Source of the DNA: Muribaculaceae bacterium Zag1
GTDB taxonomy: Bacteria; Bacteroidota; Bacteroidia; Bacteroidales; Muribaculaceae
Length of the DNA stretch: 56,105 bases
Direction: 5' to 3'
Assembly: GCA_002633115.1 (NCBI GenBank)
Contig: NWBJ01000062.1
Span: forward strand, 68,387 to 124,491
Part shown: positions 1 through 56,105 of the stretch, piece by piece
Numbering within the stretch: the stretch's first letter is position 1
Layout: the number at the start of each line of letters is the position of its first letter
Notes under the pieces: model-generated
Database searches by the model: none
Seen by the model: the letters and a program-made list of their open reading frames with translations, nothing else
Told to the model about the DNA's origin: nothing
Translations under genes and position numbers: made by a program

Positions 1-143
1 CGGTCAATGACGGCATCTACGCCGTTTGGGCGAGGCTTCAGCGACTGCCATAGGCGAGCCACTTCCGCTTGCAGAGCATCGCACTTGCGCTCTATTCTGT
101 TGACCTTGAACAGAATCTTGTTTAGGGTTTCTCTTGTGCTCAT
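1..143 (-). CDS. Small coiled-coil phage protein, 3' end outside window
   Basis: Reading leftward from the ATG at 143 gives an open frame to the window edge that begins MSTRETLNKILFKVNRI and continues with a charged heptad-like pattern (ERKCDALQAEVARLWQSLK). That is typical of short phage coiled-coil proteins. It lies downstream of the tape measure gene, where tail genes are expected. I do not recognise the family. A longer frame at 4-252 overlaps it but has a low-complexity, frame-shadow composition, so this frame is preferred. Confidence 0.55.
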   Translation of the reverse strand, partial: MSTRETLNKILFKVNRIERKCDALQAEVARLWQSLKPRPNGVDAVID

Positions 144-158
144 CAGCCTTGGTATTGG

Positions 159-236
159 TTATGATTTGAAAGCCATTACCGACAAGATACGCAAAAGTGC
201 GGTGACGCACACAACAAAAAGATGGGGCAAGCGCAT
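159..236 (-). CDS. Possible 25-residue membrane peptide
   Basis: An ATG at 236 opens a frame of 25 codons (MRLPHLFVVCVTALLRIL..., TAA stop) with one hydrophobic stretch. It fills the gap between the gene ending at 269 and the start at 143. Size and hydrophobicity would suit a small phage membrane peptide, but nothing beyond the frame and hydrophobicity supports it. Confidence 0.25.
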   Translation of the reverse strand: MRLPHLFVVCVTALLRILSVMAFKS

Positions 237-268
237 CAGCGTACCCCATCAAACCATTTAGATAAAAA

Positions 269-844
269 TCATCTTTTCGCCATTATAGCCTTTTGAGCCT
301 TGATTTCACGCTCTGCCTGGGCAATGAGGCAAGCGAACTGGGCCGCATTGATGGTGTTCAAGTCAATCTGAAACTTGAAGAACGCCATCAGCGATGCAGT
401 CTGCTGATCGAAGCTGGCGCGTATCTGCTTTGGGGTGCGAGAATCTGCGACGGCAGAATCCTCAGCCAAGAGCCTCTTGCAATCGCTCTCTGCCCTCAGC
501 AGTCTGCTCCTGACCTCGCCCTTCAGATTGTCATCCGACAATGCCCCACGCAATCCATAGGCGCTCAGCAGTTCGCGCACCTCTGAATAGGCCTCGATTG
601 CGATGAGGTTCGACATGATCTTGAACAATTGCACCTCTGCCTTGGCTTTCACCTTTCGGGCCTCTCCCGCAAGCCATCCCGAAGCCATTGCTGGCTCTGA
701 GAGGCTCATAAACTCAAAGGCAATCTCGGTCTTGGCTTTCTTGACATCCTCCTTTTTGGAGAAGCCACCGCGCAATGCCTTGGCATCTCCGCAGAGGATG
801 TCGATGAACTGAGCCATGGTGAGGGATCTCAACTCTTTTATCAT
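269..844 (-). CDS. Phage hypothetical protein after the tape measure
   Basis: This is a 191-residue, mostly helical protein with many Ala, Lys and Glu residues (MIKELRSLTMAQFIDILCGD at the start). Its ATG overlaps the tape measure stop by four bases (ATGA, 841-844), so it is probably translationally coupled to that gene. It has no signal peptide or membrane segment. The position directly downstream of the tape measure suggests a distal-tail or tail-associated role, but I recognise no family. Confidence 0.7.
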   Translation of the reverse strand: MIKELRSLTMAQFIDILCGDAKALRGGFSKKEDVKKAKTEIAFEFMSLSEPAMASGWLAGEARKVKAKAEVQLFKIMSNLIAIEAYSEVRELLSAYGLRGALSDDNLKGEVRSRLLRAESDCKRLLAEDSAVADSRTPKQIRASFDQQTASLMAFFKFQIDLNTINAAQFACLIAQAEREIKAQKAIMAKR

Positions 845-3800
845 AGCTTGCTAAGTTTGTATAGGTCATAACTCGATTGGTAAGCCGCCTTGCGCTGCTG
901 TCGCATCATCTGTCGCAGAAGAGCGTTGGTTTCGCCCTGCTGGCGCTCAAGGCGCACGTAGTCATTGTTGACCACAACCTTTGGAGCATCTTGGCTCGGG
1001 AAAGATGTGGATATCATCGTGAGAGCCTGAGACGTGAACGCATCGGCATCGGGGTAAACCTTGGCTCCTTTCGGCATGTCGATGAGGGTAGGCTCGTCGG
1101 GAGTGAGGTAGAACGTGCCACCGATGGACACTACCTCAGCCTTGCCAGCATCGCCTACGACCGCGAGACCTCCCTTGTGGGATTGCGTGCCCTTGGCATA
1201 CTTGGGAATGGGTGTTGCCGCAATTGTGGCAATCTGAATGGCACCCATGGCTCCGGCAATAGCAGCAAGGGCGATGTTAGGAAGTGCCTGGGTAATGGCG
1301 AGAGCGGTAGCGATGCCAGCCTGTGCGAGACTGTTGGCCTTGTCCCAAACGGCTTGCTTCTGTTGGAGAGCTGCTTTTTTCTTTTCAAGCTCCTCATTCT
1401 TTTTGGCGGTCTTGGCCTCTGACGCTCGCTTGCGAGCCTCACCCTCCTCCTCAGTAATGACTTTCTTTTCTACCAACTCGGTGATGAGTTCTGTCTCTTT
1501 CTCGCCAGCCTCCTCATTAGCCTCTATGTCATCCTCAATCTTCTCAATCTTTGCATCATAAACGGCAGAAACGAGGTCGTTGATATTGTTCAGACCCTCA
1601 GCGGCAATCTGCATCCACTGCTGTGCATTCTTGATTCGCTTTTGGGTCATTTCGGTGTCCGACTTGACAATGCGGGCATTCTCAGCCAATACCGCATCCG
1701 TAACGGCATTCTCAAGGGCAATCTTAGCCTTGGCCAACTCGGTTTCAAGACGTTCGCGCTCCTCAGCGGACAGATCCTCGTTTTGGAGCATTTTCTCAAT
1801 CATTTCGATTTGGGTCTCGGCAGTCTTCTTGGCATAGGATTCAGTAAGTTTGGCAACCTGGTCCTCATACTGCTGAGTAATCATGGCGCGCTTCTGCTCA
1901 TTGCTCCCGGTTGCCTCCAACTGCTGGGCATACCGCTGCTTAAGCGATGACAATTGGCGAGTGTATGCCACATCGGCAATGGCAGTCTGAGCGGAATATT
2001 CCTCTTCGATCTGCTTAATCGCATATTCGGCATACTGCTCTTTGAGCTCAACAGCCATCTTCTCATACTTCTCACGGATGAGATAGACATCAGCGCCGCT
2101 TTTCTCAGCTTTAGCCAATTCGGCCTGATAATTGGAATCCAACTGCTCCATCTTCAAGGCAAGCTCTTCCTTGCTGCCTTTCTTGACGATGGCAAGGCGG
2201 TTGGAGAGATTTATCTTAGACAGATTTGTCTGATACTTTTCCTCGCAATCGGCCAGTTCCTGCATCATGGCTTCGGTAAGCTGGACGCGGGTCTGCTTTT
2301 CCTCATCGGATTCCCCGGTGATTTCGCGAAGCTTCTTCTCATAATTGAACCGAATCTGTGCCATCTCTTTTTCATGGCCATCTTTCATAGCTTTGATTTT
2401 GGCTTCCTCCAACTCATTGATGCGCTTGATGGCTTCCTTGGCCGCTTTCTCGCCATCCTTGCTGCCGCCGTCAGCAGTAGGCTCCTCATAAGTGCCTTTA
2501 GGCTTGTCGCCATCGTCAGTGGGACCGGAGGGTGTGGATTGGAGATTGAGGCTGACCTTTTTCACCTCTTCGGGATTGGCAATGGCATTCCAAGCCTCTT
2601 TGGCATCCTCGCTTACCTCTTTGAAGGCATCGCCCCAATTGTCAACGAATGCACGTCCGGCCTGGGTCCAACCGCTCTTAATCTTGTCAAGATCGAGAGT
2701 AAGCACTCCCTCGATGGCTGTGCCCATTCCTTTTAGGCTGTCAATGATATTGCCTACAACGGCTTTCACAATCGTCCATAGCGTCTTGAACACCAACTTT
2801 ATGCTCTCGATGTTAGAGCGGAACATCGTGGACTTGTTATAGAGTTCGATGAACCAATTCACAATGTCAACGCAATAGGTGATTACTGACACCAAGCCTT
2901 TCTTGATGAACACTGAGCAATTGGTGGTCAGCTTCTCGAAGAATCCTCCAGTCTGGTCAAAGACAGCCGCAATGGTCTTGTCAAGCTCAATCTGAGCGTT
3001 GAGTTCCTGCTCTTGCAATTCTCCCAACTCGCCCATCTTGGCTTTCTCCTCATCGAGACTGGTGTTGAGGTCGGCAATGGATTCTATCATCTTCTTGCCA
3101 GCGGCCGGGCCTTTCTTGCCAAAGACATTGAAGAGCACCTCGCCAGCGGCAGTGGAGTTGTCGGGCAATTCCTTCAGCTTGGCAGATACCTGCTGCACTG
3201 CCTCAATCATGGTGATGTTGCCCTCTGTGAGGTCTTTCTGCATCTGCTGGGTATCGATGCCGACCTTTTCAAGAGCGTCCTGGGTAGCCTTGGGCATTCT
3301 GCGTATGCGGTCTGTAGCCATCTGAATGGCAGTGAGGCCGTCGGTCGAGAATATGCCCGATCGAGTCTGAGCGACAATGGCGGTGAACTCCTGGGCGCTG
3401 ATGCCAGCTTGCTTGAACGAAGGAGCGAACTTGTTGAGATTGGCAAGCATATCGCCCTGGGCATCGGCATTGGATAAGAACCCGTCCTTGATGGTGTCAA
3501 GAGCCTCCTCAAACGTGATGCCGAACTGCGAAGCCATGGCATCGGTGCTGTTGAGCACTTCCTTGAAGTCCTTGCCGAATGTGTCAGCCACCCCTTGCAC
3601 TTCGGAGCGGAAACTTTTCAGATCATCTCCAGTCTTCCCGGTGAAATCCTTGGTGAGCTTCGTAGCCTCGATGAGGCCTTTGTTATAATCATACCACCAC
3701 TTGACTGCCATTACTGTTCCGGCAATGCCGAGGAATGCCAACACCCAAGGGTTGGCAAGCAATCCGAGAACTGCTTTGCCGAAAGCCTTGACCTTGGTGG

Positions 3801-5130
3801 TAAGACCCTCCATCACGTTGCCGCCCTCAGCGGCTCCGCCAAGGGATTGAAGCGATGAGCCGAATCGATTGTTTACACCAACCAATGAAAGCATCTGCTC
3901 AACAAGGCCCTCGCTCTTTTTCCTCTGCTCCTCCAATTGCTTGTTGAAGTCCTGAAGAGCAGGAGTGGCTTGCTGAATCACTTTCTTGTTGGCATCAATC
4001 TTGTCGTTGAGCTGCTTTATTCTTTCCTGGGCGCCATCGCTTTTGAGGTCGAGCAGTCTCAGAGCCTCAGTCAACTGCTTGTTCTGAGCCTCAGCCTCGG
4101 CTACGGTGCGAGCCTCCTTGTTCAAGATGGCATCCACATCGGTGATGCGACGGCGGTTCTCCTCAATCTTGGCATTGATTCTGTCGAGGGTCTCGCCATA
4201 GCTCGCATCGCGCATATCGAGATTGGCCTTTGCCTTTTCCAACTCCTTGTTCTGCTCGATGCAGCCGCTGACGGTGCCAGCTTGCAATCCAAGCACCCGG
4301 TTCAAGTCCTCAGTGACCACTACTCCGTTGGCGCAAGCGATGGCATAGTTGCCTACGTTGCGCTGAAACTCGCCCATGTCAGCGGCCATGTCCTTAAGAT
4401 GGGCATCGAGGTTCTGAATCTGGCTCTCCAAATCCTTGCCAAACGTGCCAGCCTGGTCTTCAGAGCTGAGATCCTTGTAAGCCTTTTTCAAGAGTTCAAG
4501 CATCTGCGACATTTCAGCATAGGAGCTGGTTGTGGATTGCGACATCTTCTCCTCGGCTTTCATGATGCTCGTTAGCCGCCCCTTTTCGGCTTGCAGGTCT
4601 CGGGTGCGCATAGTGAGCTGTTGAGCGCAAGCGGAATATTCATCCAAGGTCTTTTTGCCATCCTTGTATTCCTTCTCATTGGTCTTCATGGCAGCGGTGT
4701 TCTGCTTGATGGCATCATTAATCTCGACCAAGCGCTTCACCTGGTCTTGGTATGAGCCGTGGAGGCTTTCAAGGGTCTGCTTCACCTTGTGGTACTCGGT
4801 GTATTCTTCACGCACCTCCTTGTTTACGCGCTCACGCTCCATTAGTTCGCGAGAGATGGTGTTGGTGGTGTCAGCGACTATCTTGCCTTGCTGGGCAATT
4901 GCCTGGGTCAGCTTGTCGGTGGCATCAGCCGCCTTGCCTTGGTTCTGGCTAAGGAGGGTTGTCAGCTTCTCCAAGTCATTAATGCCCTCGACTTTCATGT
5001 TGAGGCCCTTGATCAGCTCACGAGCCGCCTCGGTGTAGGCGTTCTTCACTTCGTCAATCTCAGCCTTGAGATTCTTCAGGCTGTCGATTGCTTGCTGATC
5101 GACAAAGTCCGTTATTCTGTGGTCAGCCAT
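841..5130 (-). CDS. Phage tail tape measure protein
   Basis: The product is a 1429-residue protein that sets tail length and lines the tail tube. Residues 1-430 are nearly continuous coiled coil. A hydrophobic pair of segments lies near 450-480 (LANPWVLAFLGIAGTVMAV). A TP901-type tape measure core follows, with phrases such as MASQFGITFEEALDTIKDG and VLFNVFGKKGPAAGKK. Another long coiled-coil/helical tract then leads to a hydrophobic Ala-rich patch near 1290. The true start is ATG at 5130; an upstream in-frame codon at 5136 is TTG and overlaps the previous gene. It is the longest gene in the structural operon and defines a siphovirus-like long tail. Confidence 0.95.
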   Translation of the reverse strand: MADHRITDFVDQQAIDSLKNLKAEIDEVKNAYTEAARELIKGLNMKVEGINDLEKLTTLLSQNQGKAADATDKLTQAIAQQGKIVADTTNTISRELMERERVNKEVREEYTEYHKVKQTLESLHGSYQDQVKRLVEINDAIKQNTAAMKTNEKEYKDGKKTLDEYSACAQQLTMRTRDLQAEKGRLTSIMKAEEKMSQSTTSSYAEMSQMLELLKKAYKDLSSEDQAGTFGKDLESQIQNLDAHLKDMAADMGEFQRNVGNYAIACANGVVVTEDLNRVLGLQAGTVSGCIEQNKELEKAKANLDMRDASYGETLDRINAKIEENRRRITDVDAILNKEARTVAEAEAQNKQLTEALRLLDLKSDGAQERIKQLNDKIDANKKVIQQATPALQDFNKQLEEQRKKSEGLVEQMLSLVGVNNRFGSSLQSLGGAAEGGNVMEGLTTKVKAFGKAVLGLLANPWVLAFLGIAGTVMAVKWWYDYNKGLIEATKLTKDFTGKTGDDLKSFRSEVQGVADTFGKDFKEVLNSTDAMASQFGITFEEALDTIKDGFLSNADAQGDMLANLNKFAPSFKQAGISAQEFTAIVAQTRSGIFSTDGLTAIQMATDRIRRMPKATQDALEKVGIDTQQMQKDLTEGNITMIEAVQQVSAKLKELPDNSTAAGEVLFNVFGKKGPAAGKKMIESIADLNTSLDEEKAKMGELGELQEQELNAQIELDKTIAAVFDQTGGFFEKLTTNCSVFIKKGLVSVITYCVDIVNWFIELYNKSTMFRSNIESIKLVFKTLWTIVKAVVGNIIDSLKGMGTAIEGVLTLDLDKIKSGWTQAGRAFVDNWGDAFKEVSEDAKEAWNAIANPEEVKKVSLNLQSTPSGPTDDGDKPKGTYEEPTADGGSKDGEKAAKEAIKRINELEEAKIKAMKDGHEKEMAQIRFNYEKKLREITGESDEEKQTRVQLTEAMMQELADCEEKYQTNLSKINLSNRLAIVKKGSKEELALKMEQLDSNYQAELAKAEKSGADVYLIREKYEKMAVELKEQYAEYAIKQIEEEYSAQTAIADVAYTRQLSSLKQRYAQQLEATGSNEQKRAMITQQYEDQVAKLTESYAKKTAETQIEMIEKMLQNEDLSAEERERLETELAKAKIALENAVTDAVLAENARIVKSDTEMTQKRIKNAQQWMQIAAEGLNNINDLVSAVYDAKIEKIEDDIEANEEAGEKETELITELVEKKVITEEEGEARKRASEAKTAKKNEELEKKKAALQQKQAVWDKANSLAQAGIATALAITQALPNIALAAIAGAMGAIQIATIAATPIPKYAKGTQSHKGGLAVVGDAGKAEVVSIGGTFYLTPDEPTLIDMPKGAKVYPDADAFTSQALTMISTSFPSQDAPKVVVNNDYVRLERQQGETNALLRQMMRQQRKAAYQSSYDLYKLSKL

Positions 5131-5132
5131 AA

Positions 5133-5321
5133 TCAATACTGGGTTATGTATTCAACGATAGGTTTGTCTATGCCAATGTCGGCGCAGCAGAAGCCGTAGG
5201 TGCCATCATTGTTGAGGAATATGGCAACAGTCTTTTCCTCGGCTTTCGCCAATGCCTTTGCCAAGCGGCGGATTCTGTCAATCTCGCTGCCAAGCTTCTT
5301 GTTTTCGCAATTGCAACTCAT
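5133..5321 (-). CDS. Small phage protein before tape measure
   Basis: This 62-residue protein begins MSCNCENKKLG and is Cys-rich at its N-terminus (CNC, later FCCAD). It ends two bases before the tape measure ATG. Small genes in this slot are often tail assembly chaperones, but this one lacks a recognisable chaperone domain and shows no slippery frameshift site. Its function is unknown. Confidence 0.7.
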   Translation of the reverse strand: MSCNCENKKLGSEIDRIRRLAKALAKAEEKTVAIFLNNDGTYGFCCADIGIDKPIVEYITQY

Positions 5322-5338
5322 ATCTCAATCATCATTTG

Positions 5339-5860
5339 TCACCATCCGCATTGCTCAAAGAAATTCCATATCCACGGCATGATGAGCGAATAGCTGAAAT
5401 ATTCGGTTGCTGCGCCGCCGAGCCTCAGCAGAACGTCTGAGCCTCCCCACTTGGCCACGATGTCGGCAGAATCTCCACCATCGGCATAGATGGTCAGGGC
5501 ATCGCCATTCATCCGGGCGAACATCTCAGAGTAGAATGTGCCGTCGATGTAGAGGTTTGGCACGTTGTAAGGCCTCGGAGGAATGTTGAGGAGCCATCCC
5601 GTTGTTGGTGGGGTAATCTTCATCTTCCAAGCTTTGTAATCGTCATTGCGGTGATACCACCAATCGCTCTCCTCAAAGAACGAGTCATTGTCATAGTTGG
5701 GATTGAGGAGCGTGTCGGTGCCGTCCAAGCCTCCCCACAGCTGCTCGTGGACTGCCTGGACCGCAAGGCTTGCGTTAGCCTCAAGGCATTTGAGAACCTG
5801 CTCCTCAAAGCCGTCGGCCATCTTGCCTATGATTTCAGCGACATCAAACAAATCTGCCAT
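5339..5860 (-). CDS. Phage hypothetical protein (tail region)
   Basis: The product is 173 residues: a helical N-terminus (MADLFDVAEIIGKMADGFEE) followed by a Trp/Tyr-rich, probably beta-rich C-terminal half. The position between the probable tube protein and the tape measure would fit a tail assembly or minor tail role. No family is recognised. Confidence 0.7.
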   Translation of the reverse strand: MADLFDVAEIIGKMADGFEEQVLKCLEANASLAVQAVHEQLWGGLDGTDTLLNPNYDNDSFFEESDWWYHRNDDYKAWKMKITPPTTGWLLNIPPRPYNVPNLYIDGTFYSEMFARMNGDALTIYADGGDSADIVAKWGGSDVLLRLGGAATEYFSYSLIMPWIWNFFEQCGW

Positions 5861-5901
5861 AGCATTATCAAAAAAGGGGCGGTTGCGAGCCGCCCCAATG
5901 G

Positions 5902-6099
5902 TTATTCAACAGTTTCAGCCTCGGCTTTGTCGCCCGACATCAGCGTGTATGCCTCGCCAAGCATCTTTCGGCGCGTCTTGATGTCCTTGTCGAGCCAAAG
6001 GACATCCTCGTGGCCTTTGACAAAGGCGGTCTTGCTCATTGCCAGGCATCGCGAGGGAAAGAACGTCACGCCCTCGAACACAAGCATGTCTTCATCCAT
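5902..6099 (-). CDS. Small phage protein, tail region
   Basis: This 65-residue protein starts MDEDMLVFEGVTFFPSRCLA and has an acidic C-terminus (DKAEAETVE). It lies 12 bases downstream of the probable tail tube gene on the same strand and is surely co-transcribed. I do not recognise it. Confidence 0.65.
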   Translation of the reverse strand: MDEDMLVFEGVTFFPSRCLAMSKTAFVKGHEDVLWLDKDIKTRRKMLGEAYTLMSGDKAEAETVE

Positions 6100-6111
6100 G
6101 GCCCATCAAGA

Positions 6112-6951
6112 TTATTCAGCGGACACAATGCCCTTGATTTTCTTATCGTAGAGAGTGGCAGGATCTGCGAGGGTGACAGTGTCAGCGGTAGAGCCCGTAA
6201 GAGTAAGGATGCCATCGGCATAGGTGACACCAGTGATAGCAGAATCGGAGAAGATGTCTTTCCCTGCTGTCTGCATCAGAGCGCCGAACTCCTCGGTGCG
6301 GTCGTAGCCGCCGATGGCTTCAAGCAGCTTGAACTTCACGCCCTCCTGCTTTACGAGCTTCACGGGCACCAAGCCCTTGGCGAAGCGGAACACATCGAAG
6401 TCAAGCACCTCAAAGTCGAGGTTCTCGATCGCCTTGCGGGCATCCTTGTGGCAGAAGTTGACCACCAGGGAGGCGAGAGCGCTCGATGTGGGGTGAGGCG
6501 TGGAGGTCGGATAGATGGTCGACATCTCAAAGGGAGCGAGGATGTCGGTGCCGTCGTTGAGGCCGTAAATCACGTTGTTCTCATCAACGTAGTACACGCC
6601 GAGGGCGCTGTTGGCGGTCTTCATCAGAGTGGCTGCGAGAAGCTCGCTGAACTTCTCCATAGTGAACTGGTCGGTGCGTGCGTTCACTCCGTTTGCCTGG
6701 GTGGGGCCGTAGCCAACGGCAGAGGTAGCCACATCGCCTCCGTTCATGGCGAACTCTACGAAAAAGGCGATGGGCTGGACGCGTGTCAGAGCGGAAGCGT
6801 GGCACAGCTCTTCAAGAGCCTTGCCTGTGAGATCGGCAGGAAGCTTGGTGCCGCTTGGCACAACGAGAGCGCCCTTCACCTTGCCGTAGTCGAGCTGGCA
6901 AGCAGACACCCCGGTGTAGAGGTTGCTTGCATTGCATTTTCTTGCTTTCAT
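6112..6951 (-). CDS. Probable major tail (tube) protein
   Basis: This 279-residue protein has mixed beta content and ends in an Ig-like or beta-hairpin segment (SAITGVTYADGILTLTGST). Size, composition and position between the neck genes and the tape measure point to the tail tube subunit. The call rests on synteny rather than a signature motif. ATG at 6951 overlaps the upstream stop in an ATGA arrangement (6948-6951); the in-frame TTG at 6960 is less likely to be the start. Confidence 0.6.
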   Translation of the reverse strand: MKARKCNASNLYTGVSACQLDYGKVKGALVVPSGTKLPADLTGKALEELCHASALTRVQPIAFFVEFAMNGGDVATSAVGYGPTQANGVNARTDQFTMEKFSELLAATLMKTANSALGVYYVDENNVIYGLNDGTDILAPFEMSTIYPTSTPHPTSSALASLVVNFCHKDARKAIENLDFEVLDFDVFRFAKGLVPVKLVKQEGVKFKLLEAIGGYDRTEEFGALMQTAGKDIFSDSAITGVTYADGILTLTGSTADTVTLADPATLYDKKIKGIVSAE

Positions 6952-7514
6952 ATTCTGCAATTTAAAGGTTTGATTTTCAATTCAAGGTTTCTGATGTCAA
7001 TGGCATCTATGGGTTCGCTGACAGCCTCCCCGGAACGGTCAACGTAAGCCCCATATCTGCCATAAGAGTAGTTCTCGGAATATTCGTGCTTGATGGCCGA
7101 CGCATAGCCGAAGTCGAGGCGGTTGTCCGCCGCCAATAGGGCGAGCATCCGGCGGTATAGGGGTCGGAGTATGTTCTCAAACGAGAATGCCTTGCGCTGC
7201 TCGTTGCTCCACTGCTGCTGAGAGCCGCAAGCGATGAGCAGGTTGACCTTGGCCTTGGAATAATAGTCGGGGTCGTTGCGCGTCTCCTGGACCGGGCAGA
7301 ACAGCACCAATGCGGGGAATTTGAATGCCGTGCCAGTCCTCGACAATTCGTCAAGCCTGTCCTTGAAGTATTGAGCCGAGCCGAAGATGTAGTTGACATC
7401 CTTGACCTTCTGCTCCTCGCTCTGCGAATCGTAGCCGGTAACGATGATGTCAACATCGTCCAAGCCTCGGGCAATGTCTGCGAAGATGTCTATTATTTCG
7501 CGGCTCTTGGTCAT
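6948..7514 (-). CDS. Probable phage neck/tail-completion protein
   Basis: The product is 188 residues, beginning MTKSREIIDIFADIARGL, with an alpha/beta make-up (VDIIVTGYDSQSEEQKVKDVNYIFG). ATG at 7514 overlaps the preceding stop by four bases, which settles the start; longer readings run into the previous gene. The order portal-protease-capsid-small-connector-this-tube suggests a tail terminator or head-tail joining protein. This is inferred from order only. Confidence 0.6.
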   Translation of the reverse strand: MTKSREIIDIFADIARGLDDVDIIVTGYDSQSEEQKVKDVNYIFGSAQYFKDRLDELSRTGTAFKFPALVLFCPVQETRNDPDYYSKAKVNLLIACGSQQQWSNEQRKAFSFENILRPLYRRMLALLAADNRLDFGYASAIKHEYSENYSYGRYGAYVDRSGEAVSEPIDAIDIRNLELKIKPLNCRI

Positions 7515-8005
7515 AAGTTGAGAGTGTTGATTTTGGTGAGCATCTTGTCGCTCATCACAATCCCTCCAACTTTGCAATCCTCTGATGAGCACCAACTCTT
7601 TATCAGCCGATTCCGAGCCACCATTCGGTTCCACGTCTGCACTTGGCGATTGATGGGAGCCACATAGGCATTCGCGCATTTGAGCTGAACGAGGCCCGTG
7701 ATTGTGCCCTGGGTGTTGTTCTCGCCAATAATCTTGTAGAACACGTAATCAGCAAAGGACTGGCGAAGCCTCTTGCAAAGGCTCTCCATCTCCTCGTTGG
7801 CTTCAGTCTCGTCCTCATCTACGCGGCGCAGATACTCCTCCACCTCCGCTCCAGCCTCCTCCCCGAGCATTTCGCAGAGGAAAGGGAATTGGAGAGCGTC
7901 AACGTAAGCCATGATGGCAGCGTTGACTTCGGTGGACTGGGTGCCGCAAGTAGCATTGAGTATGTGGCGCGGTCCGGCTGTGAAATATGTAACGTTGATC
8001 AGCAT
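7511..8005 (-). CDS. Probable head-tail connector protein
   Basis: This 164-residue protein begins MLINVTYFTAGPRHILNATC and has a largely helical centre (EEYLRRVDEDETEANEEMESLCKRLRQSF). Its place two genes after the capsid matches the connector/adaptor slot in HK97-like phages. It could be one of the DUF-type Bacteroidales connector proteins, but I cannot name the family with certainty. Confidence 0.55.
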   Translation of the reverse strand: MLINVTYFTAGPRHILNATCGTQSTEVNAAIMAYVDALQFPFLCEMLGEEAGAEVEEYLRRVDEDETEANEEMESLCKRLRQSFADYVFYKIIGENNTQGTITGLVQLKCANAYVAPINRQVQTWNRMVARNRLIKSWCSSEDCKVGGIVMSDKMLTKINTLNL

Positions 8006-8008
8006 CGG

Positions 8009-8320
8009 CTATTCCGATTTCTTTTTCTTTGAGGACTTGGGCTTCTTCTCATCGGCCAATTCGACTTGCTTGGTGTCGGACACCTCTGACTCCTTGGCAT
8101 CCTCCATGGGGTCAGGCTCCAAGAAATCGTCAGCCTCGACTGTCATTTCTGAAACTTGCTCAGAAGGAGTAGCGGCATCGCCCTCAGCGGCATTCGGCTG
8201 CTCCGGCTCAGCGTAGGGCTCGATATGAATCAAGCCCCACTCCTGGCGGATGCGGTTCTCTTGGAGGACTTTTGCGACTTCGCTTTCCTCGCCCGAGAGT
8301 ATGTACTTTACCTTAGCCAT
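8009..8320 (-). CDS. Small acidic phage protein with Lys-rich tail
   Basis: The product is 103 residues. A short N-terminal fold (MAKVKYILSGEESEVAKVLQ) is followed by a long acidic, probably disordered stretch, and it ends in a basic KSSKKKKSE tail. It sits between the capsid and connector genes. N-terminally it resembles the small head-proximal proteins of HK97-type modules. No catalytic motif is visible. Confidence 0.65.
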   Translation of the reverse strand: MAKVKYILSGEESEVAKVLQENRIRQEWGLIHIEPYAEPEQPNAAEGDAATPSEQVSEMTVEADDFLEPDPMEDAKESEVSDTKQVELADEKKPKSSKKKKSE

Positions 8321-8325
8321 CAGAA

Positions 8326-9900
8326 TTACGATTTGGAGATGGCGGTCTTAAGAGCGCTGATGTTGCCGTAGGTGAATGCCCATGGGCAGTACACCGGAAC
8401 GATGAGCTCCTCCTGTGCCATAAGCACAATCTGGTTCTTCAGCTTGCTGTCAACATCGTCTGCCCAGTCGAGCGAGAGGCCAGTGTATTCGACGATTTGA
8501 GCGCCGTTGCGCATATCGCCGATGAAATACTTGCCAGCCGGGATGGAGGTTGACTTGATAACGCGGAGGCCCCCGATGATGGGGTTGCCGTTCATGTCCT
8601 CGACTATCTTGAGGCGGTTGCCATCGGTGGCCTTCTCGGTGCGGATCGAGTTAAGGGTGATAGGATTCAGAATCAGCACGGTGGGGCTGAACTGAGCGAA
8701 CGACATCACAGCGATGGCGGTCTCAAGGGCATCGATGCTGTTGGGCGAGGTCACGCTCTTCCATGCGCCGTGGTTGATGGTGGCAGCGGCATTGGTCAGA
8801 GCTTCAGAAGATGAGCACTTCACGCCCTCGATGAATATCTGTCGGTCATTGACCTTGATCACATCGAAGGTGTCGTTGAGAGCGGCAGTGGTGGCAAAAC
8901 CGCTGAGAGTGATGCGCATGCCTTCGCGAATGAGGTCGTTGGGAGCCTTGAGAGTGAGTATGCTGCCATTCTCGGCAGGAGCGATTGAAGAGATGTCAGC
9001 AGTGGCAATGGTGGCAACCGCAGTGCCGATGATGGTCTCCACTGACTTTACTCCCTCGTAGGCGGTGATGCCCTTGAGGTTGTCGCCTGAGCCGTCGCCG
9101 AAGAGGATGCCGAAGTCCTCGGCATCGAGGACAGCCTGGGCAACCATGTTGAGGATGAACGAGCGGACGTAAACGCGGCTCTTCAGCATGCGCTTGGACA
9201 TGCGGATGTGTGTGCCGACGCGCTTGACGCTCGACTGCTCCTCCTTGATCTTGAAAGAAGATTCGGCAAGGGTGCCGTTCTCGGAGGTGTAGCGGGCGTT
9301 CTTGTCAACATCGTAGATTTGCTGCCATGCGAGCATCGGATACTCGGGGTCGCCCTGGATAACAACCGCAAAGTCGCGGACGTGGCTCATCTTGTCGCGA
9401 GAGGCGGTCTCGACATTGGGAAGCTGGTTGCTGATGAGAACGGTGCCAGTGTAGTTGGCATCGGCTGCAATGCCTTGGCCGGTCATGGACACGCTCTTTA
9501 GAGCGAAGCCGTTGGCGGTGCGGCTCTTGCCCTCAGCGAACTGCTGGAACTTCTCGCTCTCAAGCATGGCGCTGATTTCCTCGTCGAGCTTCGAGGCAAA
9601 GGTGTTGACGTTGAAGCCCTTGTTCTGAAGCTTTTCAAGGGTCTCGGTGAGCTCCTTGACAGTGGAGGTGAGGGTCTCGTTGTCCTTGACCATCTCGGAG
9701 AACTTGTCGGCATCGTAAGACTGGATCTTCTCGTTCACCGACTTCATCTTGGACTCGACTTCCTCGGCAGTCATCGAGCCCTCGGTGGCCTTGTTGACGA
9801 TGTCAACAATCATGTCAGCCATCTTCTCCATGAAGGTGCGCTGCTCATCGGGCATGTTGCTGAAGTTGAGCCCGAGGTCTGATTTGTTCAACTTTTTCAT
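8326..9900 (-). CDS. HK97-fold major capsid protein with scaffold-like N-terminus
   Basis: This is a 525-residue capsid subunit. The first ~130 residues are a charged coiled coil (a delta-domain-like scaffold, expected to be cut off by the neighbouring protease). Then follow HK97-fold features: a hydrophobic N-arm/E-loop region and a long helix with FGILFGDGSGDNLKGIT, a phrase typical of the spine and P-domain. The end shows the usual IVPVYCPWAF beta segment. ATG at 9900 (MKKLNKSDLG) is chosen over an in-frame start at 9951 that would overlap the protease gene. Confidence 0.92.
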   Translation of the reverse strand: MKKLNKSDLGLNFSNMPDEQRTFMEKMADMIVDIVNKATEGSMTAEEVESKMKSVNEKIQSYDADKFSEMVKDNETLTSTVKELTETLEKLQNKGFNVNTFASKLDEEISAMLESEKFQQFAEGKSRTANGFALKSVSMTGQGIAADANYTGTVLISNQLPNVETASRDKMSHVRDFAVVIQGDPEYPMLAWQQIYDVDKNARYTSENGTLAESSFKIKEEQSSVKRVGTHIRMSKRMLKSRVYVRSFILNMVAQAVLDAEDFGILFGDGSGDNLKGITAYEGVKSVETIIGTAVATIATADISSIAPAENGSILTLKAPNDLIREGMRITLSGFATTAALNDTFDVIKVNDRQIFIEGVKCSSSEALTNAAATINHGAWKSVTSPNSIDALETAIAVMSFAQFSPTVLILNPITLNSIRTEKATDGNRLKIVEDMNGNPIIGGLRVIKSTSIPAGKYFIGDMRNGAQIVEYTGLSLDWADDVDSKLKNQIVLMAQEELIVPVYCPWAFTYGNISALKTAISKS

Positions 9901-9923
9901 AAGTATGGTACAAATGTTGGTTA

Positions 9924-10910
9924 TTAGATTACTTCGTTCATAGTCTGCCAAAACGACTTTTTGGCTTCTGGCTCCTCCAAGGTCTTAGGCTCGGGAGCGG
10001 GGTCTTGCTTTAGGAGCGTCATAGTTCGGTAGACGCGGCTCCAGCAGTGCGGACAACGCACGTAGTTGGCGATGTCTGTGATGGCCTTTTGGGTCAGATC
10101 CTTTCGGTCGCCCTTGTAAGTGTCGAGCAGAGCTGTCACTTCGGCGCGAATTTCAGGCTTCAGCTTGTTCATCTCCTCGCTCACAATGTCATCGGTGATC
10201 CACCGCACGTAATCGCCAGCGGTCTCCAATGCTTGCTGAGAGAATGTCTGCTCTGGCACTGAATCATAGTCGAACTGGTAGCCGCAGTGGGGGCAGGTCA
10301 CAACCGCATCCCCGTTGAGTGATTTGAGAAGCAGTTCGAGTTCCATATCGTAATTTTTTAGTCTCTCATCGCTGTAACCTCTCATCACGAATGCCTTGCG
10401 CACAAATTCAATCGCTTCCTTGACCTGGTCTTGGGTGGCGCTCTTCAGCCCTACGAGGAAAGTCTGGGGATTGGCTCCCCAATGGGTGAGGGTGGAAAAC
10501 TCAAACATCTTCCACTGAAGCACCTTGCGCTTGTCCTCGGAATCGCGCTTCTTGGCTTGAACCCCTATGCTGTGCTCCAAGGTGCGGTTGTTCTCCGCAT
10601 ACAGCTTGTAGTCAGAATAGATGTCGCGGCCGATCTGCTTGTCGAGGTTGAGCTTCGACACCATAATCAAGTTGCCGTCCTTCTCCTGGCCGCTGAGGGG
10701 AACTCCGAGCAGCTGGGTGACATCATGGTTGAGGAAGTGGCGCATCCGCCCCATGTCCTCCATCAGAGTGATGTCAAAGGAACCGGGCATCGAGATGTCC
10801 TTTTGGGAATCCTCAATGCCTATGCCGTTGACCGCTATGGTAACGACACCCTTCTCATCAACGTCATTGGCCTTGGTCTGATAGACCAGGCTCTTCTTCA
10901 TTTCGTTCAT
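9924..10910 (-). CDS. Prohead maturation protease with added zinc-ribbon-like region
   Basis: The product is 328 residues. Residues 1-155 form an HK97-type (S78-like) prohead protease with likely catalytic His in HFLNHD (58 or 62) and Ser114 in EHSIG. It processes the capsid scaffold domain. The C-terminal half is unusual: two CPHC knuckles at 206-209 and 286-289 flank a helical insert, and together they could bind one zinc. The gene overlaps the portal 3' end by 47 bases; an alternative ATG lies at 10901. It is followed 24 bases later by the capsid gene. Confidence 0.88.
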   Translation of the reverse strand: MNEMKKSLVYQTKANDVDEKGVVTIAVNGIGIEDSQKDISMPGSFDITLMEDMGRMRHFLNHDVTQLLGVPLSGQEKDGNLIMVSKLNLDKQIGRDIYSDYKLYAENNRTLEHSIGVQAKKRDSEDKRKVLQWKMFEFSTLTHWGANPQTFLVGLKSATQDQVKEAIEFVRKAFVMRGYSDERLKNYDMELELLLKSLNGDAVVTCPHCGYQFDYDSVPEQTFSQQALETAGDYVRWITDDIVSEEMNKLKPEIRAEVTALLDTYKGDRKDLTQKAITDIANYVRCPHCWSRVYRTMTLLKQDPAPEPKTLEEPEAKKSFWQTMNEVI

Positions 10911-12327
10911 GTTCTTCTCCTGTTGAGGTTGGTTGGTTATTGTTAGTCTGTTGCAATTTCAGAATCTTGTCGACCTCGGCCAATTCGGCATCGGTCATTT
11001 GGAATCTCAGCTTGGTGAAAAGAGGATACTCCTCCTCGTCCAACTGGCTTTCGTGTATCTGAGCCCTCCAATCGTTGAGGGTAATCATGCCGGCCAAGAA
11101 CTGCGTCATGCATCGGTCGTTGACGAGTTTCTTAACCTCCTCGGACTCCTTCATGCCGTTCTGCAAGCAGTCAACATCGCTGAAATTGCAATCGATGTAC
11201 ACGTTGCTGTCATTGAGGCCGAGCCATCGGGTCAGGTCTTCGCAGAACCGCTTGGCAAGCGGAATGATGGTGCCGCAGTACACGGCTTTCTCCGCGGTGC
11301 TTTGGTTGGCGAAAGTGCTTTGGTCCTTTCTCGGCACAAGCACAGCCGGAATGCCGAACACGCCAGCGACCTTGATGGCATCCTCCAATGTCTCGTCGAA
11401 AGGCTGAAGCTCGGATATCGAGAGGTTGGTGCGGACAAAACTCAAAGGCACATCTGTCACACCGATTGGAGACTTGCCCGATGTAACCCCGTACTCGGCA
11501 TTAAGCTGGTCTCTCAGCTCTTTCTTTTCCTCCGGATCCATTGCTACGGTGCCTGTAACATCTTGCTTCTGCGATACCAGGAAGCCGATGCCGCCGCGCT
11601 TATTGTAAATCACATTGCGGGCATCGTACACGGCCAAGAGGTTGCTGATGGGCTTCATCACCGAAAGGAGGCGACTTACGCTCTTGAGGTATTGGTAGCC
11701 GTCCTTGATGCTGTCGCACATCCCATCGCGGTCGTGCCACACTTGCCAAGCCGGAATGTCGCTCACTTTCATTCCCCATCCGTCATTGATGGAGTACTTT
11801 GATATGATGTCCTCTTGGCGCGCTATCCCGTACATGGGGATAACCGACTTGGGAGGATAGGCCCTAACCTTGTCGGCTGGCAACGGCCAGAAGTTGTCGC
11901 AGTACTTGTGCTTGGGCAGATTAGAGCCCGTCGAGCCCATAGCCGCTCTGATGTAGGCATTGCCCGTGGCAAGCTTGTACACGAAATGGGTGTACACCAA
12001 TTCTCGCCAGCCCATAAGGCAGTTGGGAGCAACAATCATGTCGCACACCTTTCGACCGCACCAGACAATTGAATCGTCCTTTGCGCGCTTCACCTCGAAA
12101 TGCGCTCCGGCAATGCGGCTCGCTATGTAGTCAATGGGCCAAAAGACTTCGGGCAACGAGCGGAAAAGGTCCATGTACGATGCGTACACGTGCCGAAGAG
12201 CAGGAGCCTCCTCCCTCACGGACACCGAATCCGACGAGGCAGACGAACTCTGCGCAACCTCGAAGTCGATTAAGTCCTCCGACTTCAAGATTTCAGCCTT
12301 TCCAAACAGTTTCTTAAAGAAATTCAT
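10864..12327 (-). CDS. Phage portal protein
   Basis: The product is 487 residues with an HK97/SPP1-type portal pattern: a helical N-terminus, then WPIDYIASRIAGAHFEV and the FVYKLATGNAYIR core, the DGYQYLKSVSRLL clip/stem region, and a helical end. It forms the dodecameric ring through which DNA enters the head. The start is ATG at 12327; the longer in-frame reading begins inside the promoter at 12349-12356 and is rejected. It is the first gene after that promoter. Confidence 0.9.
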   Translation of the reverse strand: MNFFKKLFGKAEILKSEDLIDFEVAQSSSASSDSVSVREEAPALRHVYASYMDLFRSLPEVFWPIDYIASRIAGAHFEVKRAKDDSIVWCGRKVCDMIVAPNCLMGWRELVYTHFVYKLATGNAYIRAAMGSTGSNLPKHKYCDNFWPLPADKVRAYPPKSVIPMYGIARQEDIISKYSINDGWGMKVSDIPAWQVWHDRDGMCDSIKDGYQYLKSVSRLLSVMKPISNLLAVYDARNVIYNKRGGIGFLVSQKQDVTGTVAMDPEEKKELRDQLNAEYGVTSGKSPIGVTDVPLSFVRTNLSISELQPFDETLEDAIKVAGVFGIPAVLVPRKDQSTFANQSTAEKAVYCGTIIPLAKRFCEDLTRWLGLNDSNVYIDCNFSDVDCLQNGMKESEEVKKLVNDRCMTQFLAGMITLNDWRAQIHESQLDEEEYPLFTKLRFQMTDAELAEVDKILKLQQTNNNQPTSTGEEHERNEEEPGLSDQGQ

Positions 12328-12348
12328 CGTCTTTTCGCTCTTTTGGCA

Positions 12349-12356
12349 CAAAAGTA
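12349..12356 (-). promoter_or_regulatory. Probable promoter -7 box of head operon
   Basis: On the minus strand this reads TACTTTTG, a match to the Bacteroidetes -7 consensus TAnnTTTG. It lies about 22 bases before the portal ATG and inside the only gap (12328-12458) in the structural operon. No clean TTTG is seen 19-21 bases upstream. It would separate expression of the terminase genes from the head and tail genes. Confidence 0.5.
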
Positions 12357-12458
12357 ATCACCAAATCAATAACTTTTCCGAAATCCGAAATTCTTTGAAA
12401 ATCGGTTTTTCTAAAAATCGAGCCTAATCGGGTGAAACAATGTGAGTTATGTCAAACT

Positions 12459-14489
12459 TCAATTCGGATACGATTTTTCAGCGAACATTATGAAGCCGCT
12501 CAGAACCGCGCTTGCCTCCTTGCTTTGGCTGTCCTTGTTGTAATCGAGGAGCGACTGCATGAACGCTCCGTACTCTTGGTCATCTGCCATTAGCCGAGTG
12601 TCGAACAATATGGAGGACCGCACGTAGTCGGACGTTGCCGCTATCCTCCTATCGATGTCGCCATTCTCCCTCATCGCCCGAATCTCAAGGCTGGTGCTTT
12701 TCCTCATCTCACGGATGAATGGGAAATAAGCATCTGAGCACTCTATGACTATCCTCGACTGAGGCAGAGCCACAAGCCTCGACTTGATATCCTCGGTGGA
12801 ATCTGTGTCGAGGTAGGATATTCCGACGATGTGCCATTTGCCTCCGCACTTGGCTCCGCTCACCATCACGAACTTGCCATTTACATTGGGCATGGCATAA
12901 GCGAGGCGGTGGGTGTATTCATGCTCGGTATCGGGATTGAAAAAGTGAATGAATCCCGACTGGGCATAGAGGTTGCGCTTGCGCCTGTTGCTGAAAGAAT
13001 AGAACTGGTCCTGAAGCAGGTCGCACACGGCATAGCGGAATGTGTCGGAAAGGTGGCCGTGCTCCTCATAGGTCTGCATCGTGATCTTGTTCTTGACCTT
13101 GGTCTTGAGAATGCCTCCGTTCTGGTCCTTCTGCACAGCCATGTAATCCTCGATCGAAACCGAGCAGTTATCGCCAATGACGATGGAGATATTGGGAATG
13201 ATGCCATCGAACACCGCATTGATGAACTCTCCCGACATCGACACGGAGGGATTCTTGTTGCCGACCTTGTCCTCCACCTCAAACCCCTCGGCTTGCAAGG
13301 TGGAAATGAAAAGGTCGTGGAAACTGCGCTTCTCATCGTCGATGTTGTTGGCGCTCCGAGTGGAGGCGTCAGCGTGAAGATAGACCTTGTCAGCATAGCC
13401 GAGATTCCTCAATGCCTCAGCCACCATCTTTGCCGACTTTCTGACTGTGTTGTTCGGATTCCCGGCACACGTCTCGCCTATCTGCCTAAGCTCAATCTCA
13501 TCGCCAAGGGATATCTGCCAATACGTGACCGAAATGTATGGAAGCACGTTGCTATCGACAGAGAGATGTATCGGGAGGCTCGGGTCGTACTCTGTCTCCC
13601 GGCTGTGCTTGCCTCGGTTGAACGAGGCGAAGAACTCAGAGCCAGTGCGGATAACGCCCCACTCTCCCAAAGCGTACACCTGGTAATAGTCGGGGTCGTT
13701 CAATCGGTCTTTCTCAAAGTCGGCCACGCACTGCTCATCATAATAGCCGTAGGTGCCATTGGGAGAGCCGACCACCCAAAAGTTGTTGAGGTAGGTTGAC
13801 TGAATCAGCACCGAATCGGGAGCGTGCTCCTCCAATTCCTTGGTGCGAGGATTCAATATGGACTTTCTTTCGTTCATGCGAAGCGACTTTACCGAGGTAA
13901 ATTCGGGAGATATGGACGATTTTCCGATTTTCACCTCCATCGGCACATCGTGCCATTTCTCCATGTCGATTACGCTTTTCTTGATCCAATGGGTTTCCTT
14001 GATGGGGTTGAAGGCTGTGATTATCTGCTGGCCCTCCTTTCCCCTGAGGCGCTTTCGCACCTGCTTGAAGTCTGCCTCGTCGAACTCGCTCCACTCGTCC
14101 ATGAACACCCATCTGTAATTGCTGATGCCCTTAATCTTTTCAGGGTCATCGAGGCCTGAGAAGTCGATGCGGCATCCATTCTCATTGTGGCGGATGCGCT
14201 TCAATGAATCAGAGAACGTAAAGAGGGAATCGATGCCGAGCTGCTGAGCCGCTGTCTTGAAGTCCTCATAGATGGTCTTGCTTATCGAGGCTCCGACCTT
14301 TCTCATCACCAAGGCATTGTCCTTGCGCAGCAACACGAGCATGAGCAGAACCTGGGCGACAGAGTATGACTTGCCGCTCGACGAGCCTCCGTAGAGAATG
14401 ATGAGCCTTATGGCAGGGTCTGTGGCGAATCTGAGCAACTGGAAGCCGACAGGGTTGAAGTCGGTTATCTCCAAGCCTACCTTTCCCAT
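12459..14489 (-). CDS. terL: Terminase large subunit (packaging ATPase-nuclease)
   Basis: This 676-residue protein packages DNA into the prohead. Walker A is GGSSSGKS at about 34-41 and Walker B with the catalytic acid is WVFMDEWSE (Asp131, Glu132). A coupling motif follows (IITAFNP). The C-terminal RNase H-like nuclease starts near LSVDSN (residue ~310), with later acidic residues in LHADAST. The ATG overlaps the small subunit stop (TGATG), so the two are coupled. At 676 residues it is longer than the usual 420-550, because of an extra C-terminal alpha/beta region. Confidence 0.95.
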   Translation of the reverse strand: MGKVGLEITDFNPVGFQLLRFATDPAIRLIILYGGSSSGKSYSVAQVLLMLVLLRKDNALVMRKVGASISKTIYEDFKTAAQQLGIDSLFTFSDSLKRIRHNENGCRIDFSGLDDPEKIKGISNYRWVFMDEWSEFDEADFKQVRKRLRGKEGQQIITAFNPIKETHWIKKSVIDMEKWHDVPMEVKIGKSSISPEFTSVKSLRMNERKSILNPRTKELEEHAPDSVLIQSTYLNNFWVVGSPNGTYGYYDEQCVADFEKDRLNDPDYYQVYALGEWGVIRTGSEFFASFNRGKHSRETEYDPSLPIHLSVDSNVLPYISVTYWQISLGDEIELRQIGETCAGNPNNTVRKSAKMVAEALRNLGYADKVYLHADASTRSANNIDDEKRSFHDLFISTLQAEGFEVEDKVGNKNPSVSMSGEFINAVFDGIIPNISIVIGDNCSVSIEDYMAVQKDQNGGILKTKVKNKITMQTYEEHGHLSDTFRYAVCDLLQDQFYSFSNRRKRNLYAQSGFIHFFNPDTEHEYTHRLAYAMPNVNGKFVMVSGAKCGGKWHIVGISYLDTDSTEDIKSRLVALPQSRIVIECSDAYFPFIREMRKSTSLEIRAMRENGDIDRRIAATSDYVRSSILFDTRLMADDQEYGAFMQSLLDYNKDSQSKEASAVLSGFIMFAEKSYPN

Positions 14490-15091
14490 CACTCATCGTC
14501 TTCTTTGCCGTACCTCTTCCCTCCGAACATCAGCACAATATCGTCAGCGGTCGCGCCCTCTCCGTTGGCGGTGATGGTCATTTCCTGAGGCTTGTACCAT
14601 CCCTTGAATTTGGCGAGCGTGTCCGCAATCTCGGTAAGCGTCATCTTCTCATATCCGTACTTGGTTGTGCGCTTGATCAGCCACCAGGCAGTAGTGGAGA
14701 GTTCGTGCTCTCTGCGCTTGCGAGGATTGCCCGTCTCCTCATCCACTATCACAAAGTCGTTGGGAGTGAGCGAGAGCATCTGGTCAAGCATGTGGCTCAC
14801 CTTGCCAGCGGTGGCCTCGACCACCGCACTCTCGAACTGTTGGGTCAGTTCCTCGATTCTTTGCCTTATCTTTGCTTTTTTGAAAAGCCGTGAGGCCATA
14901 TTGTAGAGGCTGCTTGTCGTAGCCTTTGTGCGTGGGTAAGCCTTCTTGTAGGCGAGGTAGAGGGTTGTCTCGCACCTCACGTCGATGCCGAGCCTCTTGA
15001 TGTCAGAGCCGAACATCATGTAGGCGACCTCTCTTGCGAAAGCCTCCTCTTGGGGCGTGAAGGCTGTTGTGGGTGATTTTATGCGTGCCAT
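14489..15091 (-). CDS. terS: Terminase small subunit
   Basis: The product is 200 residues. The N-terminal half has a helix-turn-helix-like DNA-recognition region (TTLYLAYKKAYPRTKATTSS, then a helical SRLFKKAKIRQRIEEL) typical of small terminases that bind pac/cos and load the large subunit. The position directly before the large subunit with overlapping stop/start supports the role. It is the first gene of the packaging and structural block. Confidence 0.85.
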   Translation of the reverse strand: MARIKSPTTAFTPQEEAFAREVAYMMFGSDIKRLGIDVRCETTLYLAYKKAYPRTKATTSSLYNMASRLFKKAKIRQRIEELTQQFESAVVEATAGKVSHMLDQMLSLTPNDFVIVDEETGNPRKRREHELSTTAWWLIKRTTKYGYEKMTLTEIADTLAKFKGWYKPQEMTITANGEGATADDIVLMFGGKRYGKEDDE

Positions 15092-15172
15092 GGGAAAATA
15101 ATAAGAGCAGGTGGGAAAATGGATTGTACGTGGTTGTGGGGATATTTGTGGACATTTGTGTTTATCCCGCTT

Positions 15173-16062
15173 TTAGAAAAATTTTACAGAAAAGCCGATT
15201 TTCGGCCTTTTGAAAGCATTTCGTGGCTTCTGTCGGCTTTTCCGAAGCAGAACGATGGGGCGGTCAGCCAACCAATCGGCTCGGGAGGGAGCGAATACGC
15301 GGCTTATTCCCTCGGCTATGCCGACATAAGAGAGCGGAACGGAATAGATGTCCTCATCGATGGCTTGCTCCAGCTTGTCGTAATCCCGCTTTTGGGGATT
15401 GTAGGAAAGCTCGACGCCATTGAAGCCTTGAACGAGGTCGGCGAAGTCTCGCACGGTGTCGCTCTCGGGATTGGCAACGTTGACAACCTGGGAATTGGTG
15501 CCGTAGGCGTAGATGAGGCCTTCGACCGCATCGTCGATGTATGTGAAGTGTCGGCGGTTCGCACCATTGTTGACGAGGGTCACACGCTCATCGTTGAGCA
15601 GATGCCAAAGCAGAGTGCCCTCGCGCGGATCTGGGCCGTAAACGTTGTGGAGTCGCACGCCCGTTGCCGATGGGCAGTATATCTTGGCGAACAGCTCATC
15701 GAAATGCTTGGTGATGCCGTACATCGAGGTGATGTTGCAAGGGTTGGCGCACGATGATGATGCGTATACCAATTTGACATTGTGCTTGTGGCAAGCCTGG
15801 GCGACAGTCATGAACACTGAATGTTGTTGTCGGCCAAGCCTTGGACGTTGTCGTTGAAAACGGAGGTGGAGGCTGCGAGGTGGAACACCCCATCGTACTC
15901 CTTTTCCCCAAGCATCTCAGCGACATTTACCGCATCGAAGATTCTTGATCTTTCAACTCCGTACTTGTGGTCGATGCCAATGACTTCTGCTCCTCTGCTT
16001 CTGAGGGCACTGACAAGCGAGCAGCCAATGAAACCCTCGCTCCCGGTAACAATGAATCTCAT
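15173..16062 (-). pseudogene. NAD-dependent sugar-nucleotide epimerase split by a -1 frame change
   Basis: Two adjacent frames together make one extended short-chain dehydrogenase of about 297 residues. Part one (16062-15808) has the Rossmann nucleotide motif GSEGFIG. Part two (15817-15173) has the catalytic YxxxK (YGITKHFDELF) and the VRLHNVYGPDP substrate loop. A -1 shift at about 15815 restores a natural reading (NNIQ-VFMTVAQA). Part one ends in TGA overlapping an ATG (ATGA), so the halves could also be translated as coupled separate chains. I see no classic slippery heptamer. The enzyme family includes UDP-glucose 4-epimerases; in a prophage it could alter host surface sugars. Confidence 0.8.
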
Positions 16063-16102
16063 AATTGTTAAAATTTTAATTTTATCTTCAAATTTATTGT
16101 GT

Positions 16103-16140
16103 TTTGTTTGTTATTATATCAGAAATAATTCGTATCTTTG
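16103..16140 (+). promoter_or_regulatory. Consensus Bacteroidetes promoter for a small RNA
   Basis: TTTG elements end at 16106 and 16110, and the -7 box TATCTTTG is at 16133-16140. From the second TTTG the spacer is 22 bases. It points right, against all neighbouring protein genes, and its transcript would start near 16146, exactly where a run of three hairpins begins. Confidence 0.75.
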
Positions 16141-16144
16141 CAAC

Positions 16145-16226
16145 AGAGATACATTATCTCTCGGTACGAGGTCTTCGGACTGCGTACCACCTCAGAGCCG
16201 GCATATGTCGGCTCTCCGTATTTTTA
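16145..16226 (+). ncRNA. Candidate three-hairpin small RNA with terminator
   Basis: Three stems lie head to tail. Hairpin 1 is AGAGATA-CAT-TATCTCT (16145-16161). Hairpin 2 is GGTACG...CGTACC closed by a UUCG tetraloop (16163-16188). Hairpin 3 is AGAGCCG...CGGCTCT (16194-16215) followed by CCGTATTTTTAT, which looks like a Rho-independent terminator. No start codon with a useful frame lies inside. A consensus promoter stands directly upstream. Its 3' end touches the stop of the convergent nuclease gene (16224). I do not recognise a known RNA family. Confidence 0.65.
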
Positions 16227-16733
16227 TATTTCATGTATTTTTCCATCTTTTTGGGAATAATATACTATACGGCCCTTATACTTACGTTTGGCTCCACGTA
16301 ATGCAATTAGCGCTTTGTCTTGTTTTACCGATGTTTCAAGACGAAAGATTACTATTTTCGCACCTTGATCGCGTAGAGCATGACGAGCATATCTCTCTAT
16401 GTTATTATGGCTTGAAACGCTCTTTAAATCTGCTGGCTTCCCATCATAAAGAATGTCATAAGTTTGACCTTTTGGTCGACCCAAATCTGAAAGATGAGCC
16501 ACCTTATGACCTTGTTGAGCTAAATCTTGAGCCATATCTTGTTCTTTCATAAACTTTTCCCATTCGTTATCGGATTGTTTGCCACTTTTAATTCGGTCTT
16601 TATGCGTAACAACATAACCACCTGTTTCGTGGTCAAAATAGGTCTTTTCCCACTCTCGACTATAAGCTCTAAATTCCTTAAAATCAGCCGAGGGTTTAGA
16701 ATGAGAGTATCTTACTCCTCCACTACTTTTCAT
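16224..16733 (-). CDS. CdiA-CT-like nuclease domain protein
   Basis: This 169-residue protein resembles the C-terminal toxin nuclease domain found at the end of CdiA and of some phage minor head proteins. The region GHKVAHLSDLGRPKGQTYDI is followed by ILYDGKPADLKSV, a D...(D)xK arrangement of the PD-(D/E)XK type. A helix then precedes AKIVIFRLE. Here the domain stands alone; no minor-head part is fused. ATG at 16733 overlaps the DUF4417 stop by 11 bases, so the two are coupled. A tRNase or DNase role is inferred from the family. No obvious immunity gene is adjacent. Confidence 0.6.
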   Translation of the reverse strand: MKSSGGVRYSHSKPSADFKEFRAYSREWEKTYFDHETGGYVVTHKDRIKSGKQSDNEWEKFMKEQDMAQDLAQQGHKVAHLSDLGRPKGQTYDILYDGKPADLKSVSSHNNIERYARHALRDQGAKIVIFRLETSVKQDKALIALRGAKRKYKGRIVYYSQKDGKIHEI

Positions 16734-17355
16734 AGTCTCGATCTTCTTTCTGTTGCTTAGCCACCATGTACTGCTCAACATAAAGAAGACCAGACTCCAG
16801 ACACAAAGCCTTAACTTTGCGCCCTCCACCATAAACAATCATATTTGGATTCTCAATGCCCGAAATCTTCTGAGCCACGGCAAGCTCAGTCAAGAGATTT
16901 TCGGGACTGTCGGCATTGCCGCGAGTTGCGAACGCATTGTAGCCTTTTGGAACGCCAAGCTGATTCGGCTCAGAGAACTTTGGAGCAACGTTGAGGTCCA
17001 CCCAAATGCAGATGCCCTTTTCCTGGAGCCAGCGCGCTATCCAGCGCTTCTTGTATAGCAATTGCATAGCGTAGGCTATCGGAGTGGTTTGGAAGAGCGA
17101 GAAATTGGGCTCAACGCACTCACGGCAACCACTGTTCACCAATCTGTCGGGTCTTCCCCAAATGTTGGCGAATCGGTAGTCATCGACATAGAAGTGGTAC
17201 GTGGCCACTCCGTTCTTCAATCGGGCATTGGTGCCCCAGCCTCGGAATGGGAGAAGCAATCCGTTCTCAGGCTGTCGATCCAAGCGGAGCAGAGGAATCT
17301 CATACTCGTTGTCGCTCGGATACAAGCGGTCTTGCGGTAAATCTGTTATTATCAT
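16723..17355 (-). CDS. DUF4417 domain protein
   Basis: The product is 210 residues. The DUF4417 pattern is clear: NARLKNGVATYHFYVDDYRF, ANIWGRPDRLVNSGCRECV, the central GICIWVDLNVAPKF, and the C-terminal AFATRGNADSPENLLTELAV followed by NMIVYGGGRKV. The family occurs in phages and mobile elements and has no established function. ATG at 17355 is chosen because the promoter -7 box at 17379-17386 overlaps the region just upstream of the longer GTG reading at 17376. It is co-transcribed with the nuclease gene downstream. Confidence 0.75.
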   Translation of the reverse strand: MIITDLPQDRLYPSDNEYEIPLLRLDRQPENGLLLPFRGWGTNARLKNGVATYHFYVDDYRFANIWGRPDRLVNSGCRECVEPNFSLFQTTPIAYAMQLLYKKRWIARWLQEKGICIWVDLNVAPKFSEPNQLGVPKGYNAFATRGNADSPENLLTELAVAQKISGIENPNMIVYGGGRKVKALCLESGLLYVEQYMVAKQQKEDRDYEK

Positions 17356-17378
17356 ACGTTCCGTGTCTTGATTCACTG

Positions 17379-17412
17379 CAAAAGTACCAACAAACTTTTT
17401 CGTTTTGCCAAA
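17379..17412 (-). promoter_or_regulatory. Promoter for DUF4417-nuclease operon
   Basis: Reading leftward, TTTG (17409-17412) and TACTTTTG (17379-17386) are separated by 22 bases, a good Bacteroidetes promoter. Transcription would start near 17373, leaving a leader under 20 bases before the ATG at 17355. It gives this two-gene unit expression independent of the early genes. Confidence 0.6.
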
Positions 17413-17510
17413 TCACAAAAATCTCTGAAACTCGTTTCCGCTCATTCAATTGTTTCTCAACAAATTATCCGAATCGCTAATTTCATTTAGCACTGCCTTT
17501 ATACTAAAAA

Positions 17511-17542
17511 TGGGGCATGGAATTTCACAATCCCATGCCCCA
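17511..17542 (-). terminator. Rho-independent terminator of early operon
   Basis: A perfect 10-bp stem (TGGGGCATGG / CCATGCCCCA, 12-base loop) is followed, reading leftward, by TTTTTAG. It ends minus-strand transcription after the DUF4406 gene and insulates the DUF4417 unit, whose promoter lies just beyond it. Confidence 0.8.
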
Positions 17543-17593
17543 GGCATTCATACTTAAAAAGCATCATCTATGTAATACTGACTTACACAAGTC

Positions 17594-17902
17594 TCATTTC
17601 TTTTCGATTTCGTTTAGGTGGTGGAATATCTTCTTGCCGTAGATTTCGGCGCACCGCCATTCCAATTGGCAGCCCTTTGACCAACTCCAACCAGTGAGCA
17701 GCAGTATGCCGTCGCATTGGAGCAGTTCCTCGATGTCCCGACCCATGTACTGATGGTATTTCAGATTTGGATCCGGGCAGATGTCGAAAGGAGTGATACA
17801 CTTGTGGCCTCGCTCCTCAACCAGGCTCTTGTAGTGGCTCGCCCTCTTGGCGCACTGAGCAGGGTCGTGGCCGGTGATGGGTAGTGACAGGTATATTTTC
17901 AT
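17594..17902 (-). CDS. DUF4406 (nucleoside deoxyribosyltransferase-like) protein
   Basis: The product is 102 residues, beginning MKIYLSLPITGHDP. That N-terminal strand and loop, with later DICPDPNLKYHQYMGRDIEELLQCDGILLL and W..S.GCQLEW, is the pattern of the DUF4406 branch of the nucleoside 2-deoxyribosyltransferase-like fold common in phages. A role in nucleotide salvage or base exchange is inferred from the fold only. ATG at 17902 overlaps the previous stop (ATGA). It is the last gene before the terminator. Confidence 0.8.
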   Translation of the reverse strand: MKIYLSLPITGHDPAQCAKRASHYKSLVEERGHKCITPFDICPDPNLKYHQYMGRDIEELLQCDGILLLTGWSWSKGCQLEWRCAEIYGKKIFHHLNEIEKK

Positions 17903-18381
17903 GTGAGCCTTATCTTCTTGTGGATATAATTGTTTACCGACCCGTGCATCTCGTCTATGAGAGCCTCGTTGGTGACCATGAACTCCTGCAATCCGGCAAA
18001 GTCGGGATGGCACACTATGGCCGCATAGTCAGCGGCCAGCTTCTCGATGTTCCTTATCAAGGGAAAGAGGGAGCATCCCTTCAATCCCATCTTGTCGAGG
18101 GTCGTGCGCAAATCCATGGCGCAATCCGTGAGGTAGTCGGCAGCGATGTGCGTCTTGATCACCTTTTCAGCGAACTGCATCTCCTTGAGGGTCTTCTCGG
18201 GTATCAGCTTGTGTATGGCTTGCGGCTCATACTCCATGGCCTCGGCTATGCTGTCCTTGACCACGGCTATCTTGTTGTCTATGCCCGGCAGCCTCATCAG
18301 CTGCTGATTCCGAATGGCTGACATCCTCTCAGCCTCCAGCTGTGCCAGGCGCGTTTTCAAGCGTTCAATCTTAGCGCTCAT
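17899..18381 (-). CDS. Early phage hypothetical protein, helical
   Basis: This 160-residue protein starts MSAKIERLKTRLAQLEAERM, a coiled coil, followed by further helices. The ATG at 18381 is preceded by the 11-base leader motif 15 bases upstream, which supports this start over a longer reading from 18453. No known family is recognised. Confidence 0.75.
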   Translation of the reverse strand: MSAKIERLKTRLAQLEAERMSAIRNQQLMRLPGIDNKIAVVKDSIAEAMEYEPQAIHKLIPEKTLKEMQFAEKVIKTHIAADYLTDCAMDLRTTLDKMGLKGCSLFPLIRNIEKLAADYAAIVCHPDFAGLQEFMVTNEALIDEMHGSVNNYIHKKIRLT

Positions 18382-18396
18382 AATATGGGTTTTAAT

Positions 18397-18407
18397 GGTT
18401 TGACTTG
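18397..18407 (-). promoter_or_regulatory. CAAGTCAAACC leader element
   Basis: This is one of eleven exact copies of the 11-mer in the prophage. It lies 15 bases before the ATG at 18381 and directly after the hairpin at 18415-18439. Confidence 0.75.
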
Positions 18408-18414
18408 TAAAGAG

Positions 18415-18439
18415 GGGGTGGAGGGAGAGGCTCCACCCC
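18415..18439 (-). terminator. Intergenic hairpin, possible weak terminator/attenuator
   Basis: An 8-bp stem (GGGGTGGA / TCCACCCC, 9-base loop) is followed leftward by CCTCTTTAC and then the leader motif. The T tract is poor, so it may only attenuate or mark a processing site. Confidence 0.4.
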
Positions 18440-18445
18440 TTCAGA

Positions 18446-18619
18446 CTAATCATCTTCTACGTCTTTGCTGAAGATGTAGTGGAACTTGGCGTCGCCGCCT
18501 ACGTAGTACACGATGGTCTCTTCGCGGACCCATCCGAGCTTGCCCTTTTCCGTCAGTTCGTCCGCAGTCATCGGCTCGTCGGCAGTCTGGGCATCGTACT
18601 CCTTGTGAGTTGTGGCCAT
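18446..18619 (-). CDS. Small phage hypothetical protein (57 residues)
   Basis: An ATG at 18619 opens 57 codons to a TAG. The protein is hydrophilic and acidic (MATTHKEYDAQTADEPMTAD), with a beta-like end (ETIVYYVGGDAKFHYIFS). It is collinear with its neighbours and fills an otherwise empty gap. The family is unknown. Confidence 0.6.
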   Translation of the reverse strand: MATTHKEYDAQTADEPMTADELTEKGKLGWVREETIVYYVGGDAKFHYIFSKDVEDD

Positions 18620-18680
18620 TGCTTAAAATGGTTTAGAGGTTATAGTATGCTGAGTCCCGGCCACTCGTCAGCCGGGATAA

Positions 18681-19046
18681 TCATTCGTTGAAATTTGAGC
18701 GGATGTTGTAGGGGCTGAACTTGGCGAACTGCACCCACTTGGTGCCAGGCTTCAGCTCAAAGTATTTGGGGCTGATCGGGAGGGTGCTGAACACGTCGTT
18801 GCCGCTCTTGTTCTTGCCTCGGTAGTAGGCGAGGCTCATATGCGTGAGCATGCCCGCAGCGGTGAAGTTGAGCAGAACCACTGGCTCGCCCATTCGCAGA
18901 GGTTTGTGGGCCGGCTCAGGCACTGATGCCTCATCGAGAGCCTTTTCTTGTTCCTGGCGCTCCTGCCATTGCTGGTAGTTTGAGCGTTCGCGCTGGCGCT
19001 CAATGGCCATGTTCTTTTTCATTTCTTTCAAGATGGGAGAATCCAT
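18681..19046 (-). CDS. Early phage hypothetical protein
   Basis: The product is 121 residues from ATG 19046 (MDSPILKEMKKNMAIERQRE). It has a Gln/Glu/Arg-rich helical N-terminus followed by a compact beta-rich C-terminal domain (PVVLLNFTAAGMLTHMSLAY). The longer reading from 19076 is possible. The family is unknown. Confidence 0.65.
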   Translation of the reverse strand: MDSPILKEMKKNMAIERQRERSNYQQWQERQEQEKALDEASVPEPAHKPLRMGEPVVLLNFTAAGMLTHMSLAYYRGKNKSGNDVFSTLPISPKYFELKPGTKWVQFAKFSPYNIRSNFNE

Positions 19047-19163
19047 GATTATTTCATTTGATTCGTTTGACTGCAAAATAAACTCTGTTCTTCACGACAG
19101 CGGACGATTCGCCATCGCATCTTTCATGGCGATGCTCTTTCGCTGAAAGAGGTTTCATATCAT

Positions 19164-19304
19164 TCATTCTTTTTCATTGGTTCCAACGATTTCGGGATTG
19201 TTCTTGATGATTTGCTTCATCGACCAGTGGAGCACTTTCACGCCGACATACATGGCGACAATTGAAAAGACGATTACCACCAAGATTGCTACTGCTGTTC
19301 TCAT
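19164..19304 (-). CDS. Small single-pass membrane protein
   Basis: The product is 46 residues from ATG 19304. MRTAVAILVVIVFSIVAMYV is a clear single membrane span; a short charged C-terminal tail follows (KNNPEIVGTNEKE). Longer in-frame readings run through the preceding gene and are rejected. Such early-region membrane peptides often affect host entry or lysis, but no role can be shown here. Confidence 0.6.
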   Translation of the reverse strand: MRTAVAILVVIVFSIVAMYVGVKVLHWSMKQIIKNNPEIVGTNEKE

Positions 19305-19323
19305 TGCTATGGTATTTGAGGGA

Positions 19324-19656
19324 TTATGCCGCCTTAGCGGCTTCAAGGAGTTTCTTGGCATCCTCGATGGCAACGTCTCGATCCAGACCGCAGAAGCTGC
19401 GCTGAGCCTCGAAGCTGGTGCCATAGGGAGTGTCGCACCAAAGGTAGCCGTAGGATACGTGGAGGCCGACAACGCGGCTTCCACAGCTGAGAGTGGTCTC
19501 GCTGATGGCGAGCTTCTTGTTGTTGGGGTTGAAGCTGTCAGCCACGGCCTTGGGGTTGGCGCTCACGGCTTTCATGACATCTCTGAGGATGTCTTGCATC
19601 TTGTACAGCTTTTGCTGATTCTCTTCTTGCTCTTTGAAATATTCAGTCAGGGACAT
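19324..19656 (-). CDS. Early phage hypothetical protein
   Basis: The product is 110 residues: a helical, Gln/Glu-rich N-terminus (MSLTEYFKEQEENQQKLYKM) and a small beta domain with GSRVVGLHVSYGYLWCDTPY. The leader motif is 17 bases upstream of the ATG, supporting this start. The family is unknown. Confidence 0.7.
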   Translation of the reverse strand: MSLTEYFKEQEENQQKLYKMQDILRDVMKAVSANPKAVADSFNPNNKKLAISETTLSCGSRVVGLHVSYGYLWCDTPYGTSFEAQRSFCGLDRDVAIEDAKKLLEAAKAA

Positions 19657-19673
19657 AGCGTTGGGTTTTTATT

Positions 19674-19684
19674 GGTTTGACTTG
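19674..19684 (-). promoter_or_regulatory. CAAGTCAAACC leader element
   Basis: This is an exact copy of the 11-mer, 17 bases before the ATG at 19656. Confidence 0.75.
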
Positions 19685-19693
19685 GGGTTGTTT

Positions 19694-20083
19694 TCAGAGG
19701 TAGTATTCTGCAAGTTCTCTTTCCAGCTCTTCGACTTGGCTTTCAGTGAGGGGGAACTCGTTGTCCTCCTCATCGTAAAAATTGACCGAGTTTACGCAAA
19801 GGCTCTCAATGCCCTCAATCTCATCGACTATTCTCTCTATCTCGTCATAGTCGCATCCGACATATCCATATTGCTCGATTGAGCAGCTCGGAGTGAAGCA
19901 GATGTCCACAGACCAGTCGTATCCGCCAAGGTGGGTGTCGAGGGCATCCTCGATGGAATAGTAGTCCTGGGCGCTTGCCTCTTCCAATCCGATGAGGTCG
20001 GAGCAGCCATTGATGATTTTGGAGATCGGGTACTCGTTGATTATCTCTTTTGCAAGGGCTTTGATGTCAATTGTAGGTTCCAT
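19694..20083 (-). CDS. Very acidic early protein
   Basis: The product is 129 residues with Asp and Glu far outnumbering Lys and Arg, and an all-acidic C-terminus (FYDEEDNEFPLTESQVEELE). It is the first gene after early promoter P1 and carries the leader motif 15 bases before its ATG. Strongly acidic, small, first-expressed phage proteins are sometimes DNA mimics such as anti-restriction proteins. That is only an inference here, since I see no ArdA or Ocr signature. Confidence 0.7.
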   Translation of the reverse strand: MEPTIDIKALAKEIINEYPISKIINGCSDLIGLEEASAQDYYSIEDALDTHLGGYDWSVDICFTPSCSIEQYGYVGCDYDEIERIVDEIEGIESLCVNSVNFYDEEDNEFPLTESQVEELERELAEYYL

Positions 20084-20098
20084 ATTTGGGGTTTAAGA

Positions 20099-20109
20099 GG
20101 TTTGACTTG
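20099..20109 (-). promoter_or_regulatory. CAAGTCAAACC leader element
   Basis: This is an exact copy of the 11-mer, 15 bases before the ATG at 20083. It lies in the predicted 5' leader about 12 bases after the P1 start point, so it is transcribed. Confidence 0.8.
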
Positions 20110-20127
20110 TTGTTTAATTATTATATG

Positions 20128-20188
20128 CAAAGATAGTCATTATTAACGAGTTACACAAATTTACAGTCCACCTTTTAACACCTTAACG
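20128..20188 (-). promoter_or_regulatory. Early promoter P1 with upstream box
   Basis: Leftward promoter: -33 TTTG (20156-20159), 20-base spacer, -7 TATCTTTG (20128-20135). Upstream, CGTTAAGGTG...GGTGG occupies 20168-20188 and starts 33 bases from the -7 box. The same box at the same distance is found in P2, P3 and P4. Confidence 0.8.
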
Positions 20189-20203
20189 TTTGTAAACGTT
20201 GGC

Positions 20204-20737
20204 TCAGGGAACAAGGCTGTCGAACAGTCCGGGAGCCTTTGGAGTGAGGGCCTCGTATTCCTCACGAAAGAACTCTTCCTTGGTCCGCCCCATCTTCTTG
20301 CCCTTTCGGGTATGGACGTCGAACGTGTACCGGGGAATTGCCACTGGGTACTTTCTCACATCCTCCAGCCATGCCTCAACGTCAACGGCTCTGCGGTCGT
20401 AGACGAAGTTCTGAAGATGGTCGGCATCGCGGCTCTTGCGACATTCGCAGAGGATAATCACGGCCTTGCTGACGAAGATTCTGCCCTTAGGCTCAGACTT
20501 TCCCTTGTTCACCAATTCATGCCCCTGCCACAAAGCCTCGATCTCCTTTGTGATGATGCCGAAGCAATCCTCAGCCGATATGGTGAAAAGGCGCTTCCAC
20601 ACGTAATCGCGGTAGCCGCTCTCCCACAGTTCAAGGGCGAAATAGCCGGCCACCGCAGCATCGGCTCGCCTTATAGCCTTCTGCATGGCTGATGATACCT
20701 CAAAGAAATCATATCCGTTGCTAGTGCGTATTATCAT
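20204..20737 (-). CDS. RarA/MgsA C-terminal-domain-like protein
   Basis: The product is 177 residues from ATG 20737 (MIIRTSNGYDFFEVSS). Residues ~14-60 (SAMQKAIRRADAAVAGYFAL, then RLFTISAEDCFG) match the helical C-terminal region of RarA/MgsA-type AAA+ replication-fork proteins, the part that forms tetramers and binds SSB. The ATPase domain is absent. A role at the phage fork or in hijacking host RarA/SSB is inferred. It is transcribed from P4. Confidence 0.6.
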   Translation of the reverse strand: MIIRTSNGYDFFEVSSAMQKAIRRADAAVAGYFALELWESGYRDYVWKRLFTISAEDCFGIITKEIEALWQGHELVNKGKSEPKGRIFVSKAVIILCECRKSRDADHLQNFVYDRRAVDVEAWLEDVRKYPVAIPRYTFDVHTRKGKKMGRTKEEFFREEYEALTPKAPGLFDSLVP

Positions 20738-20761
20738 AACTTTCAAATATTTAATTTTCTG

Positions 20762-20822
20762 CAAGTTAGCCATTTTTGTCAAGATGTGAAAACAGATTGG
20801 GCGCCATTTTTACACCTTAACT
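20762..20822 (-). promoter_or_regulatory. Early promoter P4 (variant) with upstream box
   Basis: A -7-like TAACTTG (20762-20768, one T short of the consensus) is preceded, again exactly 33 bases away, by AGTTAAGGTGTAAAAATGGC (20801-20822 region). The box and spacing are those of P1-P3. It serves the RarA-C-like gene. Confidence 0.6.
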
Positions 20823-20834
20823 TTTACTGACGTT

Positions 20835-21587
20835 TTAGAACTTGTATTTGCAAGTTATGTTATACTCAACCAACTGCCTGGTCTCGTCCTTGCCGTTGCG
20901 TGTCTTGCCTTTCATCACGATGGAATCGCCGAAATGCTTCTTGATGAAAAGTATCGACCGCTTCTCCTCCTCCTGGTTGCGGAAAGCGGAAAGCCCTCCG
21001 GCATTGACGAATGTGGACTTCTGGGCGAAGTTGTATCTGAGGTCGGTGAGGATTCTGCGCTCCTTGTACTTGACGTAGCAAGAAATCCAAAAATCCTCCT
21101 TGAGCCTAAGCTCCTCGTTCCACCAAACGTTCTTGTTGTACCTCACCCCATACGAGCAGCCAGTGATCATCTTTGAGAGCGAGAGGTATTCCTGCTCCTC
21201 ATACATGACAGGAGTGGTGCGGGCGGTGAATCCGAACACGTGCACATCGAGGAGGCAAGCGATGTCGTGGAGATTCTCGATGATGTAGCGCACCCTTTCG
21301 GGGTCTTTCACCACCGTGCCCTCGCCTTTCTCAGCCACAAGGTTCTTCACAGCGTGAACGTCATCGTCAATCATGAACAGCTCGCCGAAGTGCTTGGCCA
21401 TCCAATTGCGCTTTGGTATCAAGCCGATTATGTCATTGGGATGGGTCACAATCTCGCAGTCGGGATTGCACAGCTTGTACTGCTCCTCCTGGCTCTTGGG
21501 AACGCAGATTATCGGGTCGGTCACTATGCGCTTGGCATAGACGCGGTCGTGCCTCTTATGGCTTGGTATGACTATCTTCAAGGGCAT
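20835..21587 (-). CDS. TAGT-like glycosyltransferase
   Basis: The product is 250 residues with a GT-A-like layout. It has a first strand KIVIPSHKRHDRV, then PKRNWMAKH and a metal-binding LFMIDDDVHAV (Asp74-76). Further on are FGFTARTTP and NEELRLKEDFWISC, the acceptor-side acidic motif. The pattern agrees with the TET/JBP-associated glycosyltransferases that decorate modified bases in phage DNA. No TET/JBP oxygenase is in the window. The gene overlaps the ParB-fold gene upstream by 32 bases, so the pair should act together. Confidence 0.65.
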   Translation of the reverse strand: MPLKIVIPSHKRHDRVYAKRIVTDPIICVPKSQEEQYKLCNPDCEIVTHPNDIIGLIPKRNWMAKHFGELFMIDDDVHAVKNLVAEKGEGTVVKDPERVRYIIENLHDIACLLDVHVFGFTARTTPVMYEEQEYLSLSKMITGCSYGVRYNKNVWWNEELRLKEDFWISCYVKYKERRILTDLRYNFAQKSTFVNAGGLSAFRNQEEEKRSILFIKKHFGDSIVMKGKTRNGKDETRQLVEYNITCKYKF

Positions 21588-22212
21588 GGCGCACGTCTTT
21601 TACGTCAATCACATTGCTTTTGCCGACCTTTCCGGTCTTGTAGCTCTTCATCCTCTGCATTCCGAGATGCTCGCGAAGCCAATTGGAATCGACCTCGTTG
21701 GAGCTCTGAATGATGAACAGTTCGTGGCGCTCGTCATACTTCGGCACAAGGGGATAGACAGCTGTCTCATCGGTTATCGAATCGAAGCGCTCCTTGAACT
21801 CGTCCTTGGGCTTCTCCTCTGCGAACTCTATGCCCCAGGAGGCAAGCTCGGTCTTGTCCCATTCGTGCTCCATCGCATCGAGGTCGTTCTCGCCGAAGCT
21901 CACGTTGTCCTTGGTGGCGTACTCCCTCAGCTTCTTGGGGCTGGTCGAGGGGTCGAGGACTTTGCAAGGGAGTTCCTTGTACCCAAGTTCTCGGCAGGCT
22001 CTGAGCCTGAGGTTGCCGCAAACCGCAACGTACTTCCCATCCTCCATGGGGTACACTATCAGTTCGCGGAGCGACAGCATCTCGGGGGATTCCTCGATGC
22101 TCCTCTTCATCGCTTCATAACGGCTGTCCCGAAAGAACCGGGGATTCTTCGGGAGGCCTTCTATTTGCCCCTTGTTGTATTCAAGGAGGCTGGTTGCTAT
22201 GGTCTGTGTCAT
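21556..22212 (-). CDS. ParB/Srx-fold protein of a DNA-modification cassette
   Basis: The product is 218 residues. The ParB N-terminal-fold signature VAVCGNLRLRACREL (residues 63-75) corresponds to the nucleotide-binding GxRR-type loop. There is no C-terminal DNA-binding HTH like that of partition ParBs. Phage proteins of this type commonly neighbour DNA methylases and base-modifying enzymes, as here. It overlaps the glycosyltransferase start. Confidence 0.75.
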   Translation of the reverse strand: MTQTIATSLLEYNKGQIEGLPKNPRFFRDSRYEAMKRSIEESPEMLSLRELIVYPMEDGKYVAVCGNLRLRACRELGYKELPCKVLDPSTSPKKLREYATKDNVSFGENDLDAMEHEWDKTELASWGIEFAEEKPKDEFKERFDSITDETAVYPLVPKYDERHELFIIQSSNEVDSNWLREHLGMQRMKSYKTGKVGKSNVIDVKDVRHALEDSHTKP

Positions 22213-22266
22213 GCTGTCAATTTACATCATCACGTTAAACATCATCACTTGCAGCATCTGCCGAGG

Positions 22267-22575
22267 CTAAGCCTTGCCGTCGGGGGAGGGCTGAGCCTGG
22301 TGGTATTCGATAACGTCCTTGATCAGCTGCTCGATGTTGTCGCAGCCGAGCCTTTCAAGGAAAGCCGTCATCCAGCATATCACTTCCGCTGCCGATACCT
22401 CATACTCGCTCCATTGCTTCAGCGTCTCGCTCGCCCACTTGGTCTTGTCGAAGGCCTGGTGGAGCATTACGCTCGCGTGGACCAGATATGCCCGATGATT
22501 GCTGTTGCCGGTGACGCGGCCGCTACGAATGCAGTTTTCTTGGCATTTCTTCGCCAGCTTGTTCAGTACAATCAT
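22267..22575 (-). CDS. Possible MazG-like helical protein
   Basis: The product is 102 residues, all helical. The second half, SEYEVSAAEVICWMTAFLERLG followed by NIEQLIKDVIEYH, resembles the helical core and the final acidic helix of MazG-like nucleotide pyrophosphatases. The full metal-binding EExxE...ExxD set cannot be confirmed. In a phage such an enzyme would act on nucleotide pools or alarmones. It lies between the ParB-fold gene and the helicase-methylase. Confidence 0.4.
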   Translation of the reverse strand: MIVLNKLAKKCQENCIRSGRVTGNSNHRAYLVHASVMLHQAFDKTKWASETLKQWSEYEVSAAEVICWMTAFLERLGCDNIEQLIKDVIEYHQAQPSPDGKA

Positions 22576-22664
22576 TGTGCGTGATATAAGGCGGTTTTTG
22601 TTATCAGTCGGGATTGGGGAGGCTATCCTCGCAAAGGGGGAGAATGGTTAAATGTTTCCATGGT

Positions 22665-25301
22665 TCAACAAGCTTTCAAATCCAAATCTTCTGGCACCTC
22701 ATCGCCCTCGCCTACGGTGTCGAAGAGCGATGGCACCTTGATTTCAGTGTCAGCGGCTTGGCAGTATGCCGCGCCGTCGAGGAAGTACTGGGGAGAGAGT
22801 TCTATGCCCCACCCCTTGCGCCCTTTCTGTATGGCGCGGTATGGAACTGTCATGAGGCCTCCGAATGGGTCGAGCACCACATCGCCCTCGTTGCTCATCT
22901 GCTCGATCACCCGGTCAACGATGTCGAACTGCAAGGGGCAGAGGTGCATTTCCTTGCCCTTGCTCCACTGCGAGCCGTTGAGGGTGCGCATCCGAGTGAT
23001 GTCGCTCCACACCTCGCCCGTCCAGCTCTGAGGCTGCAAAAGCATGAATGAAGTGGGCAATTTGCCGTGGAGTTCAAGGCACTCCGCTATCTTCACCACA
23101 TAGTCGAAATCCCAAACTTCGTTGAGGGTGTAGTTCTTGAAGTACCGGAATATCTCCTTGTGGCTCATCTTCGATATTTCCTCGGGAGTGAGGAGGCGGT
23201 CTCCGCTCGACCGGGTGAAGCCGTGGGCATCCATCTGCCACCGGGCGCGGCTGTAGCCGTCGGCATGGTCCCAAGTTCGGGTCTTGTCGTTCCACCACTT
23301 CTTTTCCTTGACAACAGGCTCGTCAGCGTAGGCATTGGCGCGGTCGGTGGCGGGCTTGCGGAAAAGCAGGAGATACTCGGGCATCCCAACGCCCATCTTG
23401 GTGCCGTCCTTGCACTGCTCAGTCCAGCCGAGGCGGTAGGTCTGATTGTTTTCGCGGACAACATCGGTGACGATGGTCTTCATGCCGATGTAGGCGAAGC
23501 CGTGCTTGGTGTAGTGGCGGATGCAGTCGGCGTGGAACGGATAAACAGTCTGGCACCCCATTCCGCTGAGGCCCATCGGCACGATGCGGTCTTTCACGTG
23601 GATAGCCGCTATTCTGCCGGGAGCAAGCACTCTGTAGAGATTGGGGGTAAGGTAGTCCATCTGCTCAAAGAACTGCTCGTTGCTGTCGCTGTGGCCGAAG
23701 TCGGCATAATTGGGGGAATATTCGTACTGGGTGGCGAACGGAATGGAGGTGACGATCAAGCCGACAGAATTGTCGGGATACCTCTCAGTGTCGCGCAGCT
23801 CCACCACGTTGTCATTGTTTGCTATGCGGAAGCTCTTGCCCTCTATCTCAACCCTCTCAACTCCCATCTTGCGGGCAAGGTGAGCGCTCATTTCCTGATG
23901 CGAAAGCCCGTACTGCTTGATGATGTCTGTCATTTTCTTGATGAGTCTGTTGTGGTTGGCCCATTTAGTCTCCAATGCCTTCCTCACGCTACGCTCAGCC
24001 TCGGTGTAGATGAGGTCGATGCGGACTGTCTTGGTTTGGAGGAAGCGTTGGAGGCGATGGATCGATTGAATGAAATCATTGAACTTGTAGCCGATGCCGA
24101 GGTATATCGCCCACGAGCAGTGGCGTTGGAAATTGCAACCGCTCCCGGCAATCACCGGCTTAGCGGCCAATTCCTGGCATCGGCCATAGGAGAAGTCGAG
24201 AATGTTCTGCTCGCGCTTCTCATAGTCTTGGGAGCCGTAGATTGACCTTATGGTGGGTATGGCCTTTTCTATGGTGCGGCGCTCAGCCTCGAGGTCGTGC
24301 CAGATGATGCGGTGCGCTTCGGGGTCTTCTGCCCTCAGCTCCATCATCTTGGCGATGCGGTCGTTGAGGCTGTCGCGCTTCTCCTGGGCGCACTGCTGCA
24401 AGCCGAGAGCGTCTTGGGCGAAAAGGAACATCTGCCCGTGGCGGTCAGCCATCGGCTTGTCGCGCCTGACCTCTATCTCGTGCCACCGCAGATCCAAGTC
24501 GGGCAGTATGTAGCCATCATCGTCAGCCTCATTGCCGGTGATGTCGCTCGGGCGATTGACGAAGAGAGCCCAAGAGGACACCCAAAGCCAAAACTCCTCC
24601 TCCTTGTGAGGGTGGAGGGTGAGGTTGTCGGCATGGGTGCTGTCGCGCTTGAAAAAGCGAGTTTTTGCTTGGCTAACGTCCATGATGCCCAGGAAGTCGG
24701 CATAGGCCAGCAGCTCGATATAGTCGTTGGGAGAGGGCGTGGCAGTGGCCACGAAGCGGTACTTGATGCGTTCGGCTCCGTAGCGGTCCCCCATGGGGCC
24801 GCCATCGCCAGTGAACAGGCGCATAAACTCACGGAACGTCTTCGTGCCGCCCAAGCCTCTCAGCACCGATGCCTCATCGAGGCTTGCCACCACGAACAAG
24901 GCAGGGTCGAGCTTGCCATCCCTTATGCTCTCATAGTTGGTGAGGTATATGCCATCGCCATCTATCTCCTCGGGACGGCGAATGAACTTGGGAGTGGTTT
25001 CCCAACCCAAGATGTTGCGGCTGTCCTCCGCGAACTCCTGGCGCACAGAGAGCGGGCAGACTATCAATCCCTTCCCTCCTCCGTGCTTTGCCAGCACGAT
25101 GCGGACAGCCTCCAACTGGGTAACGGTCTTGTGCAGGCCGAAAGATGCGAAACAAGCCCGCTTGCCGCCCTCCACGAGCCATTTCACCATCAGCTTGTTG
25201 TGAGGCTTGAGGCGAGGGTTGATTTCATCAAGGCTTACGGCATAGCCGTAGTCCTCGGAGATTCTTATCTTCGATTTCAAAAAGTCGCTATAGTCTTCCA
25301 T
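22665..25301 (-). CDS. SNF2-type helicase fused to DNA methyltransferase
   Basis: The product is 878 residues. Residues 1-470 are SNF2-like: motif I ASFGLHKTVTQLE (Lys58-Thr59, with His where Gly is usual), motif II ASLDEAS (Asp142-Glu143), motif III FVATATP, and QSIHRLQRFLQT as motif VI. Residues ~490-870 form an amino-methyltransferase in permuted order: IVTSIPFATQYEY (~515) replaces the usual (S/D/N)PP(Y/F), and LDPFGG (~810) is the SAM-binding motif. It should translocate on DNA and methylate adenine or cytosine amino groups. Phages carry related fusions to guard their DNA. Confidence 0.85.
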   Translation of the reverse strand: MEDYSDFLKSKIRISEDYGYAVSLDEINPRLKPHNKLMVKWLVEGGKRACFASFGLHKTVTQLEAVRIVLAKHGGGKGLIVCPLSVRQEFAEDSRNILGWETTPKFIRRPEEIDGDGIYLTNYESIRDGKLDPALFVVASLDEASVLRGLGGTKTFREFMRLFTGDGGPMGDRYGAERIKYRFVATATPSPNDYIELLAYADFLGIMDVSQAKTRFFKRDSTHADNLTLHPHKEEEFWLWVSSWALFVNRPSDITGNEADDDGYILPDLDLRWHEIEVRRDKPMADRHGQMFLFAQDALGLQQCAQEKRDSLNDRIAKMMELRAEDPEAHRIIWHDLEAERRTIEKAIPTIRSIYGSQDYEKREQNILDFSYGRCQELAAKPVIAGSGCNFQRHCSWAIYLGIGYKFNDFIQSIHRLQRFLQTKTVRIDLIYTEAERSVRKALETKWANHNRLIKKMTDIIKQYGLSHQEMSAHLARKMGVERVEIEGKSFRIANNDNVVELRDTERYPDNSVGLIVTSIPFATQYEYSPNYADFGHSDSNEQFFEQMDYLTPNLYRVLAPGRIAAIHVKDRIVPMGLSGMGCQTVYPFHADCIRHYTKHGFAYIGMKTIVTDVVRENNQTYRLGWTEQCKDGTKMGVGMPEYLLLFRKPATDRANAYADEPVVKEKKWWNDKTRTWDHADGYSRARWQMDAHGFTRSSGDRLLTPEEISKMSHKEIFRYFKNYTLNEVWDFDYVVKIAECLELHGKLPTSFMLLQPQSWTGEVWSDITRMRTLNGSQWSKGKEMHLCPLQFDIVDRVIEQMSNEGDVVLDPFGGLMTVPYRAIQKGRKGWGIELSPQYFLDGAAYCQAADTEIKVPSLFDTVGEGDEVPEDLDLKAC

Positions 25302-25313
25302 CTCGATTACGGA

Positions 25314-25928
25314 TTATGCCGACACCTCAAAGGTTATTCCCAATGCCCTTGCGCCCTCTTCGCGCCCGGGGCTACGCTTGGTGTCGGGAGTGATGTAGTA
25401 CAGGTTATGGTTGCCGGCCGATTCACGGTAGCCGTTTTTCCTCAGCCAATAGCGGTATTGTATTTTGCGCTTGCTCTGCTTTACTACGCGGAGCCTCGTC
25501 TTCTGATCGAAGCCGAACAGCACTCGCCGCCTTTCCGATTTCAGCAGAGCCAGACGGTTTTCGCTCATGCGCTTGCAGTATTCCCGGCGCTCATCCTCGG
25601 TGAAGCGGTGCCATTGGGTGTTGGTGTGGCCGTGCTTGAACTGGTAGAGGATGCCTTTCTTGAACCCATCAGGCACCACTCCCTTTTTGGGGAGGGTGCC
25701 TCGCATCCTCTTGATGGGAACGAGGCTCTGCTGGGTGCGGCAGAGTATTTGCTTCAAGCCGCTCTCCGAACGCTTCAAGCCTAAGCTCTTGGCCAGTCTG
25801 ATAACAGTGCGAAACGAGACGCCCAAATGATGGGCGATCTCGTTGTTGCTTGTGTTGTCGTAATGGGCAAAGAGCCACGCCCTCTGCTCATCCGAGAGGA
25901 CGATTTTGTTGGGCGCGTAGCGGCTCAT
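25314..25928 (-). CDS. Helix-turn-helix phage protein
   Basis: The product is 204 residues. The N-terminal SDEQRAWLFAHYDNTSNNEI plus AHHLGVSFRTVIRLAKSLGL is a clear HTH. The rest is very basic (RRRVLFGFDQKTRLRVVKQS) and may bind nucleic acid. The ATG overlaps the big ParB stop (ATGA). It could be a regulator, for example of the early promoters, or a homing-type DNA-binding protein; no HNH catalytic residues are visible. Confidence 0.6.
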   Translation of the reverse strand: MSRYAPNKIVLSDEQRAWLFAHYDNTSNNEIAHHLGVSFRTVIRLAKSLGLKRSESGLKQILCRTQQSLVPIKRMRGTLPKKGVVPDGFKKGILYQFKHGHTNTQWHRFTEDERREYCKRMSENRLALLKSERRRVLFGFDQKTRLRVVKQSKRKIQYRYWLRKNGYRESAGNHNLYYITPDTKRSPGREEGARALGITFEVSA

Positions 25929-27649
25929 TGCTCTGTGTAGTGGGTTGTGTCCTTGAACTCAAGAGGCTTACCATCGGTGCCGTAGCCAAGGTCTTTCAGC
26001 TTGTCGGCAATCTTCGACTGCTTTGCCTCCAATGCCTCAATGGAGGATTTCTCAACCTCTGCCACCTTGTCGGGAAGCCATTCGCGGAGGAGCGACTTGC
26101 TAACCATCGCTGCCAGGGAGTCAACATAGTTGGTGCTTCCCATTTGGTTGCGGAGGAACTCACGCGCCATTGTGCGGAATGCCTTCTTGTCGCCAATGGC
26201 ATTGTTTGCCATGGCCACAATGTCGCGTGGCACAAGGCTCCATTGTGTAGAGGGGAGATTGAGAGCCTCGTGGACTTTGGCTTTCATATCCTTGCCCGAG
26301 CCGTCGAGGAAGAAGCAGTAAAGAGCCATCTTCTCGGCATCGGTGAGAGGGCTGGGGTCCGTGGGGATTTCCATCTCTGCCGCCATCTTGGCCATTTCCT
26401 TTGCCAGGGAGTCACGGGCAATCTCTTGGTTGCGGATATACTTGGCAGTCAGTTTTGAAACCTCTGTGGGCGCGACTGTGCCGGAGGCGGCGTTTCCCGA
26501 TTCCTCGGAGGTTTTGATGTAGTAGTAGCAGATGCGAGGATTGAGGGAGTGAGAACCCCAAAAGACATCCACGCAACGGTAAATCTTGCCATCCTTATGC
26601 ATCTGAGGGATACGCTCGTCATCGGCAGAGTAGTAGCACGGAGTGCCGAAGATGTCCGGCTTCACCACCTCATAGCCAGCCTCGTGGAAAGCGTCAACCG
26701 CCCAGTCGTGGAAACGCTGATCATCAGTGCTCCAATAGCGGCCAGTGTCGATGATGACTGTCTTGCCGTATTCAAGAGCCTCGCCCACCTTGACGATGTC
26801 GCCTCGGCGCTTCAGGAAGTCAAGGAGGAACGCAAGCATCTTGCCCTCGAACTTGTCACGGCTGGTGCACTTGCCCGCATCCTGGGTTTTCATTTCCCAA
26901 AAGAGGCAGTTGGCGTTGGCGGTGTTGAGGTGGCATGCAGAGCACTTGCAGCCACAGCCTCCCTCAAAATCCTCGTCCTCCTCATTGTCGGTGCTGTACC
27001 AAGGAGAGCGCTCAATCATCATGAACAGGGTTTCAACGTATCGCTGAGCCATATCCTTGCCGATGCTCTCATAGTTGCCGTAGGCTCCGTAGAACTTCTG
27101 CTGGCCAGCCTCGTCGAGCTTGCAGATAATCAGTCCGGCAGAAATGGCCATCTTGCCCTCCTTGACCAGGAGGAGCAGTTCGGGAATGAGGGAGTTGAGC
27201 TTGATGCGGTCTTGGACGAATCGGATGCTCTTGCCGAAGCGATTGGCGATTTCCTCAGCCGTTGAGCCTTTCTCGGCGAGTTGGCCGAAAGCGTAGGCTT
27301 CCTCGATGGGGTCAACGTCTTTGCGCTGAAGATTCTCGGTGATCATCGCATCGAATGCCTGGTCATCGTTCATGTCGCGCACGATGCAGGCGATTGTCTC
27401 GGCTCCGTTGAGCAGCGAGGCGCGGTAGCGGCGCTCTCCGCAAACGACCTCGTACTCTACTGCGGTGTCTGCCATGACTTCGGGGGCGCAGACACCGCTT
27501 TGGGTGATTGGGCGCACAGTGATAGGCTGAAGCAGTCCTTGGTTGGCAATGTTCTGAGCCAGCTCTTTCAGAGCCTCCTCATCGAATGTTTTGCGAGGAT
27601 TCAGAGGTGAGGGTTTCACCTTGTCGATTGGAATGTTTTGTATTTCCAT
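25925..27649 (-). CDS. Large ParB/RepB-family protein with Cys cluster
   Basis: The product is 574 residues. A ParB N-domain (NPRK at 17-20, VCGERRYRASLL at 69-80) is followed by the KorB-like HTH (TAEEIANRFGKSIRFVQDRI). A cysteine-rich insert GCGCKCSACHLN...C...KC near 235-265 probably binds metal, then come a long alpha/beta region and a helical end. It is larger than chromosomal ParB (~300) and no ParA accompanies it, so partition is unlikely to be its only job. It is the first gene under P2, with the leader motif 15 bases before the ATG. Confidence 0.8.
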   Translation of the reverse strand: MEIQNIPIDKVKPSPLNPRKTFDEEALKELAQNIANQGLLQPITVRPITQSGVCAPEVMADTAVEYEVVCGERRYRASLLNGAETIACIVRDMNDDQAFDAMITENLQRKDVDPIEEAYAFGQLAEKGSTAEEIANRFGKSIRFVQDRIKLNSLIPELLLLVKEGKMAISAGLIICKLDEAGQQKFYGAYGNYESIGKDMAQRYVETLFMMIERSPWYSTDNEEDEDFEGGCGCKCSACHLNTANANCLFWEMKTQDAGKCTSRDKFEGKMLAFLLDFLKRRGDIVKVGEALEYGKTVIIDTGRYWSTDDQRFHDWAVDAFHEAGYEVVKPDIFGTPCYYSADDERIPQMHKDGKIYRCVDVFWGSHSLNPRICYYYIKTSEESGNAASGTVAPTEVSKLTAKYIRNQEIARDSLAKEMAKMAAEMEIPTDPSPLTDAEKMALYCFFLDGSGKDMKAKVHEALNLPSTQWSLVPRDIVAMANNAIGDKKAFRTMAREFLRNQMGSTNYVDSLAAMVSKSLLREWLPDKVAEVEKSSIEALEAKQSKIADKLKDLGYGTDGKPLEFKDTTHYTEQ

Positions 27650-27664
27650 TCTTTTAGGGTTATT

Positions 27665-27675
27665 GGTTTGACTTG
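27665..27675 (-). promoter_or_regulatory. CAAGTCAAACC leader element
   Basis: This is an exact copy of the 11-mer, 15 bases before the ParB ATG at 27649, within the P2 leader. Confidence 0.8.
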
Positions 27676-27701
27676 TTGTTTAATTGTTTAATTATGATAT
27701 G

Positions 27702-27763
27702 CAAAGTTAGTCATTATTAACAAGTTACAGAAATTTTTGAGCCACCATTTTTACACCTTAACG
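27702..27763 (-). promoter_or_regulatory. Early promoter P2 with upstream box
   Basis: Leftward -7 TAACTTTG (27702-27709), 20-base spacer, -33 TTTC (27730-27733, one mismatch). The upstream box CGTTAAGGTGTAAAAATGG (within 27742-27763) begins 33 bases from the -7 box. About 95 bases here align with the P1 and P3 regions. Confidence 0.8.
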
Positions 27764-27767
27764 TTGG

Positions 27768-27965
27768 TTAACTCAATGGCTTGCGCCGAAGCTGAATGAA
27801 GCCCCGGCGCTCGGTTTCCTCAAGCACTGGCATGTCCTCTGCCTTGATTCTGACAGGGGTCTCGCCATTGACGGTGATGCCTCCCTTGATGGAGAAGCGG
27901 CTCCTGATGCGGTCTATGACGGCACGGTCATTGGTGAGCCAATATATTACCAACTGCTCTTTCAT
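27768..27965 (-). CDS. Small early protein
   Basis: The product is 65 residues (MKEQLVIYWLTNDRAVIDRI), an alpha/beta mini-domain. It is coupled to the helicase loader by an ATGA-type overlap (27962-27965). The gene is the end of the replication transcript, just before the P2 region. The family is unknown. Confidence 0.65.
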   Translation of the reverse strand: MKEQLVIYWLTNDRAVIDRIRSRFSIKGGITVNGETPVRIKAEDMPVLEETERRGFIQLRRKPLS

Positions 27966-28672
27966 TGCCGATAGGATTCGTAGTTGCCGAAAGGTATCAA
28001 TTCAAGCATCTCACGCAAGCGGTCGCGGAACCGGGAGCCGTACCTATCGCCAATCTCGTTGGCATCGAGGTTGGTGGTGATTACTGTGAACTTCTGGCGG
28101 TTGTACCGGGTTTCAATCAGATCCACGATGGGATTGAACACGTTGCCGTACTCAAGCACCTCCTTTGGCTCTTCCCCAAGCTCATCGATGCCGAGGAGCG
28201 GAGTGACTGTCAGCTCATCGTATCGGTCATGGTCGGCAACGCACATCTTCGACAATTCCTTGGCGGTGCGGATTGCCAAGCCGAAGTCGGAAACATGCTC
28301 GTAGCCGAAGTCCTGGTAACGGTACTTGCCAATCTTGCCCATGTAGCCGATTGTGGAGGCGAGCGCTTTCAAGAGCGTGGTCTTGCCGTTGCCGACCTTT
28401 CCGGTCAGCAGAACTCCGAGCTTCGGATTCTCAGCAGTGAGGGCTGTGGCCATTCTCCATATCTTGTCGAGGGTGAACTCGGTGAACTGGCATCTGCGGT
28501 TGCGGTACTCGACCTCGGCATTGTAGAACGCGCCGAGGTGCTGGTAGGCGTCATCGGCAGTGAGGGGGAGCCTAAAGCGGCACATCCCACTCTTTGTCTG
28601 CCTTGCTATCTGCATCAACTCCGCGCCTATCGGAGTAAACGTCTTCTTTTCTGGCTTTTGCTTTTGTTCCAT
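27962..28672 (-). CDS. DnaC/IstB-type helicase loader ATPase
   Basis: The product is 236 residues from ATG 28672 (MEQKQKPEKKTF). Walker A is GKVGNGKTT (91-99), Walker B is LLGIDELGEE (Asp163-Glu164), and the sensor-like FTVITTNLDANEI and arginine-finger region SRFRDRLREM follow. It would load a replicative helicase at the phage origin. The leader motif lies 12 bases upstream, inside the coding sequence of the initiator gene, and decides this start over 28702. Confidence 0.9.
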   Translation of the reverse strand: MEQKQKPEKKTFTPIGAELMQIARQTKSGMCRFRLPLTADDAYQHLGAFYNAEVEYRNRRCQFTEFTLDKIWRMATALTAENPKLGVLLTGKVGNGKTTLLKALASTIGYMGKIGKYRYQDFGYEHVSDFGLAIRTAKELSKMCVADHDRYDELTVTPLLGIDELGEEPKEVLEYGNVFNPIVDLIETRYNRQKFTVITTNLDANEIGDRYGSRFRDRLREMLELIPFGNYESYRQ

Positions 28673-29447
28673 TAGCGGTCTGTTGGTTTGACTTGATTTC
28701 AATTTCTTTCTTGGTGATCCAATAGGCGCACTCGCCCTCCCAATTGCTGAGGATTAGCCGCCCCTTTGAATTTCGCCACTCTTGCTTGTTGAAGTAATCG
28801 TAGAAAGCCTGAGCCTCCAATTCCCAAAGGTCGCCGATTCGGCCGGGGGCCCCGCAGACAACGAACTCTTTTTTGACTTGCTCGATAGTGGGGATAAGCG
28901 GAGGGTCTTTAGGCTTTGGCTTTTTCTTAGGCTGCCTTAACTGCTTTTCAGAAAACAACTGCTGTTGGCCCAAGGGGGAAGGGGGTCCGTCTTTTGTCTT
29001 TATGTCTTTATCTATAATAGGTGGAATTTCGTTTATTGTGGGGGTTATTGTCGGAACAATTGTCGATATTTCCGACAATTGTTTTTGTTTATTGTCGGAA
29101 TTTTCTGCAATATTTCCGACAATTCCACTTTTTTGCTTTTCACCCATTACGATTTCTTCACCAGTGATTTTGGCCTTGGTTAACTGATAGTATCGCTTGC
29201 CTCTTCCCTTGCCTTGATTGAACTTGATCAGCCCTCGCTGCGCCAGACGATTCTTAGCAACGTCTATCGTATCCCTTGACATATTGAGTTCGTATTGGAT
29301 TGTGGCGGTGCTCAGCAGGAATGGGTTAATCCAACGTCCCGAATTGCATTTGTGTATCAAGAAGAGATACAGTAGCGAATCCGACTGGGGAAATGGATCA
29401 ACGCTGTTGAGTTCCCAAAAATCGCTTACTAATTCAAAATAATTCAT
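28572..29447 (-). CDS. Replication initiator-like protein (winged helix)
   Basis: The product is 291 residues from ATG 29447 (MNYFELVSDFWELN). Residues 1-110 form a winged-helix/HTH (LSTATIQYELNMSRDTIDVA, KNRLAQRGLIKF, wing GKGRGKRYYQL). A low-complexity linker holds the iterons in its DNA, and the C-terminal DnaD-like/helical domain is AFYDYFNKQEW...LSNWEGECAYWI. This domain order and the helicase loader overlapping at its 3' end match phage initiator/loader pairs. Confidence 0.75.
   Translation of the reverse strand: MNYFELVSDFWELNSVDPFPQSDSLLYLFLIHKCNSGRWINPFLLSTATIQYELNMSRDTIDVAKNRLAQRGLIKFNQGKGRGKRYYQLTKAKITGEEIVMGEKQKSGIVGNIAENSDNKQKQLSEISTIVPTITPTINEIPPIIDKDIKTKDGPPSPLGQQQLFSEKQLRQPKKKPKPKDPPLIPTIEQVKKEFVVCGAPGRIGDLWELEAQAFYDYFNKQEWRNSKGRLILSNWEGECAYWITKKEIEIKSNQQTANGTKAKARKEDVYSDRRGVDADSKADKEWDVPL
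28685..28695 (-). promoter_or_regulatory. CAAGTCAAACC leader element inside a coding region
   Basis: This is an exact copy of the 11-mer, 12 bases before the helicase loader ATG at 28672. It lies within the initiator gene, so it is maintained even where it constrains codons. Confidence 0.7.
29047..29123 (-). repeat. Iterons in initiator gene, candidate replication origin
   Basis: The 10-mer ATTGTCGGAA occurs four times exactly in 77 bases: forward at 29047-29056 and 29091-29100, inverted (TTCCGACAAT) at 29070-29079 and 29114-29123. There is also one imperfect copy near 29059-29068. The region is AT-rich and encodes the low-complexity linker of the initiator. As in lambda (ori inside O), the initiator may bind sites within its own gene. 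Confidence 0.7.
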
Positions 29448-29893
29448 CGGTAGAGAGGGTATTGGTTGAGAGCCTTCTCGACGAAAGGCTCGGGGTCGAT
29501 TCGCAAATAAAGGCACACCTCGGTCACAAACTCAACCAAGCCATGGCACACCACGTAGCAACTGCCGTAGCTCTCAACGAGCTTCTGCCAAGCCTCCTGG
29601 CTCTCCGACTGATGGCCAGCGCGAGAGCCTTTCTTCTTTGGCACCTTCATCTCGATGCAGAGCGAGGCCTTGCCTCCGCTCGGGAAAAGCAATATCAAAT
29701 CCGACACCCCTCTGACCTGACCCTCATACTGCATCATCGCCCCGGTCTTTGCCGTGCGAAACCCTCCGTTGGGCACCGAAAAGAGAAGCTCTGCCACGTG
29801 CGGAAACGTATGGCGGAACCAGCATACGCAGGTGTGCTGAATCTTGCTCTCTGAGTAAGTGGCTTCAGCGGCCAGGAGTTCTTTCTTCGTCAT
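29444..29893 (-). CDS. VRR-NUC domain nuclease
   Basis: The product is 149 residues. PNGGFRTAKTGAMMQYEGQV then RGVSDLILLFPSGGKASLCI and EMKVPK are the VRR-NUC (PD-(D/E)XK) motifs, with Asp65, Glu81 and Lys83 as catalytic residues. Phage VRR-NUC proteins cut branched DNA such as Holliday junctions. It overlaps the initiator start by four bases and sits with replication and recombination genes. Confidence 0.9.
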   Translation of the reverse strand: MTKKELLAAEATYSESKIQHTCVCWFRHTFPHVAELLFSVPNGGFRTAKTGAMMQYEGQVRGVSDLILLFPSGGKASLCIEMKVPKKKGSRAGHQSESQEAWQKLVESYGSCYVVCHGLVEFVTEVCLYLRIDPEPFVEKALNQYPLYR

Positions 29894-30074
29894 CGCTTTC
29901 TTTGTTTGTGAGTTTGTCGCATTCGTTGAGCATCGATACTATGCGCTTGCACTGCGGCAGGCAGTCTTGGCTGAACCTCGCCAAGGTTTCCCATTGGGTG
30001 CCAAACAAGCCGTCATGGAGCCTCAGCAGCGAAACAAAGCCGTATCGGGTCGACAGCTTGAAGCGCGGTCTCAT
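29865..30074 (-). CDS. Small basic early protein
   Basis: The product is 69 residues (MRPRFKLSTRYGFVSLLRLH). It overlaps the nuclease start by 29 bases, and its own ATG overlaps the helicase stop (ATGA). The N-terminus is basic and the C-terminus acidic (NKESDDEERTPGR). The family is unknown; the tight overlap on both sides supports a real gene. Confidence 0.6.
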   Translation of the reverse strand: MRPRFKLSTRYGFVSLLRLHDGLFGTQWETLARFSQDCLPQCKRIVSMLNECDKLTNKESDDEERTPGR

Positions 30075-31816
30075 ATCCTGCCCTTGAAAAGATTCATGGT
30101 GATGTTGATGATGTCCTCCTCAACCTGGGTGGTGGTGCCGGTCACTTCGTTGGCAATGTTCTTCTTGGTTTGGATAACATCGTACATGTACTCATCAATG
30201 GTTTTCTCGCCCAGGAAGTAATAGCAGTTGACAGCGTTCTTCTGACCATTCCTATGGGCGCGGTCCTCGGCTTGCTCGCAGTCGCTGTAAGTCCAAGGGA
30301 ACTCGATGAACCCCACTCGGCTCGATGCCGTGAGGGTGAGGCCAGTGCCGCCGCTCTTGTAGTTGAGGATAATCAGCCGACACTCGGGGTCGTTCTGGAA
30401 CTTGTCAACGGCATACTGCTTCTGCTGAATGTTGTCGGAGCCAGTGACGGTCACGGCATCGGGGAACTCGGCTTTCAATGCCTCTACCACCTCTTTGAGG
30501 TAAGCGAACATTATCAGCTTCTCGCCGCCATCGATGGTGTCGTGGATGAACTCCGACACAGCCTTGATTTTGCCCCTTGCCGCTATCTCTTTCAGCTTGC
30601 CCATCCTAACCATGACCATGCCACGCATTGCACGGGCGATCTTGTCATCGTCGGCATTGGCATACTGCCTAAGATAGGTCAGCAAGTCACGCTCGCAGTC
30701 CTCATACTCCTTGCGGTTGGTGATTTCGCAAGTGATGTATTGGCGCGTCTTGTCGGGCAATTGGGTGAGAACCTTCTGCTTTTCACGTCTAAAGAAGCAC
30801 GTGCACCACAAGCGGTAATTGAGCTTCTTAAGGTTGGAGGATTGCTTGGGGCCATCGCAGAACTCGGCCACGAATCGCTGATACCCTCCGAAGTCATCGA
30901 GCCGCCCGAGAATGTTGAGCTGCTGAATGAGGTCGGTGTTGTTGTTGACAACAGGGGTGCCAGTGAGGGCGAATATCCACTTCTTGTCCTTGCAGATGCC
31001 TTGGACGAACTTGCTCTGCTGGGTCTGACGGCTCTTGCACTTGTGGCTCTCATCGATGATTACGCTTCGGAAAAGGGCAACGCGCTCATCAAACTTGATT
31101 TGGTTGAGCTTCACCTTCTGCGACTGCTTCACCGATGCTACGAAGAACTTCTTTAGGCTCTCATAGTTGGTGATGAACACCGGGCAGATAGGCTCGCCCG
31201 CACCGTTCTTAAGCTCGTAGAAGCGGTGCCAATTGTCGCGGTTCTTGTCATCGAGAATGATGGCTTGTATGCCAGCGAACTTCTTGAACTCACGCTGCCA
31301 ATTCACTTTGAGAGCCGCAGGACAAACCACAAGCACCGGGAACGTCTCGCCATAGACCTCAGCCTCCTTGTGGGCCTTGACCACCGCGCAGATGGCTTGG
31401 AGCGTCTTGCCAAGTCCGGGCTGGTCGCCGAAGATGCACCGCTTGTGATCCAGAGCGTAGCGCACACCCTCCAACTGGTATGGGTATGGGGTGAGCTTCA
31501 TATAATGCTCACCCACAAACTCAGCCATCGGTGGCAGCTCGTATGTGATGTCGTGCATCTCTTCTCGCCTGGAGATTGAGAGGCACGCTCCTATGCGGAC
31601 TGCCCAATTGGCGAATGACTCTACGAACCATCTCGCATCCTTGGTGGGGTCGAGGCTCGGCTTCTTTTCAACCACCCACACACGCTCCTCATTGTCCCAC
31701 TTGGGATTGTTGGGAATGTAGTTGCGGATTCTCTTGATCACGTCAACAAGCTGAGGGTTGTACTCAAACGAGAGCCTGAAGGTGCCAGGTGTTTCGGTCA
31801 CATAGATTGGCTTCAT
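30071..31816 (-). CDS. SNF2/SMARCAL1-like helicase
   Basis: The product is 581 residues. An N-terminal HARP-like strand region (residues 1-100) is followed by Q motif TPYPYQLEGV, motif I FGDQPGLGKTLQ (Lys137), motif II VIIDESHK, motif III ALTGTPVVNN, motif V GTGLTLTAS and motif VI QAEDRAHRNGQ. All catalytic residues are intact. SMARCAL1-type enzymes anneal or remodel replication forks. It is placed between recombination and replication genes. Confidence 0.92.
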   Translation of the reverse strand: MKPIYVTETPGTFRLSFEYNPQLVDVIKRIRNYIPNNPKWDNEERVWVVEKKPSLDPTKDARWFVESFANWAVRIGACLSISRREEMHDITYELPPMAEFVGEHYMKLTPYPYQLEGVRYALDHKRCIFGDQPGLGKTLQAICAVVKAHKEAEVYGETFPVLVVCPAALKVNWQREFKKFAGIQAIILDDKNRDNWHRFYELKNGAGEPICPVFITNYESLKKFFVASVKQSQKVKLNQIKFDERVALFRSVIIDESHKCKSRQTQQSKFVQGICKDKKWIFALTGTPVVNNNTDLIQQLNILGRLDDFGGYQRFVAEFCDGPKQSSNLKKLNYRLWCTCFFRREKQKVLTQLPDKTRQYITCEITNRKEYEDCERDLLTYLRQYANADDDKIARAMRGMVMVRMGKLKEIAARGKIKAVSEFIHDTIDGGEKLIMFAYLKEVVEALKAEFPDAVTVTGSDNIQQKQYAVDKFQNDPECRLIILNYKSGGTGLTLTASSRVGFIEFPWTYSDCEQAEDRAHRNGQKNAVNCYYFLGEKTIDEYMYDVIQTKKNIANEVTGTTTQVEEDIINITMNLFKGRI

Positions 31817-32382
31817 GCTGTCATCGGCTCAGGCTCTTTGACGGATTCAAGGGGAACATCAGCGGTGGCAGTAGCCTCGGCAAAGGGATTGTCGGGGTCG
31901 TTGTCGAAATTGAACGTGCGCTGCTCCACCGCAACCTTGTTCTCAGTGACGTAAAGGGAAGCCTCGAACAGGAGAGCGTCAACGGCATCCTTTAGGTCGA
32001 GGCTGTGCTCGTAGTCCTCGATGTCGGTCATGCTTGCAAGCGGAGCGCAGAGGTTGAGCACCTTGCTCGATTGGAGATTGCGGCTTCCGCTGAGCACCAC
32101 CTTTTTCTCAATGTCATCGTCAACTATGGTGACGCCGCTGACGGAGAGGTTTTTCAATGCCTCCACAGTCTCGATGCCTTCAAGGTTGAGCCAGTCGATT
32201 CTCGGCGCTTCGCGTTGCTCGGTGAGGTCGGCGAGGAACGGCACCAATGCCGACATTCTGAACTTAAGGTCGGGGTGGACGAAATTCCGCCCCTTGAAAG
32301 TGATGTCGTTGCCTCCGGCATCCACATACTGCACCTCAAGGGTGTTGCCCTTGACAAGCTTGACTTTCTTGATCGTAATCAT
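31813..32382 (-). CDS. Early phage hypothetical protein
   Basis: The product is 189 residues from ATG 32382 (MITIKKVKLVKGNTLEVQYV), with a beta-rich N-terminal half and an acidic, probably disordered end. Its last codons overlap the helicase start by four bases. Position next to NinB-like and SSB suggests recombination or replication, but no family is recognised. The long upstream extension from 32643 is rejected because it overlaps the NinB-like gene. Confidence 0.65.
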   Translation of the reverse strand: MITIKKVKLVKGNTLEVQYVDAGGNDITFKGRNFVHPDLKFRMSALVPFLADLTEQREAPRIDWLNLEGIETVEALKNLSVSGVTIVDDDIEKKVVLSGSRNLQSSKVLNLCAPLASMTDIEDYEHSLDLKDAVDALLFEASLYVTENKVAVEQRTFNFDNDPDNPFAEATATADVPLESVKEPEPMTA

Positions 32383-32383
32383 T

Positions 32384-32800
32384 TCATCTGTTTTTATAGT
32401 ATTCCACAAATTCCTGGTAATAGCGGTCGGCAGGGAGCGGAAGCGTGATGCCCCACTCCGTTGCGACCTCCGATTGTATCTTGTTGAGATAATTGGCGAA
32501 CTGCTCGGTGTTGAGATAAGCAGTGCTACCAGGCATCCTAACCTCTCTGCCTTTAACGATGGTGGTGTACGATAGGAACTTGCCCTTGAAATATTCGTGC
32601 CAAGCGTCCTTTGGTGAGCCTGATTCAAGCTCCAACGCTCCAAGCCACAGCCAATAGAGCCGATTCTGATTCTCGGTGCGAGGCGTCACCTTTCGCTTGA
32701 TGGAGAGGGTATAGGTGCCGTTTCGGAGTTGGGAGCATAGGAACTCAAATGATTTCTCCATGCTCACCACTCCGTCTTTCTTGGTCAGTATCGTCTCCAT
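32384..32800 (-). CDS. NinB-like recombination mediator
   Basis: The product is 138 residues. RTENQNRLYWLWLGALELES and DAWHEYFKGKFL, followed by the TAYLNTEQFANYLNKIQSEV helix, match the NinB/Orf family that binds single strands and helps recombinases load. ATG at 32800 overlaps the SSB stop (TGATG). It lies with SSB, ERF and an exonuclease, as in many phage recombination modules. Confidence 0.85.
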   Translation of the reverse strand: METILTKKDGVVSMEKSFEFLCSQLRNGTYTLSIKRKVTPRTENQNRLYWLWLGALELESGSPKDAWHEYFKGKFLSYTTIVKGREVRMPGSTAYLNTEQFANYLNKIQSEVATEWGITLPLPADRYYQEFVEYYKNR

Positions 32801-33477
32801 CAGAATGGCAGTCCGTCAGGGGTGTTGGTAGGGTAAACAGGCTGAGGCTGCGCTTGCGGCTGAGGCTGCATTTGCGGCTGATTCTGAGGGGGCTGTGGCA
32901 CTTGCCCGTAGCCAGCAGGAGGGGCAACGTTGGGGTTGCCCTGGGGTTGGTAGGCTGGCTGCTGATAGGCTTGCTGAGGCTGTCCGTAGGCGGGCATTGC
33001 CGCAGGCGGAGGCGATTGGTAGCCGCCGTTGGGCTGAGGCGCGGTCGGTGGGTAGCCGCCTTGGGGATAGCCGGGGGCCGGCTGATAGGCATTGGGCTGC
33101 TGATAGCCGGGCGCGGCAACAGGAGGAGCGGCTTGCTGATTTTGGGGATTGCCTCCGCAGAGGTCGAAAGTGTCGGCAAACACCTCGGTGACGTAGCGCT
33201 TGTTGCCGCTCTTGTCATCATAGGAGCGAGTGCGGATCTTGCCCTCGATGTACATCTTGGTGCCCTTGCGCACATAGTTTTGGACCACTGTGGCGAGCTT
33301 GCCCCACACTACGATGTTGTGCCATTCGGTTCGCTCCGGCACTTGGGTTCCGTCTTGCTTGGTGTAGCCTTTCTCAGTGGTGGCGAGGGTGAAGTTGGCG
33401 ACCTTGCTGCCGCTCACGTCTCTTATCTCGGGGTCTTTGCCCACGTTGCCGAGAAGTATGGCTTTGTTTACGCTCAT
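32800..33477 (-). CDS. ssb: Single-stranded DNA-binding protein
   Basis: The product is 225 residues. The OB-fold (1-110) is canonical: MSVNKAILLGNVGKDPEIR, then FTLATTEKGY, EWHNIVVWGKLA and YVRKGTKMYIEGKIRTR. The tail (~115-220) is a long Gln/Pro/Gly/Tyr-rich disordered linker ending DGLPF, the partner-binding tip. The leader motif is 17 bases before the ATG. Confidence 0.97.
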   Translation of the reverse strand: MSVNKAILLGNVGKDPEIRDVSGSKVANFTLATTEKGYTKQDGTQVPERTEWHNIVVWGKLATVVQNYVRKGTKMYIEGKIRTRSYDDKSGNKRYVTEVFADTFDLCGGNPQNQQAAPPVAAPGYQQPNAYQPAPGYPQGGYPPTAPQPNGGYQSPPPAAMPAYGQPQQAYQQPAYQPQGNPNVAPPAGYGQVPQPPQNQPQMQPQPQAQPQPVYPTNTPDGLPF

Positions 33478-33489
33478 TGTGATTAGGGT

Positions 33490-34545
33490 TTATTGGTTTG
33501 ACTTGTCTTCCTTTAGGGTAATGGTGAAAGAGCCAGCCTTTGGCTTTTGCGCAGAATATTGCTTATAGAGTTCGGGATGGTCTTTCTTGAATTTGGTGGT
33601 GTCGAATGACGTTGTGGTGCTGTCGGCTCCGATGGTGGCCTTGAACAGGCCGCTGTCCCAACTCTTGATGCCAGCGTTCTGCATCGCTGATTTGAGCTCG
33701 CTCTTCAATGCCTTCAGCTTTTCCTCAGCCTCCTTGGCTTGCTTCACCATGTCGTAGATGGCTTGCACCACGTTGGGCTTGACAATCATCGACTGCTCTT
33801 GCACCGCAACATCTTGGGTCGGCGCAGTGGCCGATGCCTCCGAGGGCATGAACACAATATGGCCGTTGACCTCCGCCCATTCTGTGGCAAGCAGTTTGGC
33901 AACCTCATCGTCGGGCTTGCGTTCGATAATCCAAAAGCGGCTGTCGGCTTTTCGGAGCCAGTTGCAAGCCAACCCCTCGACTTTAAGCGAGGGGTTTTGT
34001 CGCTCAAAGAGGCATGCGTACACGCTCAGCTGCCAAGAAAGGTACTCTTGCAAGCCAGCCTCACCGCCTGGATAGTAAGAGAGGTTGTTGGTCTTGGTGT
34101 CGATGAGCCAAATGCCTTGGGTGTCATTCTTGATCCAGACGTTGTCGATGTTTGAGGCATACATCTTCTCATCGCTGACAGTGTATTCGTTGGCAAGCGG
34201 AACAAAGCCGACTTGGTTGCGGATGTAGGATTCCAACTCCTGGCCCACCTCCCAATTCAGGTCGGTAAATGGATTCTCTCTGAAACGCTCGCTCTTCGGA
34301 TGCAGAGTAACCTTGATGCCGAGATTGTCCCAAGCCTCGATGGCATGGTGGACTGATGTGCCGTACTCGCCAGCGCGAGGAACGCAGAAGTTCTTGACAT
34401 AGTCTGATGCATCGGGATAGACACCCAAGCCAAGCACTTGGTGGATAAGGTTGGTGATGCCGCTCAGCTTCTTTTCACCAAGGTGATACCCGTGGGGCTC
34501 TTCTGTGAACACCACGGGCGATTTGTAGAGGTCAGGCTTATTCAT
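33490..34545 (-). CDS. PD-(D/E)XK exonuclease (recombination module)
   Basis: The product is 351 residues from ATG 34545 (MNKPDLYKSPVVFTEE), overlapping the ERF stop by four bases. RecB-like nuclease motifs are visible: GTSVHHAIE (His67), Glu120, SNIDNVW (Asp134) and WLIDTKTNN (Asp149, Lys151), plus a QLSVYAC motif. The C-terminal ~100 residues are helical and charged. With ERF it makes an exonuclease/annealase pair. Confidence 0.85.
   Translation of the reverse strand: MNKPDLYKSPVVFTEEPHGYHLGEKKLSGITNLIHQVLGLGVYPDASDYVKNFCVPRAGEYGTSVHHAIEAWDNLGIKVTLHPKSERFRENPFTDLNWEVGQELESYIRNQVGFVPLANEYTVSDEKMYASNIDNVWIKNDTQGIWLIDTKTNNLSYYPGGEAGLQEYLSWQLSVYACLFERQNPSLKVEGLACNWLRKADSRFWIIERKPDDEVAKLLATEWAEVNGHIVFMPSEASATAPTQDVAVQEQSMIVKPNVVQAIYDMVKQAKEAEEKLKALKSELKSAMQNAGIKSWDSGLFKATIGADSTTTSFDTTKFKKDHPELYKQYSAQKPKAGSFTITLKEDKSNQ
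33495..33505 (-). promoter_or_regulatory. CAAGTCAAACC leader element
   Basis: This is an exact copy of the 11-mer, 17 bases before the SSB ATG at 33477. Confidence 0.8.
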
Positions 34546-35114
34546 TGGGGGAACGCTTGGGCCATTTGGACGCAAGCCTCATAGAACTCGCCGCCCTGTT
34601 GGCAGATTTGGGGATAGGATTGGCTGTACTTGGCCCACACTTTCTGATACTCCTCACGCGACTTCACCGCATATACCTCCTTGACTGCGGTCTCGGTGAT
34701 AGATTTCAGATCGACACCCTTGTCATCCTTGCCTTGGGTATTGGTGGCATCGCTGTCTTTGGTGTCATCGATGGCGAATAGGCCGTTGAGTGCGTACTTG
34801 CGGGCATAGGAGGAAGCCGCTCCGGTGACTTGGCTCGAATCCATGCCTTTCTTGCTCTCCTCCTCACGTGCGAAAGCGGTGGTGGTCTCGCACTCGCCAG
34901 CCTCATTTTTGAGGATTGTGGTTGCCTTGATGTAGATGCGGTTGCCGCAAGGCACAACATCGTCGGTGATGGTGAGGGTGCACTTGGTCTCAGCCAGCAG
35001 GGGCTTCACTGCGGCGAGGATGTCCTCGCAACTGCGGTACCTGTACTTCCCGAATTGGTTGAACTGCCCTTTGGGCGCGTTCAGCTTCTCTTGGATTGTT
35101 GCTAATTCTTTCAT
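34542..35114 (-). CDS. ERF-family single-strand annealing protein
   Basis: The product is 190 residues. The ERF signature is clear: FNQFGKYRYRSCEDILAAVK, PLLAETKCTL, then the conserved SQVTGAASSYARKYALNGLF followed by AIDDTKDSDA. It anneals complementary strands after resection. It is the first gene under P3, with the leader motif 19 bases before the ATG. Confidence 0.92.
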   Translation of the reverse strand: MKELATIQEKLNAPKGQFNQFGKYRYRSCEDILAAVKPLLAETKCTLTITDDVVPCGNRIYIKATTILKNEAGECETTTAFAREEESKKGMDSSQVTGAASSYARKYALNGLFAIDDTKDSDATNTQGKDDKGVDLKSITETAVKEVYAVKSREEYQKVWAKYSQSYPQICQQGGEFYEACVQMAQAFPQ

Positions 35115-35133
35115 AGCTTTGGGTTGGTTAATT

Positions 35134-35144
35134 GGTTTGACTTG
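35134..35144 (-). promoter_or_regulatory. CAAGTCAAACC leader element
   Basis: This is an exact copy of the 11-mer, 19 bases before the ERF ATG at 35114, in the P3 leader. Confidence 0.8.
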
Positions 35145-35160
35145 TATTCCTTTGTATATG

Positions 35161-35221
35161 CAAAGTTAGTCATTATTAACAAGTTACACAAATTTTTGAG
35201 GCACCATTTTAGCGCCTTAAC
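35161..35221 (-). promoter_or_regulatory. Early promoter P3 with upstream box
   Basis: Leftward -33 TTTG (35189-35192), 20-base spacer, -7 TAACTTTG (35161-35168). The upstream box GTTAAGGCGCTAAAATGGTG (35201-35221 region) again starts 33 bases from the -7 box. It drives the recombination genes. Confidence 0.8.
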
Positions 35222-35226
35222 TATTG

Positions 35227-35460
35227 TCAATTATTGTCAATTCGAGCCGCCTCGATTGTCTCTTTCAGAGCATCGAGCACCTTGTCGTAATCCTCAGCGT
35301 GGAGGAATATGGTGGAGCGCTTCTCGCTGTTCTTGGCCATCTCTGTCATAGTGACGTAGCGCTGGCCGTTCTTGTCGGAGCGGACATCGAAATAATAGAT
35401 GCGGCTCCCGGCGCTGACCGACTTGGTGCTTATCGGCCTCTGCGTTTGCTTCTTATCCAT
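35227..35460 (-). CDS. DUF3276 / PUR-alpha-like nucleic-acid-binding protein
   Basis: The product is 77 residues from ATG 35460 (MDKKQTQRPISTKSVSAGSR). SRIYYFDVRSDKNGQRYVTM then TEMAKNS and RSTIFLHAEDYDKVLDAL are the PUR-like repeat pattern of DUF3276, a Bacteroidetes family that binds single-stranded nucleic acid. A longer reading from 35586 lacks support. Confidence 0.85.
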   Translation of the reverse strand: MDKKQTQRPISTKSVSAGSRIYYFDVRSDKNGQRYVTMTEMAKNSEKRSTIFLHAEDYDKVLDALKETIEAARIDNN

Positions 35461-35483
35461 GATGCTTGCGTTTTTATGAAAAT

Positions 35484-35499
35484 GCCGGTCTTTCCCGGC
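35484..35499 (-). terminator. Weak hairpin after small membrane gene
   Basis: A 5-bp GC stem (GCCGG / CCGGC) is followed leftward by CATTTTCAT. It may end transcripts from the membrane-protein gene. The rest of 35461-35674 shows no convincing gene. Confidence 0.35.
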
Positions 35500-35674
35500 T
35501 GCCAACAACCTAAAATAAAAAATACCTATGAGTAAATTATGTAGAAAAGAAAAATCCAAATCGAAAACCCCAGGGGCGATTCTCATCGGCCGGGGGCGCT
35601 CATTCTACCTATGTGGTTAAAACCATAAGCAAAAATGAATTTCTAACATTCTTAACTTGCTCTGCTGTCTCTTG

Positions 35675-35791
35675 TCACATTTGGAAGCCCAAGTCGTGGG
35701 CGGTCCAAAGGGTGAGCCAAAGCAGGAAGGCCATGGCGAATGCGATCGCGGCCATTCCGAGCCATCTGGCAATTTCTTTCAATGCTTTCAT
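35675..35791 (-). CDS. 38-residue single-pass membrane protein
   Basis: An ATG at 35791 opens MKALKEIARWLGMAAIAFAM, which continues AFLLWLTLWTAHDLGFQM to TGA: an amphipathic N-terminus and one strong membrane span. The exact leader motif stands 18 bases upstream, which marks it as a real early gene despite its size. A role in superinfection exclusion or membrane modulation is possible but unproved. Confidence 0.7.
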   Translation of the reverse strand: MKALKEIARWLGMAAIAFAMAFLLWLTLWTAHDLGFQM

Positions 35792-35809
35792 CTGATCGGG
35801 GTGTTAAGT

Positions 35810-35820
35810 GGTTTGACTTG
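35810..35820 (-). promoter_or_regulatory. CAAGTCAAACC leader element
   Basis: This is an exact copy of the 11-mer, 18 bases before the ATG of the small membrane protein at 35791. Confidence 0.8.
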
Positions 35821-35823
35821 GGG

Positions 35824-36060
35824 TTACTTTCGGAAGTTCTTGACGTGCGCCAGCACCTGGGCTGCGTTGCAACGCCACTTTCCGTTCTGCGATGCACAAG
35901 GCTTGTCAACCTCGATTTTGCCCTGCTCAATCAGCTTGAGCAGCTTGCCGTGCCCTCCCACCAATTTGGCAGAGAGGATTTGGCCGAAGGTCTGCCCGCT
36001 CATCGCAATCATGATGTTCTCAAGGAGAATCTCCTTGGGGTTTACTGTGGTTGCTGTCAT
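35824..36060 (-). CDS. Small early protein
   Basis: The product is 78 residues (MTATTVNPKEILLENIMIAM), with helices followed by KLVGGHGKLLKLIEQGKIEV, KP.ASQNGKWRCNAAQVLAHV. The latter could be a small winged-helix-like fold. ATG overlaps the upstream stop (ATGA). The family is unknown. Confidence 0.6.
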   Translation of the reverse strand: MTATTVNPKEILLENIMIAMSGQTFGQILSAKLVGGHGKLLKLIEQGKIEVDKPCASQNGKWRCNAAQVLAHVKNFRK

Positions 36061-36272
36061 GCGGTTCTCGTTAAGATTACTACTGCGTTTGGAAGATCCA
36101 TCTTTATGCTGAACTCATTGCCCTTGCTTCTGGCCATGAGCACCTTGGGGTTCTGCGACTTAATCCCTCTTACGGTGTTCCACCAGCTGAGGGGATACTC
36201 TTGGGTCTCGCCCACCTCCATGGTCATATACTTCTCCACGATGGGGGCAGTGTCTTTTCTTTCGTATGCCAT
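36057..36272 (-). CDS. Small early protein
   Basis: The product is 71 residues (MAYERKDTAPIVEKYMTMEV), a beta-rich mini-domain ending VVILTRTA. It is coupled to the next gene by ATGA overlap. An imperfect leftward -7 (TATAATTG) lies just upstream, and the palindrome at 36298-36327 separates it from the rightward gene. Confidence 0.6.
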   Translation of the reverse strand: MAYERKDTAPIVEKYMTMEVGETQEYPLSWWNTVRGIKSQNPKVLMARSKGNEFSIKMDLPNAVVILTRTA

Positions 36273-36297
36273 GTCAATTATAGTTTGAAGATGAAAA

Positions 36298-36341
36298 TCC
36301 GAGGGCCGATTTGGTCAAGCCCTCGGAAAGTTGTAACTTTG
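36298..36341 (+). promoter_or_regulatory. Rightward promoter with 9-bp palindrome over -33
   Basis: TTTG (36310-36313), 20-base spacer and TAACTTTG (36334-36341) form a consensus promoter for the gene at 36368. A perfect 9-bp inverted repeat (TCCGAGGGC / GCCCTCGGA, 36298-36306 and 36319-36327) brackets the -33 element. It may be an operator, or a terminator for leftward transcripts, which read TTTTCATC after it. Confidence 0.75.
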
Positions 36342-36367
36342 CGTCGCGAAACAAAACAAAGTGTACA

Positions 36368-36664
36368 ATGAGTAAGATTAAAGATGAGGCAGTCGCTCTG
36401 AGGGAGAAACTGCAACAATGCTACGATGAAGCCTCGGAGGGCAAAAGCTTCTGGGGCCGCAAAGAAGAGGTCAAGGCTCTCGCCTCAGATGTCATCACCC
36501 TCCTCTACTGCTATGACCCTAATTATCCGTTCCTCGATGAGGCCAAGGAAAGACTGGCTTGGCTCAATGGATATGGGAACGAGGGCACAGACCATTTCTT
36601 CAAGTGGGAAATAGACATCATCGACAGATTCATCAAGGTTTTGGACCTCCGCCAAGAATCGTAG
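36368..36664 (+). CDS. Small rightward gene inside early region
   Basis: The product is 98 residues from ATG 36368 (MSKIKDEAVALREKLQQCYD), helical, with ASEGKSFWGRKEEVKALASD and a C-terminal helix EIDIIDRFIKVLDL. It runs against all neighbours from its own consensus promoter and its 3' end overlaps the convergent small gene by 32 bases. Its independent promoter suggests expression in the lysogen. The family is unknown. Confidence 0.65.
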   Translation: MSKIKDEAVALREKLQQCYDEASEGKSFWGRKEEVKALASDVITLLYCYDPNYPFLDEAKERLAWLNGYGNEGTDHFFKWEIDIIDRFIKVLDLRQES

Positions 36665-36851
36665 CGATTTCTCGGTCAATCGCATCGGCTGGTGCGCCTA
36701 ACATCAAGGTTGTGCGCCGATACTGCTCTGCTATCATTTCTGGAAGATTGCGGAGCGATGATATTTTGTCTACTGCCAATCCGGTGATGGTCACTGATAC
36801 ATGGAAGCGGTCAATGTTGTCCGCTTCCAATTTTATTTCTATGCTGTTCAT
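36633..36851 (-). CDS. Small early protein
   Basis: The product is 72 residues from ATG 36851 (MNSIEIKLEADNIDRFHVSV), a beta-alpha domain ending ADAIDREIATILGGGPKP. It overlaps tail-to-tail with the rightward gene. It lies just after the terminator at 36879-36905, so it needs read-through or its own promoter. The family is unknown. Confidence 0.55.
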   Translation of the reverse strand: MNSIEIKLEADNIDRFHVSVTITGLAVDKISSLRNLPEMIAEQYRRTTLMLGAPADAIDREIATILGGGPKP

Positions 36852-36878
36852 TTGAGAAAAGTTTTTGGTAATTGAAAA

Positions 36879-36905
36879 GCGAGGGAGCAAAGGGCGCTCC
36901 CTCGC
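36879..36905 (-). terminator. Rho-independent terminator after tRNA-like gene
   Basis: A perfect 10-bp stem (GCGAGGGAGC / GCTCCCTCGC, 7-base loop) is followed leftward by TTTTCAATT. It closes the non-coding transcript that contains the tRNA-like element. Confidence 0.75.
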
Positions 36906-36934
36906 AACATGGAAAAAACACCTGCTAAAAAGGC

Positions 36935-37011
36935 TGGTGCGGCGATGGGACTCGAACCCACGCTCTCGAAGCCTCTCTTGGCAACGGCTCTGCCATCTGA
37001 GCTACGCCGCA
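36935..37011 (-). tRNA. tRNA-like gene with defective anticodon arm
   Basis: Reading leftward: a 7-bp acceptor stem (TGCGGCG / CGCCGCA), a D arm GCTC-AGATGGCA-GAGC, a T arm GTGGG-TTCGAGT-CCCAT and an encoded CCA give a normal 74-base body. The anticodon arm does not form a 5-bp stem with a 7-base loop and has no U33. The best pairing is GTTGCC / GGCTTC with two U-U mismatches and loop AAGAGA. No amino acid can be assigned. It may be a decayed tRNA or a tRNA mimic. Confidence 0.65.
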
Positions 37012-37486
37012 CTGTAAAGTTGCATTATGACTTGTAAGATAATGTGTGTGTTTCCGCTATCCATCCGCAAGTGGTGAATGGGAGAATAAGGCCGCTTGCG
37101 GATGGCGAACGTTTAAGGACTTATGTTGTTAATGTATTGTTGGCGATAATGAAAGTTTATCGGGTTGGTCACTCTGCGAGGCACCTATGCCCCTCGCACT
37201 GGCATGCGTCTCTTTTGGTCGCCAAGGGGATTCGACGCTTCTCTGTTCCCCCGCCTTACGGGCTGTTTCAATGATTTTCTGCATCGGCGCGGTTAAGCCT
37301 CCCGATGTTACTCTCTCATCTTTTACCGCTCGGCTCATCCATCCTTTCGGATGGGAATTTTCCAACAATGTCAATGTTCTTGGAATTGGAGCCCCGGGTC
37401 GGGTTGAGCGACCTTGCTGCCCTTGCGGACACGTGCCGAGGCTCTTAGGGGTTGGTTGGTTTGACTTGCAGGCCAGGGCCAGGCTC
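37012..37486 (-). ncRNA. Candidate long structured non-coding RNA
   Basis: There are 475 bases without a credible gene. Stems include CCATCCGCAAG / CTTGCGGATGG (37061-37071, 37095-37105), GCGAGG / CCTCGC (about 37177-37198), CATCGG / CCGATG (about 37282-37307), CCATCC-TTTC-GGATGG (about 37338-37353) and GGTCG / CGACC (about 37397-37415). A leader motif stands at its upstream edge (37458-37468) and the tRNA-like gene and a terminator at its downstream edge. Long phage RNAs such as GOLLD and ROOL also sit next to tRNAs; this one is not recognised as either. Confidence 0.5.
37458..37468 (-). promoter_or_regulatory. CAAGTCAAACC leader element before non-coding region
   Basis: This is an exact copy of the 11-mer. 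No ATG lies within 30 bases downstream; the nearest possible start is a GTG at 37432 opening a 37-codon frame. It is the only copy not tied to a credible protein start. Confidence 0.7.
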
Positions 37487-37729
37487 TTACTTGCAGATTC
37501 CGCCGAGGATAAGTGCAAAGGCCTTGATTTGCTCTTTCAGCTCGTCGCGCTCGGTGTAGGCTTCATGCCAGCTGTCGCGGTAGAAGTCGGTTTGCTTGTT
37601 GGCTGCTTCGAGCTTGGTTTTCAGATTCTCGATTTCGCCGCTGAGGTCGGCGATTTGGCTGTCGCGCTGAGCAACCTCGTTGGTGAGGCTCTCAATCTGC
37701 TCTTGCAGAGCTTTGATCTGTTCTTCCAT
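37487..37729 (-). CDS. Small coiled-coil early protein
   Basis: The product is 80 residues from ATG 37729 (MEEQIKALQEQIESLTNEVA), an almost uninterrupted heptad coiled coil to ~residue 70 with a short hydrophobic end (FALILGGICK). It is the second gene of the leftward lysis/lytic transcript. The family is unknown. Confidence 0.65.
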   Translation of the reverse strand: MEEQIKALQEQIESLTNEVAQRDSQIADLSGEIENLKTKLEAANKQTDFYRDSWHEAYTERDELKEQIKAFALILGGICK

Positions 37730-37762
37730 TGTCAATTAGGATTACAGGGTTAGAGAATATTG

Positions 37763-38176
37763 TTATTTGAGGAGGGTCAGAAGCAGTTGCTTGTCGCTTT
37801 CCCATAGGCTCTTGCCGTTTTCGAGCTTCCATGCGAGGTACTCCTTGGCTCCCATCCGCTGAATGAGGAACTCACGGAGTTCCGGGCTTGAGTACTTCTC
37901 GGCCACCTCTGCCAAGATGGCGAAGTTGCGCTTGCGGTTCTGAGCGGCCTTGCGCTTCTCGTCCTCGTACTCCTTCAGCTTTGCGCCGATGGCGAGGAGC
38001 TGTCGGTATTGGAGCGATGAGGCGATGTCGCCGCATCCGCTGAGGGCCTTGCTGAACCACTTGCAGAAGTCCTGCTTGTCGATGCTCTCGTTGGCGTAGT
38101 AGAGCTGCTCGATGAGGGCGTAGTCCTCGGTGGTGACTACGATGTTGGTCATGCTTTCAAATTCCTTCTGTTGCAT
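37763..38176 (-). CDS. First gene of early leftward operon
   Basis: The product is 137 residues from ATG 38176 (MQQKEFESMTNIVVTTEDYA) or 128 from ATG 38152. It is all helical (KWFSKALSGCGDIASSLQYR). It holds the position of cro in lambdoid maps but no HTH is evident. Its promoter is at 38257-38264, within the repressor operator region. Confidence 0.65.
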   Translation of the reverse strand: MQQKEFESMTNIVVTTEDYALIEQLYYANESIDKQDFCKWFSKALSGCGDIASSLQYRQLLAIGAKLKEYEDEKRKAAQNRKRNFAILAEVAEKYSSPELREFLIQRMGAKEYLAWKLENGKSLWESDKQLLLTLLK

Positions 38177-38228
38177 TTTCAATGTCTTTTTTAGGGTTAA
38201 TCCATGTTGTTTTCTCCAAAATTTTCGT

Positions 38229-38302
38229 TATATTTGCGGTAGTTTTGAAGATGATGCAAAGTTAATACGAATTTTCGAGAAAATAAAACGATTTCGTATT
38301 AA
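38229..38302. promoter_or_regulatory. Lysis-lysogeny control region
   Basis: Rightward -7 TATATTTG is at 38229-38236 and leftward -7 TAACTTTG at 38257-38264, so the promoters face each other and overlap. A perfect 10-bp inverted repeat, TTAATACGAA (38262-38271) and TTCGTATTAA (38293-38302), covers the leftward promoter. A third half-site ATACGAA lies at 38348-38354, just before the repressor ATG. The repressor probably shuts the leftward promoter and its own expression here. Confidence 0.7.
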
Positions 38303-38357
38303 TTTTACTCGTTTTAGCATTATTTAAGAGTTAAACCCTAAAAACCGATACGAAACA

Positions 38358-38708
38358 ATGATTGAACGAATTAAACAGTTGATAGAGGCCTCGGGACTAT
38401 CGGTGCGAGCATTCGCAGTAAAGATAGGGCTCAATCAGCCTACTCTTGACAGAATGATAAAGGGCATAAATGCAATCAATGTGAATTGCCTCAATAGCAT
38501 CTTAGCGGCATTCCCTGACGTATCCGCTGAATGGCTAATGAGAGGTGAGGGTGAAATGTACAAAGTTGACCCTCGCACGAGCAACTATGAGAGATTGGAT
38601 AAACTCGTTGACACCATCTCCACTCTTCAAAGCGTCATCAACGACAAGAGCGAGACCATCGCCCAGCTCAACCAGCATATCAAACAACTCGAAAACAAAA
38701 CCAAATAA
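38358..38708 (+). CDS. XRE-family phage repressor
   Basis: The product is 116 residues. The N-terminal HTH is MIERIKQLIEASGLSVRAFA, VKIGLNQPTLDRMIKG, with the usual LAAFPDVSAEWLMRGEGEMY ending. Residues 80-115 form a coiled coil (TLQSVINDKSETIAQLNQHI) that should dimerise it. There is no LexA-like self-cleaving peptidase domain, so SOS induction would need another route. It starts at ATG 38358 beside the operator half-site. Confidence 0.88.
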   Translation: MIERIKQLIEASGLSVRAFAVKIGLNQPTLDRMIKGINAINVNCLNSILAAFPDVSAEWLMRGEGEMYKVDPRTSNYERLDKLVDTISTLQSVINDKSETIAQLNQHIKQLENKTK

Positions 38709-38711
38709 ACA

Positions 38712-39320
38712 ATGAACCGAATCTTCTTCACCTTGATCGCCCTATCCCTATGGGAAATCCAATCTTCGGCACAGACCATGGAGCCGCAAGACACCACATT
38801 CTCTGTGGAGCGAAGAGTGTACTGTGAATTGCTCGGCATGGAGAGCGGATTATTCAGCACTAAGGTTAAAATCCAAGTTGATTTCGGCCAGTCGCGCTCG
38901 CTCACAAGCGATGAGCGATTGGTAGATGAGAACGGCAAGCCGATAAAGTTCAACTCAATGGTTGACGGCTTGAACTATATGGGTCAGTTCGGGTGGAAGT
39001 TCGCATAGGCATACGTTGTGACCAACGGCAATCAGAACGTGTACCACTGGCTCCTCTACAAGGACATTCTCTCCGAGGAGGAAATATTCACCGGATTCCA
39101 GACCAAGCATCAGTTCAAGGATGGCCAGACAGCCGACTGGACTCTCATCAGCTGCACCATCCGCTATCTAAAAAAGCGCAAGTACAAAACTTCCTGGGAA
39201 CTCGTGAAAGAGGAACACAAAAAGAACATCCCTCGTGACGAGCTCAACACCATCGGCAACGAGTGGAAAGCCAAGAGCGATGACAACTACGACTATGATG
39301 TTGAGATAATAAAGGACTAA
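38712..39320 (+). pseudogene. Secreted-protein gene interrupted by an in-frame amber codon
   Basis: The two parts are in one frame. 38712-39008 encodes a signal peptide (MNRIFFTLIALSLWEIQSSA) and ...LNYMGQFGWKFA. TAG at 39006-39008 follows, then AYVVTNGNQNVYHWLLYKDI and on to 39320. The joined sequence (FA-[Q?]-AYVVTNGNQNVYHW) reads like a common Bacteroidales exported protein, in which Gln (CAG) would be one base from TAG. Other phage genes here end in TAG, so recoding is unlikely and a nonsense mutation is the simplest view. Confidence 0.75.
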
Positions 39321-39410
39321 TCATCTTTTATCATCAACCTCAGTGGCCAAGCCGTGGACACCTCTCACGGCATCTACATCCAAGCCGGCCAAAAGAAAAT
39401 CGCAAAGTAA
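39321..39410 (+). pseudogene. Remnant of a C-terminal sorting-domain-like sequence
   Basis: Directly after the stop and in the same frame is IINLSGQAVDTSHGIYIQAG followed by QKKIAK and TAA. That matches the end of Bacteroidetes type A (T9SS-like) C-terminal sorting signals (NLSGQ...GIYI..G.K). There is no start of its own, so it is a fragment of a lost gene or a detached tail of the neighbouring pseudogene. Confidence 0.55.
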
Positions 39411-39490
39411 AAAGGAGGTTTATTCCAACAAAAGTAACGTTGATGCAATAATATTTCGCAACAATCAGCCCGATATAAACACTTATTTAG

Positions 39491-39498
39491 TAATTTTG
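39491..39498 (+). promoter_or_regulatory. -7 box of RexAB-like operon
   Basis: TAATTTTG fits TAnnTTTG and lies 19 bases before the ATG at 39518. No TTTG is present at the usual -33 distance, so it may be weak or need activation. The surrounding 100 bases are AT-rich. Confidence 0.5.
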
Positions 39499-39517
39499 CA
39501 ATAACAATGGCACAAGT

Positions 39518-40462
39518 ATGAGCAAGAAAAAAGACATAACATTGCGTGCCTTCAACATTATGGTAGAGAACACAAATGTTACCTCTCCTACTGTTGAAAT
39601 CCTCCCTATGCTTAATAAGGTATTGGAGGATAGGAATACCACTTTAGCCAGATGTATGAGATTGAACGAACAAGACGAAGATCGAGATGTCTTGAGTTGG
39701 TTCAACCTTGAGAACAAAACCTATATGTTTGGTTTAATGCTTCGCATTATGCCAAATGTCAATGGTGCATTGATTGACAATGAAATGCTAAATCAAGACT
39801 CCATTAAGTTGGAGGACTTATCTACAAAAGACAATACACTTCATCGTCAAAAATGGCATTTCTATGTTGCCATTAATAACACCCATTTGGTTACTAATCT
39901 CCCTGGGACATTACAAATCTCGTTCTTCCAAACTTATCTGAACTGGCTGTTGGGTGAAATCCGCAATGAACAATATTTCGCCATTTCACCTGTGGTAAAA
40001 GAGCCAAAGGAATGTCCGCTATCAGAAATTAAAAGCATCGAGTTCAACTCGGGCAATCCCAAAGCTATAGAGACCAACCCACTTCCTATGAAAAGTCAAG
40101 TTGTCTCTATGATAAAAGCCCTGACCGGAGATATGCTTAAACATATTCTCGACAGTTCTGACGAATTTGACGATATTCAAAAGTCAGAATTAATCTCAGC
40201 AAGCCTGCTCTTGAAATTCAATAGAAAGCCAAAAAGCATGGATAAGGCCACCTATCAAAAATTAATGGGTGCCGTGGCTAAACATCTTTCCGATGATAAT
40301 GGTTTGATAATACGCGGAAAGAATGGTCAAAAGCTGACTGGCAAAGAGATCAAGGAAACCAAGAACGTTAGAATCGATTTGACAGAATCTGGCAATATCT
40401 CAGAGCCACAACTCCAACAAGAAATGGAAATATATCTTAAAGAACTTTCTACAAAAGAATGA
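39518..40462 (+). CDS. RexA-like exclusion protein
   Basis: The product is 314 residues, soluble (MSKKKDITLRAFNIMVENTN). Order of segments and several phrases parallel lambda RexA: an early KTYMFG strand, WHFYVAINNTHLV, then YFAISPVVKEPKECPLSEIK, a helix SQVVSMIKALTGDML, LLLKFNRKPKSMDKATYQKL, GLIIRGKNGQKLT and a short helical end. The next gene is a four-span membrane protein overlapping it by four bases, as rexA-rexB. Both lie downstream of the repressor on the lysogenic strand. Similarity is remote and judged by eye. Confidence 0.55.
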   Translation: MSKKKDITLRAFNIMVENTNVTSPTVEILPMLNKVLEDRNTTLARCMRLNEQDEDRDVLSWFNLENKTYMFGLMLRIMPNVNGALIDNEMLNQDSIKLEDLSTKDNTLHRQKWHFYVAINNTHLVTNLPGTLQISFFQTYLNWLLGEIRNEQYFAISPVVKEPKECPLSEIKSIEFNSGNPKAIETNPLPMKSQVVSMIKALTGDMLKHILDSSDEFDDIQKSELISASLLLKFNRKPKSMDKATYQKLMGAVAKHLSDDNGLIIRGKNGQKLTGKEIKETKNVRIDLTESGNISEPQLQQEMEIYLKELSTKE

Positions 40463-40914
40463 AAATCGTTTACAGAATAATATTAGCCGTTCTGGTATCC
40501 ATAGGGTTAAGCTCTATGGGTATCAATGGCTCTGTTGACATTCTGCAAACCTTATTCACAGTACTTGGAATCATATTTTCCATTGCAATGTGCCTTTTGG
40601 TGTCATTCAACTTATCACGCATTCTCAACCAGAATATTTATAAAAGACTAAGAAAATCCTTAGCCCATACAAGAGGTTATATTTTGGCAGATTTTACCAT
40701 CTGTGCAGGCGTGTTCGTAATCGCTTCTCTTGATGGCTTAAAAGATATGTCTATTCATTTGTTTTGGAAATTATCACTTTCCATTCCACTGACCGGAATC
40801 TGCATTATAGTGTCCTCTATATTATATGAGGCATACAACTTCAATAAAATTCGTCGCCTCCAAGAAAATATTGAAGAGCAGATTATAAAAGAGGACACCG
40901 CATCACTTAAATAA
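40459..40914 (+). CDS. RexB-like four-span membrane protein
   Basis: The product is 151 residues with four hydrophobic spans at about 5-22, 28-50, 73-91 and 97-118 (IILAVLVSIGLSSMGI; TLFTVLGIIFSIAMCLLVSF; GYILADFTICAGVFVIASL; LSLSIPLTGICIIVSSIL) and a charged C-terminal tail. Lambda RexB is 144 residues with four spans and forms a depolarising channel. ATG overlaps the RexA-like stop (ATGA). The function is inferred from topology, size and position. Confidence 0.55.
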   Translation: MKIVYRIILAVLVSIGLSSMGINGSVDILQTLFTVLGIIFSIAMCLLVSFNLSRILNQNIYKRLRKSLAHTRGYILADFTICAGVFVIASLDGLKDMSIHLFWKLSLSIPLTGICIIVSSILYEAYNFNKIRRLQENIEEQIIKEDTASLK

Positions 40915-40929
40915 TCAGTTCTTTCAAAC

Positions 40930-40940
40930 CAAGTCAAACC
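40930..40940 (+). promoter_or_regulatory. CAAGTCAAACC leader element, rightward
   Basis: This is an exact copy of the 11-mer on the opposite strand, 15 bases before the ATG at 40956. It shows that the motif follows gene direction rather than replication direction. Confidence 0.8.
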
Positions 40941-40955
40941 AATAAACCATAATCA

Positions 40956-41300
40956 ATGGAATATCAACTTGACCTAATGCCGATCGACACCCACAAGCAC
41001 ATCTTTGTGGGTGAGGAAAATGGTGCCATGGCTCGCAAGGCTCTCGCCCTCGATGATAAGGATGCCGACCCTCACACCTACGCCATCGCTCTGCCCGATG
41101 AAGTCACCGCTTTCAACACCTCATTCTACCTTGGCCTATTCTATACCAGCATCGAGAGATTAGGATTGAAGCCATTCGTGGCCAAATACAGATTATCGCT
41201 CTCAGCCATCGAATCAGATGAACTAAGAGAGATAATCAAGGAGAATGTCGAAAGATGCCGCCTCGATGCCATGATGGAATACAGTCTGAGACACGGCTGA
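40956..41300 (+). CDS. STAS-like (DUF4325) protein
   Basis: The product is 114 residues. The central YAIALPDEVTAFNTSFYLGL then FYTSIERLGLKPFVAKY matches the STAS-like DUF4325 pattern (small alpha/beta domain with the S-F-G-L helix start). Such domains bind partners, for example histidine kinases. It carries the early leader motif although it lies in the lysogenic arm. It is the last complete phage gene before the junction. Confidence 0.75.
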   Translation: MEYQLDLMPIDTHKHIFVGEENGAMARKALALDDKDADPHTYAIALPDEVTAFNTSFYLGLFYTSIERLGLKPFVAKYRLSLSAIESDELREIIKENVERCRLDAMMEYSLRHG

Positions 41301-41319
41301 GGCTCCACAATCCTCAGCC
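41295..41319 (+). terminator. Hairpin at end of lysogeny operon
   Basis: A perfect 8-bp stem (GGCTGAGG / CCTCAGCC, 9-base loop) begins in the last codons of the STAS-like gene. No T tract follows (GACACATTG), so termination would be weak. Confidence 0.45.
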
Positions 41320-41336
41320 GACACATTGAAAATTTG

Positions 41337-41347
41337 CAAGTCAAACC
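41337..41347 (+). promoter_or_regulatory. CAAGTCAAACC leader element at prophage edge
   Basis: This is an exact copy of the 11-mer, 18 bases before an ATG (41366) that is followed at once by CCC TAA. A normal leader and start codon thus head a gene that is missing. Confidence 0.75.
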
Positions 41348-41365
41348 AACAAAACTCATTCAGCC

Positions 41366-41418
41366 TATGCCCTAAGAATCGTTTCCCCGGAAGCGGTTTG
41401 TTGCGAAATCGTTTCCCC
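41366..41418. other. Probable right attachment junction (attR)
   Basis: The phage-type leader and ATG at 41366 are cut short (ATG CCC TAA), and host sequence begins. Two exact copies of AATCGTTTCCCC follow at 41377-41388 and 41407-41418, 30 bases apart. They could be the core or integrase arm sites. The left end of the prophage is not in the window, so the repeat pair cannot be matched to attL. Confidence 0.5.
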
Positions 41419-41498
41419 AAGCATTTTGCTTTGCACGACCTTTCTCTTAATGCTCAATGGAATAGACCCGTTTTGGCGATAGGGTATCTCCTTTTCTT

Positions 41499-41529
41499 TT
41501 TGTCCCTACAGATTTTTTTCGTACCTTTG
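41499..41529 (+). promoter_or_regulatory. Promoter of penicillin-binding protein gene
   Basis: TTTG (41499-41502), 19-base spacer and TACCTTTG (41522-41529) stand 25 bases before the ATG at 41555. It starts the host operon, so the prophage lies just upstream of it without breaking it. Confidence 0.75.
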
Positions 41530-41554
41530 CAGTTGAATTTCTTTATTTGGCAAG

Positions 41555-43948
41555 ATGAATCGCAACCCGCAAGATATGAATTCCGGATTCTCAATCGACA
41601 ACAATCCGGGCAAGCCAAAACGCTGGACCAAAATCCTCATCCGCTGGATGTGGGGACTGTTCGCTTTCGGCGTTGTGGCGTTCTTCGTGTTCTTCTGCTT
41701 GGTCTACAACGGAGCCATCGGCTATATGCCCGACATCGAGCAACTCAAGAACCCCCAGGACAAATTCGCCTCGACAATCTACACCAGCGATGGCGTGGAG
41801 ATGGGCCGCTATTTCCGCAACACCGGCAACCGCGCTTACGCTGACTACTCCGAGATATCGCAAAACGTTATCGACGCCCTAATCGCCACCGAGGATGTCC
41901 GCTTTATGGACCATTCCGGCATCGATGCCCGCGCCCTCGCCCGCGTTATCCTCAAGACACTGGTGATGCAGAACAAAAACGCTGGCGGTGGTTCGACCAT
42001 CACCCAGCAGCTCGCCAAGCAGTTGTACTCGCCCGAGAGCGAAGGCTTCTTGTCGCGCGCCCTGCAGAAACCCATCGAATGGATGATCGCGGTCAAGCTC
42101 GAGAAGCAATACTCAAAGGAGGAAATCCTGAAGATGTACCTCAACCAGTTCGACTTTCTCTACAACGCCGTAGGCATCAAGTCGGCCGCCAATGTGTATT
42201 TCGGCAAGGATGCCAAGGATCTCAATATCGAGGAGGCGGCCATGCTCGTGGGCATGGTCAAAAACCCCTCGTACTACAATCCTCGCCGCTACACCGAACG
42301 CACCTTGCAGCGCCGCAACGTAGTGCTCGAGCAGATGGAGAAGGCCGGATACATCACCCAAGTCGAACTCGACTCACTCTCCCAACTCCCCATTGTGCTC
42401 GACTACCACCCAGCCGACCACAAGGACGGCCTGGCGCCCTATTTCCGCGAGGAGCTGCGCCGCTTCCTCTTGGCCAAAAAGCCGGAGAGGAGCCGCTACC
42501 CGTCGTGGGACCAACAGAAATTTGTCGATGACTCAATCCTGTGGGAGAACAATGCCCTGTACGGCTGGGTCGAGAAGAATCCCAAGCTCGACGGCTCGAA
42601 ATGGGACATCTACAACGATGGCCTAAAGATCTACACCACCATCGATTCGCGCATGCAACAGCACGCCGAGGAGGCAGTGGTCGAGCACATGGCTGACCTG
42701 CAGCAGCGATTCTTCGCCGAGAAGGCCCGTTCGTCAAACGCTCCCTACAGCAGCACCCTCGACGCAAAGACACGCGAGCAGCTGATCAACAACGCCATAC
42801 GCCAGAGCGAGCGCCATCGCGTGGCTCGCGTGGCCGGACTGTCGCAAGAGGAGATTGACAAGCAATTCAACACGCCGGTCGAAATGACCGTCTTCAGTTA
42901 TGACGGTCCCATCGACACGGTGATGACCCCTCGCGACTCAATTCTCTACATCAAGCATTTCCTGCGCGCCGGCTTCCTGTCGATGGATCCGCGCAACGGA
43001 TACGTCAAGGCTTATGTGGGCGGTCCAAACTTCAAATTCTTCCAGTACGACATGGTATCGACCGGACGGCGCCAGGTGGGTTCGACCATTAAGCCGTTCC
43101 TCTACACCTTGGCTATGGAGGAGGGCATGACTCCTTGCACACAGTTCCGCAACACCCAGCCCACGCTATACGACCAGAACGGCCGAGCTTGGTCGCCCCG
43201 CAATGCCGGTTCGGCCCGCATCGGCGAGATGGTAGACCTGCGCTGGGCCCTAACCAACTCAAACAACTGGATATCCGCTCGCGTGATGGATGTGGTCAAG
43301 CCTCATAACTTGGTGCGCCTGATGCACAACATGGGCATTACCAACCAGCTGCCCTCAGTGATTTCGCTTTGCCTCGGACCAAGCGAAATCTCAGTCAAGG
43401 AGATGGTGACAGCCTATTCAGCCTACGCCAACTACGGCATGAAGGTTGAGCCGATGTTCGTGACCTCGATTGCCGACAACAACGGCACTGTGATTTCGAC
43501 ATTCTCCAACCCCAACGAAGAGGTAATCACCCAGCTCGCCTACTACAAGATGCTCTCTATTCTGCTCAACGTGGTTGACAGCGGTACCGGCAATCGCCTG
43601 CGCCGCGCCCCATTCAACATCACGGCTCAGATGGGCGGCAAGACCGGCACTACCAATGACAACAGCGATGGCTGGTTTATGGGCTTTACTCCCGAACTCG
43701 TGTCGGGCGTATGGGTTGGCGGCGACGAGCGCTCAATCCACTTCAACACCATGGCCAATGGCCAGGGAGCCTCGATGGCCCTGCCCATCTATGGCAAATA
43801 CATGACCAGCGTTTACAACGATCCAAATCTCAATTACGACCAAACAACCACATTTAACTTCCCTTCTGACATCGACCTATGCGGAGGCGACTTCTCGATA
43901 GTAGTGCCTCAAGAGGTAGAACAGAGCATGGAGGGAGCTTTCGACTGA
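41555..43948 (+). CDS. Class A penicillin-binding protein (PBP1A-type)
   Basis: The product is 797 residues. One N-terminal membrane span (~28-50) is followed by a GT51 glycosyltransferase with IATEDVRFMDHSGID (catalytic Glu) and GGGSTITQQLAKQLY, and a transpeptidase with the active serine in STIKPFLY, the SNN motif in TNSNNW, and KTGTT. It polymerises and cross-links peptidoglycan at the inner membrane. It is the first intact host gene after the prophage and heads a run of co-directional genes. Confidence 0.95.
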   Translation: MNRNPQDMNSGFSIDNNPGKPKRWTKILIRWMWGLFAFGVVAFFVFFCLVYNGAIGYMPDIEQLKNPQDKFASTIYTSDGVEMGRYFRNTGNRAYADYSEISQNVIDALIATEDVRFMDHSGIDARALARVILKTLVMQNKNAGGGSTITQQLAKQLYSPESEGFLSRALQKPIEWMIAVKLEKQYSKEEILKMYLNQFDFLYNAVGIKSAANVYFGKDAKDLNIEEAAMLVGMVKNPSYYNPRRYTERTLQRRNVVLEQMEKAGYITQVELDSLSQLPIVLDYHPADHKDGLAPYFREELRRFLLAKKPERSRYPSWDQQKFVDDSILWENNALYGWVEKNPKLDGSKWDIYNDGLKIYTTIDSRMQQHAEEAVVEHMADLQQRFFAEKARSSNAPYSSTLDAKTREQLINNAIRQSERHRVARVAGLSQEEIDKQFNTPVEMTVFSYDGPIDTVMTPRDSILYIKHFLRAGFLSMDPRNGYVKAYVGGPNFKFFQYDMVSTGRRQVGSTIKPFLYTLAMEEGMTPCTQFRNTQPTLYDQNGRAWSPRNAGSARIGEMVDLRWALTNSNNWISARVMDVVKPHNLVRLMHNMGITNQLPSVISLCLGPSEISVKEMVTAYSAYANYGMKVEPMFVTSIADNNGTVISTFSNPNEEVITQLAYYKMLSILLNVVDSGTGNRLRRAPFNITAQMGGKTGTTNDNSDGWFMGFTPELVSGVWVGGDERSIHFNTMANGQGASMALPIYGKYMTSVYNDPNLNYDQTTTFNFPSDIDLCGGDFSIVVPQEVEQSMEGAFD

Positions 43949-43952
43949 TTTT

Positions 43953-45779
43953 ATGACAGCTAAGAGAATCCTCACATACGCATCTTTGGCATTGCTGATG
44001 ATGGCTGGAGCCATTACAGCCAATGCCGATTCTCGCCACACTGTGAAGCGCGGCGAAACTATTTTCGGCATCGCTCACCGCTACGGAGTCACTCCCGATG
44101 CCATCATAGCAGTCAACCCCCAGGCTGCCAATGGCGTGAAGAAAGACATGGTGCTGATCATCCCCGACGGTGTCGAGGAGGAAACCACAGTGACCGAGAC
44201 CCCGGTGCAGCAAACCAAGGAAGAAAAGAAGAAGAAGAAAGAAAAGGAGAATAAGAAGAAAGGCGACCAAGCCGAGGTATCCGAGCCGGTTGTCACCACC
44301 CCGGTTGTCACCACTCCCGTGGTCACTACCCCGGTGCGCGAAACCGTTACCACGCCCAAGGAACAGGACAAGTCGGCCGAACAGTCGGCAGCTCAGCAGA
44401 GCCAGCGCCGCTTGATATCTTATCTCTCAAAGCCCGGCGACACCTTTGCCTCGATATCAGAGCGCACTGGGGTAAGCGAGGATACGCTGATCGAACTCAA
44501 TCCGTTTGTCGATCCTATACGCATACCCTCTGGCACCCAGATCCGCCTGAGCGATGAGGCCCCCTACGGCAACATCTATCCGGAATCGCAGCCCTCAGGC
44601 GATGACCAACCCTATACTATTCCCACCATCCCCACCCCGACCTCGCCTATCGATGGAGAATATTCTGACTACGACCCAGTATTGACCCCTGAGTATGACG
44701 CGGCCGAGCATCGCAATGTGATGCTCCTGCTCCCGTTTATGGCCGAGGAGAACACGCAATCGCGCAGCGCCAAGCAGTACGCTGACTTCTATCGTGGCTT
44801 CCTGCTTGCTGCCCAGCAGTTCAACAACTCCGGTCCCTACGATGTCGAGGTGATAGCATTAGACACCGAGGGCCAAACCTCAAAGATACAGTCGCAACTC
44901 GCCAATACCAGCGACCGCGACCTGGCCATAATCATCGCGCCCGAGGATGAGCGTCAGCTCGATGCCGTAATCGACGCCGCCACGCCCCAGGATGTGTATG
45001 TATTCAACATCTTCGACTTCAAAAGCGAGAAATACAAAACCAACCCTTATGTAATACAGGGCAACATCAGCCAGTCGCTGATGTACCAAAAGGCCATCCA
45101 AGCCTTGACTGCCCACTTTGAGGATTACATCCCCGTAATCCTCTCTCCCACCAACGCCAAAGAGGAGAAGGCACCCTTCATCGCCGCTGTGCGCCAGCAC
45201 TACACAGAGATGGGAGTCGAACCCATCGACATAGAATTTGATGATGCCCTCACCGAGCGCGATCTGGATGTGTTGGAGCCTGACCTCAAGTATGTCTTCC
45301 TCTACAAGTCGGGTTCGCAAAGCGCCTTCAACCGCGCTGCCCTCACCTTGCTCAACGTAATCTCTGAGGAGGGCTACAATGGTCGTTTTGGCGTGTTCGG
45401 TTATCCCGACTGGACAATGTTCCGCAACGAATCCTTGGCCCATCTGCATCAGCTCGGAGCCGTGATTTATTCGCGCTTCGACTTCGGAGCAGACAGTGCC
45501 GGTATGAGGGAACTGCAAGACAAATTCCAGCGCTGGTATGGCCAAGCCATGCTTGAGGCCTTCCCCTCGCAGGGAGCCCTCGGTTACGATGTCGGCGCAT
45601 TCTTGCTTAGCACCCTACAGCAAGGCTCATTCAAGGAGCAGCTTGAGGATGGAGCAGTGTTCCAGGGCGTACAGTCGACCTTCAACCTAGTTCAGGACAA
45701 TTCCAAGGGCTATGTCAACAATGCCCTCTACATAATCCAGTACCGTCCCGACGGTAGCTACACCGTTAAGGTATTATGA
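43953..45779 (+). CDS. LysM protein with periplasmic-binding-like domain
   Basis: The product is 608 residues. It has a signal peptide (residues 1-25), LysM 1 (HTVKRGETIFGIAHRYGVTP), a Lys/Glu-rich linker with a VVTTP repeat, LysM 2 (SKPGDTFASISERTGVSEDT), then a type 1 periplasmic-binding-like domain (NVMLLLPFMAEENTQSR, NNSGPYDVEVIALDTEG). It binds peptidoglycan in the periplasm. It lies five bases after the PBP gene and overlaps the barrel gene, so a cell-envelope operon is likely. Confidence 0.88.
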   Translation: MTAKRILTYASLALLMMAGAITANADSRHTVKRGETIFGIAHRYGVTPDAIIAVNPQAANGVKKDMVLIIPDGVEEETTVTETPVQQTKEEKKKKKEKENKKKGDQAEVSEPVVTTPVVTTPVVTTPVRETVTTPKEQDKSAEQSAAQQSQRRLISYLSKPGDTFASISERTGVSEDTLIELNPFVDPIRIPSGTQIRLSDEAPYGNIYPESQPSGDDQPYTIPTIPTPTSPIDGEYSDYDPVLTPEYDAAEHRNVMLLLPFMAEENTQSRSAKQYADFYRGFLLAAQQFNNSGPYDVEVIALDTEGQTSKIQSQLANTSDRDLAIIIAPEDERQLDAVIDAATPQDVYVFNIFDFKSEKYKTNPYVIQGNISQSLMYQKAIQALTAHFEDYIPVILSPTNAKEEKAPFIAAVRQHYTEMGVEPIDIEFDDALTERDLDVLEPDLKYVFLYKSGSQSAFNRAALTLLNVISEEGYNGRFGVFGYPDWTMFRNESLAHLHQLGAVIYSRFDFGADSAGMRELQDKFQRWYGQAMLEAFPSQGALGYDVGAFLLSTLQQGSFKEQLEDGAVFQGVQSTFNLVQDNSKGYVNNALYIIQYRPDGSYTVKVL

Positions 45780-46462
45780 TCAAGCGCCTCAGCATATTAT
45801 CCCTGTGCCTTGTGGCCCTGTGCATGCCCGTAAGGGCTGAGAAACACTACAAGCCTCACATCTCGATAGGCGCTCATGCCGGCACTGACATGTCCAAGAT
45901 GTCGTTCTCGCCCTCAGTAAAGCAAAAGTTTGAGAGCGGTATGTGCGGCGGCATCTCGATACGCTATGCCGAGGAGAGGCTGGTGGGCATCCTGGCCGAA
46001 CTCAACTTTGTGCAGCGCGGCTGGAAGGAGGACTTTGAGGATTCGCCTCTGGCCTATTCGCGCAAGCTCAACTATTTTGAGCTGCCCATCATGACGCACA
46101 TCTATTTCGGTCCGCCGAGGTTCAAATGCTTCTTCAACCTCGGCCCGGAATTTTGCTACATGATCTCAGAGAGCACCAAGGCAAACTTCGACTACACCAA
46201 CCCCACCGAGGCCGAAGGCTGGCCCACCAAGAGCCGAATGACCGAACAGCTCGTTGACCCTGTAAAGAACAAGTTCGACTACGGCATCTGCGCTGGCTTT
46301 GGCTGCGAGTTCTTCTTGACCCCGCGCAACTCGGCCTACATCGAGGGGCGCTATTACTACGGCTTGGGCAATATTTTCCCCTCGACCAAGGCCGACACCT
46401 TCAGCGCCTCGCGCAATATGACCATCTCTATTACCCTCGGTTACCACTTCAGAATAAAATAA
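45776..46462 (+). CDS. PorT-like outer-membrane beta-barrel protein
   Basis: The product is 228 residues. It has a signal peptide (MIKRLSILSLCLVALCMPVR|A), then alternating amphipathic strands (IRYAEERLVGILAELNFVQR, KLNYFELPIMTHIYF, KCFFNLGPEFCYM) ending ITLGYHFRIK with the aromatic-containing last strand of an eight-strand barrel. The ATG overlaps the LysM gene stop. PorT-type barrels occur in secretion or envelope contexts; the precise role is unknown. Confidence 0.8.
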   Translation: MIKRLSILSLCLVALCMPVRAEKHYKPHISIGAHAGTDMSKMSFSPSVKQKFESGMCGGISIRYAEERLVGILAELNFVQRGWKEDFEDSPLAYSRKLNYFELPIMTHIYFGPPRFKCFFNLGPEFCYMISESTKANFDYTNPTEAEGWPTKSRMTEQLVDPVKNKFDYGICAGFGCEFFLTPRNSAYIEGRYYYGLGNIFPSTKADTFSASRNMTISITLGYHFRIK

Positions 46463-46508
46463 ACTCAACGCGCTCTTAGTAACAACGACGCATAACACTC
46501 CAATAGGT

Positions 46509-48305
46509 ATGCAAAACATCAGAAACATAGCCATCATTGCCCACGTCGACCATGGCAAAACCACGCTGGTCGACAAGATGCTGCTTGCCGTACATCTGTT
46601 CCGCGACAACCAGGCCACCGGAGAACTCATACTTGACAATAACGACTTGGAGCGCGAACGAGGCATCACAATCCTCTCAAAAAACGTCTCCATCAACTAC
46701 AAGGATACCAAGATCAATATCATCGACACCCCGGGACACGCCGACTTTGGCGGTGAGGTTGAGCGAGTGCTCAACATGGCCGACGGCTGCCTGCTGCTGG
46801 TCGATGCATTCGAGGGCCCGATGCCGCAGACACGCTTCGTGCTGCAAAAAGCCATACAGATCGGCCTCAAGCCCGTGGTTGTGATCAACAAGGTTGATAA
46901 GCCCAATTGCCGTCCCGAGGAGGTGCAAGAAATGGTTTTCGACCTGATGTACAGCCTCGACGCCACCGAGGACCAGCTGAACTTCCCCACCGTATTCGGT
47001 TCGGCCAAGGAGGGATGGATGAGCGAGGACTGGACACAGCCCACCGACAACATCCAACCCCTGCTTGACGCTATCATAGAGCATATACCGGCCCCTACCA
47101 CTATCGAGGGCGACACTCAGATGCTCATCACCTCGCTCGACTTCTCAAACTACGTGGGCCGCATCGCTATCGGTCGCGTGCATCGCGGTGAGATACGCGA
47201 GGGCCAAGAGATTGCCCTGTGCAAACGCGACGGCTCAGTCTCAAAGCAGAAGATTAAGGAGCTGCACACCTTCGAGGGCATGGGACGCAAGCGCGTGCCA
47301 TCGGTCAAGAGCGGCGACATCTGCGCTCTGGTGGGCATCGATGGTTTTGAGATTGGCGACACCATCGCCGACATCAACAATCCCGAGCCGCTACCCCGCA
47401 TCGCCATCGACGAACCCACGATGTCGATGACATTTACCATCAACGACAGTCCATTCTTTGGCAAGGACGGCAAATACGTGACCTCGCGCCACATTGGCGA
47501 CCGCTTGATGCGCGAGCTTGACCGCAACCTGGCGCTGCGCGTCAGCAAGGCTGACCACGAGGATGTGTGGACAGTGAGCGGACGCGGCGTGCTGCACCTG
47601 TCGGTGCTGATCGAGACCATGCGCCGCGAGGGCTACGAGCTGCAAGTGGGGCAGCCCCAAGTAATCGTAAAAGAGATTGACGGAGTGAAATGCGAACCCG
47701 TCGAGCTCCTCACCATCAATACCACAGAGGAATACGCCTCAAAGATGATTGATATGGTGACGCGCCGCAAAGGCGAAATGATCTCGATGACGGCTCAGGG
47801 CGATAGGGTGCACATGGAGTTCTACATCCCATCGCGCGGCATCATAGGTCTGCGCAACAATGTGCTGACTGCCTCGGCTGGCGAGGCAATCATGGCTCAC
47901 CGTTTCCACGAATACCAACCCTGGAAGGGCGACATTGAGAGACGCACCAACGGTTCGCTCATCGCTATGGAGGGTGGCACAGCCTACGCCTACGCCATCG
48001 ACAAGCTCCAAGATCGTGGACGCTTCTTCATCTTCCCACAGGAGGAGGTTTATGCCGGCCAGGTGGTAGGCGAAAACGCAAAGGACAACGATATTGTAGT
48101 AAATGTGACCAAGTCGAAGAAACTGACCAATATGCGCGCCTCGGGCGCTGACGACAAGGCTCGCATCGTGCCTCCGATCGTGTTCAGCCTCGAGGAGGCC
48201 CTCGAATATATAAAAGAGGACGAATATGTCGAGGTTACGCCCCACCATATACGTCTGCGCAAAATCATTCTTGACGAAATCGAGCGCAAGCGCGCCAACA
48301 GATAG
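46509..48305 (+). CDS. typA: GTP-binding protein TypA/BipA
   Basis: The product is 598 residues of the expected family size. G1 is HVDHGKTTLVD, G2 RERGITI, G3 DTPGHADFGGE, G4 NKVDKP, and G5 GSAKEGW. Elongation-factor domains II, III and V follow, with a BipA-type C-terminal domain (GSLIAMEGGTAYAYAIDKLQ, DRGRFFIFP). It is a ribosome-associated translational GTPase involved in 50S assembly and stress response. The folP gene follows three bases later. Confidence 0.97.
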   Translation: MQNIRNIAIIAHVDHGKTTLVDKMLLAVHLFRDNQATGELILDNNDLERERGITILSKNVSINYKDTKINIIDTPGHADFGGEVERVLNMADGCLLLVDAFEGPMPQTRFVLQKAIQIGLKPVVVINKVDKPNCRPEEVQEMVFDLMYSLDATEDQLNFPTVFGSAKEGWMSEDWTQPTDNIQPLLDAIIEHIPAPTTIEGDTQMLITSLDFSNYVGRIAIGRVHRGEIREGQEIALCKRDGSVSKQKIKELHTFEGMGRKRVPSVKSGDICALVGIDGFEIGDTIADINNPEPLPRIAIDEPTMSMTFTINDSPFFGKDGKYVTSRHIGDRLMRELDRNLALRVSKADHEDVWTVSGRGVLHLSVLIETMRREGYELQVGQPQVIVKEIDGVKCEPVELLTINTTEEYASKMIDMVTRRKGEMISMTAQGDRVHMEFYIPSRGIIGLRNNVLTASAGEAIMAHRFHEYQPWKGDIERRTNGSLIAMEGGTAYAYAIDKLQDRGRFFIFPQEEVYAGQVVGENAKDNDIVVNVTKSKKLTNMRASGADDKARIVPPIVFSLEEALEYIKEDEYVEVTPHHIRLRKIILDEIERKRANR

Positions 48306-48308
48306 GGC

Positions 48309-49172
48309 ATGAGACCGTTCTCGCTCCGCATCCGAGGCAAGCTCGTTGAGTATGACCATCCGACTGTGATGGGCATACTCAATCTCACGCCCGATTCTTT
48401 CTATTCCGACTCGAGGGCCCAAAGCATCGAGGCTGTGATGCGTCGCGTCCAGGAGATGGTTGACGGCGGAGCCGACTTCATCGACGTGGGAGCCTATTCC
48501 ACACGTCCGGGATGCGAAGACATACCGGTGCAAGAAGAAATCGACCGCTTGGGCCAGGGCATGGAGGCATTGCGCAGCATTGCCCCCGACATCCCGGTGT
48601 CGGTCGACACATTCCGCGCCGAGGTTGCTCGCGTGGCTGTCACGCAGCTCGGCGTAGACATTGTTAATGACATCTCAGGCGGTGACCTCGACCCAGAGAT
48701 GATGGAGACTGTGGCCAAGCTGCAAGTGCCGTACATCATCATGCACATGCGCGGCACGCCTCAGGACATGATGCAGCATTGCCAGTACAGAGATGTCACG
48801 GCCGAGGTGCTGCAAGAATTGTCACGCAAGGTTACGGCCCTCAGCCTGCTTGGTGTCAATGATGTCATCATCGACCCGGGATTCGGATTCAGCAAGACGC
48901 TCGAGCAGAACTACGAACTGATGCGACACTTGTCGGTGTTTGAGGAGTTGCATCTGCCCTTGCTTGTAGGCATCTCGCGCAAATCGATGATATTCAAGAT
49001 GCTTGGCTCAACGCCGGCTGATTCGCTTCCTGGCACTATAGCCCTCAACGCCTACGCAATCCAGCACGGAGCCTCAATCCTCCGTGTCCACGATGTCCGC
49101 CCCGCCTCCGACACCATCAAAATCTACTCCCAGTTGGACCGTAAGGACATAAGCAACGTAAGGACACAATAA
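48309..49172 (+). CDS. folP: Dihydropteroate synthase
   Basis: The product is 287 residues. It joins p-aminobenzoate to the pterin pyrophosphate in folate synthesis. The signature MGILNLTPDSFYSDSRA lies near the N-terminus, VDGGADFIDVGAYSTRPG holds the second substrate loop, and VDTF, NDISGG, LVGISRKSM and RVHDV complete the TIM-barrel set. The last ~11 codons lie inside the left arm of a long inverted repeat (49136-49168), which may have replaced the original end. Confidence 0.96.
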   Translation: MRPFSLRIRGKLVEYDHPTVMGILNLTPDSFYSDSRAQSIEAVMRRVQEMVDGGADFIDVGAYSTRPGCEDIPVQEEIDRLGQGMEALRSIAPDIPVSVDTFRAEVARVAVTQLGVDIVNDISGGDLDPEMMETVAKLQVPYIIMHMRGTPQDMMQHCQYRDVTAEVLQELSRKVTALSLLGVNDVIIDPGFGFSKTLEQNYELMRHLSVFEELHLPLLVGISRKSMIFKMLGSTPADSLPGTIALNAYAIQHGASILRVHDVRPASDTIKIYSQLDRKDISNVRTQ

Positions 49173-49231
49173 TATATAGGCTCCTATCCCTCTTGCTATG
49201 TGTCCTTACGCAGCTTATGTCCTTACGGTCC
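49136..49231. repeat. Long inverted repeat over folP 3' end, probable terminator
   Basis: Arms of 33 bases at 49136-49168 and 49199-49231 pair with two mismatches around a 30-base loop. Each arm contains GTAAGGACA twice. The left arm encodes the end of FolP, including its stop region. It resembles a dispersed intergenic repeat and could stop transcription before dacA. Confidence 0.8.
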
Positions 49232-49255
49232 ATTATCCATTTAAACTAATTTGTC

Positions 49256-50026
49256 ATGCTTAATTTCAGCATAAAGGACGCCCTCGACATAGTACTGGTA
49301 GCGCTGCTGCTCTACTACATCTACAAACTGATGAAAGAGTCAGGCACCATCAACATCTTCTACGGTGTGATGGCGTTTATCGTGGTGTGGGCCCTCGCTT
49401 CTGAGATTTTCGAGATGCGACTTATCGGCACCATCCTCGACAAATTCATGAGCATCGGCCTGTTGATCCTCGTGATACTCTTTCAAGACCAGATCAAGAG
49501 GTTTCTGGTCGAACTGGGCTCCCACAAGCGATGGCGCTTTTTGCGCAATATTTTCGGCCATCACAAGAATGAGATGGAGAATCAGCGCCTGCAGGCTTAT
49601 GTCATGCCAATCGTGTACGCTTGCATGAGCATGGCCAAGAGCAAGACCGGGGCCTTGATTGTCATACAGCAAAAGATGCCTCTCGATGCCTACGTGATGA
49701 CTGGCGACCAGATTGACGCCAAAATCAATAGCCGACTGATCGAAAACATCTTCTTCAAAAACTCCCCACTCCACGACGGCGCCATGATTGTGGCCAATGG
49801 CAAGATCGTAGCCGCCGGTTGCATCCTGCCAGTGAGCCACGATAGCGACATACCGCGTTCTCTGGGTCTGCGCCACCGCTCTGCTCTGGGCATCGCTCAG
49901 GCCACAGATGCGCTCGCAATCGTGGTGTCGGAGGAGACTGGCAACATCTCTGTGGCCTACCGAGGCGAAATCTTCGTCAAGCTGACCTCAGCCGAACTCG
50001 AAAACCGCCTCTCTCAACTCGAATAA
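49256..50026 (+). CDS. dacA: Diadenylate cyclase (CdaA/DacA type)
   Basis: The product is 256 residues. It makes c-di-AMP from two ATP. Three N-terminal spans (IKDALDIVLVALLLYYIYK; IFYGVMAFIVVWALAS; LIGTILDKFMSIGLLILVIL) precede the DAC domain with NSPLHDGAMIV (DGA) and LGLRHRSALGIAQ (RHR). Both catalytic motifs are intact. c-di-AMP controls osmolyte and cell-wall balance, in keeping with the nearby PBP gene. Confidence 0.95.
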   Translation: MLNFSIKDALDIVLVALLLYYIYKLMKESGTINIFYGVMAFIVVWALASEIFEMRLIGTILDKFMSIGLLILVILFQDQIKRFLVELGSHKRWRFLRNIFGHHKNEMENQRLQAYVMPIVYACMSMAKSKTGALIVIQQKMPLDAYVMTGDQIDAKINSRLIENIFFKNSPLHDGAMIVANGKIVAAGCILPVSHDSDIPRSLGLRHRSALGIAQATDALAIVVSEETGNISVAYRGEIFVKLTSAELENRLSQLE

Positions 50027-50051
50027 TCACCCACTCTTCCCATCTAATCCT

Positions 50052-50142
50052 TACTCATTATTTATTACTCCTTACTTTTTACTTATTACTTATTACTTAT
50101 TACTTATTACTCATTACTCATTACTTATTACTTCTTACTTAC
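50052..50142 (+). repeat. Seven-base tandem repeat before thymidine kinase
   Basis: TTACTTA / TTACTCA units repeat about a dozen times, with small changes, between dacA and tdk. The tract is AT-rich with no G on this strand for ~85 bases. It is prone to slippage and could alter tdk expression. Confidence 0.8.
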
Positions 50143-50150
50143 CTTGAATT

Positions 50151-50768
50151 ATGCGAAAAGGAAAACTATATTTCCGTTATGGCACGATGGGCTCGGCCAA
50201 AACGGCTATCCTATTGGCTACGGCCTACAACTTTGAGGAGCGCAACCTCAGCTTTCTCTGCCTAAAACCCATTGTTGATACCCGCGAGGCCACGAGCGTG
50301 ATACGCTCGCGCATCGGCATCGAGCGCCCCTGTGAGTGGATCTACGCCGATACCAATGTCTACGAATTGGCTCAGGAGAAGCATGAGGCCCTCGGGGGCA
50401 TCATTGACTGGTATCTGGTCGATGAGGCGCAGTTTCTCACCGAGGCTCAGGTTGACCAGTTTGCGCGCATTGTCGACGACTTTGGCAGCAATGTCATCTG
50501 CTATGGATTGCGCACCGACTTCCAGAGCCATCTCTTTGAGGGTTCGCGTCGCCTGTTTGAACTCGCTGACACCATCGACGAGATCAAATCGACGTGCAAC
50601 TGCGGTCACAAGACCATCATCAACGCGCGTATCGATGCCAATGGCGACTTCGTATCCAAGGGCGCGCAAGTCGAGATTGGAGGCGATGAGCGCTATGTGG
50701 CGGTATGCCGCAAATGCTGGCGCAACAAGCGCATCGAGCAAGCGCAGCGACAATCCCTCTTTAAATGA
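50151..50768 (+). CDS. tdk: Thymidine kinase
   Basis: The product is 205 residues. The P-loop is GTMGSAKT (11-18), the DEAQ-type motif is WYLVDEAQFLTE, ICYGLRTDFQSHLFEGSRRL is the flexible lasso and its anchor, and the structural zinc ligands are CNCGH and CRKCW. It phosphorylates thymidine for salvage. It is a type II (human TK1-like) enzyme. Translation starts at ATG 50151 after the heptamer tract. Confidence 0.95.
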   Translation: MRKGKLYFRYGTMGSAKTAILLATAYNFEERNLSFLCLKPIVDTREATSVIRSRIGIERPCEWIYADTNVYELAQEKHEALGGIIDWYLVDEAQFLTEAQVDQFARIVDDFGSNVICYGLRTDFQSHLFEGSRRLFELADTIDEIKSTCNCGHKTIINARIDANGDFVSKGAQVEIGGDERYVAVCRKCWRNKRIEQAQRQSLFK

Positions 50769-50784
50769 AAAATGAAAAATGAAG

Positions 50785-50849
50785 AATGAAGAATGAAAAA
50801 TGGCCATCCGGATGTAACCAATCCGGATGGCCATTTTTCATTCTTCATT
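50785..50849. terminator. Long hairpin between convergent tdk and rplI operons
   Basis: Perfect 29-base arms (50785-50813 and 50821-50849) with a 7-base loop form a bidirectional terminator. Arms carry AATGAAG-type heptamers and a GC core GGCCATCCGGAT. A T-rich tract follows in each direction. Confidence 0.85.
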
Positions 50850-50942
50850 TTTCATTCTTCATTAAGGAAAAAAGGCCGTGTCATCACGACACAGCTTTTC
50901 TTACAGGGGTTACATAGATGTATTGGGAATGATGATTCCTTT

Positions 50943-51386
50943 TTATTCAGCCACCACAGTGAAGGGCACTTTAACTACCACATCCTTGTGGAGGTTGATG
51001 GTTGCTTCGTATTCGCCAACTTCTTTGATGGGCTGGTCGATTACGATGAGCTTGCGGTCGATGTTGTGACCAAGCTTCTCAAGAGCCTCGGCAATCTGCA
51101 GAGAGTTGACCGAGCCGAAGATTGTGCCAGTCGAGCTGGTCTTTGCGCCGATGGTGAGTGCTACTCCCTCGAGTGCGGCTGCTGCAGCCTCAGCGTCGTT
51201 CTTAATCTTCTCAAGCTTATGAGCGCGTTGGCGCTGGTTCTCAGCAAGCACTTTCAGGGCTGAGGGTGAAGCAATCACTGCCTTTCCGGTGGGAATCAGG
51301 TAGTTGCGGCCGTATCCCTCTTTCACCTCTACGATGTCGTCCTTGTATCCAAGGCGAGCGACATCCTCTTTCAGTATAATCTTCAT
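50943..51386 (-). CDS. rplI: Ribosomal protein bL9
   Basis: The product is 147 residues. The N-terminal domain [36 protein letters not shown] is diagnostic; a long connecting helix ([16 protein letters not shown]) and the C-terminal domain follow ([16 protein letters not shown]). It is the last gene of the rpsF-rpsR-rplI operon. Confidence 0.97.
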
Positions 51387-51407
51387 TGCACGTTTCTCTT
51401 ACAGGGA

Positions 51408-51674
51408 TTATTTCATCAAATCGGTTACGAAGGGAAGCAGAGCCAAGTGGCGAGCGCGCTTCACGGCCTGGGCCACGCGGCGCTGGAACTTCAGAGAAGT
51501 GCCAGTGATGCGACGGGGCAGGATTTTGCCTTGCTCATTGAGGAACTTCTTGAGGAACTCGGGATCCTTGTAATCGATGTACTTGATGCCGCTGCGCTTG
51601 AAACGGCAATATTTTTTCTTCTTCACGTCCACTGACATGGGAGTGAGATAGCGGATTTCTGATGTCTGTGCCAT
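51408..51674 (-). CDS. rpsR: Ribosomal protein bS18
   Basis: The product is 88 residues. [20 protein letters not shown] and [20 protein letters not shown] are family signatures. Its N-terminus is slightly longer than the usual 75-80 residues. It partners S6 in the 30S platform. It sits three bases after rpsF and before rplI. Confidence 0.97.
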
Positions 51675-51677
51675 GGG

Positions 51678-52043
51678 TTATGCCTCCTTTGCTTCTACGG
51701 GTTGGTTCACTGCTTTGTTGGCCTTCAGGCTGCGGCGCTTGGCTGCATACTCGGCTGCGTATTTGTCCTGACGGAATGTGAGGAAACGGATCACGCGTTC
51801 GTCGCGACGATAGGCGGTTTCGAGTTTGCGGATCACTTGGGGATCAGCGTTGAACTCTATCAGGGTGTAGAATCCAGAGGTTTTCTTCTGGATGGGATAC
51901 GCCAGGGGGCGCAATCCCCATTCCTCGGTGTTGATTAGCTCTGCGCCATTGTCAGTCAGCACCTTCTGGAATTTTGCTACCGCTTCCTTCATCTGTTCAT
52001 CAGACAAAACGGGAGTTAAAATGAAAACGGTTTCGTAACTCAT
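51678..52043 (-). CDS. rpsF: Ribosomal protein bS6
   Basis: The product is 121 residues. [40 protein letters not shown] and [13 protein letters not shown] are typical. It has a ~15-residue C-terminal extension beyond the core fold. It is the first gene of the operon, with its promoter at 52121-52151. Confidence 0.97.
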
Positions 52044-52120
52044 GTTAGTACTTAAGTGATAATTGTTTAGTTCTTTGGTGAATGGAAACTACATAATGCA
52101 TTTGAGTTCCAAATCGTGTG

Positions 52121-52151
52121 CAAATTTACACAGTTTTTTCCTCGTTACAAA
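52121..52151 (-). promoter_or_regulatory. Promoter of ribosomal protein operon
   Basis: Leftward TTTG (52148-52151), 19-base spacer and TAAATTTG (52121-52128) precede rpsF by about 80 bases. That leader is long enough for an S6-S18 feedback RNA structure, though I cannot confirm one. Confidence 0.7.
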
Positions 52152-52244
52152 ATTCTTGGAAATATTTTTTTAGAGGTAGGGGAAAATTTTGCATTATTTA
52201 TACATTGTTGCGTTTCCGAAACAGTTTTTGGCCCATTTTTGGCC

Positions 52245-54383
<2,139 letters not shown>

Positions 54384-54404
54384 TATTATTCTCTTAGGTA
54401 TCCA

Positions 54405-54470
54405 ACCACAGATTTCCACCGATTCACACAGATTAAAAATCCGTGCAATCCGTACAATCCGTGGTTTTAT
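54405..54470. repeat. Imperfect inverted intergenic repeat
   Basis: AACCACAGATT at the left pairs with AATCCGTGGTT at the right, with internal GATT/AATC units and a central AAAAAT. The AATCCGTAC/GTGCAATCCG pattern is common as a dispersed repeat in Bacteroidales intergenic DNA. It lies upstream of the M3 peptidase gene. Confidence 0.65.
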
Positions 54471-54471
54471 A

Positions 54472-54882
54472 TCAACATATTCTTAGTAGGTCGCCATCGT
54501 CAAAGCCGGTGGTGATGACTCGACCATGCCACATCGAATCTTCCGAAGCGGAGAGGCCTGGCATGATGTCTTTGAGCACCTCAACCATCTGGTTGAGGAA
54601 TGCCTCCCATTCCACGCCCTCGGTGAGGGCTGCCGATATCGGCAGATAGCGCTCCTCGGGTGTATAGTCCTCCTCGCATGCCCAGTCGCTGTCGTCGGGG
54701 TCATATTCCTTGGCGCCCATCAGATAGGCGCAATACCCATCCTCGCTCTCAAACAGCCCGACATTGTAGGCAGAAATCCCTTCCACTTCCTCTTTCTGGG
54801 TTGCTTCCTCCACTCTTTCGAGCCACTCCTTCACCAGGCTCTTCATTTCAGCCTGCTTCAGTTCCTTACTTGCATTCTTCAT
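54472..54882 (-). CDS. Conserved-looking hypothetical cytosolic protein
   Basis: The product is 136 residues (MKNASKELKQAEMKSLVKEW). It has a helical N-terminus, a Cys/Trp-containing middle (DDSDWACEEDYTPEERYLPI) and an acidic character throughout. No signal peptide or membrane span is present. The general look is of the small alpha/beta proteins found near SMI1-type genes, but I cannot assign a family. Confidence 0.75.
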   Translation of the reverse strand: MKNASKELKQAEMKSLVKEWLERVEEATQKEEVEGISAYNVGLFESEDGYCAYLMGAKEYDPDDSDWACEEDYTPEERYLPISAALTEGVEWEAFLNQMVEVLKDIMPGLSASEDSMWHGRVITTGFDDGDLLRIC

Positions 54883-54935
54883 GTCACGATTTATGTTAAG
54901 TTATTTTTTCCTATTATAACGAGTTATCTCCACTT

Positions 54936-55280
54936 TTATTTAACTCCTCGAGGACTAAACCCCATGCCCGAAGTCAAACCTAAAGCCATTAGCTCTTTGG
55001 CTAACGATTCGCTTATGCAGAGGCAATGTACAGAGGTATCGGAATTGAAGATATCGAGCCCTTCTACTTTTTTCTTATCCCACCCAAGGACGGTGATAGC
55101 AGAGTCCCCAGGGATTGTCTTGGATATTTCGGGGTTGATGACATTATGCTTCTTTGCCCTCCACTTTGGGCGTTTCCGGTCCATCCCCCTATCCAATCCG
55201 GACAATAAGGCGTATCAAAGGCCCCACCATTAAGTGGATCTTCCGGTAAAATCTGGTAATGGCTGCCTATGAGAGCATAT
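54936..55280 (-). pseudogene. Decayed, frameshifted small gene
   Basis: Two frames each look protein-like in turn. Upstream (about 55280-55160) reads GSHYQILPEDPLNGGAFDTP, YCPDWIGGWTGN; downstream (about 55155-54936) reads NPEISKTIPGDSAITVLGWD then KVEGLDIFNSDTSVHCLCIS. A shift near 55150-55160 would join them. The later part (DIF..., SES.AKELM..GLTSGMGFSP) vaguely recalls Imm11-type immunity proteins. The 5' end runs into the nuclease gene, so the gene is truncated as well. Confidence 0.5.
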
Positions 55281-56105
55281 TTATTTCCTCTTCGGTGAGC
55301 CCAGTGAATTTTGCAATATCTGTGGCTGACAATCCAGCAGCTTTCATGTTTCGTGCCGTCTTATAGAGAGCATTCTGCTCGCCGATGGCGATGCCTTTTT
55401 CTGTGCCGATGGCAATGCCTTCCTCTCTAGCTTCCTCTTTTGCGTAGTTGAGAATGTTTTGGCTGTCACGCATGCGCTTGAGGCTCATCTCATAGGCCCG
55501 GTACTCCTCTTTCGACAGGTTGCTGACCTCGGCGAGGTTGAAGAAGCTGCGGAAGATGTCGTCGTCGAGCTTTTCGGGAATGTCGTTCAACTTGTTGATG
55601 TTCTTGATGATGTAAAGCCAGTATTCCTTGCGGTCCTCCAAGTCGTCGAGATCCTTGATGAACTTGGGCATCTCGAGGAAATAGTAGACCAGCTTGTTGT
55701 AGAAGACCGTCTCGGTGTCCTCATCGAACAGCTTGACGGTATGCTTGAAGTTCGGCTTGGTGGCGTAGTCAGACATGGTGAAGTTGAGAAAAGCCACCAT
55801 GTAGACCCTTGGCAATTCATAATTCCACTCCCACTCCCCCGGCTGCGCCGCATTCTGGATGGGAAAGGTTGAATAGTACACTGCCCTGTCAATGAAATGC
55901 TTCTGGCTCGAATTCTGCATCTCCACGATGATGCGCTGGTGGTTCTCCGTGGTGCAGTAGAGGTCGAATATGGCGTTACGATCGCCTGGCAGGATTCCGA
56001 GCTGCTCGGTGTTGGCATAGGTCAAGTCGACTATCTTGTCCTTTTCCCCGAACAGGGAATTCAGGAAGTTGATCAAATAGGTAGGGTGTCCAAAATTTTG
56101 TGACA
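55267..56105 (-). CDS. Rpn-family PD-(D/E)XK nuclease/transposase-like, 5' end outside window
   Basis: The frame is open to the window edge. It matches the Rpn (recombination-promoting nuclease) family: PTYLINFLNSLFGEKDKIVD, RNAIFDLYCTTENHQRIIVE, MQNSSQKHFIDRAVYYST (Asp, Glu and Gln of the PD-(D/E)XK core), and a C-terminal KEEAREEGIAIGTEKG repeat. About 20-30 residues of the usual N-terminus lie beyond the edge. These genes are often multi-copy in Bacteroidales and mediate RecA-independent recombination. Confidence 0.88.
   Translation of the reverse strand, partial: SQNFGHPTYLINFLNSLFGEKDKIVDLTYANTEQLGILPGDRNAIFDLYCTTENHQRIIVEMQNSSQKHFIDRAVYYSTFPIQNAAQPGEWEWNYELPRVYMVAFLNFTMSDYATKPNFKHTVKLFDEDTETVFYNKLVYYFLEMPKFIKDLDDLEDRKEYWLYIIKNINKLNDIPEKLDDDIFRSFFNLAEVSNLSKEEYRAYEMSLKRMRDSQNILNYAKEEAREEGIAIGTEKGIAIGEQNALYKTARNMKAAGLSATDIAKFTGLTEEEINMLS

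Follow-up and report, generated by a model that had tools for sequence, protein, structure and literature searches.

An 11-base leader motif repeated across a Muribaculaceae prophage as the probable target of a small RNA encoded by the same prophage

Phages that infect Escherichia coli, Salmonella, Vibrio and Pseudomonas are known to encode small RNAs. The CI RNA of P4 can be set beside the c4 RNAs, and the targets of c4 and CI are local. The stoperators of L5 are DNA sites to which the repressor binds. As summarized in excerpts of a review (PMC12197685), phage small RNAs have been considered for their control of replication and lysogeny, several of them acting with Hfq, and the phage-encoded base-pairing RNAs include VpdS of VP882, PreS of lambda, sar of P22, OOP of lambda and 24B_1. 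The same excerpts describe the c4 antisense repressor RNAs of P1 and P7, which control phage immunity and gene expression (PMC12197685). Bacteroides is described as having no obvious Hfq or ProQ homologue in passages of a study of the GibS RNA, one target of which has lower levels without GibS (PMC7366714). Repeated sites are also described within phage genomes: in the relevant passages of PMC3203893, the Start-Associated Sequences of cluster K mycobacteriophages occur in 11-19 copies, typically in one orientation and in the non-structural half of the genome, and the L5 stoperators have a role in transcription regulation.

Here we analyse an 11-base motif that recurs in a Muribaculaceae prophage. 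On the basis of sequence comparisons, we think that a trans-acting small RNA, itself a product of this prophage, pairs with the motif through its seed, a reading to which we give a probability of roughly 0.87.

Placement of the motif in the prophage and in related phages

The window, by which we mean the whole stretch of 56,105 nucleotides that was analysed (Muribaculaceae bacterium Zag1, contig NWBJ01000062.1, positions 68,387 to 124,491), contains 11 exact copies of the motif, and we reproduced every coordinate and strand given in the original prediction. In 100 dinucleotide-preserving shuffles of the window the mean was 0.08 copies and the maximum was 2, confirming a copy number far above expectation with a chance value somewhat higher than the approximately 0.03 put forward earlier. 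The host assembly holds 16 copies, 13 of which fall in one prophage of ~60 kb. Two of the prophage copies lie beyond the window, both to its left, at window positions -609 and -16966. The remaining three, on contigs C38, C59 and C136, look fortuitous; within the sequence shown, none is followed by an ATG at 12-19 nt. A proposed attR core lies at 41484..41509 (plus strand); it is 26 bp long with one mismatch, which splits exact repeats of 13 and 12 bases, and its partner repeat lies outside the window at -18391..-18366.

On the minus strand, a 160-aa gene (17899-18381) has the site 18397..18407 ahead of its ATG at 15 nt, and a 110-aa gene (19324-19656) has the site 19674..19684 at 17 nt. Three further minus-strand sites lie 3' of a TAnnTTTG promoter-like box: 20099..20109, just 3' of its box, with a 129-aa gene (19694-20083) whose ATG follows at 15 nt; 27665..27675, 15 nt before the ATG of a ParB-like gene (25925-27649) whose product has ParB_N and HTH_ParB domains; and 35134..35144, 19 nt before the ATG of a gene for an Erf-like annealing protein (34542-35114). 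Two minus-strand copies overlap the 3' end of an upstream gene, namely 28685..28695, 12 nt before the ATG (28672) of a DnaC-like helicase loader gene, and 33495..33505, where the overlapped gene is that of the exonuclease and the SSB gene (32800-33477) has its ATG 17 nt further on. The site at 35810..35820 (minus) is followed after 18 nt by the ATG (35791) of a 38-aa ORF, that at 40930..40940 (plus) is followed after 15 nt by the ATG of a 114-aa gene (40956-41300), and a WYL_2 gene carries a minus-strand site outside the window (G000:C62:67777-67787, window -609..-599). The ORF targets in this prophage number ten, five of them DNA- or RNA-handling genes and five unknown.

Of the ten copies earlier stated to lie 12-19 bases before an ATG, nine are followed there by an ATG that begins an ORF of at least 30 codons; after the tenth, at 41337..41347 (plus) and adjoining the proposed attR, the ATG at 19 nt begins only the two-codon ORF ATG CCC TAA. 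The copy that had been placed inside a coding region, 37458..37468 (minus), proved to be outside any called gene, as the gene at 37487-37729 ends before it. This site is of a non-coding type and heads a structured-looking, ORF-poor stretch with a downstream tRNA-like gene at its end (36936..37011, minus), for which an unusual 4-nt anticodon is called. It is possible that the copy serves as a sponge or processing site.

A wider search of the prophage and related phages, which had been suggested as a check, extends this pattern beyond the two additional prophage copies. Across 1.14 Mb of sequence, made up of 38 stretches of phage or prophage, we observed 139 non-redundant AAGTCAAACC sites, near-identical repeats having been removed before this and the following match counts, and 40 shuffled 10-mers together gave 59 sites in the same stretches. 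An ATG-initiated ORF of at least 30 codons begins at 10-20 nt from 111 of the 139 sites (one of these being the antisense of the small-RNA gene of G417), as compared with 6 of the 59 shuffled sites. Protein families carrying sites number 40 in the sample, and the distance from motif to ATG averages 16.2 nt (sd 2.2 nt, n=137, with 9-23 nt searched). When IMG/VR was scanned with a 16-mer query that carries no information on the ATG, 62 of 111 distinct matches among the 120 stretches listed had such an ORF at 10-20 nt, as did 344 of 4,800 positions drawn at random from those loci. With the interval set at 6-29 nt, the count was 69 of 111 among the 120 stretches listed and 54 of 79 in 80 of those. 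A scan of IMG/VR with the Erf protein cast too wide a net, the best 80 of 598 relatives being taken, and the ParB scan gave two distant loci.

Eleven of the 139 sites head tRNA-like or structured RNA and not an ORF, and four of the 139 lie 1-3 nt from an ATG. ARAGORN places tRNA-like genes within 2 kb of 6 of the 11 non-ORF sites and of 5 of 111 controls, and Rfam adds two further sites, in G012 and G287. A tRNA array at each non-ORF site is thus an idea that holds only in part.

In target leaders the predicted openness of the start region (0.71 unpaired) exceeds that of 57 other prophage genes (0.52). This openness and the narrow distance to the ATG are compatible with an enhancer of translation initiation that, in Bacteroidota lacking Shine-Dalgarno pairing, the ribosome or a protein would recognise, in which case the small RNA described below would be a decoy or a coincidence. 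Such an enhancer was one option in the original prediction and an antitermination site another; our searches, which were directed at the leaders, at 16S pairing and at the small RNA, gave no particular preference to either. Pairing of the motif with 16S rRNA is no better than that of shuffled motifs, since 92-97% of 60 shuffled 11-mers pair equally well or better with three related 16S genes (no 16S gene was found in this genome itself); this bears out the view that the motif is not a Shine-Dalgarno sequence. Likewise, outside the prophage the host shows no clear enrichment of the 9-mer core (43 matches versus 35 for the reversed word, whole genome), the site also heads non-coding RNA, and it co-varies with the phage's own RNA. 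We regard the enhancer as highly improbable.

A predicted small RNA beside the integrase gene

The motif copy at window -16966..-16956 is the antisense of a predicted small-RNA gene on the plus strand (G000:C62:51380-51466, window -17006..-16920), which is located outside the window, where the integrase gene of the same prophage ends. A TAnnTTTG box, whose consensus we take to be that of a promoter, comes first; a 5' hairpin follows, then a largely unpaired linker that contains the motif's exact complement, and lastly a predicted terminator hairpin and its U-run. The predicted RNA is ~75-85 nt long, its linker holds GGUUUGACUUG, complementary to CAAGUCAAACC in phage mRNA leaders, and its seed is complementary to ten ORF leaders of this prophage. 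Because this partner gene was found in the same prophage, we chose the small-RNA target from among the readings originally offered, which also included the target of an RNA-binding protein, and the suggestion that the motif acts in RNA is probably right. Start-Associated Sequences and stoperators, the first candidates, were set behind once the small RNA had been found.

The TAnnTTTG box, anti-motif, hairpin and T-run are all present in nine records (7 of the 38 phage stretches, plus L183 and L243), and five loci of a variant clade also carry the box, hairpin and T-run at the level of sequence. A model built from the nine records (R1) has matches at E<1e-9 to 26 loci, spread over 24 of the 397 family genomes, some of these matches arising by construction. 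Of 37 small-RNA loci, 30 have a same-strand upstream ORF of more than 60 codons, and in 27 of these 30 the ORF matches the integrase of this prophage (E<1e-80); those of G020, G095 and G162 do not. Six loci have no such upstream ORF and one was not located. The small RNA was not found in 9 of 15 IMG/VR records of full recorded length, several of which are fragments. Among 12 genomes with the small RNA and no strong ParB-like match, G045, G092 and G095 have zero AAGTCAAACC-to-ATG matches, and 18 genomes with no small-RNA match have 0-4 each; thus, genome-wide counts of this kind do not by themselves separate carriers from background. No Rfam family reached its gathering score at five small-RNA loci, where two sub-threshold matches both lay away from the small RNA, and the RNA had no match among deposited phage records or in the literature searched.

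In an alignment of 30 homologues, 92.4% of pair cells are standard pairs and there are 86 double-sided changes, as compared with 28.8 in shuffles. On all five measures, 0 of 500 shuffles equalled the real alignment, and the signal collapses when the pairings are slid. Folding z-scores of six of the small RNAs range from -3.5 to -5.6. The small-RNA family has a conserved secondary structure. In the predicted fold the seed is unpaired with a mean probability of 0.72, reaching at least 0.8 in 5 of the 30 homologues, and the L183 RNA folds differently from the others.

Co-evolution of the seed and its target sites

We compared RNAs and targets across 13 phages (seven in earlier runs) with 3-10 targets each, retaining only targets followed at 9-23 nt by an ATG that opens 30 codons or more and removing the antisense sites of the small-RNA genes themselves. 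Cognate RNA-target duplexes average -26.8 kcal/mol versus -22.7 kcal/mol, and 0 of 200,000 reassignments were as good; the same was true of 200,000 permutations when pairing with the 3' flank was considered alone. The base preceding the motif matches the phage's own RNA in 51 of 81 targets, as against 27.7 expected, and 19 of 200,000 permutations were as good. In 7 of the 13 phages the target set pairs best with the cognate RNA, and by flank alone this is so in 5 of the 13; the signal is an average over phages that are not phylogenetically independent.

For a clade with altered sites (...ACATTTAATT; CAAGTCAAACATTTAATT sites), a matching altered RNA, AATTAAATGTTTGACTT, was predicted beforehand. 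It is present exactly in G186 and with one additional A in G367, where some sites carry an additional T. In G299, G245 and G395 the seed part alone matches, and the flank departs from the predicted AATTAA. All five RNAs sit after a TAnnTTTG box; they were missed by R1 in the phage stretches and were found by pattern search. As judged from these comparisons, seed and targets co-evolve, fully in G186, with one additional base in G367 and in part in G299, G245 and G395, and pairing between the predicted RNA and its targets is well supported at the level of sequence.

These results bear on whether the motif is instead an asymmetric, stoperator-like DNA operator of 11 bp, bound by a phage repressor or the ParB-like protein, with the integrase copy as another operator. 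The single orientation of the many scattered copies relative to transcription would fit such a site, and the prophage encodes both an HTH_3 protein and the ParB_N and HTH_ParB protein, the gene for which itself carries a site. A change in protein specificity could shift all sites, yet it would require no complementarity within a hairpin-flanked RNA, and the flanks of the sites co-evolve as RNA complements. Moreover, the integrase-side copy is antisense and lies within a covarying RNA structure with a promoter box and terminator, and the spacing to the ATG is maintained even at operon-internal sites. We therefore consider an operator highly improbable.

Proposed mechanism and comparison with known systems

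We propose that the small RNA is transcribed from its own predicted promoter, situated where the integrase gene ends, and that its linker, between the 5' hairpin and the terminator hairpin, would pair with the motif in mRNA leaders, where the motif occupies a place between -30 and -13 relative to the start codon. The duplex can run on into the 3' flank (AAUWAACCC-like in this phage). To our knowledge, ribosomes of Bacteroidia use no Shine-Dalgarno pairing, and because of this and the predicted openness of target leaders, pairing would most likely stop 30S loading; mRNA decay may accelerate as well. In a lysogen, leaky replication and recombination transcripts would be silenced, or the timing of these genes would be set after induction. 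A pure block of translation does not account for the 11 non-ORF sites or the four sites 1-3 nt from an ATG.

We infer that the RNA is produced, pairs in cells and represses. Repression is the probable effect on targets; an effect mainly on processing or decay seems unlikely, and activation or stabilisation less likely again. That the same RNA is chiefly an activator, a stabiliser or a guide for RNA processing (5'-end protection or RNase III cleavage), taken together, is a doubtful reading with some appeal, in that promoter-proximal targets have the site near the presumed 5' end and 11 sites head tRNA-like or structured RNA. The leaders are already predicted to be open, however, and therefore offer no inhibitory structure to melt, and the pairing falls in the initiation region, where the trans-encoded Bacteroides RNA GibS reportedly represses two targets (PMC7366714).

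The repressing small RNA could, tentatively, belong to an RNA-level network in which it serves as a second, integrase-linked immunity repressor. Dispersed replication, recombination and regulatory genes would be silenced in trans, and newly gained phage genes would acquire seed sites independently. Site copies heading tRNA or structured-RNA transcripts would act as a sponge, lifting repression under strong lytic transcription, and the Sm-like WYL_2 phage protein, itself a target, may serve as a chaperone.

A conserved predicted phage RNA in Bacteroidota without Shine-Dalgarno pairing thus appears to have a dispersed regulon in its own genome, such that one short RNA could govern a whole gene set of the phage. 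If so, compensatory changes in the 10-base seed should switch targeting, phages of the gut and rumen would gain an RNA layer in their control of lysogeny, and the system would be a natural test bed for RNA-target co-evolution.

Among known systems, the cluster K Start-Associated Sequences resemble the motif as short asymmetric repeats before start codons, and the L5 stoperators (13 bp) as repeated sites within a single phage genome (PMC3203893, in part). The Start-Associated Sequences (GGGATAGGAGCCC-like) differ in sequence and contain AGGAG, typically 3-7 bp from the start rather than at a mean of 16.2 nt, and the passages concerned give their partner as unknown (PMC3203893). GibS, as described in part of PMC7366714, is likewise a Bacteroidota RNA with a single-stranded seed that pairs at translation initiation regions and represses; it is an intergenic bacterial RNA that has a few targets, in metabolism, and whose 5' part is long and unstructured, whereas the RNA of this prophage is phage-borne and has a 5' hairpin. 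Like c4 as described in the review excerpts (PMC12197685), it is a candidate antisense RNA controlling phage genes, but unlike c4 and CI, with c4 compared by description, it would target many unlinked leaders and not a local region. With VpdS, PreS, sar, OOP and 24B_1 it shares a phage origin and base pairing with phage or host mRNAs; the same excerpts have VpdS and PreS needing Hfq and describe sar, OOP and aQ as antisense RNAs (PMC12197685). What sets the RNA of this prophage apart from those phage small RNAs, besides its setting in a phylum where Bacteroides has no obvious homologue of Hfq or ProQ (PMC7366714), is the presence of about ten seed sites in its own genome.

Motif copies and the limits of the prophage

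We observed 11 exact copies of the 11-mer CAAGTCAAACC in the window, at the coordinates of the original prediction, compared to a shuffled mean of 0.08. The whole assembly contains 16 copies, 13 of them on one contig. A split repeat (GTATCTCCTTTTC and TTTTGTCCCTAC, with one mismatch between them) yields a proposed attL at window position -18391 (negative coordinates lie to the left of the window on the same contig) and attR at 41484, indicating a prophage of approximately 60 kb whose left end lies outside the window. On one side it is flanked by a gene whose translation, judged by eye, resembles superoxide dismutase, and on the other by a penicillin-binding protein gene. Of the 13 prophage copies, 10 lie 12-19 nt before an ATG that starts an ORF of 30 codons or more. 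Among the other three, the copy at 37458 heads an ORF-poor stretch, that at 41337 lies ahead of a two-codon ORF, and that at -16966 is antisense to a small-RNA gene. The copies at 28685 and 33495 overlap the 3' end of the preceding gene. The 9-mer core shows no clear enrichment elsewhere in the host: it has 43 matches outside the prophage, compared with 35 genome-wide for its reversed form.

The minus-strand region 36936-37468 is a structured-looking non-coding stretch with tRNA-like elements, and similar stretch heads occur in the related genomes G009, G012, G194, G287, G003, G417 and G420. In several relatives the stretch begins GGC-GCTC...GAGTGAGC, and some tRNA-like elements have odd anticodon loops (ARAGORN tRNA-???, 2- or 4-nt anticodons). 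At the Rfam-scanned loci, tRNA alone reached the gathering score in these stretches. As a speculation, the sites that head such tRNA-like or structured RNAs could act as sponges or processing sites. The phage also encodes a small sigma-70-like factor (-506 to -36, outside the window; Sigma70_r2, Sigma70_r4_2) and, downstream of a 38-aa target ORF, a putative nucleic-acid-binding protein weakly resembling DUF3276/PurA (35227-35460, minus strand).

The predicted small-RNA gene

Sites with a preceding GGGGAACCACCC hairpin have a gene-like layout on their other strand: a TAnnTTTG box, approximately 35 nt, ATTGGTTTGACTT in most cases, a GC hairpin and a T-run. TAnnTTTG is the Bacteroidota -7 consensus. 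In this prophage, the layout places the small-RNA gene on the plus strand at window -17006 to -16920, outside the window (51380-51466 of the prophage contig C62), where the stop codon of an integrase gene (Arm-DNA-bind_5, Phage_int_SAM_5) overlaps the promoter box of the small RNA. Across 37 loci, the upstream gene is a similar integrase in 27 and another ORF in 3; no ORF longer than 60 codons was found in 6, and 1 was unlocated.

Six small RNAs folded singly gave z-scores of -3.5 to -5.6. In 30 aligned homologues, standard pairs fill 92.4% of pair cells and double-sided changes occur in 86 cells versus 28.8 when shuffled and 8-21 with slid pairing, counts that lean towards the model because the alignment was fitted to it. 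In its own prediction from this alignment, RNAalifold gave 15 pairs, 10 with double-sided changes. The seed, or anti-motif, lies between two hairpins with a mean predicted unpaired probability of 0.72 (at least 0.8 in 5 of 30).

A search model built from nine small-RNA records gave hits at E<1e-9 in 24 of 397 family genomes, plus one genome with a weak hit, a count that includes a few sequences also used in building the model. The ParB-like gene (phrog_18726) is present in 30 of the 397 genomes; of the 17 matching at E<=1e-80, 12 have a model hit, four more (G186, G367, G245 and G395) have a variant small RNA, and G091 has neither. In G077, G194, G299, G245 and G367 the gene and the RNA are on separate contigs, so a single phage is not proved there. 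The small RNA was not found in 9 of 15 IMG/VR records at full recorded length, several of which are short. Matches of the AAGTCAAACC-to-ATG type are absent from three (G045, G092 and G095) of 12 other genomes with the small RNA and number 0-4 in each of 18 genomes lacking it. Thus, the link between RNA and sites holds at the level of the phage locus and not of genome-wide counts.

Sites in related phages and their covariation with the RNA

In relatives, the core AAGTCAAAC is visible upstream of the ParB-like start in 17 of the 20 neighbourhoods examined. It is absent there from the distant members G360 and G050, and in G143b the ParB-like match starts within the gene. Scanning IMG/VR with the 16-mer AAGTCAAACCAATWAA returned at least 120 stretches, and 62 of the 111 distinct matches listed precede an ATG-ORF at 10-20 nt, against a background of 344 in 4,800 positions drawn at random from these loci. 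Another 3 listed matches are small-RNA antisense sites, and many of the remainder appear by eye to be chance-like, on unrelated contigs. Across 38 stretches of phage or prophage DNA, we counted 139 distinct 10-mer sites. An ATG-ORF follows at 10-20 nt in 111 of them (one being antisense to the small-RNA gene of G417); 40 shuffled 10-mers gave 59 sites, of which 6 are followed in this way. The 28 exceptions comprise small-RNA antisense sites (6), sites with structured or tRNA-like RNA downstream (11), sites with an ATG only 1-3 nt (4) or 21-22 nt (2) away, one locus common to G005 and G089 (2), and three others: C62 41337, G005 28315 and a site in G419, where a GTG seems to start the ParB-like gene. 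Blastp linkage groups the target proteins into 40 families. ParB-like proteins form the largest (30 proteins, 26 stretches), followed by the families of the Erf-like annealing protein (20), a 112-aa protein of unassigned function (11) and the WYL_2 protein (10). By eye, several relatives, among them the IMG/VR loci L187, L195 and L214, have an inverted repeat (e.g. GTAAATGAGACACATTTAC) that separates the promoter from the target site and may be an operator for a repressor.

For seven phages, cognate RNA-target pairing ranks first among the 5,040 possible assignments, and does so with the 3' flank alone as well; the base preceding the motif is matched in 32 of 48 targets versus 16.1 expected (36/5,040). 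With 13 phages and 81 targets, the cognate mean is -26.8 versus -22.7 kcal/mol, and 0 of 200,000 permutations were as good, for full pairing or flank alone; the preceding base is matched in 51 of 81 versus 27.7 expected (19/200,000). Related phages are not independent in these permutations. Taken one at a time, 7 of the 13 target sets have the cognate RNA as their best partner (5 of 13 by flank alone).

One clade carries altered sites, CAAGTCAAACATTTAATT, and in the sharpest test of co-evolution we predicted beforehand that its small RNA should read AATTAAATGTTTGACTT. The G186 RNA reads GAATTAAATGTTTGACTTG; that of G367 differs from it by one extra A, and two G367 sites have one extra T. The RNAs of G299, G245 and G395 read GAGAGTGAATGTTTGACTTG, matching the altered seed and leaving the AATTAA flank unmatched. 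All five variants have a TAnnTTTG box before and a hairpin and T-run after, the latter differing from those of the main clade. These matches indicate that the seed of RNA and site changed together.

Proposed repression and comparison with known systems

In the ten ORF targets of the prophage, the motif spans positions between -30 and -13 from the ATG, and predicted RNA-target duplexes range from -25 to -31 kcal/mol. Start regions are predicted to be more unpaired in targets (0.71) than in 57 other prophage genes (0.52). Five targets are ParB-like, Erf, SSB, DnaC-like and WYL_2 genes; the other five have no assigned function. We propose that the small RNA would pair at the initiation region of phage mRNAs and so repress them. 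Repression is the most likely outcome, since the leaders, predicted to be open, hold no inhibitory structure that the RNA would need to melt, and since its pairing would sit at the initiation region; repression is likewise reported for two targets of the Bacteroides RNA GibS (PMC7366714). Bacteroidia ribosomes do not recognise Shine-Dalgarno sequences, according to PMC9976891. The gene of the WYL_2 protein, an Sm-like SH3 beta-barrel (window -609; 18975-19358 of locus L009), is itself a predicted small-RNA target, and its product is a possible RNA chaperone.

The scanned small-RNA loci had no Rfam match, the G009 small RNA had none in 50,697 phage records and the small-RNA locus of this prophage none in 72,556 plasmid records (blastn E<=1 for both). 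Neither the RNA nor the motif turned up in the papers listed from a mainly open-access literature. The closest look-alike in layout is the cluster K Start-Associated Sequences, which differ in sequence and spacing and whose partner is given as unknown in PMC3203893. Phage base-pairing RNAs are an already known kind, as PMC12197685 describes; here, many near-identical seed sites lie within the phage's own genome, and the host phylum includes Bacteroides, which lacks an obvious Hfq or ProQ according to PMC7366714.
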